64,000 nucleotides of DNA from Antedon mediterranea. Its lineage: Eukaryota; Echinodermata; Crinoidea; Comatulida; Antedonidae. A model generated the notes under the pieces. The model did not search any database and was not told the origin of the DNA. It worked only from the letters and a program-made list of their open reading frames with translations. Position numbers and translations under genes: made by a program. Numbering within the stretch: position 1 is the stretch's first letter; each line of letters opens with the position of its first letter. Positions 1 through 64,000 of the stretch are shown piece by piece. The stretch lies in NCBI RefSeq assembly GCF_964355755.1, contig NC_092672.1, positions 26,222,501-26,286,500 of the forward strand. The letters are read 5' to 3'.

Positions 1-480
1 TTTCTTCCATTGACCACTTATATACAGTATCTGTGGTTTATTGAAATTTGATAAAGATCCGTCTTTTAGTTTTGACAAATCGCATTCGCAGACACAATTT
101 TAACCTCCTTGGTTGATGTAAATATATCATACTTGACAGAGGTAATAAGATTTGGTTACACGCACATATCCACCAAAGTGAAACTAATCCGTAAATTTTA
201 AAAACTACCTGGGAATCTTAAGACACAAACACATGTAACTGTATTTTGTTTACCAACAATTTAAGGTGCACAGATTGGCTAGTTACACATGTTATGTGGC
301 CATCTAAGACACTAAATATTGCCATCAGAAAGCAGATATTTCTTTTTATTATACAGCATATTTTTGGGGTTGAGTTAGGTAATAGACATTACTGTCAAAG
401 CATGAAATACTCAGACACTTGAGACGTTATTAAAAATGTAAATTTAATTCTTTAATTCGAAAATTGATACTTAATTGCCT

Positions 481-970
481 AAATCCAATTCAAACAAGAT
501 CCGCTGTCGAATAACCACCGCACAAATTACGGTTGTGGTAGTTGTCCCCTACAATAATGTACTACAGCATTCTAGCATACAGTATTAAAAACAATTATTA
601 ATTATAAATTTAATAATAAAATTATTAATCGTTTATTTAAAGTAATTTTAAAATGTTATATTCATTCCAATGCTCTATTTGTAAATTGCTCATAGTTCCA
701 ATCGCCTTTAATTGTTTCTATTGAATTTTATTGACAATTTTACCTCTTATGCTGCAAAAAAGTTATGAGAATTATAGAATTCTGAATATTATTATGCATT
801 AGTTATATTTTTTTTTATTTTATTATATTTATTATATTATTTTAAAATGTGTCAAGGTTGAGATCTGGGCACTGTTAACCCACAACATTGTTTTTGTTTT
901 TGTTGTAGTTGGCAAACAAATTACTCTAAAGATTTATGAAAAATGAAGGTTAATAAAATCAGACTTTGAA
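481..970. repeat. Diverged dispersed repeat, copy 1
   Basis: The stretch near 501-562 (core CCGCTGTCGAATAACC) and the stretch near 905-970 (GTTAATAAAATCAGA) recur in the same order near 2329-2410 and 2500-2580. The spacing differs and many bases have changed. This could be an old local duplication or two copies of one dispersed element. No coding potential was recognised. Confidence 0.45.
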
Positions 971-1622
971 TATGCCATTTTGTAGTTTTAATAATGTTAA
1001 TAACTTCCGTAAAAATTGAAAAATAATGTTTTCGCTTATAAAGAGACAAAATAAACGGTTAAATTCAATCAAAAACTCATTGACTTCCAGTCAATTTGAC
1101 TGTTTTTTGTTTGAATTTACAGGTTTTAAGAGAAATGTTTTTGTTTTCGATCTAATTTTTGGTCAAAGTGAATAACTATTATGTGACATTAAAATGGCAT
1201 ACTCAACAACAACAAATGTTTAGGGGAAAATATATCTTTAGAAAAAAAACCACAACAACAATAGAAACGAAACGATAAGTAAACAGTAATTCAATAGTAT
1301 CGTGTTTATTAATAGTAACATATTTGTAAAAAATACATTATAATATTTATAGTTAAATTTTATGATACTTGATTTAATTGCAATAAAGTTTTCCACAATC
1401 AACACCATTTTAGTACTGTTTTTTGAATGAGTAATTAACCTGGAAGAATATATCGGGAAGAACGTTTCAGTTAGAATTTACACAGTGTGTAAGTCAGGTA
1501 GTTGTAATGCTAATTATTACACTCTTAATTTAAGTTTGCTAGTTTTAACACACCTACATTGTTCTTGTCATTTGATTGGACGATTGTAGGTCAAATACTT
1601 CACTCTTCCCTGGTACTACCTA

Positions 1623-1731
1623 AAGCTTGGTTCCCAAGAAGACGCAACGCATGTGATTTGACCAATCACAAGCGATGGATTTTTAAAACTGTCGCTTATC
1701 ATTGGTCAACTCGCTCCTGGAATCAAAGCTT
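1623..1731. mobile_element. MITE family 1 copy (short)
   Basis: The ends are an inverted repeat: AGCTTGGTTCCCA on the left, and a right end that reads inward as AGCTTTGATTCCAGGA. TA flanks both sides (1621-1622 and 1732-1733), as expected for a TA target duplication. The interior carries GACCAATCACAAGCGATGG. It is about 109 bp long and non-coding; a 61-codon ORF crossing it is incidental. Confidence 0.75.
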
Positions 1732-2048
1732 TACGAAAAGGTAATTTATAATTGCGATAAATAGTTGTTCTTCTTTGCTTTCGGAGGGTTTCATTGTGTA
1801 GGTAGAGAGATTTTTAAGTAAAACAAAACACTGTTTACTTTATTTATTTTTTTTATGTATTATTAGACATTTTTGATAAAGCAAGAGAAACCATATTATT
1901 CATAATTACCTTAATTAGTTATTGTTCATTAAGAAGCATTGATGACGGAAAGAAAGTTGAATAGCGACGTGATTACATACAGCTTCAAAACAATAGGTTT
2001 GTCCTGATTTGATATCTTGAGTATACTCATGAAGTCTCCAATGTATAT

Positions 2049-2100
2049 CCATGGACATATAAATTAGAATGTATTATTATTCTAATTTATAGGTCCATGG
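2049..2100. repeat. Near-perfect hairpin
   Basis: Two 21-base arms that begin and end in CCATGG are complementary with a single mismatch and are separated by about 10 bases. Nothing coding is near. It could be a MITE remnant or a structured transcript. Confidence 0.7.
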
Positions 2101-2309
2101 TGTATCTACTGTAAATAAAATGCATTGTTTTGCGCCGTTGACGCCATTGTGATGTTAGCTCCATCACAGCAAGGTTGAATGTTAGGCAACCCGCTAAAGC
2201 TCCAGGCAATTGCCGACGAAGGAACCACGTCTAGTGCTGTATTACCAAACTATAACGTCGGAACCACACGGGATTGGTCAAAAGTAAGTACAATGTTTTA
2301 TCTATTTAA

Positions 2310-2580
2310 AATCCCATCCAAATTAGGCTCCGCTGTCGCATAACCGCCACAGTATAGGCATACATTTATTGTATAAATTGCGGTAGTTGCTAATTACAAT
2401 AATCTATTGTATTTTAGAGTTTTAAAAACAATACTGTAACTGTACTGTAGTATACAGTCATTTAGCACTAGAACAATCAATAGGCTACTGTAACACTTGG
2501 CATACACTAATAAATTATTTTGATTACATTTTCTCTTAACACGTGAGAAATGAAGATTAATAAAACCAGAATCTAGTATT
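2310..2580. repeat. Diverged dispersed repeat, copy 2
   Basis: This is the shorter partner of the repeat at about 481-970. It contains CCGCTGTCGCATAACC, then GCGGTAGTTG, then ATTAATAAAACCAGA, in the same order as copy 1. The match is by eye, so the edges are uncertain. Confidence 0.45.
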
Positions 2581-3420
2581 AATAAAAATCAATCTAATTC
2601 ACTTTTGTTGAAAAAAAAACCAACAGGTTTATATATAAAAATATCTACCTGTTTCGTCGAATTAGTGTCTCACAAGACCTATTTTTTAAACGTCTCCGTC
2701 GAAGTACCGCTGCACATTGTCCTAATACTTTGCCCTGTAACTGCCGCAACAAATGATTCTGGTTTAAAAAGTGTTGCCGCAGAATAAACTTGATAAAAGT
2801 TTGCCAACCGTCGTTGGCACCAAACGTGATTATTGTCCCACGTGTTTGAATGTATGTAGCTGTAATTGTTTAAAAGTTTCGCCATCAAATAAATACCGCA
2901 GAAAACGTTGTCTAAGTGTTGTCAATTAAGTACTTAGTTACCGCAGCAAGATTGGTGATTGTTGTCGAATAAGAATATTTTTATTGTTTTAATGTGACGT
3001 ACAGTAGACCGATTGCTTTTGTCATTTGGCATGTCATGACAGTCTTCTTCTTTGTCCACATTTCTCTATTTCAGTGCCGTTCTTCTGGCATATCTATCGT
3101 TTTCATTTCTCTTCTTGTTTTACCACCATATCTTCCTTCTATCATAACGTTCAATAATCCTTATTGTCTAATTCTGTTGAAGCACATTGTCTTTGCTGCT
3201 CAGGTATCCTTTTCATTATTTTACCTCTCCTATTATATCTTAATCTTAATCAATATGTTCTCATACCTTTTGTATATTGTATTCTAAACTGTTTTGTCCA
3301 TCACGCACCACGTCTCAAGTTTTCCGTTTTTCTTTTATCCACGCGCCGTCCATGCTTCGCATCTATACATTGCAACACTCAATATCAATAACGTAACAAT
3401 CTTTTAATTAGGTAAGAGAA

Positions 3421-10317
<6,897 letters not shown>

Positions 10318-10495
10318 TTGACATGTCTTTAAGGCACGCCCTTGCTGACTCAGAGTAATAATTAGTTCCTACCCACCAAAGTTAACGGGTGAACTGAACG
10401 AAACGGGCTCTTATAATTTTTAATGTCAGTAATGTGCTCCCTTTGAAATAACTATCGTTCCTATTGCTACGAAGGAGTAATGTGACAGAGAACCA

Positions 10496-10501
10496 AATAA
10501 A
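10496..10501 (+). promoter_or_regulatory. Candidate polyadenylation signal of the cyclase gene
   Basis: AATAAA lies about 180 bp after the cyclase stop codon, a normal position for a 3' UTR end. It is the first canonical hexamer downstream of the stop that I found. Confidence 0.5.
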
Positions 10502-11917
10502 ATACTTTTCTAAGCTCTGACGTTAAAATGGTAGTACTAGGTAAAACAGTACCGTAATCCAAAACAAATAGTTTTGTATTGTTCTGTTTTGTAGCAAATT
10601 CAGTTTAACAATATTGATTCCTATTTTTATTGTCTACTCTTTCGTCGCATCTTTCCTTATACGGCTGCTGTACCCTTTGTTCCTCCCGTGTTTTTGTCTT
10701 TTATTCTACTCTTTACTAGATATCGGCAAAACTCACGAATGTTTAGCAAAGTTATCGTTGTTGATCACCATTTTCCTCTGTACAGTCTGATCCCTTTCTG
10801 TTCTCAAAAAATAGTGTCTGACTGACTACTTTGACATCGTCTAGCTACGCGATATGAAAGTAAAAATGATCCAATTTTTTGAGAATCATTGCGACAAGCA
10901 ATAAGAATCATTTATATAAACAAAGACCTGGGAAAAATGATATTAATAACATGTTGGACAAGACCAACATTAAATTACTTTTATTATAAGTTTTTTTGTA
11001 AAAGAAAATTAACATCAGTATAACTAATAATAATGCGTAAATGTTAGTTATTGTTGAGATTGTTTGTACAGATAAACTATATTTTACAGCCATTGCATAA
11101 GTGCTAATCTAACCATTAGATATACATTCAAGTTTATCTAAATGCAGCAATCTTTAAAAACTGTAAATAATTCATTCAAATTAATAGTGTTGTAGACTCG
11201 AGAGATGTGTACGCACTGTTGAATGCAGCGTGTCATTGTTCAATCTAATTAGTGGCTTTGGTCTAACATTGTATAATATACTAGACATATTCATACTGTA
11301 TTACAGATGTTGATACTGCCTAGGACTTATATGTATTGCAAATACTTAGCTACTACTACTACTCGTATTCAGACAATAATGTATGCTATGTAGATACACC
11401 CCACTCATGGTACCTTTCTTGGTAGGGTCTACAACTCATGTGTCCATTGTCTATTGTGCGTCATACCAAATTATTTCTCTCTCCAACACCAACTCGGAAG
11501 AATTTGCTATTATCTGCAACAATGTAAATGTATGTTTTGTATAACTTATTATCGTACGTCTTTTTGATTGTAAACTATTGCTTGTAACTGCAGATATTAT
11601 TGCTCTTGAGGTATAATTGGTTGAAGAATTCCTTTCTAGGTTGGTAGCAAACTACGCTAATATTATTATACCTATAATATCTTATACCACCTACCCCCAT
11701 TCTTTGCGTATCCTGATTGATATGGTTCTTTTTGTACAGTTCTCATTAAGAGATAATTATCATGAGGATGTTGATATTAAAAGTAAGTTGTGAGTCTACA
11801 CAGCAGCCAGGTACACAGCCCAATTTGCTTCTATCCACAGTCCGCAATAATGCAGTCTTCTCTTGTTGAATATCGTAAGGTAATAAGCAAATAATATCGT
11901 CTGAGTTAAAATTATTG
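10502..11917. other. Intergenic gap between two convergent genes
   Basis: This 1.4-kb AT-rich stretch lies between the 3' ends of the cyclase (+) and the astacin gene (-). I see no exon, RNA gene or clear repeat beyond a short ACT run near 11343. It presumably holds 3'-UTR sequence of one or both genes. Confidence 0.55.
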
Positions 11918-11923
11918 TTTATT
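11918..11923 (-). promoter_or_regulatory. Possible polyadenylation signal of the astacin gene
   Basis: AATAAA on the minus strand lies only six bases after the stop codon. This would give an unusually short 3' UTR, so a later signal may be the one used. Confidence 0.3.
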
Positions 11924-11929
11924 AAACGT

Positions 11930-12910
11930 TTACAATGTTTCACAAACTGATTGTTGTAAACTGGTACACGGCCATGTTCGCCATCGACCGTTCGGTTTCA
12001 TCGAAACACATTTATGTTTAGGTCTTCTGTTTGACATGATTGGTTCTTGTGCAGCCCAATCTGAAAACGAAATTATTCATAAATATGACGTTTGTAAAAC
12101 ACCAACAAAAGCAATAATTATTTTATTATGAGCATTGCAAATAATCCACAGCATCGCTTTGTGCTAAGTTGATAATAAACGGAATGTTAATATTCGAAAT
12201 GTGTTGCATTATTTAATAGTCTTAATATAGTGTGTAATAATATTTAACTGATTATTGTGACACGTGTGCATTGTTTTCTCGTTTTTAACGAATGTGGGTT
12301 TGGAATTATATTTCGAATTATATTTATGTGTACGCTGAAGCTACCCAGTTCCAACTGATGTAAGTACTCGTGTGATTTAATTTCCGTGTTTATTAACTCC
12401 TATATAGTTCCAAGGTACCTCCGACAGGTTTCAGAATGTCGTTAGATTAGGGAAAAGTGAAATGTCACTTTTCCCTGGTTAGACAAGCGCTTTCCATTTT
12501 TTGCTGAACGCCAAACAAGCTAAACCGAGTGTAACGCCGATCATGGAGGTATAAAATACATTTTTATTATTTTGTAACGTGTATACCTCCATACTCCGTT
12601 AGACTGTAACTTAACTCCGTGTAAACGTAACCTAAGTCTAGTGTTTATATTGATATAGTATGTGTATGTTACTTACTTTGGAATGTACTTAAAGCGCCAT
12701 TTAAGTGAGAGTACCAGCCTCGTTTTCGTTTGCTGTATCTTATATTAAGGAATGACCAACCGCTTGATATGCTTTGCATGTGCTTGTTCTCAGCAATGCT
12801 ATCAATACTCGCAAGTACGGCTCCTTTGGAATGGCATTCCTTTTGTGAATCTTTAAAATTTCGTTTTGATTTTACTAAAAAGTAACACCTTCCATCAAAC
12901 ATATGACAAT
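11930..12910 (-). CDS. Astacin exons 16-17: C-type lectin domain 2 and stop
   Basis: Exon 12910-12677 encodes CHMFDGRCYFLVKSKRNF and DSQKECHSKGAVLASI. Exon 12060-11930 encodes NWAAQEPIMSNRRPKHKCVS, then RWRTWPC and SVCETL, then TAA. The Ca/sugar positions are altered (EPI; WRT where WND is expected), so this copy probably does not bind sugar in the classical way. Confidence 0.87.
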
Positions 12911-15900
12911 CTGAAAGCAAAAGAATATCAATATAATCATGTAACGGTAAATAAAGTTGGCAAATCTTCCCAGTAGAAAGTCTAATTGAAAATTAAAGGA
13001 TAAAATTAGAAATCAAATTTTAAATGAAGAAAAAAACTTTAACTTTTTAAATTGTAGACTGATATTGGCCAAATGTTACGGATGTCGGAAAACTTCTCTC
13101 AGTAGATACTGTAGTCTTTATATCAAGGTACAGTTAGGCCTAATGAATATAAGATCTAAATATTTTTTTTTTTTTACATAATACGAGATACTTAATGTAA
13201 TTTTCGAGCGAAAAAATGTGTTTGTTGTAATGGAAATAGAGTTATTCTGAAATTCTTGTTAAGACTGTGTATTTCTTTGTAATTTTGGATCAAATAAAAT
13301 CCGTCAGTCTACAAATCAATCAATTATAGAAATGTTCAGGATAGTTTCTGAGTGGACTAGGTTTACTCGGAGTGAAATTCCGTGAGGTTTTTTGGTGGTC
13401 ATTCTGATCGTTTTATCTGGAAACAGGTATGAAAGTACCTGTTCATATGTACAGTATAATGATCTCTCTTTCCACTTGGTTATATTAACCATGCCGGGAG
13501 GGGATTCCAAATCTTGATGGCTCTCAGATGGCTTTAACAGTCTTTTATGACCAAAAAATCCTACCTTGTACAAAACGAGAGTGGCACGCACGAAGCAATG
13601 ATAAAAGACAGGAAAGAGTGAGACAACACGCCATAACATCTCGCCATTGTCCATGTAATCTCACTCTTCCGTTGTAAAAGGTACTTTTTTTCAGTACTGT
13701 AGGCCTACCTGTAGCGTAAACTTGAACTTCACACAGTTCAATAGTTCCGTGTTTCTTCTCCAGTTGAATACTAACATATCTACCGAGTCTAGAATGACGA
13801 CAATTCTGTGTCACTTGATGCTTCGAGTCTAGATCTGATCTGGTAAGACCTACATTGCACTTACGGTTTGAGCGAAATGCATTCGACTCGTTTCCAATAC
13901 GAATAATCGCGCCCACAAGAGGTCCGGCTGAAATCATTAGGAGAGAGAAAGAAAATAAATAGTTTTTGTATCGATTACCAGTTTTATTCCATTTAGTGTG
14001 TATTAATTGTTTTCTCTTTCTTGTATTTGTCCTGTACATGTACAGTATATTTGTTTATTTTGACAAAATGAATAAATTAATGAATGAATGTTATTGTTCA
14101 AAAAAGTAAAATTGAATTTTATGTGAAATTGTATGCAAAAAGGTATGATAAAATGTGTACCTAGCACACAGGTATCATTTATTTTGTAATGGATAGTGGT
14201 GAAGTATCAATATTATGTTTAGTAATAATGTAGTTTTACTTACAAAAATAACCTTTCTTCGTAATTGTTAGTTTATTGACAAGTAGTGTTTTTCCTAAAT
14301 CAACTTTCCACCAAGGCTCCCATTGGTGACCTGCACACAAACAAGTAAAATATATTTCAATACAGAACTGAAATCTAATAAACTAACGTCGCATAGTATG
14401 TGAAAACAAACGCCGTGAGTTTAAAAGTAGCCGTCGTTTCAAGATGGATATACAACGTTTTAGTTTCAAAATGGTCATACTTTGCAGACCCGGAGTATTT
14501 TAAAGAATTCCCTCTATCAAGAGTTACTTTATAATAGTAGTAAAGCTTATTGTGGACGTCTTTGTGTGACTCTTGTATAATACGGATAGTGTCAAACATA
14601 AAGCAATCTAACAACAGGACACTGTGCTCCAACAATAGATCAAAGATTTCATCTTTGGTTGCGACATGATGTACTATTTTACCTGCAAATATTGAAATAT
14701 TGTAAAATACTGGTAAATTAAATAAAGTGAGTAATTTGGTACCGTCCCTTTTCCTCCATATTGGAAATAACGAATTTTACGACTGTATAAGTAACTAATA
14801 TATGAATTTTTCGCAGCCAATCAGAAGATCAAAACACTGTTACGAGTTCCTATCTTGTCCTGTTGTTAGGTTGTCTTGTATTGAGCAGTGAATGGAGAAT
14901 GAGTTACTCCGGGATCAGTGTAATAGAATTAAACTTTCTAAGCTTACGTGTTCGACTACAGGCTCCTTTTACAAACGTTCTTGCCCAAAAGTTACCATCG
15001 ACAGCAAGACTAGCATCTGAAAGAGTACTACTTTGCGTGGCAGGTTTATTAAGAGCTCGGGAACCAGCACATATCTGAAGATTGCAACTGCGCATTTCTA
15101 CACTGCTTCCGTGGCAAAAACCTGGTAAATTGCACTGACGTGTCCGTTTTTGTGTACCACCATTACACGTCACTGAACAACTCTCCCATTCTTCCCATTT
15201 TTGCCAGTTAGCTGTTACAATAATGGTTATTTATTACAAATTAATACTTTGTTTTAGGTCTACTTTCTTTGTCTCTAAAAAATATATGATTAACTCTATG
15301 CAACAAATAAATAGCTATCTAATGAGGATGCGCATACTTCTGTTAAGGTCAATTTACACAGACGAGCGGTAACACAAATATAGAATCTATGGTATTCCAC
15401 ATGAACATTTTCACACAACGCGGAGCGGACGGCGGGTGGTTTCCGCTCAGAATAGATACAGATTATACGTGGGGGTAGACAAGCTACGCGGTTTTCCGCT
15501 TACCGTTACCGCTCGTCTATGTAAATTGGCCTTTAGACGCAAAAGTGCTGTTTCATGAAAACAAAAGGTAGCTAATATTGTTCACATTTCACCTACCTTG
15601 TACTGTTCTTGAAACGTATGTCTCGCATATTGTAGAAATACTTCGCCTGTTGCATTTTATGTTGTTCCATTTCCCGTAAACACTGACAACAACACATCCT
15701 GTATCAAACTTAGTTGGTTGAGTATACTTTGTCCATCCTTTTTATTAAACACAAATTATAAAATGAATATTGATATTATTTTAGTTTTTCTTCAATCGAA
15801 TTCCTCTCCTAGTGTTGTATTTTAATTTTTTTTTACTATAATTATTATCAATATATTGTTTGTAGGTTTGCATGGCGAAATCAAATGTTTGCGGTACACC

Positions 15901-17711
15901 ACGTATATTTAGTTCTGGAAGGAACAGTTGAGTTTCTCAACTAAAATACGTGGCAAACTTTATATCAATATATGTATAATAATTATTTACCTGAATGAAT
16001 GACAACCTACACAAACGTGTATGAATAGATTCATTAATAATATTACTCTTACGTTATTATAGTAATTAAAATGAATTGAAAATAGTCATCATCAACGTCA
16101 CCTAGATTTAACAATTAGGCCTACCATTAATAATGTCCATAAATGTATGCTAATATAATATATTATAACTATACTATTATTCAAATACTAGTTTCATATT
16201 CCTAAATTATAATAGTCGTAACAATGTCACGTGTTTAGAATGAAACAAAACAACAAAACTTGAATTTGCATAAATACCATTGAATGACGTATATTCGTTA
16301 CGAATCCATTGCCACCTATCTCTGTGATTCATATAAGCCATTCCAATCCAAAACAAACGGCCGATTGATCGTTCTCCGAAGCGTAATCTTATGAACTCGT
16401 TCTCTTCTGCTGAACTGATGACAGGTAGATTTCCGCCCATAAGTTGACAGAGATTGTCTGCTTCATGCCAGGCTAGTTGTTTATCAATGAAAGTATAACA
16501 GCTTCTTCCAAGGCAGTTAGAATAATCGACTAAATAGTAAAAAGGTAGGCCATTAAACATGTTTACAAGATAGAGACATTTTAGTGCAAAGGTGTCACTC
16601 TCGAAAAGAATGTTACAGTGATTTCCCTCCAACTAATGACCATTTTGGTATGGAAGATTACCTCACATTAAATGCCATTTTGGTACATCATTAACGCACC
16701 AAGACCATTTCAATAGAGTTTCTTTCTAATAAAGGTCTTTATGACCGATTGTTTTGATACTGTTAAGACTACCGTATTGAAACTAAATAAACAATATCAT
16801 ACCAGTGGCTGGGTCTTCATCATATATTCTGTATGTAGCTAGGAAACCCGTTGATTGAAATGTATAGTCAGATTTAAACCCAACTAGCATTTTGTTTTTA
16901 TCAGAGATGAAATATTTTTGGTACTTAAATCCACACATTCTGTAATAGGACGACAAAACATTATTTTATTTACAATGTAAAAACAATCTACAGTATAGGC
17001 CTATGGTTTTTAGAATACCTTTGTCTCCTTTTTATTTTAAATTAGGTGTTATTAATTAAAAAAACAAAATTACAGAAACAACATTTGTTTTAATTGAATA
17101 TCGATCATAGCATGTCGAATTGGAGGTCTGTGTGGGTGGCAGATTCAACTATAATCGTTTCTAAAATAATAAATGAATTGCAGTATATCAAATGTAGTGT
17201 TCTGTGCCTGTGATGATTATAGCCAATAATACATTAATCATAAGTACACTGTTGTTAAGCGTGGTTCCCACTAGCGACGCAACGCAAGGACGTAACGCAA
17301 CGCAAGTGAATTGACCAATCACAAGCGATGGCTTATTCGCTTGTGATTGCTAACTGTCTATAACTTCGCTTGTCATTGGTTAAACGCTTGTGTTGCGTTT
17401 ACGTCCTTGCGTTACGTTCCAGTGGGAACCAAGCTTTAGCAGTAAAACATTTTATTCCAAATTGAATGATTCGTTATTCTTTTTTTTTTTCTACTCTCTC
17501 CATGGTTCTGGTGGTAGAAACAAGTCTTCTCGTATAAGGGCTGTAAACCGTACGTCCAGTGTACACATCTAGCTTATGCGCACTTTAAAGAACCTAGTAT
17601 ATCTGTCGAGACGAGTAGGTGGTTACCCCGGTGTACCAGTACACGCACAACCACTGATCGTAACTGGGCCCTCGGGGAGGAGTCCAGTCTTTGACTGAAG
17701 ATGTTACCCAG

Positions 17712-17754
<43 letters not shown>

Positions 17755-20700
17755 CAAATTTAATTCAATTTAATTCAAAAAGCTTTTTAAAATGGAGAAA
17801 ATAAAAAGAGGATGTTTGTAAATCAAAATCATATTTTATATATACGGGAAGGATACAAAAAATGCGGCCCTCTCAGATCCGGCGGCCATGGTCTATTCCA
17901 GATCTGTCTGACATGCTATGTTTGCCAAAATGTTTTATTGTTTACAACAATGTTGTATTGATTATATTCCATGGATTATACTAGAAGGATAATAAAAATG
18001 AAGGCTATACCTTTCGTGATTATCTTCGTACATGTTTTTGGTTCGAACGCTTACAAAGTCACGTTTGCAATTGCGTGAATCCTCTAATGAAAATGTCTTG
18101 AAAGACAATCGTATTTTTTGACCAGGTTTTGCCTAAAAGCAATTGACATGTTTAAAGAAACATATTATTTCAAATCAAGCAATTACGCAAAAAAAGATGC
18201 TTATATTCCGAAGCACGTAACAAATTAGTAACATTTAAATCCTTCAGTGCCTGGATCTCAACGGAGATATAAATACAATAGGCAGAAAGCTAAATCAAAA
18301 CGGTTAAAGAACTTAGTCAGAAAGAAAGTGTCAATCTTTCGAAAATATTCAACGGTGAGAGGATACAATATAGTTAAAACCATAATAACAACATTATATG
18401 TCCGTAAATATAAAAAAAACGCAAAAGTGGAATTTAATTAATGCATTATGTTAGGAAAATTATGAGAGAAGTCAAACCTTCTGAACATTAAGTAATATAT
18501 ATTTACTTTCATGTATAATCCTGAACTTAGTAATTATTGGTAAACGCATGACAATTAGATTGCATTGGTAAACGCTTGTATCGAATCAAACAGAATTATT
18601 AGTGAAATTAGGAAATTAATAGTAAAAAAAGTAGCACATAAGCCTTAAATCCGTTTAAGGAAGGCAATCTAACAACATGACACTGATACCTTGAGTCAAC
18701 AGCTTCTTCAGAAGAAGACATTTTAAAATCAATTTGGTACTATCAAACCAGTTTAACAGTTACAATCTATTATAAACAAGCATACCAAATGAATAAGTCA
18801 CATTATCATTATTTATTCAGTTACTTACCTCAATATACCATAAACAATCGCCTTTATTGCTGTATGCTTCAGGGTAATTTGGAGATGAAAGTGTTCCAGT
18901 CGAATCGGTCAGTTTATATCTACATTCTACAAGTGCAATATTTACAGTTTGATTGGTTGGATCTCTATAGTTTCTTTGATAATTCAATATGCTACATTTT
19001 TAGAAAATGTTAAAATGACTGAGATATCTATCTGATTTCTAGTTAGCAAATTCCAAGCTTAAAAAAGGTTTACTGTGTAAGCCAGTGGCTGTATTCATCA
19101 TTCATACACAAAATAAATCTCCTATCTAAGTGAAAAGAATTTAGGAGAAATATTAATTATTGAGTTAAGTGAAATACTTAATGGAAATATATCTCACTTT
19201 TACTTAAGCGTTATTGGAAAAAACAAACCTTTTTTGCCAACTCTGGGTTTGCTCATGACTTTAACCAAAAGTTTTCTAGTGAAGACTACCAAGAAGTAAT
19301 AAGGTTTGAGGGGGTCATAAGTAATTATACACGTGTGCGTAAATCTATATGAGCAGTAGAGAAGCAACTAAACATTTTTGAGCATTTGATTAATGTGTGA
19401 CTTTACTTATTTTGCATAAAACAATATTAATTGACTCTTACTATTTTCTTGATGAAGCTCTTCAGTTTTTTCGCATAAAAGGCCAGTAAACCCAGGCGGG
19501 CAGATGCACGAGCAGTATGGATATGGGCCGACATACCCATTATTCTTGCACTCCTTATAAGCACAATCTTCTGCAAAACAAAGTCATTATTGAAAATTAG
19601 GTTCGATTGAAACACCGTGGAACAAGTCTTCCATGGGCACATTCATTATAAAATTCCGTGTTGTGCAGATTTCAGTACAGAGAACCCCTATTTTGAGTAC
19701 CCCCTCGTGGGCCCTCAAAGTGACCATTAATAGCGTTGTTAATTCGCATATCTATTAGACCTAGGTCCTAAATGGAATTGAATTAATAGTGCATAAAGAT
19801 GATAGGAACAGTAATATGCAGTACTTGCAGCAATAGTTTTAAGAAAACAGAGAGATATTGTAAAATTAGCGAAATTTACTGCGAATTTAATCTCAATAAC
19901 GCTTTCTGTAAATTACAAGCGTTCTAGTGCGCCTTGGACACATTTGGTGGAGAAGTGTGCATTAACAATTTTTTCCCTGAAACTAACTTTTTGTTCGACT
20001 TCACTATGTTAGTTCAATTGTTTTAGAAGTCACCAAAAGAAATCAGACTTACTATTGCAACTGTACATTCGGTTAACCATCATAGCGTCATAGAATGTAA
20101 CCCCATTAGTTGGTCCAACATCGTATTGCAGCAGAGGGTCTCGAGATACGACAGTCGGATTCGAGTTTACACTAAAGCTCTAATAAAAAAATATATATTA
20201 TTAAACTCTAAATACAAACAGAAAAACAGTTGTAAATTGGTGAAAGTGGTAGATCCAACGGAATAGAAACTAACTCGAATTTTTCGAGGTTTTCAATTTA
20301 CTTCAGATTTTACTATGGATCTTAGTGAGATCAAGGCAATCAAAAAAACACGCTCAGCTCGCCAACATGTTGTGGAAGTCAACGATTGGCCAATGACAAG
20401 TCAATCAAACTTGTAGGGCAGGCAAAATCGGGCGTCAAACTTTTCCAGTTGATCTAGGAAAGCGTAGTGTCTTGTTGTTTGATTGCCTTGATGAGATCAG
20501 GTCAATAGCAATTTAGAGATTAAAGACCATCATTCGAACACTTTTTCGAACTTTCGGACAAAATAAATTAATACAAATATAAATATTAGGGCATTGTAAG
20601 TAAGGGGCGCCAGTCAAAGTTATGCGACACAGAAGATCTAAGAATCACTTCTGTGTCACATAATAACAATGTCCCAAACGGCACCACATACAACGATGTA

Positions 20701-23700
20701 AGTGTAGTACTTACATTTCTTTTGTAATGCATAATAGAGTTGTAGTCGTATGGTGTTGACGTCAATGTCGAGCGTTTGTCGAAATTGTATGCCACGTTTT
20801 CTTGAATATTTAGCCATAACACCCGAACATGTTTATCTCGGTCTGCTCGTTCCTGCTCGTGGTGTAACCCAATGGCATGGCCGAGTTCGTGAAGCACTGT
20901 TAAAACCTAAAATAAATAGAATATAGTATAGCTGCGCTTAATTAGGATTCATTTCTGTGACTGACTATGTGCATTGTTGTTTCTGTTTATGCCATTTTAG
21001 CTATGCTGATGCCCTCTATCGGAAAACAGTGCTTCAATCGGTTTAACTTGGATCAGTTTTCAAACGTGTCTGTTATAACTCCGTTACACAAAACCTACCA
21101 GAGTTGTGTCGGAGCCGAGACGGTCGACGGAGATAAATCAAAGTTATATGGAGTTTACGAAACAAAGGTATAGAAAACTTAAGCGATTACACTTATGACG
21201 TATGTAACTACCGTATGTAATTATAATAATATGCATGATTAAATCTAGTGCGTATGAACACACATTCCTTCTCTTTAGTGGATCATTATAAACAATTTAG
21301 TTACAGGTAAAAAACATCAAAAACAACTGTAAATTGAGAATTAAAAAACAGGGGGAAACTAGAGTCAGTGTCACATGACCTCTGTACATGTACATATTCA
21401 AAAAGATAAAATAAAGTCTCGGATTTTCACTATAGCATTTCTTAAGTACCTTGACTTAAGCAAAACGATTGTGCGAGCACAGGTTGTCAAGTGTGCAGTG
21501 GAGGGGTTATTAATCGTTTAAAGTATACTTTTGTAGCCAGTAAGCTTAGGTAATTAACTTACATTAGCACATTTTTTACCAATAGAAATAATTTGTTCAC
21601 CGCTTCGCTTGGAACCAATTGACGAAGAGCATCTAAAGGATAAAAAATAAAAATATTAAACTTGTTATTAACTAAAAATTAAGTTATTATCAAAAACGTA
21701 CAGAAAGTAACAATTATTGCGATTGTAACGATCTGTTTGAAAACAGTTTATGGTCAAAAGAACAAACTTGAACTTCAGTGGACATTAGGCTTAAAAATGT
21801 TTAAAGATAGGGTGGGTTAAACAGTTCGTTTATCTCTTATACGAAAGACATCGTTCACGGCAGCGGGTAGTGATCTTTGATTCTGAGTGAAGGAGATAAA
21901 GTTAATGCATATCTAATGAAATGTAATAGGTGGAAATTGTTGTTTTTTACTGCTATTAGTCTTATAGGTCTACCCTTTTCACACTTGCAAAAATTAACAA
22001 CTTGTAACCAGGTTTGCTAAGCGTGAAGACAATTTTCTGAAAATTCTCCAAGAATTATGAAATCTCGGGAGAAAAACAAACTGATGAGAGGCCTGTTTTT
22101 GACACGAGTCCTGAGTTGTATCTGCGCGCACGTGTATTTACCTGGTAGTAAAACTTATCAATCAAATAGCGCAAAACTATGCTTTCTCCCGAGATTTCTA
22201 ACGGCTCGTATACGTGTATGAAACGTCTAATAAATCAAGATCAAACCTGGTTACAACTTTTGCAAGCGTGAAAATGGTATTTCTCCAACACAACACAATC
22301 AATTAATTGCAAAATGAACAGGACCGTTATGAAACGAAATTTCAACTCTAGTAATCTTTGGAAATGCTCTTTTTGTTTTTACTTACCCGTTGCCTGGAAA
22401 AAACGAAATGCGATGAGAATGTCCAAGTGATTTTTCAGTTTCTTCGTTGTAACTAACAAACCTCAAACATGTTTTTACTTCCCATATCTTTAAGCTTTCT
22501 AAAATAGAATCTTTTGCTGAAATGAAATAAGTTATTATTATTGTTATTTATCATTGAATACCAATAAATAATATTCATTATTTTACATTCAGCTCCTGAC
22601 AGCGGAGCTTACCATATCTTTACCGCAGTATGAATTCTCCTACCGTGGTGTTTTTAGTCGCGTGCAACGCGACTCTACAGCTCACTATGTCGGTCGGTAG
22701 TTGCCAACTTCACTTTGGTAGTGATGGCTTCCTCAAACCGTGCTGGCTTCCTCAAACCGTGCTGGCTTCCCCAAACCAGCAAAAAAAGAAGCGTTTACTT
22801 TTAAGAATTAACTATCCAAAGGGTGTATATTATATATTTCACTCAGTTTTGATTTTATTTCAGTAGGCCATGTCCTAAGATTCCAATTTAAATAAATTGA
22901 TCATTTAAAACTTAGAACGTAATTGTTATTTCCGAAAAAATAAACACTTAATTACGATGTAACCGCAAGAAAATTTATAATATAAACGCATTATCTCGAG
23001 TCGCATTAGAATAAAATAAAGTTTCTTTTGACAGATTGATGCTGTGAGATTGAGTTATAAATCTAAAAACTTACAAACAAGGAAATATTATTATATATGA
23101 ACTATGTGTGAACTTAAGGCCAATCCCAAGGAAATAGCTTACAAATCTTATACATTTCAAACTGTTTACTTCTCAATAATGTCCAGTTGTTGATATATTA
23201 GGCCAGAGGATCATTAGTGTTTAGGGTAAAGTTATTATGGTGTTTGAAATATTAATGATTGTATAAAAAGTGATTTGCAGACTTTATTCATGAAGTCTAG
23301 CATTTTTATTCCCCATTTATTTAAGTTGAACTTCCTTCAATTCCCTCGTTTCCTACAATAGTCGTAAACTTTAGAGGTGCCGGTAATTGTCTGCATAACG
23401 CGTTAAGTGGATTCCTTACTATTGCCACTTGCGGATCGAGATTCAAGTTTTGAGATTTTTTTTTATTGAGCAAAGCAAGCGTATTCCATGGTTGTTGGTC
23501 AGAGATGATAGGTACAGGAGTCCCTTTTCACTAAATTACAGTAAAAAAGCCTAATTCTTCACAGTTCATATAATACCGAAAATCTTGGAAAGAAGCCCAT
23601 CGCGAAAAGAATCCCCATATGTGGTTTGGAAAATGATCTTGGAAAAAGCCAGGCCATCTTAAATCAAGTCCACTGGCATTCTTTTCGATGTATTTGAATA

Positions 23701-26700
23701 TCAATTGAATAGAAATGTATGATCATGTTATATAAATAATGACCTTACAACCCTTAATTATCAACAACCAAGCCTCATATTCTCCAGTACTTTAATTGCA
23801 TCTTTTTCGTGTCTGCTTCTTGGTAAAATTTGCAGTGAATGTCAAAAATCATATATTGCCGTAGCAATTCACACAATATACAGCATATATTTTAAAAAGA
23901 AGTCCAATCTTCAGTTTGTAAAATTAATCTCGAAATAATCTCGGAAGGAAGCCCATCTTGAAAAGAAGCTCACCCAAAGAGCCCTTACAAAAGTGAAAAT
24001 CCCATGGGCTAATTCTTGGGGTTTTACGGTATTTTATAGTTAAATGTTGTATTTAGGGGAGCACCCACGCATGTGAGGGGTTTAGGTATTATTCATTGAG
24101 GTAGCGATTAGCAGAATCCATGCCTACTTATCTTACGATTACTTGTTTCCCCAGACAATGTCACACTTACTATTTCTCAAAAGCACATTTCCCCACATTT
24201 ACCCCAGAGTTGTACTTGATATATTCATCAGCTGTTATATCTTATATCGGACAACTTGTCACAATTTATCAGCATTACATTTAATCAAAGCTATCTGTGG
24301 CTAATACTTCTAACTTGTGTTTAGAAATGATTCCCATTGATTTAGGTCGTTTAGTGATTAAAAGATGAGTTAGCACTTGTTGTTGTGGTTGATTTAGATT
24401 TTTTAGATTTCGATGACGTCATATGTCTGAATATCGGTTTCCATAACCTGAAAAAATGTCTGCGGCTGGCTAATATTAATTTATTTCAATTTTCATTATA
24501 TGCACATTTAATGTTTGTATCTACCTCTGAAATATGTATGTATTCTTGGTTTGAAAGTAATTCACGTATAATTGTATATTTATAAGCAAATGTTTAGGTA
24601 TTCATAACGTTTAAATTAAATACATAACTAGACTGTTTGAAGTGAACCTTATTATTATATTGATGTATCGTTTTGTTTGTATAGATTCCTAATTGTTAGT
24701 GTGTGTATGGGTCTTGTCAATTGTCAGAATTGTGTAGGATTATAAGTCCTAAATACAATTGCAAAAAATATTAAATTCATAAAATTAAAATTAAGTTAAT
24801 AATTGATTTTCTGTTGCTCCTAAATTGTGTGTTTAACATAACGAATCTAACGATCGCGAAAATATCTTGTGTGTACTGTCTCAAAAGGTCATTTCACGTT
24901 ATTCCAGACACTTACTTCCCGTGTAAAAACGCACCATTTAGGGAAACACCGCCAATCAGCACTTGTTTAGTTATTAGCTACAAATTGCGTAGACCTAGTA
25001 GTTAGAGAATGCCTATATCAGTTAGTCCTGTCGGATACACTACACTGCAGTAATTTTATTTTCTGGTACAGGTGTAGGACTATTGATACCACTTTTACGA
25101 CTAGCAGAGTGGTCTAGTTAATCTATAATAGTTGGTTTTCGTTGTCTTTTTTATCAACATAAGCGTAGCTGAAACATAGTCAAATAATGTGTATTTATTA
25201 GAAAAATGCAGTTTCTTTTTAAATTGTCCTTCAGATTACAGCAAAAATCAGTTATGAAACTGTCAGAGATTGACCGCAACGCCATTCTTCCGTAAATTAG
25301 TTTCGACCCAGTGAACCCTAAACTATTCACAGAACGAACCTGTTAACAGATTTGATTTCTTTTACCATGGAGCTTAGGCAACACAACAACATTTTCAACG
25401 CAAGGTAAACGCATTTGTAAGCCGTATTCATTGCTGGTTAATTCTGTCTAATCATAAAAGGAAGTTATCATCTGTCCTTTTAATGATTATTGGCAGGGGC
25501 ATTGATGTCTATTGTGAAGGCTCAATAGTCAAACCCACGTTAAAACTCTAGCAATTATATTCAGTACTATCATTTTATCAAATTTGTATAGGCGAAAATC
25601 CATACTACTTGTCAAATTCCCACTTGGACGCTACGTAAGGACGAGAGCGGCACGAAACTGAATTTACCAATCACAAGCGACGAATAATCCATCACTTTTG
25701 GTAAATTCACAAATAAGATGCTGTATTTAAACAAATTATCCTATTCTATGATACTAGGCAAATATTATGTAGTATGTGGAGATACATAGTTACACAAACA
25801 TACATCTCTGGGAACCATCTTAGCAGAGAAGAAAGTTGTGTCTGTATAAAATCACATTCACTTTTTAAATAATGACTTGTTCTTATCTAATTTTTGTCTA
25901 TTTAGTATTGGCCTGCAGTTATTTCTATTCATCTTAATTACACTGGGTGTATTATCGTGTATTCTAGTAATATTATTATACCTACTTTTACTTTAAATTC
26001 AGATTGGAAATTATGCTTATTGATTGATACCTAATATAATTGGAAGTTATACCCTGTACTTATTACTGGCTTCATTTCATATAGGCCTAAAAAGTTAGAT
26101 TAAGTGGAGGAACCTAAGGGAAAGAACAAATTGTAATTAATAGGCTTCTAAAAACTCAAACTCTAAACAAAAAATAAAATAAACTTCATAAGTTTAAAAT
26201 GTTGTCTAAGCTCTAAGATGGCTTAGTCATCCAAGAGAATGGATGATAGCAGAGCAGAAAGAAGATGTTGTAACTGGTGGCAAAAAACCATGATATGAAG
26301 CACCCGCGACAAATGCCTTACCTGGCTGAAGGAAGGAATGTTTTCGATGATGAACACTTACTATTTTTATATAGCCATATTTATTACAATTTCCATCAAC
26401 TCTCTCCATCTGTCACCACTAAACGAACATTGTCTGTTTTAACGTATTACATCAAGTCAGTACAATAACCCTCATATTTTACATTAATGACAAAACAGAA
26501 GGCGTAATCCAGTTTATTTTGTATAATTGAAACAATTTGGAGAACAGCACGAACCTGAAGGGAGTTCATGCAGCGAATAATAACTCAAAAGTACCGCAAA
26601 TTGCTCCTAGTTATATATTAATAGCCTTTGATATAACATCCAGTGTTCGTTTAAAATTAGGTATTTAAGAAATAGATGATCAAGAGGATATCAACGTCTT

Positions 26701-29700
26701 CTGTAGTTCTAGTTCCATGATGATTGGAATATTTGTTAAAATCATTACTATATCCAAACGCTATTTTTTGTTTATTTTTGCTGGACTAATTATGGAATGT
26801 GTAGATATATCTGGTATATGGGCAACCATTCCATTCAGGCTTCAAGAATCTTTTTTTAAACTTATTGCCGTTGATTGCCGAATATGTGAAATCCCGAGGT
26901 AGAAAGAAAGTTATGACTTATATACGATTGTAAACGATCTGACATCGCTTGCCACCAGAATGACCGCAAGTTGGAGACGTAATGAACGACTCAATCGTAA
27001 ATTAATATTTGTAAACCGTCTCCTGGTGTTTTTATATAGTTTTGCCATACCCAGATGTTTAAGGAGCATATCATCTTTTCATTTTCAAAGTTACTATTCA
27101 AAAGATAACTATTCCCCTGAAAAAAAATGCAAACCTAAATTTTAATTTCAAAAAAAAGGTTTCATTAAAACGTCGACATTTTTTATTTATTAATTAAACT
27201 ACAAAATGACAGTGTACTTCTATTATTCTTTATTTTTTCGCTTTTTGAAAAACAATACATTATTTAAACAGAAAACGTTGAATCGTTATTTTTCATGCAT
27301 TCTTGAAAATGCCGGGAATGTAATAGAACAACTCTGTGAAATATGTTATTAAATTACGATGAAACAAACTAGGCCATTGTTTTGATAGTAGGCTTTATAA
27401 TGTTGACAAGCGAAAGCCGATAAATACAATCCAACAAATTAAAATGATTTACATACAAATTGTACGCGTGCTATAGTACCGATTTAGATAACATTTGTAT
27501 CTTGTACCACGTTGTCAATAGCATTTTAGATCAATCACGTGACAAAATACGTATTATACTGGTAAAAGTACATGAGATAATAATACTCATGAGACGACCA
27601 TATTTGGCAAAAAAAACATAAAAAAAAACCCAATTTTGAACATAGAATCGTGACAAAAGCAAGAGTGACAAAAACAAACGTCAGGGCGCCGTTATCCGCG
27701 TTTCCCAACAATTATAATCTCTCTATAATCATACAATATAGGCATTATTTTTAATGTTAGGCTAAGTTTTTAAAATGTACTGTCTTTAAAAATGCCATAT
27801 ACTGTGTGGCCTACACGCGAATGCATGCATTTCAATTGAAACACCAGGAGAACCCCTAACACTTTATTATACTAAAATTATAATTAAATGATAAACAACA
27901 TTTTATATTGAACATGTAAATAACAAACGTGTTCACTCTCAGTACTGTGAGTGATGATCTCTAGATGAACCCGGAATATTTTAGGTCAGTAAAATTTTCG
28001 GTAACGTATTAATTATGTATTTATAGTCTGTCAAGTTCAAGGTGATGGTCTCCGACGAGCTTTCATGGCAATTAAGGAGAGGGTCAATCAAAGTGTGTTG
28101 GGGCCTACATTCGTATTATAGTTATCTCCAAATTGTACTTAGGCCTACCGTGTTGTAATCGGGATTGGAAGGATTATCAATCTATCGTATTTATGACATT
28201 CGTCTTACAGGATTATGGACATGTAGGTCATTTCCTCGCAAATACGCGTTTGAGATCGATATATTGTCCTATGCATCATATCATGGTCCAATGAGGACTT
28301 CTCTTTTAATTAAGTGAAAAGGGCGGACATTCTTAAATCGAATTGAATACAGCCATTAGAGACGCAACACAAGATTTGACCAATCACAAGCGATGGTTAT
28401 TCGCGCAGCTGTCGCTTGTCATTGTCAAAAATACGCTTGTGTTGCGTTCACGTCCTTGCGTTGCGTCCTAGTAGGAACAAAGCATTAAGCCGCCTACGCC
28501 GAACGTCTATGCCTAAAGTACATTATTGTCTTTTCATCATTTTCAATTAATAAAATGTATACGAAATATAAAATAGCATTTCGTTATTGAAAGTTACAGC
28601 TGATATTGTATGGTTTGTGGTACAACGTGTAATTCCTTAAAAGGAAGTGGCAGGTAAAATAATTGTGTGTCTCGAGTATTTTCGAGTATACCAAAACGTC
28701 ATAACAATTACATGGTATTCCGCAAACCTGACTTTACTGACGTTTCTTCGTCATGCGAACAATTATACTGATGACAACGTGTCATGATGGCATCTTTATA
28801 AGAGCAGACTTTAGTCTAGACGGTGCGATGATTCGGTATATAGGTAGGTACAACGTTGGCACAAATAGCGTGTCATACACTTTAACTGAAATCAAGATTC
28901 AGACAAAACATGCTTGGTTCTCGTATATGAATTACTAAGAACATGATGAAAAGGCAATAGCGAGTGGCAAGTAAAACAAGTAGGCCTACTGTACCCTCCA
29001 AGAACAAACCCAACAACTTCCGCTCTAGGTGAACACTTATTTGTGCGTTCAGATTAGTTTTAAATTGATCAGTTCAACATTTTAGTTATTAATTAATCCT
29101 GTCTTGTATTTTTGTATTTGTTGATATTGTTTATATGACAATTTAAAAAAAGGCAATTAAACAATCAAAACTTTACATTTTAAGTCTCTACCCAGGCAAA
29201 ATACATCTGTGGGTGAACCACACTTATAGGTTTGGTTAACATCAGAACGTCCTTATCCACTTCCCGTCCGTGTGATAAAAAAAGGCCAATAATGTAAATA
29301 ATTAGTACAAGAAGTTTCGGAAATCCGATCAGAAGTTATGTCTCGGACAATAGGTTTAAATGCAAAAACACCGATTATTTCAAGAAATTAATTATATATT
29401 TGGTCATTGTTTTATGTAAAGTAGTTAAACCTCGTTGTGGTGTACAACTATAAATCTACGCTAATTTAGAAACGCAAAATCACATCTATATTTCCTATTT
29501 CTATGATGCATGAACGATGACCAGACCAGGAGATGGACTCACGGCATCTGATTCACTCTGTGTGCATTCGAGTTATTTATTACGTAAAGTTTGCTTCATC
29601 TTAGGTCCAATTAAGTTGAAATTTAAAACTATCTCATTTGTATAATCCTGGGTAGGCCCTATTAAGTACGTCATATAAGGTCAAATTGTCGAGAACTTAT

Positions 29701-32700
29701 GATTTAGTGAATTTGAGAAGGATGTGTACATTAAAAGTTGCTCGCATTGCGGCTTCTACTATCATTCCAATATTAAAATACTTTTGAATAGTTTTAAAGT
29801 TCATTAATTTACAACTTTCCTTCAAATCGAATGTTGAAATCTAGGCCAATAATACATACGGCGCTCGGAATTTGACCGCGTATTAGCCGTAGAAAACGGC
29901 GCACACTCGCATGTTGGTTCTCAAATGCACAGTTGCCAGTCTCTGAACGTGCAATGTACCGAAATCGTGAGGATAGATCCAAATAATTCACTGCACGTGC
30001 TACATAACCAACCAATTAATTGGCAAATAAATACTAAAATAAATGTAATGCCCTACCTGCTGGTGCTTGTATGATGTACGGTATAATTCCACCAGGCCAA
30101 AGTCTGTCTGGATTCAACGTTGCCTTCCTCGTACTTCTGTGCTTCACTACCAGAGACTCATTCTTAGATATGTCATCTTGTAGGCCTACCTCCTAAATGA
30201 ATAATTATATTGCATATTTGATTAATATTAAGTACAAGGTCTACTCCTTCACGGAAAATCTAAATGAAGCCCGTAGAGTCACAGAGTAAAATGTCATAGT
30301 AGATCCCGTACAACTCATTATCACACCGTTCAGTTTGGTTGTCTATGGTTGGTTTTGAGAGTTATTGAAATTAATATTGTTACCTCTAAATAGAAACCAC
30401 TTTGTTTTTAGTATCAATACAATTTGTTGCCTAGATTAAATATAAAAATTAGACGTATAGCATACAATTACCATTGTTGTACAACATTGTAGTATTCACG
30501 TACCGACCGTTATGTACCTTGTGAATGTCTAAACTGGTGTATAAATAAATTATTGATGTCTAGTTACGAGGTCATTGTATAATGTGTTAATTGCCCCACG
30601 CCTACAATTCAATTATTAAATAGTTATAGTCGAATAATGCAATTATTTCCATCCAATTATTTGACATACATCCAGGGTTGAATAATTCACGACGTGCTTG
30701 ACACGTTGGTAATTTTATATAGGCCTAAATACTTATAATACTATGCATACTGGTACAGTACTGTTTATGTACAATAGCAAATGAACTGTAGCCCGACCTA
30801 TTCCGCACAGTCTTCTACACACCCCCACGTATAACTACTGTCAATTAGTACGGTACTTCTTAATTAAAAAATAAGGTATAATATAGAATAAGTATTAAAT
30901 CAGTCATACATGTTCACCCTTGTGCTGTGTCTCTACATACGACAAGTTTCAATACCCTGTATGACTACTCGGTAATACCATGTGTATCACACGGGGTGTC
31001 TTTATCATTATAAGGTTAGGTTAAGAGAAGGTTGTGGTCTATTATACTAAGCAATATATGTGAAATGCATGTGATACTGTATTACCGAATATTCCTATGA
31101 TACTGGAGAAATCTAGATATATAATTGTATGTAGGCCTATACACCTTTCACAATTACATATTTCAAAATGTCAATATGAATTTATGAATGAAAATAAATG
31201 TTACATAGTGGCTTGATTGGCGGGATAAATAAATATATTTATTTTTACTAATATTAAGACAAAACTCCATCTGGAGCCCAGACTACCTGATTTCATGCTC
31301 TACGACAGGAATAACATGTTCCTACCGTTCAGTAATAAATTGAATACAAATTTATTGAATAGATTATAGTACTAAAGTACTAATATTAATTGATAGATCT
31401 AATTCTATTTCTTAAACCCTCGAAATACACTTATGATTGACAGAATTCTACTTTCCTCTAATGACGTCACGCTGCGCATCTACTTTGTAAGTATGATACT
31501 TCCACTGCGATTTTCACTTTCAAATTTTTGTCGAATTACTTTTAATTTATCCCCGGAATTTCCGTGAAACTGTGCATGTAGGGCTAGATTACAGGAAGAC
31601 TGTCCTACGATATGGCCTTCAGTTGATTAAGTGGACAGCAAACATATATTTTTTTTGTAATGCAGTAGGCCTAATTAATCAAGATCTTCTATTTCTTGTC
31701 CATAGCTCTGATATGTCATATATATATGTTTGTGTTTCATATTATTTTCTGTCTTTGTAAAATTTGAGTAATTGCACACTTAAGCCATGATTGAGTAATA
31801 TTTTGACAATTCGTGAATTCGCATAGAAAATGAAGTAAGAAATGATAAGATATTAAATAATGTATCACCATTTAATTTGCTTGAAGTTATAATACAAACA
31901 AACCATCATATGTTGGGCTTAACTTGTCAAATTAATTTGTGAAATTGATTAATTTTAAAGTTATACTTGTCAATGTCATGTGTTTCTAAACAATGAAATA
32001 ATAAAGTAAAGTTGAGAATGTATCAGTCACGTGTTTGAAAACACATGGTGTGCTGTGCCTTGCTTTGCTAAGTGTTATCCGCCATGCATGCAAACCTGTA
32101 AACATCACTTCACTTATATCAAAGTGATGATGTTATGTGAGAGAATACTGCTGCTGTTTTAAGTAACGGTTTGTATGTATATTCAACTTTACGAATGTTT
32201 TTACAACGCTAGACTAATGGAAGAAAAGTTGCTTTTGAATGTAATTCACTTCTTTATAATAAACTCACTAACGACGGACGTGATATTTAGAAGTTTCTAC
32301 CAGATGTGGAAACACGCAAATTGAATTACTCAATAAAAATTCATATCCAACCTAATGCACTGGTAAGGTACAAAATAAACAATGATAGGCAATGTTTTAC
32401 ATTCTAATTGTGTAAAAAAAAATGATTTAACCATACTTTATACATTATATGCCTGTTGTTTTTCCCATTTCCAAAAAAGGAGAAACACAACACAACAAAA
32501 TCTTTTTTACAATAAGTATAATGTAGTTGAGGTGATGGTTTTCGATTGTACGACGATAAGAATAAACTATTTTGCATCTGGGAAATTGAATTGAACATTG
32601 CATCACAGGTGTACAAATTGAAATTGGCAACGATATTTGGATTTTATGGTTTTATGCTTATCTTTGAACTTCTGTGTTTCTTTATATATTTGATCCTTCA

Positions 32701-35700
32701 TCAATTTTCTGTGTCTGTGAATTACATGTACAACATTTTTAAAATGCGTTTTTTTTTTAAATATTCTTGTATTATTTTGTTGACATAATATATTTCGTTA
32801 TGCATTATCAATGGATTTTGTCTGATTTGCCAATAAACTTGTAAATCGTTCCAGCATTAGGGCCTATATTAGCTGAAGAATTAGGCCGATAAATGACATG
32901 TCAAAAATATGAAATATGATACATAAAAAAAAATGATATCGAAGAAACCCTGTGTGTGGCGGTAAGGGCATGCAGCTATCAACATTGTTAGAACGGGTGT
33001 AGATATTGAAATATAAAAATAGACAGCTATATCAACACCGGCTGTAGTGTTTAATAGATTGTATCTTTTGATAATATTGTTTGCATGCAACAGACCAGAG
33101 GACCATACTAATATATTCTTTATTTGAAGGAATGAAAGAAAAATGGAAAAACATTGGAAACTGGCATACAAAATACTAAACAGAAGAAGACATTAATTAA
33201 ATTATTAAAAAGTGTATGCACATTACGCCTAATATGGTATAATTTCAAATATGAAATAGATTATTGGTACGGTATCGTGAATAAATCACGAATTATTTAA
33301 ACTTAGAAATACAATAAAATCAGATCTCTGCAACTATATACCCACTTATTTATTATTACCACAGATTATAGTTTTTTACGTATAATGTGAGGAAGGGAGC
33401 TTATGCAATTTTCTATTAGATATTTGATCGAGATATAAATATAGGCCTACCAAGCTTATAGCTAAGAAAAATATTAGTCATTACTGAATGTACATACAAA
33501 TTATTTTCCATTTGTGTTGAAACCTTAAACAATTTGAATAATGGTCTTGCAGTTAGTGTGGGATGAGGAAATACACGGCGAAAAAAAAGTAATTGACTTC
33601 CTATGGTGATTTTTTTTAAATTCAAAATCATAGTTTTAAGATTGGTGCCCACTTAAACACATCGCAATGACGTAGGCCTACGGCAAGTGAGTTGACCAAT
33701 CAGAAGCGGCAGTTCGGATGATCCAGGGCATCCTGAATTGTCTCCTTATTACTTGCGGCGCGCTTAGGTCATTAAGTTGCGTCAAGTGGGGGCCAAGCTT
33801 GAATGATCAGTGCTAAACTTCTGTAATATTTCAGTCAGTGTTTCTTGTTTTCTTGTTTACTGTATTTTGACAGGAAACGCTACATTTCATGTAGAAGTAT
33901 AACTCAATGCGTTATATAGTTGGCACACATTACCATGCTATTTAATGCAGTCTCGTATCTTGAGCCAGGTCTACATTAGGCCTAAATACGAGAAGTAGGT
34001 CGATAAATGTACATTATTCACCACATGATTTCGACTTTCAAAAGGTGTTTTTATTCAATTCTTAAAGCCTGCATAAAATACTTTGCTTGACATTAATACA
34101 TTTTTACCCAATTTGTTCTCCTTATTTGACAGATTAGCAGCTGTGAGCAATCGCGTTAAAATGTACGATTATTTTGCATTATTCTTTGTTAGTAAAATTG
34201 AGTTAAAATAGTCCAATATCCTTGGAACTATTATTAGTTGCTTGGATCAAGTCATGTGACAAGTACCCATGACCTTACAAAAAAAAAAGGATCATACACT
34301 ATTTGGATTAATTTGTATATTAGTTATCTATTTAAATTCAAATATTAATCCTAATTCATTTAAATAACTGTTAGTGGTGTGTAAATTTATAATCGATAGT
34401 GGTTAATTTAGTGAATGATTATTTTGTATTATTCGTTGATGGTTTAAACGATTGGATAGAAATCAATTAATATCCTGGAAAAAAAAGTATAATGCAAGGT
34501 AACACGACGCAGGCCTCCTTATAATTCACACAAAGAGAGTCATGTACCTAAATACTAAATTGTAATGCAATAATGTGTACATTTAACACAGTGCTCTTGG
34601 GGTTTTTAAAAATATTATAGAACATTTGGGATATGTGCTGCGTCATATACGAAAGTCTATAAAATGATTTTATTTGCAGTGCTTACTAATTGTAACATCC
34701 CTAAGAGGAAACTCTTGGAGGTTTGGTTGGATTTGATGCTGTCAAACGTATTCATTGACGTTGCAGTTGTATTATTTTGTTGTATTAATATCCGAATCAA
34801 TAGTCGCAATTTAAAGGTTCCATAAAAACGTAAATATGCAAATAATATTGAAATAGCAAATTACAATCTATCCTTAATAACACCCTATAAAAGATCATTT
34901 AGGTGTTTTTATTTTTAATCACTGAAAATACCAATTTTTTTAGGTACGATAATCTAACGTGAAAATACACGTAATATGGATAGAACATTTCTGAAATTAT
35001 GTTCGTTTTGTTTGTTCACACGTAAAGCATAATAAGGCTGGCGTAACATACGCCTGACGTGCGTGTGAACAAGGCAGAGGCGTAGTTGTCATACATCGTG
35101 ACATGCATTATGGGCATGTTGAATCTGTGAATCAATAGTCTACATTAATAGAAATAACCAATGCAGAATTGTGCATAACATTGTCTCCTCTCGACTTAAT
35201 TCCACGGCTTTCATTTCGTTTAGGCTACTCCAGAGAACATTGATTTATGAGTGTATCACATGAATAAGTTACATGCATTTATGTAAATCCAAATGATTTG
35301 TAGATAATTTATCAAGAATAAGGCACGTTGGTCATTACATTTTGAATACGCATATTATTATATATTATTTGAAATCTATATTTGAAACATGGCACGCTTC
35401 TTTTAAAAAAAATGTAAACTAGAATATTAACAAGAAAGTATGTACAAAAGTAAAATTCGAACTGAAATATCACGATGTCAATTCAGTAGGCATATTAAAC
35501 AATTATTATTTTATATTATTTAAAAACAATTAAGATGTAAGTATTTTGTTGATAAAATAACACCGTGTTATGTAGTTGGCTTACGTACGGTAGATAATAG
35601 TTCAGGCCTACATTCCATACAACTTAACTAACCATTTACTTTATTCAGGGTGATGTATAATTATCAATGAACCATGTAGAGTGTTTACCATTAAATGTCC

Positions 35701-38700
35701 AGAATAGGAATTGATACTGTGACAAGACATGGCTGATAGAGTTACACAAATATGTTATAGACCTACCTCTATTCCCAAAGGGTCATGCGATCTCTGTTCA
35801 TCCATTCATAGTTTTTTTAACATGAAAGGAACCGTTACCAGCTGTAAGGGTAATTTATTCTATACATGATCTCTACCAAAATATGAAATCCCACAAGGTC
35901 ACGACAAATACATTTACATGTTATTTGTTCTTTCATTCCACGTGATATAGTAGATTTTTTAGGTTTTTTCTTGTATATTGTTATTGATTGATAGTGACAA
36001 AAATGAGTAATAAAAGAACGAACGTAGCATACGAGAGACAGATTTATGAGAATACGCTACATAGCACATTCTATTATTGAATTCATCAGCTATCCCTAGA
36101 CGTTATTGTATTATGTTATAAATCAAAATAATTTTCCATCATCATCATAATATGGTGACTTAAGAAAAATAAGTGGGAAAATATTGTTTTTGTTTAAATA
36201 AAAGTTGAAGGTAGATTACCAAGTGTTTTTAGAAAGACAATCATCAAAAATACTTTGGTGAAATTGAGTGTTTGTTTCATAGGTTAGATAAATTAAATAG
36301 CATTAATTTTAAATCTAGCAAAAAAACAAAACCGAAGGTAAAAGCTGTGTAAAAAACAACAAAACAGTCAAGTTAGTTTTTTTTAAGATTAAAGTTTATT
36401 TTAGTAGTGTTTTTTTAAAGGAATGTTTAAATATATTAAGTAATATCTGGGTTGTAATACAAATAGTGTTTACAAACCAGATGAATAATTACAAGTAATT
36501 TAATTCATGATGAATGATGATCAGTTCTTACCTAGTACAATACAATTAATTTGTATTGAAGGAACTACAAATAGGATCTAATTTCAAGTTCAAAGACATC
36601 GAATAAAGGCACGTATGATACGCACGATAAACAACGAAAACCCCAGACATTAAATTGCTGCTGATTTCTACATTTCTTCCTACATACCTTTAACTGACGA
36701 TAGATAAAACTGACAGACGAAAACCCAGTCACTTGGGATTCAGCTCTATTGTTTCCTGTATACTATTAACAGTTGAAAACAACTTGCTACAAATAGTACT
36801 TCCATATTTAAGAAGCGAGACATAAATTGTCTGAAAGAATGTGTACTAGACAGATACAACATGGAACTATATAACTCATGGTTTAGATTCTTAATTTTCT
36901 CTAATAAGGCATAGACACGTTCGTAACAAATACAAGGCACAACGAAGACATTTACTATGGTGTTTTGTTTTACGGTCCCCTTATCTACTTTCTAACTACC
37001 CAACTATGTATTTATTGTATTAAATTAAATACTGTTTTTGTAAAATAATTTAGTAACAAACTAACTGCACAGTTTGGCGGATCGGATTTAAGAATGGACC
37101 AAACATTTCGGGAAGTACAATTGTATGCGAAGTTAATACATTGTGTTAACGGCAGACTTCATTTAAAAATATAGGCATATAGACACTCAAGTACTGTACC
37201 CTCAATATTTCAAGGTTCTGCATCCACCATTAAATTCCCCTCACCACATTTTAAAATTGTTATTGGCTCCTATATTCACAGATAATTGAGTTAATACGCC
37301 TACAGATTTTTTTTTTTTTAATTGAGAAAAGACATCTTTTTTACTACTAGGCCTAAGTGTTATATGGCAAGACAAATACAATGTATATAATATACATTGT
37401 ATTTGTCTTGCCTTTTCAAAAATACGTCAATGAAATTAGCCCTGGTGAAAGAATAGTGCTTTGATTACTTTACATAATTTTTTGCTAATAGTTACGTAAT
37501 TTCCGAATGATATTCTTCATATTTCTCAACGAAGATCAGTCTTATCGTGTTTACAGAGTGCAACGTTGTTGTTTTAAATTACGTTTCGAATTGTGTTTAT
37601 TTCTGACGGGAATACAACTGCCTCAGTATATAATTATGTAATATCGAGTTGTGCTTTTATATATTAACATCCGCAAGCACTGACGTCTTTGATTATGTAT
37701 TTTACTGTATGCTAATGCTATTTAATAAATGTTAATGCTTTCTGGATTAAATTAAAATAATCCTGTCATATTAACTTACTTATATTTGCACTTTTTATTC
37801 ACGATATTTATTCCCATAATACTGAATGTGTTAATTTATTATAGTTCAAAATAAACATTAACAAATGTAGTATGAACTTAACGAGTCATTCAGTTGGTAT
37901 TCATGAGTTCAGTGGAAATGGTCACATGTATGTGATAATGACAACATGTACATCTATAATTAGCAATGTTTATATAAAAGTGAAGAAGTCACGACACCAA
38001 CCACCCTCATTGCCACAATATTCATCAACTAACTAACTAATACCGTATTTATTCGAATAATGGCCCCGGTGCGTTTGTTCAGCAGGGTTTTTTAAGGGGG
38101 TTATTCAGGACAGGTGTTTATTTTTTGGGTGTAATATTGTACCGTAACATGTATAATCAAATAAATTCCCTCGAGATATAAAATAAATACAACACAATTA
38201 ATATCAAAAAGGGATAAAATACAGTAATATTAAAATTGTATCAAAATGGATTCTATACAAATACTGTAGAAATACGTTGTAATACAATATGTATATGGAT
38301 GTGGCGGGCCATTATTTCGAGGAAATAAATACCGTAATACGGTAAACGTACGGGGATTAATTCAAGGGGGTGGGTGTTTATTATTCGGATAAACATGCTA
38401 TGTATGTTGAATACTATTCTAAAATCATGTATTTAAATTTCCATAACAAATCAAAATGTCATGAGCCTATACGGTAAATCCTAAATGAAATGTAAATTAG
38501 GCAGCGAAGGACTGATTTCATGTCCTCATTATTATGGATGCTGATGCTGTTGATACTATTTTTCTATTTAATTATAAAACATTATATTCGAACTTATGTT
38601 TTATGTAAAATATTTGTTGAGGAATATTTTGGCTAAAATCGAAAAAAAAAAACAATATAATATGTCGCGGTAATGTGGTGTAATCCAGATTGTCTGAATG

Positions 38701-39136
38701 CTATTTTTACCAACCATATAGCCTTTAGGCAGGATCCAGACATTACAATACGGTACATTGAATAGGATAGGGCTTACATACAGTACAGTTACTGCTACAC
38801 ATCATAGTTAGATCAGGCCTTGTAGATAGATAATCAGTGCTTTGATAGAGCACTGTAGGCCTATTATCATTTATCTGTTTATCATTGCGTAATAATATTT
38901 TGAAATACATCAAACAAACTTATTATGTTACATTACATAAAAAAGAACATCAATTGATCGAATAGTCCCTGTCTGTGGCTGTGCATACGTTATTGCATGC
39001 AACTTGAAAACATCCAAGAGTAAGTTGAACTTACCGTTACATCCCGTTCTATATGTTGTGAGAAACTGATTATATTCCCAGAGGAGAAAAACGGCAATAT
39101 AATAATGTGTAGACACAGCAGTAGGAGGTCCATCAT
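11930..39136 (-). CDS. Secreted astacin-EGF-CUB-CTLD-TSP1-FTP-CTLD metalloprotease
   Basis: Seventeen exons in transcript order: 39136-39035, 30192-30057, 22516-22387, 21632-21563, 20906-20715, 20179-20053, 19570-19442, 18926-18829, 18132-18011, 16939-16803, 16529-16278, 15737-15597, 15211-14948, 14330-14244, 13927-13709, 12910-12677, 12060-11930. Every junction keeps phase and the total is 2571 nt (856 residues plus stop). Order: signal peptide 1-24; short propeptide with LQDDIS, a likely aspartate-switch variant of FxGD; RSTRK processing site; astacin 58-252 with HELGHAIGLHHEQER zinc motif (H152, E153, H156, H162) and SIMHY Met-turn (Y207); EGF; CUB; C-type lectin 1; TSP1; fucolectin-type FTP; C-type lectin 2; stop after CETL. 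The protease part resembles the BMP1/tolloid and hatching-protease group. It should act outside the cell as a zinc endopeptidase directed by glycan- or matrix-binding modules. Exon 1 is the least certain part, and the acceptor of 15737-15597 is poor in pyrimidines. Confidence 0.85.
12450..12475. repeat. Short hairpin in the last intron of the astacin gene
   Basis: GGGAAAAGTGA and TCACTTTTCCC pair perfectly (11 bp) across a four-base loop. Confidence 0.6.
13709..15211 (-). CDS. Astacin exons 13-15: TSP1 and fucolectin (FTP) domains
   Basis: Exon 15211-14948 holds a thrombospondin type 1 repeat (WEEWESCSVTCNGGTQKRTR) fused directly to the start of an FTP/F5-8C-like domain (ALNKPATQSSTL, AVDGN, GACSRT). 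Exon 14330-14244 has HQWEPWWKVDLGKTLL. Exon 13927-13709 has VGAIIRIGN, GRYVSIQLEKK and LCEVQVY. These are the hallmark strands of eel-fucolectin/tachylectin-4-type domains, which usually bind fucose. I did not verify the His and two Arg fucose ligands. Confidence 0.88.
15345..15534. mobile_element. MITE-like element (CAGACGAGCGGTAAC ends)
   Basis: The ends AAGGTCAATTTACACAGACG and its diverged complement (with CCGTTACCGCTCGTCTATG) face each other over about 190 bp. A TA follows the right end; the left target base has changed. Non-coding, in an intron of the astacin gene (between 15211 and 15597). Confidence 0.7.
15597..16529 (-). CDS. Astacin exons 11-12: C-type lectin domain 1
   Basis: Exon 16529-16278 encodes the first half (CYTFIDKQLAWHEADNLC, GRLFWIGM, RWQWI). 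Exon 15737-15597 encodes the second (DTGCVVVSVYGKWNNIKC, ICE). The sugar-site positions read QPT and WNN in place of the QPD/EPN and WND of Ca-dependent lectins, so sugar binding is uncertain. The exon 12 acceptor (AATAAAAAG) lacks a pyrimidine tract. Confidence 0.85.
15897..15956. repeat. Inverted repeat around CCACGTAT
   Basis: CCACGTATATTTAGTT and AACTAAAATACGTGG form about 15-bp imperfect arms around a 28-base loop. It lies in the intron within lectin domain 1. Confidence 0.6.
16803..18926 (-). CDS. Astacin exons 8-10: CUB domain
   Basis: Exons 18926-18829, 18132-18011 and 16939-16803 encode GTLSSPNYPEAYSNKGDCLW, then PGQKIRLSFKTFSLEDS with CKRDFVSV, then FKSDYTFQSTGFLATYRI. These are the N-terminal, middle and C-terminal signatures of a CUB domain. 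Junction phases are 0 and 2 inside the domain and 1 at both edges. Confidence 0.92.
17258..17436. mobile_element. MITE family 1 copy
   Basis: The ends GCGTGGTTCCCACTAG and its complement are flanked by TA (17256-17257 and 17437-17438). The interior repeats CGCAACGCAAGGACG blocks and the core GACCAATCACAAGCGATGG. It lies in the intron of the CUB domain. Confidence 0.85.
17490..17775 (+). mobile_element. Probable SINE/LINE 3' fragment with (AT)n tail
   Basis: A GC-richer stretch with GGGCCCTCGGGGAGGAGTCC and TTGACTGAAGATGTTACCC ends in about fifteen AT units and AAATAAATAA. This layout is typical of a short retroelement with a microsatellite tail. No family was identified, and the left border is a guess. 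Confidence 0.4.
17715..17745. repeat. (AT)n microsatellite
   Basis: About fifteen uninterrupted AT units close the preceding retroelement-like block. Confidence 0.9.
19442..19570 (-). CDS. Astacin exon 7: EGF-like domain
   Basis: This 129-nt phase 1-1 exon has cysteines in EGF order: DCAYKECKNNG, then YCSCICPPGFTGLLCEK. EGF then CUB after the protease is the usual order in BMP1-like and sea urchin SpAN/BP10-like astacins. Confidence 0.9.
20053..22516 (-). CDS. Astacin exons 3-6: catalytic domain
   Basis: Exons 22516-22387, 21632-21563, 20906-20715 and 20179-20053 encode IWEVKTCLRFVSY, then ISFFPGNGCSSSIGS, then GEQIISIGKKCANVLTVL running into HELGHAIGLHHEQERADRDK, then YDYNSIMHYKRNSFSVN, and the end MMVNRMYSC. 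All zinc ligands, the catalytic Glu, the Met-turn and cysteines are in place, so an active enzyme is expected. Confidence 0.93.
20318..20505. mobile_element. MITE-like element (AAGGCAATCAAA ends)
   Basis: GAGATCAAGGCAATCAAA near the left and TTTGATTGCCTTGATGAGATC near the right form terminal inverted repeats of about 30 bp with one small gap. It lies in the astacin intron between exons 5 and 6. No ORF is inside. Confidence 0.7.
21973..22277. mobile_element. 305-bp MITE (TTGTAACCAGGTTTG ends)
   Basis: The terminal inverted repeats (about 40 bp with a short indel) include TTTTCACACTTGCAAAA and TTGTAACCAGGTTTG, flanked by TA (21971-21972 and 22278-22279). A second inverted pair with TCTCGGGAGAAA lies inside. 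It is in the astacin intron between exons 3 and 4. Confidence 0.8.
22652..22700 (+). repeat. Fragment of the CGAC/TCGG repeat family
   Basis: AGTCGCGTGCAACGCGACTC and CTCACTATGTCGGTCGGT match one end of the larger copies at 43.5-51 kb. The element breaks off after two TCGG units. Confidence 0.7.
25617..25710. mobile_element. MITE family 1, truncated copy
   Basis: It starts with ATTCCCACTTGGACGC and keeps ACCAATCACAAGCGA, but loses the right terminus. It lies in astacin intron 2. Confidence 0.6.
28356..28485. mobile_element. MITE family 1, degenerate copy
   Basis: The core GACCAATCACAAGCGATGG and the right end (CGTCCTTGCGTTGCGTCCTA, then GGAACAAAGC) are clear; the left terminus is worn. TA follows at 28486-28487. 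Confidence 0.7.
30057..30192 (-). CDS. Astacin exon 2: propeptide and mature N-terminus
   Basis: It encodes EVGLQDDISKNESL, a basic RSTRK site, and ATLNPDRLWPGGIIPYII. The last part is the typical mature start of BMP1/tolloid-type astacins (W-P-x-G-x-I-P-Y). TTTAG acceptor, GTAGGG donor in phase 1. It joins the exon at 22516 across a 7.5-kb intron to give a continuous protease sequence. Confidence 0.88.
33639..33800. mobile_element. MITE family 1, diverged copy
   Basis: The ends AGATTGGTGCCCACTTAAAC and CAAGTGGGGGCCAAGCTT are inverted. The core reads GACCAATCAGAAGCGG. It lies in astacin intron 1. Confidence 0.65.
37366..37412. repeat. Perfect 47-bp palindrome
   Basis: Two 23-base arms beginning GGCAAGACAAATACAATG are exact complements around a single central A. 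No mismatch was seen. No coding context. Confidence 0.9.
38042..38396. mobile_element. MITE-like element (TTATTCGAATAAT ends)
   Basis: CCGTATTTATTCGAATAAT at the left and ATTATTCGGATAAACATG at the right are inverted, with G-rich runs just inside both ends. About 355 bp, non-coding, in astacin intron 1. Confidence 0.6.
39035..39136 (-). CDS. Candidate exon 1 of the astacin gene: signal peptide
   Basis: An ATG-ATG start opens 34 codons beginning MMDLLLLCLHIIILPFF, a good hydrophobic signal peptide, and ends at a strong GTAAGT donor in phase 0. The propeptide exon, 8.8 kb downstream in the gene, accepts in phase 0. The link rests on phase, strand and content only. A longer overlapping ORF in another frame (39133-39324) is probably incidental. 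Confidence 0.55.
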
Positions 39137-40174
39137 ATAATAAGATGCTGAGTTACACCCGCTCCGAGAGTCTTTAGCCGTCCTCCCTCGACCATGGTTT
39201 CCACACGACTGGCTGTCAAAAGATTGCTTCGCAAGTTAAAATACGGTTGCGAACCCGAGAATAACCCTGAATCTGACAACTGCAAAAATCCCGGTAGTAC
39301 AAGAGAGATTAATATCCTGAACAAGTAAATTTCCTATGAATGAAACACTAGATTTTGGAATGTGACGCGATTCGCGTCTCTGATTGGTTGAAATAATCTA
39401 GTAATTGTGTTCGTTATAATGAATGGCTTTTCTGCCGCTTTTCTGTGTCAAGTTTTAGATATGTATCGTATTTGTATTAATGCTCTATTTAACTTGGACA
39501 ATATTTAAGGTGTGATGTCAAGTTTAAACCGATTAGAGAGATTTTAAATTTGATTTGGTTTTAAATGCATACCGTATTCTTTAAAATTAATTTTTGAGAT
39601 TGCATTGTTAAGTAAACAAGTGCTGTAAAAGACTCCGTATAACCCAGAAATGAGATGCATTAGATTAAATACATAACATTTAAATCTTTTCAGTAGGCCC
39701 TATGGTTATCGACTTCTGTGTTAAAGAATGGTGCGGATAGTTCTCCGTTGTCACAAAGGAAGGGGTTGTTCTACCAAATCCTACGGATGCATTGTTTTTT
39801 CTTGAATATAACTTCGAACTGAACTTAATTTATTTTATAGACACGTCCATACCAAGTACAGCTCTTCCATGAACCGTGCTCCCTCTCTTTAGAATAGTTT
39901 TGTTATGACATTATATAAACTATCTCAAGAAGGTTACACTATTATTTTGAGTTGAATTGTAGAGCATAGGTACTATTCGTCTGTAAAGAGTGTTTGTATT
40001 AGACAGATTAATTTTGTTATTTGTCATTATTGCAGTTAGTATGCCTGATATTGAACATACAAATTTAAGAGCGTTTTCCTAACATTGTAAGCTTATAGTA
40101 GTAGACCAGCAAACCTTTGTTTTGATTGACTGATTTCACAAACATCAACAACAAAAATGTTGATTATGTTTAGT

Positions 40175-40501
40175 AAACTAGTTTTAAACTTGTCTGTTAT
40201 GTTACTAACTAGTTTTAAACTTGTCTGTTATGTTACTAACTAGTTTAAAACGTGTCGGTTATGTTACTAACTAGTTTTAAACTTGTCTGTTATGTTACTA
40301 ACTAGTTTTAAACTTGTCTGTTATGTTACTAACTAGTTTAAAACGTGTCGGTTATGTTACTAACTAGTTTTAAACTTGTCTGTTATGTTACTAACTAGTT
40401 TAAAACGTGTCGGTTATGTTACTAACTAGTTTTAAACTTGTCTGTTATGTTACTAACTAGTTTAAAACGTGTCGGTTATGTTACTAACTAGTTTTAAACT
40501 T
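40175..40501. repeat. 31-bp minisatellite with two unit types
   Basis: Ten full 31-base units and a partial one. All share TAACTAGTTT at the start and TTATGTTAC at the end. Type A has TAAACTTGTCTG in the middle, type B AAAACGTGTCGG. The order is A A B A A B A B A B A(partial). Units within a type look identical (apart from the edge unit), implying recent expansion. Confidence 0.95.
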
Positions 40502-43500
40502 ATTGATGATTAAATACATAACCATCAAGCAAATTCATCATGAAAGGTATAGTAGTAACTAGCCTGCAAATGTTCATCTGGGAAATCTTAGCCTTCTTAT
40601 GAATTGAGCTAGTGCATGTAATTTCTAATCTTTTAAAGTGTGTCCAATCCAGATGTGAACATTTTGGCTTCTAATGTAGTCCGTTTCCTTTCTTTGCAGC
40701 AGCAGTATCATATTTACATGATCAGAGCTAATTTGCATACGGAATGATCATATCTTTAATATGGTGTCAGTTCCCTCAATTAAAATAAAGATAACTGCCT
40801 GAGCATGCGCAATAGTAAATATTTATTTCTCGGTGTTTCAAGATTCAAGATATATTACGGTCATACAGAAAAGGTAATTAACTAAAAGTGGATATTTATT
40901 ACCGAAAACACAGAGTGGTCCTATATGTTCCAATGACCGGATGAAAAGGACCAATACTGCTACTCTCCATGACTAGATTAGTGGAGCTCTATAGAGTTAA
41001 GATGGTATGTTATGAGAGACATGTATAAGTTACTTTTATTTCAAAAACGAAATTCAGAATTATCTTATGTCCGCAGTAGAAAAAATCCCTGACTTATAAG
41101 GTAATTACGGTACACAAGCTTAATTGCTTAATAAGAACCTTAACATGCGTGCTGTTCCGGAGGACGACTGTTTAGGGCCTAAGAATCTATCTAGTAAATG
41201 CATAATTAGAACTGATGAATGAAGTATATTGGGTTGTTCCATTTTGATATTACTATATCGACTCTTTTGTAATTACTTCTATTTTGTGTTGCACAGTTGG
41301 TTGAAAATACTTGTGGTAATTACTAGGCGGTCATGCGCATTTTGATAATAATATGTTCTCTGAAACTGCAAGAAACTAGTGAATATAGTAACTATTACAT
41401 GTCTAGACAAACAAATAATAGCAGCCGTACGATTGTCTGAATTATAAACACAGAGAGTATAGGCCTACACCGTTATGGTTAATGGTCAGACAATAGTTAT
41501 TTGGTGTCTACAGTGAAACTTTAATCTTCTTTTATAATTTACAATTATGTGTTATTGGGTAGGTATTAAATTAAAATTGTTTTTATTCTGTGTTAGTGTT
41601 TATTATGATATGAGATCTGCCACATTCAGTGGCGGATCCAGGATTTATTTAGTTTTGTTAATGGAAAGATAAAATTGTAATATGAAAATCTGAACTACCT
41701 CTAATGCTCTATCGTGCATTGTAGAAGTTTTTAAAAAGAGGGCGGTAACAGATGAAAGTGTATTGGTCAGATGTTTTACCTAAGTCTGATAACGTCATTA
41801 TGTACTGAATACACAATAGTTTGACCTACGTTCATTAGCGTTAACACCGTACGATCTTTTTTGTAGATATTTCAATTTTTAATTATATTTGACCTTGTGA
41901 CAAAATAGTGACGGGTTTTAGAAAACTCTTAAGGATAAATGAGTAAATTCGGGGTCACTGAATCACCGGAAAGTGGTCATTCAGATATATAATATTCTGT
42001 AGAAGTAATAATACTAATCGAACATTAGAGAAGAACTATAATTTTGAATAGATTTAATAACGAATATAAGAAATAGTCTTAGTGTTTATAGGTATAATCA
42101 TCATAATTATCAATAACTATTATAAACAAAACCTATGACTTTTTTTTAAATGCAATAACTTCAGTTACGTAGATATATTAATTCCTTTAAACATTGATTT
42201 TTATTTAGGCCTATATTGGGAATCAGCAACCATTTTAATTATAAGAACAATACATTTTTAATTTATGCAAGATTGTATTTTTAAATATCTATTAAATATT
42301 GTATATTGTACAAATTACAGTATAGTCCTATTTGTTAATACTATTCTAAATATTTAATTTTTTGTCTAGCGTTAAAGGATAATCACCAATGATAGCTCAC
42401 CACTTATTTTATTCACTGACAAAAATAAAAAATAAAAAACAATATATATTATTATTATGTTTATTTTATATTGCAATCTGATTACGCTGATGTTATTTTA
42501 AACACTAATGATTTCTTTTTATAACACCGTGTGCAATGATTTGAAACGAATGTGACTGAACAAGTTCAACATGTTATAAAAGCCTGTATTATAAGATATT
42601 AATTTATCCTCACCGAGTAGGCCTAATAAATATTTCTACTATCCACTAGTACCTAATTTCTTAATTTTAATAGGATTTATTTTGGTTTTAACCTCCTCCA
42701 GGCCTCAAGATTAATTAACTCATCAATGGAGAGGAGCAGTGTAATTGGTCATAGCTTGGCAAACATCCGCACAGAATAGACCTAACCAATCTGACATTTC
42801 CTAAATTAATCGTCATATAACATTAACATTGAACACTAAATTTGAGTGATATGAATCATGATATACCACTCAATGCCACGTATTAATAATAATTATACTT
42901 CAAAATCGTTTTCTCCAACACTCACATAGTTCATTGATTATCGAATATGTATCAGTGATATTTAGGGTTTATGAAGACATGACCCATGACCTATGGCTTC
43001 ATATAAGGGTTCAATTCACATACGTTTGATTTACCCATTTTTGTCAAATCTTCGGATCTAATTTTGTCGATTCTGGTCTAGAACGACCTTGTATTCTGCT
43101 ACACGTGCGTGTTTGATGTATCGTCGCAAAAAATGGACGGCGACTTGGGCAAATGATGTAATGTATAATTTACACAAGTCCTAGTTCTATAAGTCGTCGC
43201 AGGCTCCCTCCTATATCTTTATTATTCATCTGTACTAAGGTTTAGTTCTCATACTACTAGGAACATGGTTATCCGTATTAAATGTGTTACCTGTTTCACT
43301 TTCAACTAACTTTTGCCTGTATTACATTAACATTATTACCACTTCTGAGTGACATTTTTAGTGTCCTCAATATTTTCCTTTAAACCAACATGGTAACTAA
43401 TTTGGAGTGATATGAATCATAATTCATTAATTGATTGTTTCTTATAATAATTATTCTTGTTATCAATCACGATTTTTGTTTTCAATATGTTGGCCTACTT

Positions 43501-43586
43501 CGTGATTGTACATGATTTTTCTAGTTAGTTTGGTTGAAATTTTCTGCAGTAATGACTTTCATGACGCCAACTTCCAATTATTATTA

Positions 43587-44412
43587 ACAAGGCCAACAGC
43601 CATTAAGTCGCGTGCTACAATGCATAGTGATACCGGACCGACAGACAAACAGACCGACAGACAGACAGACCGACAGACAGACGGACCGACCGACATAGTG
43701 AACTATACTGACCGAAATTACTGAACATGTTTAAAAATGTTGAAATGTTTAAAAACATTTATTTTTTTTTAATTTACACGTGCGTAGCCTGTCACTTTTG
43801 ACGTGCTCTTATAACGTAATTTCGAGTTGAAAAGTAAGTCAAGAAAACAGAAATCGGGCAAAAAGAGTGAGCAACAACATTTAACGCGCAGTGCGCGCGC
43901 AAAAATCTGCGCACTCATGGCAATTTTGTAAACGCTTAAAATTGCCTGAAACGTACTCTTGTTTCATCGAAAATAAATTTTGAAAATTTTAGGCGCGCGT
44001 ACGCATGGGTTACATGCGCTACGCACGTAATTGTATTGCCATGTGATGATTTATGCCCTGAAATTTATGAGTACCAAATTTTATTTAATTGTGATTCATG
44101 GTTGTTAAGATATGATTACAAACGTGATTTTGTTAAATCGTGCGTAGACCGCGTAATTTTTTATTGCGCACCGTGAAAACATAACCACATCGATTCCTGG
44201 CCATAAGGAATATTCTGTGAAAAATTGACTTAGCTAGATTAAACTGATATCAAGATAAGGTCATAAAGCGATAAAACGCATAGTGATACCGGACCGACAG
44301 ACAGACAGACAGACAGACCGACAGACAGACCGACAGACAGACCGACAGACAGACAGACAGACAGACCGACCGACCGACATAGTGAACTATAGAGTCGCTT
44401 CCACGCGACTAA
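43587..44412 (-). repeat. CGAC/TCGG repeat family, copy a
   Basis: It runs from AACAAGGCCAACAGCC to ACGCGACTAAAA. A CCGACAGACAGAC microsatellite block stands near each end. The middle has CGCGCGCAAAAATCTGCGCA and other unique sequence shared with copies d and e. The left end looks rearranged, with a second copy of the GCATAGTGATACCGGACC segment. Confidence 0.8.
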
Positions 44413-44704
44413 AAATGTAACACATTTTTTTTTAAAGTTGAGGAGTTGAAACAGATATTTTGATTATACACGGATACAGGATGGTCTCATTAAATGAAAA
44501 AAAAAGATTTATGTTTTTATAATCAGACAAAATTCCTGAAATTCAAAAATGGTAATTTTAATCTGAAAATAAACTTTTAAAAAATCGGTAAATTGTATGA
44601 AATCGTCTTTTTGTTGTTGCATGTTTCAGTCCCATCATGTTGTTTTATGCTTAGTTATGTTATGAAGTTCGTAAAGTGCATATATTGATTCTAGATTAAT
44701 TGAT

Positions 44705-44823
44705 TTTTAGCCGCATGCAACGCGACTCTACAGCTCACTATGTCGGTCGGTCGGTCGGATGGTCAGTCGGTAAACACTAACTAAAATTTGAGCACGCGAC
44801 TGCAGCCATGTATATGGTCTTGT
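44705..44823 (+). repeat. CGAC/TCGG repeat family, copy b (internally deleted)
   Basis: Both ends of the family (CAACGCGACTCTACAGCTC and GCACGCGACTGCAGCC) are present, but the roughly 500-bp middle is missing, leaving only a TCGG microsatellite between them. Confidence 0.8.
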
Positions 44824-45051
44824 TGATGATGTTTTCGGTTGGTTTGTTACAGCAGTTCATTGGATCTTGGTTGTTGAAAACAGCATGATTGTTGGTTCGT
44901 TACTTTGTTGGTTACTAGTTTGTCCATTGGTATTTGGTTCGTTTAGTTTTTTTAGTCAGTTAGTTTAGTTATAGTGATTTCAATGTGTTGTGGTTTTGTA
45001 GTTAATTTATTTTGTCAATGTTTTAGTAATTCGTTAGTTGGTTCACTGTTT

Positions 45052-45272
45052 TTTAGTCGCGTGGACGCGACTCTATAGTTCACTATGTCGGTCGGTCTGT
45101 CTGTCGGTCTGTCTGTCGGTCCGGTATCACTATGCGTTTTATCACTTTTCTGTACTTTTTGAACTGTTTTTATGTACAGACAAGTTTTAACTATGTCGGT
45201 CGGTCTGTCGGTTGGTCGGTCTGTCGGTTTTTTTCTGAGTCCACGCGACTTATGGCTGTTGGCCTTGTTTTT
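45052..45272 (+). repeat. CGAC/TCGG repeat family, copy c (internally deleted)
   Basis: It begins AGTCGCGTGGACGCGACTC, has two GTCGGTCTGTCTG-type blocks around GGTATCACTATGCG, and ends near CACGCGACTTATGGCTG and GGCCTTGTTTTT. A 60-codon ORF across it is incidental. Confidence 0.8.
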
Positions 45273-46596
45273 CTTTTCGTTAGTTTTGAAATTCGTTTGT
45301 TGATTAGTTTGTAGTTCGCATTTAGTTAGATTTAAGTTAAAATTGTTGATTCACTTAGGCCCATCCCCTTAAAAATCATAAATTATTGAAATAATTTACA
45401 AAAATGAAGAATTGAGGATAAAAAATATTTTTTTTTTAGTTTTCAATATGATGAAGCAACAAAATTTAATTTTTTAATTTAATTTTCGTAGGATCCACCG
45501 ATAAAGTGATTCATATGTTGAAAATAAAATATTTAATCCTAATTCATTATTAACATTATAGAAATATAGACCTACTGTCTGTCCTCATTAGAAATATCAA
45601 TTTCCTTCTGGAACTAAGTTCACATACTACCACGATTGAAGTGACTATTTGGCTTGAAGTAGTAGGCTAGAGCTCATGGTCGTTAAACATTAACATTTTT
45701 ATTTGTAGAAAATATTGATATTAGAAATTGATATGTCCAACAACGATTTTATATGTAGGCCAATTATTACTAATAAGATGGTACATATTTACATGCCATG
45801 GCCTATAAAACATAGAATTTTTAAAAGGAGCATATAGTACCCATTGTTCCGCCGTAAGAAGATGCAAATAAGGCCATTAGAAAATGTGTTATTTGCTTCT
45901 TGTTCATCATTTAACTTGTAAATATTTAGTTTTGCCTTCTGTTTGTGATCCTGCTCCACAGTAGCTACACTTGTTCCTCTTTAGCTTGAGTTGAACTGTT
46001 GGTTAAATAATTAACACTAAACTATTCACATGTTGTTTTTTTTGCAAGCTTATTATTGATATTACCTTCTGCGTAAAAATTGAAAATGATTATCATATTT
46101 AAATGGACACGGTCGAGCTTCCTATTCCCCCAGTCAAAACAGCTGATGTGTAGGCCTATAACTGGCGCGTAGCCAGATTTCCTTCACTTCAAATACTTAC
46201 TAGGGTTATTAATGACAGTATGAACTTTCATTTATGAAAAATAAAATTTGCTCGAAACCAAAATAACATCATGCATAACTACTCAACAGTGAATTATTAG
46301 TAACGTTAAAGCTACATTCTACGGTTTGGCACGATTTAGTGGGACTGTTTTTAAGTGACTGTGTAGGCCTACATGCCAACTATTTTATATCATACCGTAT
46401 TTATTATTCACACCGATTTTAGTTAGCTATTATACAGTGCATTGTTTATGTCAACCAGTATTTATGATCTATGATTTATAGTGTTGTAATAATTTATTCA
46501 TTTATCAACATTCTTTTACATTTGGATATATGTGATTAGGCATCTGGACTTATGTTAAGTCTGAATTCACTTTATAGATTCATAAAAAAAAAGAAA

Positions 46597-47236
46597 AACA
46601 AGGCCATATAGATGGCTGCAGTCGCGTGCTCATTAGTGTTTACCGACCGACCGACCAACCGACCGACCATACTACCAACTGACCGAAATTGCTTGTTTAA
46701 AAATGTTGAAATGTTTAAAAACATTTATATTTACGTGCGTAGCCTGTCACTTTTGACGTGCTCGTATAACGTAATTATTAGTTGTAAAGTAAGTCAAGAA
46801 AACAGAAATCGGGCAAAAAGAGTGCGTAACAACATAGAGCGCGCAATGCGCGCGCAAAAATCTGCGCACTCATGGTAATTTTGTAAACGCTTAAAATTGC
46901 CTGAAACGTACTTTTATTTCATCGAAAATAATTTTTGAAAATGTTAAGCGCGCGTACGCATGCGTTACATTCGCTACTCACGTAATTGTATTGCCATATG
47001 ATGATTACAAACGTGATTTCGTTAAATTGTGCGTAGACCGCGTACTTTTTTATTGCGCACCATGAAAACATAACCACATCGATTCCTGGACATAAGGAAT
47101 ATACTGTGAAAAATTGACTTAGCAGATTAAACTGATATCAAGATAAGGTCATATACAAGTTAGTGTTTACCGACCGACCAACCGAACAACCGACAGACAT
47201 AGTGAGCTGTAGAGTCGCGTTGCACGAGACTAAAAA
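46597..47236 (-). repeat. CGAC/TCGG repeat family, copy d
   Basis: It begins AACAAGGCCATATAGATGG and ends GCGTTGCACGAGACTAAAAA, with a short ACCGACCGACC block near each end. The middle closely matches copies a and e. An 88-codon ORF inside has no recognisable domain. Confidence 0.85.
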
Positions 47237-48825
47237 GAGAGAGATAACATGTAACATCCCTTTGCTTTAGTCAAATAGTTATAAGAAGTACAGTGCTTAA
47301 GTGAAAATCATATCTAAATGAACGTAAAGAAAAAACATATTTTGAAACCCAAAATATAAATAATTTACGTTTGCGTAATTATTATATCTAAAAGTACAAG
47401 ATACAAATGTGTATATGCGGTGTGCAGTTGTCCATGACGCAGGATTAAACTGTGAATAAATGTAAAGTATCTAATAAGGTCACGGACAGCAACAAGTGTC
47501 ACTGCAGACGCCGTTCTTTCGGGTCCTGTCTGTTATGTAGGGGGTTGACCTAAGGCTTAGAACGTTGGATGCGCCTCTATTCATTAGGGACTGTCCTACC
47601 CTCTTTTTTCCATTGAATTGTAGATAGATTTCCATAGATTGCACCAGCCTGTGTGGGTTTAATAGACTTTATCCCATTAGCGTGAGATGGGTATTGGACA
47701 GTTGAATTTCGTTGAATGTCCACGATTAAGTACAATTATACAGGCTAATCTGGTGGTTCATAGCCACAATTTAGCGGATTAATAGTTACTTACTCTATTA
47801 CAAAGTTACTTTTATAAAGTTACTTTCAGTGGAATGTAAAAGTTTTGTCATCATTGGCCACTTCCATTTGCAATATAATCTAAAAGTGTTTTTGTGTGTG
47901 TTTTTCACTGAAACAAATATATCTATTTTTATACTGTTGTAATTATTAAAATCTATATTTTTTCAAGGCAATGTCACTTCTTAAGTACACGGTATTAATA
48001 CAAATCACCAATACATTTTTCCGTTTAATTGACAGGTAATGCGCTATATTTAACAAACAGAATTTCTTTAGAAATATATGCAGCAACCGTATGTACATTA
48101 TTTGTATATTATTTGTATAGATTTAAAGTCAATTTACATCATATTTGTTTTTCTTCAGTCATGTCAATCTTTATTAAGCTATTTTACATTATCTGTTTTC
48201 CATATCTTGATTCAAAAGGCAGATTAAAGTGCATAGTGAAAAAGACGCTTTACACCTTAATTGAGTTTAATTTCTGTCAACCTAAGGAATTATGCCAGAT
48301 CCAAAATATCCACTCCGTAGAGATATTAATTCGGTTCAGCAAGGCTAGCAAAACGCAATTTAAAAAACAAATCGACTGTTCATGTTTAACGTGGTGAAAC
48401 CTGGAAAGAGTTAATAACAATTAAAAATCTTGCCAAATAAAAATGGAAAATCCTTCTCAAAAACACAGATGATGGCACATACCCGAGATTTGTGGAGGGA
48501 CTTGGTAAATGTTCAATTGCGAGCGACCACACCCGATTACGGGTTTAAGATTGAGTGATTTCCATTTTTTATTTTAAAAAGTATATCATAAATAAATGGA
48601 TATTTTACCTAATTTGAAAAAAAAAACATTTAACTGTATAGCAATTTATGGTATATTTTATAATTTAACATTTATTTTCTATTATACAATCATTTCTCTT
48701 ACTTCTGTAGGCCTACTCCACTGAAACCTTTACTGGTTAATTGGCTTATCCATAAATGCAATCATATTTATTCATACGTTTCATCATGTATTCATTCATG
48801 TTCTCTATTTTGTTTGTATTATTGT

Positions 48826-48868
48826 GAATGAATGAATGAATGAATCAATCAATCAATCAATCAATCAA
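48826..48868. repeat. GAAT/CAAT compound microsatellite
   Basis: Five GAAT units switch into about six CAAT units without interruption. Confidence 0.9.
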
Positions 48869-49629
48869 GAAAGCAAAAGAAACATGACATGGTACTCGCC
48901 TCAAATTCTATCACACAACTTGCAAATTAATGTACAGTAACTGTCAACCTTTATTTTGTTAAGGAATGCAATATTAAAATTGTTGAGTTTATGTTCATAT
49001 ATATATATATTGTAGTTCTACTTAAATTGAATTTGATTTTATATTTTGATTTGAATTATAACATACCCTGCATGGTATGCTGTTATATTATAGCTATTTC
49101 TAAAGATAAAAAATCGGGTACGATAACTTTGGACGTTATCTTGAAAAAGATACAAACAAAAATAATACTAAGTACAACTTGGCAATAATTATCATTTTTA
49201 TGGTAATAAATATGTATTATGTTTACTTTGTTGTCGAGTATAATTATTTAATAGATTTTGAACAATACAATGTACTGTTAATAACCTACTTAAACATGTT
49301 TATTAAGTTTTTTTATGGATACATTCGTAAAAGTATATTAAATATTACGACTTCTGTGAAAATATCCACCACAACCTGATCATAAAGTGTATGACTCATT
49401 GGTTTTAACAATAATAACTACTTTATATGTAAGTCATAATTGCTATGGTTTCTTTTTTAATGGATTTAAAATATGAACGAGTCTAATGACTGCGTTCAAG
49501 TCATGTCATAAATAAATAAATCGTCAATACTTAGAAGCCACAAGACCACAGCACCCTGTAATGTAAACATCATACTGTACATTGTGCCATAAAAGTTATG
49601 ACATAAAGCAGTAAATGTTATTACCACTA

Positions 49630-49745
49630 AAGCTCTGTCTACACTAACCAGTTTTAAAAAAAGCTCAAAAGTGTTATTAATATGACATTATCGCGTCCAT
49701 TTTTTTATTGTCACATAACGTTTTATAGTGTAGAAAGAGCTAGCT
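49630..49745. mobile_element. MITE family 2 copy
   Basis: The left end AGCTCTGTCTACACTAACC and the right end ATAGTGTAGAAAGAGC are inverted. The interior differs from the other two copies. TA flanks the left end. Confidence 0.65.
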
Positions 49746-50155
49746 TAAGGCAACATCATACACAAATACCCATCATATTGTATGTGCTACCAAATTGTTT
49801 TTCTTTAATGTTTTACATTCAGGGACATTCATAGCAAGAAAGAGGAGATGCTATTTTTGTTTACATTATTGGAATATATTTCAATCAAAACCTGCATGAT
49901 ATCAGTACTAACGAAAATGAGTGTCATTCCTAACAATCTCTTCTCGATAACAAAAAAGAAAAAAACAGAAGAAGTAGGTCTAATTTCTGAAAAAGATTAG
50001 CAAGAGAAAAAAAAATAGGTCAATATTTCATCTCTGTTGACCGTTACTCCCATCTATACAAACAGTTTACAATCTAATTATATTAGGCCTAGAGTTACTA
50101 GATCTAAGTTATTAACTAGGTCATTTCTCAACATTTTATGTTTAACTGCCTCAGT

Positions 50156-50892
50156 TTTTAGTCACGTGGAAGCGACTCTATATATGTCAGTCGGTCGGTC
50201 GGTCTGTCGGTCTGTCGGTCTGTCGGTATGTCTGTCGGTCCGGTATCACTATGCGTTTTATCGCTTTCTGACCTTTTCTTGATATCAGTTTAATCTAGCT
50301 AAGTCAATTGTTCACAGTATATTCCTTATGGCCAGGAATCGATGTGGTTATGTTTTCACGGTGCGCAATAAAAAATTACGCGGTCAACGCACGATTTAAC
50401 GAAATCACGTTTGTAATCATATCTTCACAACCATGAATCACAATTAAATAAAATTTGGTACTCATAAATTTCAGGGCATAAATCATCATATGGCAATACA
50501 ATTACGTGCGTAGCGCATGTAACGCATGCGTACGCGCGCTTAAAATTTTCAAAATTTATTTTCGATGAAATAAGAGTACGTTTCAGGCAATTTTAAGCGT
50601 TTACAAAATTGCCATGAGTGCGCAGATTTTTGCGCGCGCACTGCACGGTAAATGTTATTGCGCACTCTTTTTGCCCGATTTCTGTTTTCTTGACTTACTT
50701 TTCAACTCGAAATTACGTTATACGAGCACGTCAAAAGTGAAAGGCTACGCACGTGTAAATTAAAAAAATATAACTGTTTTTAAACATTTCAACATCTTTA
50801 AACATGTTCAGTAATTTTGGTCAGTAGGTAGGTTGGTCGGTCGGTCGGTGAACACTAAGCACGCGACTGCAGCCATTTATATGGCCTTGTTT
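50156..50892 (+). repeat. CGAC/TCGG repeat family, copy e (most complete)
   Basis: About 740 bp, in the opposite orientation to copies a and d. It begins AGTCACGTGGAAGCGACTC, then TCGG/TCTG blocks, GGTATCACTATGCG, a middle with ATTCCTTATGGCCAGGAATC and TGCGCAGATTTTTGCGCGCG, then GGTCGGTCGGTCGGTG, and ends at GCACGCGACTGCAGCC and GGCCTTGTTTT. Confidence 0.85.
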
Positions 50893-51791
50893 TAATTTGT
50901 TTCGAAACTACGTCTAATAAAGAACACATAATTTTCATTTGAGTTAGCAAAAAACCCCCAGATAATTCTCATGCCAGTTTCTAGTAATGTAAATGAAGTG
51001 TTGTTCGAAAAAAAACACAAATTCCTATTTACTTTTTCGTAGGTAAGCAGTGTAGAAAACATGAATTATGTATTAGTTATATTCCGCTACCTTATTGAAT
51101 ATGAATTAAGTGTGACGTAATTATCCAGGGTAGCGATAGTTCACGTGCTTCCAATATCAAGTTGTTTACATTGTGTCAAGTACAGTATTCAAAAACATAT
51201 ACTACACAATAGAATAATGTTATCAAAGAAATTGATATAGCATGTAGGCCTACTGTGACAGTGCAACGTTCAATCATCTAATTTTCATATTTCTTATCTC
51301 TCAGCGTAGAAACCATATACAATGTAAGTTCTGAAAATCTCTCCCACATTACTGGTGGTTTTTGTTTTTAAGAGTGTCACTATTACCGTATTTAGTAGCC
51401 TTATAGTATTACTGTTGTTATCAGCCGAGATGTTCTTAGTTTATGAATAAAATAATTAAGTCATGCAATTTGATTACCAATACAAAAGTAGGCCTAAATT
51501 ATTGACCGGGTTTTAGCTTCCAAATTCTAACTCTCTTTCTAACCAATCTTAGGCTATGCTTAGTTGTGTAGCCTACAATGGTAGTGTAATACAAAGGGCT
51601 CTATGTTCCTTATTTACGCTATATCTCGCCGTTTATCTATTGATAGCTCTGCTTTTTAATAGGCCTAACTTGTATTCAGTACTTATTTTTTGTAATAATC
51701 TAAGCCAACTAACGTGCATTGTTGCTATTAATATACTTAATTTAACTGGTTTTTTTTTAACTTGTACAAATTGGAATTCTATTTTTAGTTG

Positions 51792-54700
51792 ATGATGTCA
51801 TGCCTTCGAAACTTGTTCTTGTTTTGCACCCTCATCGTTTACAGTCTTTGTGAGATTAGAGTAGACTTGAATGGAGAATGGAAATTAGAAGACGCTAATG
51901 AAAGTAGGTATAACTAAACACTAAATGTCCAAAACACAGTCGTTGTGACATCGTAATTTGGCATGCGTCTGTACTAGCTGGCTATTTTAACAATAATGTT
52001 GCTTAAGTCGAGATTTAGGACGTGCTTATGTGAAAACTAAGACTTTATAAAGATCTGGCAAGCCTAATTGGCTAATTGAAGGTGATGTGACTGGAAAATA
52101 AATAATTGTCAGACCTAAACTCTACACATAAATTATAATGTCTGCAATTATACTGATATATATACGTAGACTGTTTTCTTTCTAAAAGTGAAATCTACAT
52201 TGGAAACCATGACTCAATCTTCAGATGATGTATACTGATAATGAATGTCTGCATAATATAACATTACTAAACTGCAGATATCATGATAAGTTTACCTGTT
52301 ATGCAAAATAGGTTAACATTTAATATTCACATGCCAAGATTTATTGTAGACCGTATCTACAGTATTCGTCATTTTCATCAACAGAGCTGTCGGCAAAAAT
52401 GTATGTCTCATAGAGACTTTTAGCTTTGCGATTTCTCGTGTTATGAACATTTATTTGGTTTTCGTTTAGTGTAAACAACCCATACTTCCCTCCCACTATG
52501 AATACATTAGTTACGCACTAGCAATTCTATTTCAATGAATTGATTGCTGGGACATAAATTTGCACTACGACCCGAGATGGAGCCACAAACAAGGGGAAAC
52601 TGACTCTTTGCGTTCTAGTAATAGTTTTGCTTTAGTTTCGCCTGACCATTGTGCTTTGTTTCTGATCTGTTCTGTATCTGTTTATTGGTCGAATGAATAA
52701 ATGAAATGAAAATGAAATTGCCATAGATAAAATAAATAATTCTCTATGTTCTGTTATATCATTCATCATGGACAATTGAATGGGAATGATTTGTATTAAT
52801 CTAAGATAAAAGGTACATTTTAATATGTATTTTGCCGCCGATACAAATCTATATTATTCTATATTATATGTCGTTAAAATTGAACACGTTTTTTTCTTTT
52901 AATTTTTAAATGTGTTTATTGTTTTAATATTATACTTGTAAATAGTAATTTATGTGTAGTAAATACACTTACTATTGATTATTTTGACAGCAATATCAAC
53001 AAGCGTTGTGGTACCTGGTAGTGTCCATACAGCATTGATATCAAATGGAATAATCGGTGACCCTTATTTTAGGTTCAATGACCTTGAGTATAGATGGATT
53101 GTATACACAAATTGGACGTTTAGTCGTATTTTTAGTAGTAAGTATTACATTAAATACAATACTGCAAAGTATATATAATGTGAGATTCAGGATCTTGGTA
53201 TGCGGGGATCTGCTTGTAGGCTTATAGTAGGCCTAAGGATTGAACTGGTTTTTAGAAGCTTTCAATGCCTTTGCCTGCATTACTCCGTCCTTCAGATTGG
53301 TAGATTAGTCGTTGGTCATGCCTACGTAAATGAATATCACACACAGTAGGCCTGTCATTTGATTCTCCATTGGTATCTATAAAAACAAACCTTACGTGCT
53401 ATGTAGTTAGAGTAGGCAATATTGATTCTTTAAATGAGGGTTACGACGATGTTTCTCGCTCTGATCTGGCGACAGTAAGTAAGGTTTGTTCAGACTCTGG
53501 TCCCAAGGCCTTTAATTTGTACACAAAAATATGTAAATCAAAATTAATTTTCTCAGAGGATGGGAAGACCTTCAACTTCTATTTCCTTTTAAGTTAAAAT
53601 TCAATTTTCCTATCCATTGCATCTATTTCTTATAGACTGTCCCCGTTGGCTTGATTACTTAAAAATAAAAACCATATTTATGTTATTATGCATTTATATT
53701 AATAGGCTATATATATAATATAGTTAATGAGTTAGTATCTGTTTTTCAAAAATAAAGACAAGCAGCTAAATGCTACAGAATATCCAGTTTAATTTTAATG
53801 TAATATACTTTATATTTGATTCCATACGAATTTGGCCGAGATATTTGGGAGGAACAAAGTAGCCTTGACTTGATATTATAATGTCAGTATTTCTAACATT
53901 CCATACTTCAATTGAATTCAAATCACAGAGACCCAGATCAACTTCTTTTTTTGGGTGATGCACATACAAAGATACAACCTAATAAAGTGTTAACATCTTT
54001 AAATGTTATCTACAGAAAGGTTACTAGAGTGTATGTTAAACACACTTGTTCCCACGATCTTTCCTCCTTCCATCTTTAAACGGGCTTCTTTATTTTTTTT
54101 TTGCAGTACCGAGTAATATTACGTCAGTGTCGACTGTACAGTTAGTATGCGATGGTTTGGATACAGTTTCGACAGTGTTTATCAATGGCCACCGTGTTGG
54201 CAATTCTGTTAACATGTTTCTTAGATACATTTACAACATTGGGAAATTTGTTAATGTAAGTACTGACACCTAGAATTGTATCCAAAAGATTTTCAATAGT
54301 CAGTTAGATACTATCTAGTGACAGTTATAGATTTGGATAAAGTACAGTAAACATACCTACTGTTATATTGTGCAATCAACAGTGATTTAAATGTTTTACA
54401 CCGACACATTCGATCTCCACCACTAATTGAATTAGTTTTATTCGGTTATACGAACTAGGTAAAATCTAGTGCAGGCCATGTAAAATTTCTTTTATTCTCT
54501 TAGTTGGGAAATATTATTTATTCATAAAGATTCATACTATTTAGATTTTAGAAAGAAACAGAGAATGTTCCTGTTTCAATTCATATAGCTAGCTGTTGTG
54601 CAGTTTTTAAAGGGCACTTATCACGACGCCTCCAATTCCCCTTCCCCTTCAAATAAACAATAATACTTCCCTGCTACTTTGTTTCTATTGAAGCATTTAC

Positions 54701-57700
54701 GATATGATTATTCTCAACCTAGCCTGGAGAAAACACAATACGAATTGAGTTCGAATCACCAGTTTCATACGCAGCGAAACAAGCAGCCGCACACAGCCAG
54801 TATAATGTACCACCAGCCTGCAATCCCCCTGAATACCAGGGATTCTGTCATCCGAACTACATTCGAAAGGAACAATGTTCGTTTAGTTGGGATTGGGGTC
54901 CAGCATTTGCACCAGTGGGAATTTGGTAAGTGTTTGTTTGTTTGCTCGTTTGTAATATTTATTGGTATCAATAATGTCCACACTACAATACATTATGATT
55001 TGAAATTAACAAAATCATACAGAAACTAAATAATTATAACAATTATAACTATTATGGTATAGCAGAGGATAACCCTTTAAACTGAGAAGCTTGCTTTAGA
55101 AGGGGTCCTCGACAATTATAAAATAAACATAAAAACTTTTGATTAACAACATTAAAATAAATAATGTTTGTTAAAGCACTGTGTATGCCTACTTAGCACT
55201 TTCACTATGAAATAGGCCTAATCTTTGTTTTTTCTATTAATATGACCAAAAAAAATGCATTTTAAACAATACATTAATTTGGCATATAATGTAGACTAAA
55301 CACTTGTTACCAATGATGCAGTTAATTGCTTAATATTGCTTAGCCTTTTCCCTGAAGCAATACAATAGTTCCAAGGGTACCATACGTTAATTATTTCATT
55401 TTCGCTTTTTAAAATTCATAATGAAATATATAATTTGTAAACGTTTGTTTTTGTACCATATTGAACAACTATGCATATGTTACCGGTAGATATTATAATA
55501 CTATTATTATATTAACTAATTAATTCGTTTTTCCGTAATAATTATTTTCAAAACGTGGATATATTGTGTTAATGATAATTATGGTACATTACTCAATTAT
55601 TTATTATTTTAATGTTTTACCAGATAACATATTTACACCTGTTCAAATTTTAAAAATCGTAAAAAAAAAGTATTGTTTTTATTTTAACAGGAGAAACATC
55701 AGTGTTGAATTGTTCCAGGCTGCTGCGATACGGGATGTAACGGCAATTCCTATTCTCTCAAGTACGTCTCAGGACTACCCTTGTTTACAACATGTCCTGA
55801 AGCTTGCATAGTAAATGTGGCTTAGGAGACTAAACTGTTATTTTAATTAAGTGTTTTGTAAACTTCGCCTCGTTAATTAATAGACAAATTAACTCTTAAT
55901 ATCGTTCTTGTGGCATTATTGTGACATTCATCGGCAAACTGCAAAATATTCAAATTCTGTTTTGTTTTTCTTTCAAATAGATTCAAAGGATATTAATTGG
56001 TCTCTAAACGTAACAACTTATTTGGAAACAGGATCTGTATCAAAAGCAGAGGGGGAAATTGTTATAAGTTTACCACAGCTTGGTGTAGTGAACACAACGT
56101 CTGTAACACTAAAATCAGGATCAATTTCGACACACAATGCTCATTTTGACGTTCCTATGGTAAATATGATTATTCAGGTTCTTCATCAAGATATTTGAAC
56201 AAAAACAATTATGAACAGAATTCTGTGTATCTACTCTATGAGTGTTTCAAGTAGCTAATATTCATTGGGCATTCGCAATAAACATTAAAGTTTCGTTAAG
56301 TTATCTATTAAGAATCTTAATTAGAAATGTTTATAATACCAGTATCCGTTGTTAGTCCACTCGTGTAGTAACATTTGAATTGTTTCAGATCCTATAACTG
56401 CACAGGTCATACTGTACTAAAGACCACACTCTAAAGAAAACCAACTACACTATGTTACTAAACAGAGATTTTATTATTACATGATATTCTGTCTACCATT
56501 AATATTACATCTTTTTATTACTCTTTTACTGTTTTTGATTTGATGTTGAAAGTTTGTTATGTTTAGTTAAGTCTCGTCTGTAAAGTTTGTATGAGCAAAA
56601 AAAATCACAATCAATAAACGTTCTTTTTAGGCAGAAACTTGGTGGCCAATTGGTTATGGCAGGCAACCACTGTATGTGGTGTCAGTGATGTTCTCCAGCG
56701 CTTCTGGTGAAGTTTCTGTAAAGAATGTGACGATTGGTTTCCGAACAGTGCAACTTATTCAAGATGCTCTACCAGGAAAAGGTACTGTTGATATTTTTTA
56801 ATTTCATCTATACATTATTGTGTTTTTTAAATTAATTTTCTAACGTAAATGTGATATATTTTTCTTAGGAAACACGTTCTACTTTAAAATCAATTACCAA
56901 TACATATTCCTAAAGGGTGCAAATTGGATTCCAGTGGATGCTTTTCAGGAGAGAGTGACAAAAGATCGTCTAAAGAATCTCTTCCAATCGGCAATAGATG
57001 CTAATATGAATACTCTTCGGGTTTGGGGAGGGGGAATATATGAAAAGGATGAATTTTACAAACTTGCGGATGAGAGTGGTATATTGATCTGGCAGGATAT
57101 TATGTTTGCTTGTGCAATGTATCCTACCGGTGAAGATTTCTTGTTGACAGTTGACAGTGAAGTTGAATATCAGGTTTGTTACAACAATAGTGTTTTTTTC
57201 TAAACAGGTTTCCTCCTTACAGGTGTTGACCATTGAAGTGTAAGGTAGCATGTTCTACGTTTAACTTAATAAGGAAGAATGCTACGATTCGAGACTACAT
57301 CTATATATAAATTTACGTAAGGGCAAAATTCGGTAAATCGCGCTTTACTTCTAGAATTTTTACTCGATGGTATATACAGTTGGTTCGTACTTTCGGTACT
57401 GATTTTAACCACCTGGTGTAACCCTGTTTACTAATTAAATTAAGTTAGATAATTAGTTATTGACGATTAAAACGAATTTAGGTTCAACGATTTGCCCCAA
57501 ATAGGGGTGTTTTCCAATCGTGGTATACACTGTCTAATGAATGTCCATGGAAACATTCTTTCTGTTTTATTCTTGACACTGGTCTTATTCCGACGTGTCA
57601 ACCTTTTTTTTATAAACGCATAAAGTAATAACTAAGTATTTTTACTATTGTTAATTAACAGGTTAGGAGGTTAAGCAAGCATCCGTCTGTGATAGCTTGG

Positions 57701-59670
57701 GGAGCTAACAATGAAAATGAGGGCGCATTAAGAGAAAATTGGTACGTGTTCAACAAAATGCTAAGACAACGTTTGCCAATATCAACTTCAGTAGAGGGAT
57801 TATTGTTTACACAACATAACATTCAGATATGATAAATTGGAATAAACAATTAGTATTCCTTTCATAAATGTATGTTCTACCATTATGGTTTGATGAATTA
57901 CTGTAGGGTCTATAACTATTATTTCCACTAAAATTGTGGATAAACTTGAGTATATTTATATACAATTATTATATAGATAAAAAAGTACCCACCTAAGTTA
58001 GCCAAGTAACTTGTTTTATAAAATAATCATTTTGGCAGGTATGGGACAAGTTCTAACTTCAGTCTTTACAAAGCAGACTATATTAAATTGTATATATCAA
58101 CTATACGACAACGTTATTTAGAACAGCACACCAACGTACCAATTGTAAGCTCAAGTCCATCAAATGGAGTCGAGACGGAGAAAGAGGGATGGGTGGCTAA
58201 CAACCCAAAAGACCCATTATATGGGGATGGTAAGTTTTTATAACATTTTTATTTTAACTGTGATACTTGAATATAAATAATACTAATAATCAACCCCTAA
58301 AAAGGTACCTGGGCCTACTTAGGACCAATAGGCATGCAAGCTCACAACATTATATTGTAATGTCGACATTATGTTAATTAACAGAAACTTATATACCCAA
58401 CAGATGCACCAGGACCCAGACACACCTTATTTACACTTCCCCTGAGACGCACAGCGCTCACCTTACAGCCCTTCAGGGACATTCATCACGCTGATATACC
58501 GCATCATAATCCTCTGTTCCTGTCTACATTGATACCGTATTATCGCATTGTATTGTATTGTATTATAAGAAGCACGAGTTGAATAAAGTACGGTACTTAT
58601 ACAAATCGAGTAGAGTCTCTCATTAGATAATTACAGTAAATTAGCGATAACAATAGTTTTATAAAAATTCACATTCTCCAGTATCGTGCAAAAATTGGTT
58701 ATTAATTATATGCACTTGAGTAAGCTACAGTAATTTGCCACACTGTATAAATGTTACTATACATTACTTTCAGTACATTACTACAACTACGTTGATGATT
58801 GTTGGAATGTAAGCATTTACGACACACCCCGATTTGCCAGTGAATATGGCTACCAATCTTTACCGTCATTCTCAGCAATCAAAAGCGTTTCGAATCCAGA
58901 AGATTGGAGCTACAACAGTACATTCAGTCTTCATCGGCAACATCATCCCAAAGGTAAATCCCAAACCAACGCAAGTGTTTTATTTAGATTTATGATTACG
59001 TCATGATGTTCAGGTCTGGTTTTATTTGTTTTATTTGCCAATGATTACAAATAAATGCATTATTCACAGTCCTATCAGATAGGTGGTAATTCCCTGACAC
59101 AGAATCTTTTCGTGAACCAGTTCACCGGGGTAACCCCAACTCGTCTCAAATGATGATTTTAGTTCTTTAAAATGCACACACTTTGAAAACACTGGACCTA
59201 CGGTTTATATTTCTTATCCGAGAACTCTTGTTTCACCACCAGAACTAGGAGACGAGTCGGCCTGGAACCCACCATGTATACATGCCGACATGTTTATACT
59301 AAGGATGTATTGTTCCCCATAAACGTAAACAATTTTCAAAGTGGATATATATTATGTGATATTAAAATGACACATGGGAACAATACATTTACGTTGTCAT
59401 TTCCTTAATATACAGTTTTATTTTATAACGTTGTTGTTGCAGAAAAAAGTGTGATCGTATCACAGATCTTTGTTTTTGTCGTCAAAGTGACGCCAAATAA
59501 CAGTAAATTAATAATTATTTTACTTATGTTTATATTTTACTCATATTTATAATTCTACGGTATCTGTTTAAGGAAATTCTCAAATGCTTTCGATGATAAA
59601 GAAACATTTCACAATTCCAGAAACTAACGATTCCGTAGCAGATTATAAGAATATGATATATTTAACACAG
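51792..59670 (+). CDS. MANBA: Beta-mannosidase (GH2, lysosomal type), 3' end not found
   Basis: Twelve exons: 51792-51903, 52991-53137, 54107-54255, 54723-54925, 55691-55761, 55981-56159, 56631-56781, 56869-57173, 57662-57741, 58039-58229, 58774-58953, 59573-59670. All keep phase, giving 622 residues. Signal peptide about 1-22 ([20 protein letters not shown]); N-terminal sugar-binding-like domain ([22 protein letters not shown]); CSFSWDWGP motif; Ig-like domain; TIM barrel with [24 protein letters not shown] and [13 protein letters not shown]. Acid/base is E457 (WGANNENEG) and nucleophile E553 (FASEYGYQS), as in human MANBA. It removes terminal beta-linked mannose from N-glycan fragments in lysosomes. 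The family is usually near 880 residues. The coding sequence stops in phase 0 after KNMIYLTQ, and no later exon was recognised in the remaining 4.3 kb. The C-terminal third is thus beyond the window, or the gene is broken. The start is the ATG-ATG ahead of the signal peptide. Confidence 0.92.
52590..52720 (+). mobile_element. Possible retroelement tail with AATGAAATG repeats
   Basis: The tail-like GAATGAATAAATGAAATGAA follows CTGTTCTGTATCTGTTTATT in mannosidase intron 1. The layout suggests a non-LTR 3' end; no family was recognised. Confidence 0.25.
56869..58953 (+). CDS. MANBA: Mannosidase exons 8-11: catalytic barrel core
   Basis: Exons 56869-57173, 57662-57741, 58039-58229 and 58774-58953 carry the barrel start, the acid/base Glu (exon 9), [19 protein letters not shown] (exon 10) and the nucleophile Glu (exon 11). 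Nothing in these exons suggests decay: no stops, no frameshift, all splice sites canonical. Confidence 0.92.
58403..58575 (+). mobile_element. Possible retroelement 3' end with (TATTG)n tail
   Basis: A GC-richer block in mannosidase intron 10 (ACACTTCCCCTGAGACGC, ACAGCCCTTCAGGGACATTC) ends in three or four TATTG units. It stands out from the AT-rich intron and looks like a short retroelement with a simple-repeat tail. Confidence 0.35.
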
Positions 59671-60811
59671 GTACGTACATTGAATTTCCATTGTTGTCAC
59701 AGACGTTGTACGGTTGTACAGGTAGTTTACACTTACTGTTTATATTAGGGAGTTTGTGCAAAAATACAGTCTGGTTAAAAAGCCTAAGATACATGAATAT
59801 GCATGAGGCGCTCAGGCGATGACGTAAGAAGTGTCTTAATTATAATTTCACGAAAACAGTGTTTTTTTTCCGATTCAGTAAATGGTAATGTAGTCTGTCT
59901 AATACATGAAACAAAATGATTATGTTTAATTAAACATGTTTAGACTCTTTCAACATTTCGCTTTTGCTTAGATTTGGTTTCCGTCATAAAGAGCGATTTT
60001 CATTTAACTTTTTCCGACAGAAGCCAAAATAAATCAAAAAAAGCGTTTATTCTAGGGAACTAAAATAGGACAACAATTAGTAAACGATTGTATTGTTCTT
60101 TATTGATCACGACGTCATTTGATTAGATTATATAAACAAAATAAAGACAGCTAAAATGGTTATCCTATAATTAGGATGAAAACTTTTCTAAATTTAAGAA
60201 AATGTATGTTTATCTTTTTATCTTCGTTTTTATCGTCCGTAGTATAAACAGACCACAATAGTTATAACACACACAATAAAAACATTCAATTTAATATGCA
60301 GATTAATTAACATATCAATAATTTTATTTTAAATCTGAATATGTAATTGAAAATCAAACTACTTAACATATTTACATTACTCAATATAAACACTAACAAC
60401 AATCTAACAGTAAATCAGTAGAATTTAATAAGATTATTTGGAAATGCTATCTGTTTCCAGGTCTTGATATGTTACAGTAATTAAGTAGTGGACAAAAGTA
60501 TGGTATCTGCATGACTGCTCATTTCTCAGCTTGCGTCTTGGAAGCGACCCATGTCTTCAATGCAATTTAAAAAATAAACACAGTCTTTTTGCCACCCGTT
60601 AAAAGTAACTATTGACATAAAAGAAATATTTAAAACAAACACCAAGTAAAAGAATGTTTGGCTGAGTCATGATGGCTATTATGGTTTAAACCAATCTACT
60701 AACGGAAAATAAATTTGCTATACATTCGTAAATCATATTTGTAGTTTTCGTAAATGATATTCTAATACATTAGACTTTATGATTTTGTTTTAGAATAAAG
60801 CATTTTTCACT
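59671..60811. other. Gap between the last mannosidase exon and the TRIM-like gene
   Basis: AT-rich sequence. I searched it for the expected next mannosidase block (a WQLNDIW-like motif) and saw none. It presumably holds mannosidase intron and TRIM 3'-UTR sequence. Confidence 0.55.
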
Positions 60812-62566
60812 TTAGTAATTAAATATTTTAACATTATTTGTTCCAAAATTTGCCACAGCTAATCTCCTTGGGTTATAGCTGATTACAGTTATTCCACCTG
60901 GAGTATCAATGTTGTCATTTACGTCATCGATTCGTTTTATAAAGATGCCAGTCTTATCAAACAATTGTAGTTTATGGTCACTGACAACTATCAGATTTTC
61001 ATACTTGTCCATTACGATACATTTAGGGTTCCAGACTTTACCATCTTCCTTACCCCCGCTTACAATTGTTTTCATAAATTCACCATCGGAATTAAACATT
61101 TGAATTTTATGAGTCTTCCAATCAGGAACTAATAAATGATCTTCTCTGGTTATAATTACATCATGTGGAGCATCCAGTGTATCCATTGAACCTATCTTTC
61201 TAATTAACCTCTCATCATCAATATCAAATTGATAAACATAGTGCTTTTCTCTGTCTGCAACATACAGATTTCTTGTTCTAATATTGACTGCCAAGCCAAC
61301 TGGGTATTCTAGTATTCCCTGACCAACTGTACTGATTACTTCAAACGTATTAGTACAAATTGCAACATTCTCGTTTTGCCCATCGCTAAAAGCAAAATGA
61401 CTATTTCCCACTTTATGTATCTTATAGACATTGACATCTGGAATTTGTATGTTAGCAATAAATGAACCTGATTTGTTAAATTTTAACAACTCATTACAAT
61501 GGCTTGATACTAACATACAGCCATCGTTATCTAATTTCACATCTGTTACTTTGCATCCGTTGTCTTTTTTAAGTGATTGTATGTCTTCAATGGTACGTAC
61601 GAGAGTTGGTACAACTGTGATATTCACTGGTGATCCTTTGACGCTAGAAACACCATTTGTAATTTCCATCTTCCATTCACCCTCCTCATTGCATCTTCCT
61701 TTTATTTTATAATTTCCACTTCCCATAAATTCTACCTCATCAACGCCAATATTGTCACGTGATGGAGTTATCAAAGTACCAGACAGTGTGCATGTATCGT
61801 CACATTCATTCACATTTTCTACCTTCACCGAAAATTGTTGCCCCTCTGTAACAGTAATGTTTTTATCATCTTCGATAATGCTGTACCTGTTGTCGACACT
61901 TTTGATTTTCCCGAGGCCTTTAGAAATGTCAGCATTCAGCTCTGTATTTATTGAGAAGTTTGGTGTAAGATTGTTAACATATGAAGAAAACTTGTCTTTC
62001 ATTTGATTGATATTTTGTTTAGCATCTTCAACATCTGATTTGTATTTAGCAAGTATGATTTTACTTTCTGGTTTGTCCGTCATTTCTGTAACTGAGGTCT
62101 TCATACTTTGTAACTGCATTCGATGTGATTCGAGTTCATTTACTTGACTTTTATTGAATTCCTCTCTTTGTGTACATACAGTTTTAAGGTCCATCCTTAG
62201 TTTATCGCCTTCCTCTTTAACTTGTTTAACAACACATTCAACATGCCTTACAATCAGCCTGTTTATGTAGTCTGCATGTGACTTGAATTCTCTGTCATCG
62301 CTAATTATGGAATTAAAAATAGTTTCTAACTCTTGGTTGACATCTTTAATTGACTTGATAACTTCGGTTACGTTTATGTAAAATTCATCTACTGAATAAG
62401 GTTTGGTATCATGCTTCTCTGTATAACACGTCATAAAATGATCACAGTCCTTACATGCACTTTTGGTACACGTTGTACAATACCGTTCTAGTATGTTATC
62501 AGGATGATCTTGACATCTTAATTGTACCTCTTGACTCGACATCTGTAAATATTTTATGTAAATCAT
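60812..62566 (-). CDS. TRIM-like protein: B-box, coiled coil, filamin repeat, NHL repeats
   Basis: This is one uninterrupted ORF of 584 codons. A B-box zinc finger occupies about residues 18-56 (CQDHPDNILERYC, CTKSACKDC, H52). A helical coiled-coil region of about 65-205 follows, then a filamin-type Ig repeat about 230-320 (ITVTEGQQFSVKVEN, GSGNYKIKG, VKGSPVNITVVPT). NHL-type beta-propeller repeats run from about 325 to the end (YPVGLAVNIRTRNLYVADRE, HKIQMFNSDGEFMKTI). There is no RING finger before the B-box, so ubiquitin-ligase activity is not expected. The layout is that of TRIM2/3/71 relatives lacking RING, a group expanded in several marine invertebrates. The likelier start is the ninth codon (62542, MSSQEVQLRC), just before the B-box. 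Lack of introns suggests a retrocopy origin. It is antisense to the mannosidase and may lie inside one of its introns. Confidence 0.93.
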   Translation of the reverse strand: MIYIKYLQMSSQEVQLRCQDHPDNILERYCTTCTKSACKDCDHFMTCYTEKHDTKPYSVDEFYINVTEVIKSIKDVNQELETIFNSIISDDREFKSHADYINRLIVRHVECVVKQVKEEGDKLRMDLKTVCTQREEFNKSQVNELESHRMQLQSMKTSVTEMTDKPESKIILAKYKSDVEDAKQNINQMKDKFSSYVNNLTPNFSINTELNADISKGLGKIKSVDNRYSIIEDDKNITVTEGQQFSVKVENVNECDDTCTLSGTLITPSRDNIGVDEVEFMGSGNYKIKGRCNEEGEWKMEITNGVSSVKGSPVNITVVPTLVRTIEDIQSLKKDNGCKVTDVKLDNDGCMLVSSHCNELLKFNKSGSFIANIQIPDVNVYKIHKVGNSHFAFSDGQNENVAICTNTFEVISTVGQGILEYPVGLAVNIRTRNLYVADREKHYVYQFDIDDERLIRKIGSMDTLDAPHDVIITREDHLLVPDWKTHKIQMFNSDGEFMKTIVSGGKEDGKVWNPKCIVMDKYENLIVVSDHKLQLFDKTGIFIKRIDDVNDNIDTPGGITVISYNPRRLAVANFGTNNVKIFNY

Positions 62567-64000
62567 TTTAGTTTTAGTTTTCAGCCGGTTAACATTCTAG
62601 TGTGTGAAATAAAGAAATAACTTAAAATTGTATTCTTATTGTTCATAAGCTTTATGTAGTAACTTTTTTTTCTTTTAGGCAATTCAATATGATACGAACC
62701 TTGATTTCTTTAATACTTTAACTTCCTCGTAGTTCAAATAATCCTGTGTAGTAGAGTTAGGTTTAGCAATGATTATCATGCAAATACACAGGAAATAGTT
62801 CACTATTACCTTTAAACTTGATCGTAGTTAAATTACCTATAATAAAAAATTGCCAAGGACACTCATAAGCAATAACACAATAAATATAATATGTAATATT
62901 TACAAGGGGGAAAAGAGAGTCGATCCCCTCTCTATTCGTTTAGTGTACCATTACGTTCTGTAACGTGCACTGTGTGCACGGGACCTACGCCTTTATGTAC
63001 CATACTAGATGCGAGAATAAGACGTTAATAGGAAAACAAAATCATTGTTGTCAAAATCCAGTATTTTTTCGAGTGTTATTGATTTGTAGTAGGCTACCAA
63101 ACACTAGCATAATACATTGAGAAAACGTCTTGTTGCTATTAAGATAACAATGTGGCAATTACAGCATGGAAGTATAAAATAGAACAGTAGCACGATGTTA
63201 ATTGTTATCCTTTGGAAAAATGAATAATAGTAAAACTATATTATATAGATTTCTCCAGTATCATAGGAATATGTGATAGGCATAATATAATATCATACGT
63301 GTTTCACATGTATCTACCATTATCATATTTAACTTAACCTTACATGATAAAGCACCACGTATGATATGAATGAGAAGCTGTATTACTAATATACAGCACT
63401 GAGAATCGGGTGACCAGATATGCTTTAAAGTTTCCAGCCGCATACTAGCATCTAGTTTACTAAACAAATATAACATAATGTCTACATCTATCACCTTACT
63501 TACGTACGCCGCTTACCTTATTTCTTAATATACTGTAAGTTTCAGTCTCAGCCTTACCTGCCGTTATGTAGTGAGGCTAAACATTACTATTAACCTTCAA
63601 GAATAATGCAGTATGTATCAATTTGCGCGCATAATCTTTATTGGTCACCGATGCGGTACCCACAAACTTGTGTTTTGACAATAGATACTTAGTATATACT
63701 TCCTTGGGATTACTGCACCGATGTAGGTGAATTGGATAGTAACATCTGTATACAGTATTGCTGTATTCCTGCATAATCTTAGTTCATAATTGTGTTCTGT
63801 TTATTTTTTTTCACCTTTTCACTCACTTTGTCTCTGGAACAGAACATTACGTTGTATTGTAAATAAAGTAGGCCTGCAATTCATATTTTATAATGTAATG
63901 TATATAATGTAAACCTTTGTTTTTGTAATGTAAGAAGAAATGTATTTCAAATTTAGCAGCAATGAGGTTTAACCACCGGGAAAACATATATTTTAATGGA
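62567..64000. other. Region upstream of the TRIM-like gene
   Basis: AT-rich and repeat-poor. An acceptor-like TTTTTTTTCTTTTAG ends at 62678 on the plus strand, followed by a 17-codon open stretch before a stop. It does not convincingly match mannosidase. The TRIM promoter should lie in the first few hundred bases, but no core element stands out. Small ORFs at 63261-63494 and 63577-63774 look incidental. Confidence 0.5.

Follow-up and report, generated by a model that had tools for sequence, protein, structure and literature searches.

The 64,000-nucleotide stretch of the Antedon mediterranea genome analysed here (the window) probably contains a single gene whose product would be a secreted zinc protease, made as a zymogen and carrying a tail for docking; at least five genes of this kind, the present one included, are predicted in the genome. 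One reading frame holds the astacin active-site residues, all intact, then a tail rich in cysteine that is made up of CUB, CTLD1, TSP1, FTP and CTLD2 modules; a basic RSTR site precedes the mature protease. When the gene was rebuilt from sequence, 17 exons could be joined in phase on the minus strand, from 39136 to 11930, with GT...AG borders at all 16 introns and a spliced length of 2571 nt, i.e. 857 codons including the stop. An earlier sequence-only reading of this DNA, silent on the strand, had arrived at the same 17 in-phase segments and 857 codons. The exons were assigned as follows:

39035..39136, minus strand, exon 1 (putative): start codon, then a hydrophobic segment that may be signal or anchor (MMDLLLLCLHIIILPFFSSG...), with a phase 0 donor
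30057..30192, minus strand, exon 2: end of the propeptide, probable processing site RSTR|KA, beginning of the astacin domain
22387..22516, minus strand, exon 3: astacin domain
21563..21632, minus strand, exon 4: astacin domain
20715..20906, minus strand, exon 5: zinc site HELGHAIGLHHEQ and Met-turn SIMHY
20053..20179, minus strand, exon 6: end of the astacin domain
19442..19570, minus strand, exon 7: EGF-like module by cysteine pattern, under the Pfam cut-off
18829..18926, minus strand, exon 8: CUB part 1
18011..18132, minus strand, exon 9: CUB part 2
16803..16939, minus strand, exon 10: CUB part 3
16278..16529, minus strand, exon 11: first half of CTLD1
15597..15737, minus strand, exon 12: second half of CTLD1, with QPT / WNN at the sugar-site positions
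14948..15211, minus strand, exon 13: TSP1 module, then the beginning of the F-type-like (FTP) domain
14244..14330, minus strand, exon 14: FTP part 2 (EPWWKVDLG)
13709..13927, minus strand, exon 15: FTP part 3
12677..12910, minus strand, exon 16: first half of CTLD2
11930..12060, minus strand, exon 17: second half of CTLD2 (EPI / WRT) and stop codon

An AATAAA starts 7 nt past the stop codon. That the gene is a pseudogene is unlikely, with all 17 exons open, canonical splice sites, and the active site and cysteines kept.

The spliced product was then compared with Pfam profiles. Astacin (PF01400) matched residues 66-252 with 176.3 bits (cut-off 22.5), and the zinc site HExxHxxGxxHE is present. 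The CUB domain, which comes after the protease (residues 297-405, 93.9 bits), and TSP_1 (residues 550-593, 38.1 bits) both exceeded their curated cut-offs, and Lectin_C (PF00059) matched two stretches with 91.7 bits, also above cut-off, so that the CTLD fold is present. An F-type/F5-8C fold was recognised by F5_F8_type_C_2 (PF22633, residues 615-716) by a narrow margin, 29.5 bits against a cut-off of 27.8, F5_F8_type_C staying under its own in this protein (26.1 against 28.2). No EGF profile of Pfam scored above cut-off for the module between protease and CUB, the best being EGF_C8A_B_C6 with 16.4 bits against 27, and the EGF call is based on the cysteine spacing and the aligned exons of the relatives described below. 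The domain list of the earlier reading was thus recovered by profile for Astacin, CUB, both CTLDs, TSP1 and, narrowly, FTP, its EGF module being kept as a putative one on the cysteine pattern and the aligned exons. Against individual proteins, the FTP domain matched striped bass FBP32 at 2.5e-26 and the eel lectin 1k12 (AAA) at 1.5e-12, and the best PDB match of the CTLD region was LY75.

Four further loci on the same contig (relatives A, B, C and D) carry the same module order, with 31-55% identity in the halves compared, and each of them scored above cut-off for Astacin, CUB, TSP_1 and Lectin_C. Intron phases in the relatives were fitted without use of those of the window gene; A, B and C each agreed with it at 15 of 15 introns, and D, over the main piece of its model, at 11 of 12. 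The anchors of these models were matches to the window exons, and the exon boundaries of the relatives are therefore not fully independent. The zinc site is intact in all five genes, and the Met-turn reads SIMHY in the window and SIMHY or SVMHY in the four relatives. Cysteines of the window protein common to all five amounted to 11 of 11 in exons 5-10 and 14 of 16 in exons 11-15. Synonymous sites should be saturated at such divergence, so codon-position counts were used instead of dS, and third codon positions were the most divergent in all 20 pairwise comparisons, with codon patterns seen in both halves. In a tree of the catalytic domains the five genes fall on the same side of a branch supported at 78/91, which lends weak support to a single origin. 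Relative D was modelled incompletely (exon 4 missing from the model, exon 15/16 off-phase, no F5/8 match), the F5/8 match of B was marginal (27.9 against a cut-off of 27.8), and C was modelled with 14 CTLDs in one frame. Shared by five genes at 31-55% identity, the order has been kept over a long divergence, and the window gene looks like a member of a small gene family of the same build and not like a one-off misreading.

An alternative reading is that two neighbours were wrongly joined, a BP10/SpAN-like astacin-EGF-CUB protease and a CTLD-TSP1-FTP-CTLD lectin, which had been duplicated as a pair. It would draw on tail-less astacin-EGF-CUB pieces at three other loci (L012, L014 and L015, where a search of 9 kb showed no lectin tail), on an in-frame ATG with a short hydrophobic stretch just ahead of exon 11, and on the presence of AATAAA in some other introns, for example four in the 1071-bp intron inside CUB. 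However, the CUB-to-CTLD1 intron measures just 273 bp in the window gene, with no AATAAA or ATTAAA in it, and 208-435 bp in the models of the four relatives, its phase being 1 in all five; a terminator, a promoter and a start would all need to fit that intron in five genes. Because order and phases recur in the relatives, and because no match to a CTLD or FTP was found at any of 15 other astacin loci (8-9 kb examined per locus), we regard such an artefact as improbable. Absence of the tail was judged on the retrieved sequence of these loci; the genome-wide Lectin_C and F5/8 listings were dropped as proof of absence, the matches listed missing the first CTLDs of A, B and D. The earlier claim of one chain from one gene is well supported by the order and intron phases of the relatives, the short CUB-CTLD intron and the codon patterns of both halves. 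The in-frame stop of exon 10 arrives only past the donor, a further point against two genes. Within the one-gene model, retention of the following intron would place a stop shortly past CUB, and a short protease-only isoform is possible.

Exon 1 lies 8.8 kb from exon 2 and was the sole candidate in a first-exon screen of about 25 kb upstream (ATG, hydrophobic start, strong phase-0 donor); it is nevertheless the weakest piece of the model, proposed without homology support, and intermediate exons are conceivable. Further along, the RSTR site directly precedes the start of the mature protease, and the mature PDB chains of BMP1, TLL1 and astacin align from query residue 58, just past RSTR-K. Astacin propeptides generally carry an aspartate switch of FxGD-like form; that of the window protein reads LQDD, compared with YQGD in relative C. 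Exon 1 could also be read as a type II anchor holding the protease at a cell surface, for instance that of sperm, as in those ascidian Tast proteins that have an N-terminal transmembrane segment ahead of astacin and TSP1 repeats. Its hydrophobic run is long, with no positive residue ahead of it, and 4 of 10 Halocynthia Tast models are listed as TM, ZnMc_astacin-like, TSP1... (Table 2, PMC11673157). Yet the hydrophobic segment stands at the extreme start of the protein, with small residues (SSG) behind it in the manner of a signal peptide, exon 1 is itself putative, and the Tasts in that table (PMC11673157) have no CUB, CTLD or FTP listed, so that a membrane-anchored form appears rather unlikely. 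In the favoured reading, that of a secreted zymogen, the prosegment would be cut off at RSTR by a furin-like enzyme, and the tail would anchor the enzyme to a partner in the matrix, on an egg coat or at a cell surface, thereby choosing its substrates.

The sugar-binding positions of the tail differ between the five genes. A complete EPN/QPD-type plus WND-type motif was found in neither of the two window CTLDs (QPT/WNN and EPI/WRT), whereas the motif [EQ]P[ND] plus WxD/N is complete in 2 of 3 CTLDs of relative A (one being a mixed QPN) and in 10 of 14 of relative C, i.e. in 12 of the 25 CTLDs of all five genes. F-type lectins bind fucose through the motif HX26RXDX4R/K, and this triad is lost in the window protein, which reads CSRT / TKKG / GPLVGA where FBP32 has CTHT / TNRD / KRINGA; in the alignments, the His is missing from all five members, and the window copy has other residues in place of both Arg. 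That the window copy itself uses its lectin domains to bring proteolysis to surfaces bearing fucose or mannose is consequently unlikely, even though the lectin folds are present, A and C keep complete motifs and CTLD1 retains the second half-motif (WNN). Glycan targeting, as put forward by the earlier reading, thus has no motif support in the window copy and stays plausible for A and C, which may dock on glycans since some of their CTLDs keep complete calcium/sugar motifs. Docking of the window copy would most likely be protein-protein or charge-based, given that its CTLD sugar residues are incomplete and the FTP ones gone.

The layout of BP10/SpAN is astacin, EGF, CUB, and these proteins and BMP1/tolloid resemble the window protein in the astacin domain, CUB, a basic site ahead of the mature enzyme and, as far as the cysteine pattern shows, an EGF-like module; the PDB matches of the window protease included chains of BMP1 and TLL1. 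BP10/SpAN and the tolloids continue with more CUB/EGF modules, their C-terminus consisting of CUB/EGF only, whereas the window protein runs into CTLD-TSP1-FTP-CTLD. F-type lectins such as FBP32 and 1k12 have the FTP fold in common with it, but its fucose-site His and both Arg are replaced, and its FTP forms part of a protease. The CTLD fold is shared with C-type lectin arrays (LY75, mannose receptor family), which relative C resembles in its 14 CTLDs; these arrays are membrane receptors not known to carry a protease domain. For BMP1-type proteins, five CUB and two EGF are given in PMC9848320. Ascidian Tast is alike in having astacin followed by TSP1 and in forming a gene family with a tandem cluster, but the Halocynthia table lists 1-6 TSP1 repeats and no CUB, CTLD or F-type module, compared with one TSP1 among CUB, CTLD and FTP in the window (PMC11673157). 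The Exaiptasia 'Blastula protease 10' Aipgene28816 likewise combines a metalloprotease, one TSP1 repeat and a lectin-like module, the latter being Concanavalin-A-like instead of CTLD/FTP, and CUB is not listed for it (PMC6626399). The Figure 1 legend of PMC9848320 names C-type lectin, FA58C, TSP, CUB and EGF among astacin partner domains. The sequence-only reading knew of no described astacin with CTLD-TSP1-FTP-CTLD; no paper with this module order was present among the literature matches listed, but each module type is already named as an astacin partner in that legend (PMC9848320).

Astacins are built from modules, with many partner domains already described, so a further module order is no new kind of system: a protease followed in one predicted chain by several lectin-like modules is a variant on known astacin modularity. 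Its value lies in an order common to five genes and in the division of the family between genes that keep complete lectin motifs and genes that do not. Whether an extracellular protease is guided by recognition of glycans can thereby be tested, as tails that keep sugar motifs (C, A) can be compared on the same scaffold with one that does not (the window copy). More tentatively, the five genes might form a lectin-tailed astacin family whose lectin arrays aim proteolysis, with subfunctions in defence, gamete coat or matrix, the window copy having lost canonical sugar binding while its scaffold was retained. If so, relative C would form one chain of about 2,500 residues in which an intact protease site is joined to 14 CTLDs, for the most part EPD-type and EPN-type units in alternation, an array that would suit dense glycan coats.

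Rebuilt from reading frames and splice sites, the window gene lies on the minus strand and comprises 17 exons running from 39136 to 11930, with GT...AG borders at all 16 introns and a spliced coding sequence of 2571 nt (857 codons including the stop). The sequence-only reading had proposed 17 segments, 857 codons and the limits 11930-39136, and this rebuild returned the same count and limits. The intron phases from exon 1 onward were 0,1,2,0,0,1,1,0,2,1,1,1,1,1,1,1, with phase 1 at every one of the astacin/EGF, EGF/CUB, CUB/CTLD, CTLD/TSP and FTP/CTLD boundary introns (CTLD, C-type lectin domain; FTP, F-type-lectin-like domain); such symmetric phase-1 boundaries are expected of shuffled extracellular modules. 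Exon 13 holds TSP1 together with the start of the FTP domain. About 25 kb upstream were screened for an ATG with a hydrophobic start and a strong phase-0 donor, and exon 1 alone was returned; it had no homology support and is the weak piece of the model, and intermediate exons may lie between it and the rest.

The predicted product gave Pfam matches above the curated cut-offs for Astacin (66-252), CUB (297-405), TSP_1 (550-593), two Lectin_C stretches (best 432-538) and, by a small margin, F5_F8_type_C_2 (615-716; 29.5 vs cut-off 27.8), F5_F8_type_C falling under its own cut-off. No Pfam profile exceeded its cut-off over the EGF module, so that the proposed chain of protease, EGF, CUB, two CTLDs, TSP1 and fucolectin domain was recovered by Pfam, narrowly for the last, except for the EGF. 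In the PDB, the first half has among its sequence relatives cubilin (CUB), meprins, TLL1, BMP1, high choriolytic enzyme 1 and astacin, and the second half has LY75, FBP32, thrombospondin-1, C-type mannose receptor 2, lectin 1k12 and DC-SIGN. Since the alignments with the mature BMP1, TLL1 and astacin chains begin at query residue 58, directly past RSTR-K, the prosegment is probably processed at this site.

A protein search of the same genome (G000), in which 53 of 577 candidates were scored, revealed at least four loci beyond the window, all on contig C3, with astacin, CTLD and TSP1/FTP pieces in order and on one strand each:

10.319 Mb, contig C3: relative A
10.331 Mb, contig C3: relative B
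29.081 Mb, contig C3: relative C
29.063 Mb, contig C3, minus strand: relative D

Splice models of A-D were fitted with anchors taken from matches to the window exons (exon alignment), the window phases being left unused. The phase equalled that of the window gene at 15 of 15 introns (exon 2|3 to 16|17) in A, B and C, and at 11 of 12 in the main piece of D, where the exon 15/16 junction was off-phase and exon 4 was not found in the fitted model. Each of the four relatives matched CUB, TSP_1, Lectin_C and Astacin in Pfam; F5_F8_type_C_2 was matched by A and C and, narrowly, by B (27.9 vs cut-off 27.8), not by D. The input was limited to exon 5 onward for D and to the 1177-residue part from the processing site for C. 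By all the sequence evidence, the window gene would encode a single chain of conserved architecture and belong to a small gene family, and the repeated module order and equal phases upheld the one-chain claim. The intron joining CUB to CTLD1 measures 273 bp in the window gene; as modelled, it measures 322 bp in A, 208 bp in B, 432 bp in C and 435 bp in D. Neither AATAAA nor ATTAAA occurs in the 273-bp intron; AATAAA is present in several other introns of the gene. Retention of the CUB-to-CTLD1 intron leads to a stop shortly past CUB, and a short isoform ending there is therefore possible.

The five genes (window and A-D) were compared in ten pairs, each for exons 5-10 and exons 11-15. Amino-acid identity was 36-55% in the former and 31-55% in the latter; third codon positions were the most different and second positions the least in 20 of 20 comparisons; the window cysteines common to all five were 11 of 11 and 14 of 16, respectively; and A and B were the closest pair in both halves. 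These data fit joint inheritance of the two halves, both under protein-level constraint.

CTLD number differs among the models, with three each in A, B and D and 14 in C, a 40-exon fitted model (G000:C3:29078077-29107340; L006, L007, L023 and L024) in which the CTLDs mostly alternate between EPD and EPN types and the only stop closes the last exon. This count holds for the model only, because some exon bounds are imperfect (late starts of exons 17 and 31, an early end of exon 35). The 5' end of the model is simply where the open frame begins, and the propeptide frame carries many NDTKLV-like repeats upstream of the YQGD motif.

The Astacin profile matched 32 stretches in the genome, which grouped by zinc-site exon into 20 loci, the five and 15 others. 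In the 8-9 kb that follow the zinc exon, none of the 15 gave a CTLD or FTP match (tblastn, >24 bits); in the five models, the first half of CTLD1 (exon 11) is at most 4.7 kb from the zinc-site exon start. TSP1 was present at two of the 15: L019 (G000:C10:24475000-24484000) reads protease-EGF-CUB-TSP1x5, the five TSP1 matches being very similar, and L020 (G000:C10:24426200-24435200, minus strand) protease-EGF-CUB-TSP1-CUB-TSP1, followed by one or two more TSP1-like matches. A catalytic-plus-EGF tree had 18 rows: the five plus 13 other loci, which leaves out, of the 15, L009 and L011 (both close to L010). In this tree the five fell on one side of a branch with support 78/91, recovered in 76% of bootstrap trees, and 0 of 500 label shuffles came as low. 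C and D had long branches. A single origin of the five is likely, not proven.

A complete CTLD sugar motif ([EQ]P[ND] plus WxD/N) was found in 0 of 2 CTLDs of the window gene, 2 of 3 in A (one the mixed form QPN), 0 of 3 in B, 10 of 14 in C and 0 of 3 in D. CTLD1 was incomplete in all five genes, that of the window retaining the second half (WNN). The FTP domains were read, against the FBP32 and family alignments, for the F-type fucose triad motif: its His is gone in all five genes, its first Arg is retained in C alone (TNRAD), and the window copy has other residues in place of both Arg. Because these residues are lost, "fucolectin" stands for the window copy as the name of a fold and not of a function, and the glycan targeting suggested for it found no support in the motifs. 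The window copy may possibly bind sugars in a non-canonical way, and A and C may target glycans.

The active-site residues, module order and shared cysteines of the window gene are established at the level of the predicted product. The protein would be secreted and its prosegment cut off at RSTR, and the tail would dock the protease on a surface or matrix and, in the view we favour, select its substrates. We likewise favour protein contact for docking in the window copy; glycan contact may serve in A and C.

The module types are individually known astacin partners, a figure legend in an astacin review naming C-type lectin, FA58C, TSP, CUB and EGF (PMC9848320), and the figure or its supplement may contain a row with the same order. 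Tasts are described in the available text of PMC11673157; a legend on Elysia scavenger receptors names Astacin and CTLD, the domain order being absent from the text at hand (PMC7663992), and an Exaiptasia protease combining TSP1 with a concanavalin-like module is listed in PMC6626399. The available parts of PMC12013895 and PMC12549020 contain no astacin fusion with a CTLD-TSP1-FTP-CTLD tail, and the order astacin-EGF-CUB-CTLD-TSP1-FTP-CTLD is unnamed in titles and abstract openings among the matches listed, a scope outside which most subscription papers and all protein databases lie. Among those matches, nothing contradicted the claim that no such astacin had been described.

Elsewhere in the window, 43587-45350 and 50019-50279 are simple repeats, with frames reading SVCLSVCLSV or DRPTDRPT, apparently inside a dispersed repeat. 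Exons at 54723-57200 (plus strand) are presumably beta-mannosidase-like; a 95-residue piece of them had no Pfam match. Among the matches listed, C-type lectin exon clusters lie on contig C1 (G000:C1) at about 1.09-1.47, 31.5-33.8, 34.9-35.0 and 36.8 Mb. Nearly all of the 354-Mb genome is apparently in eleven contigs of about 22-41 Mb, an estimate from eight measured contigs and, for three, the largest position seen.
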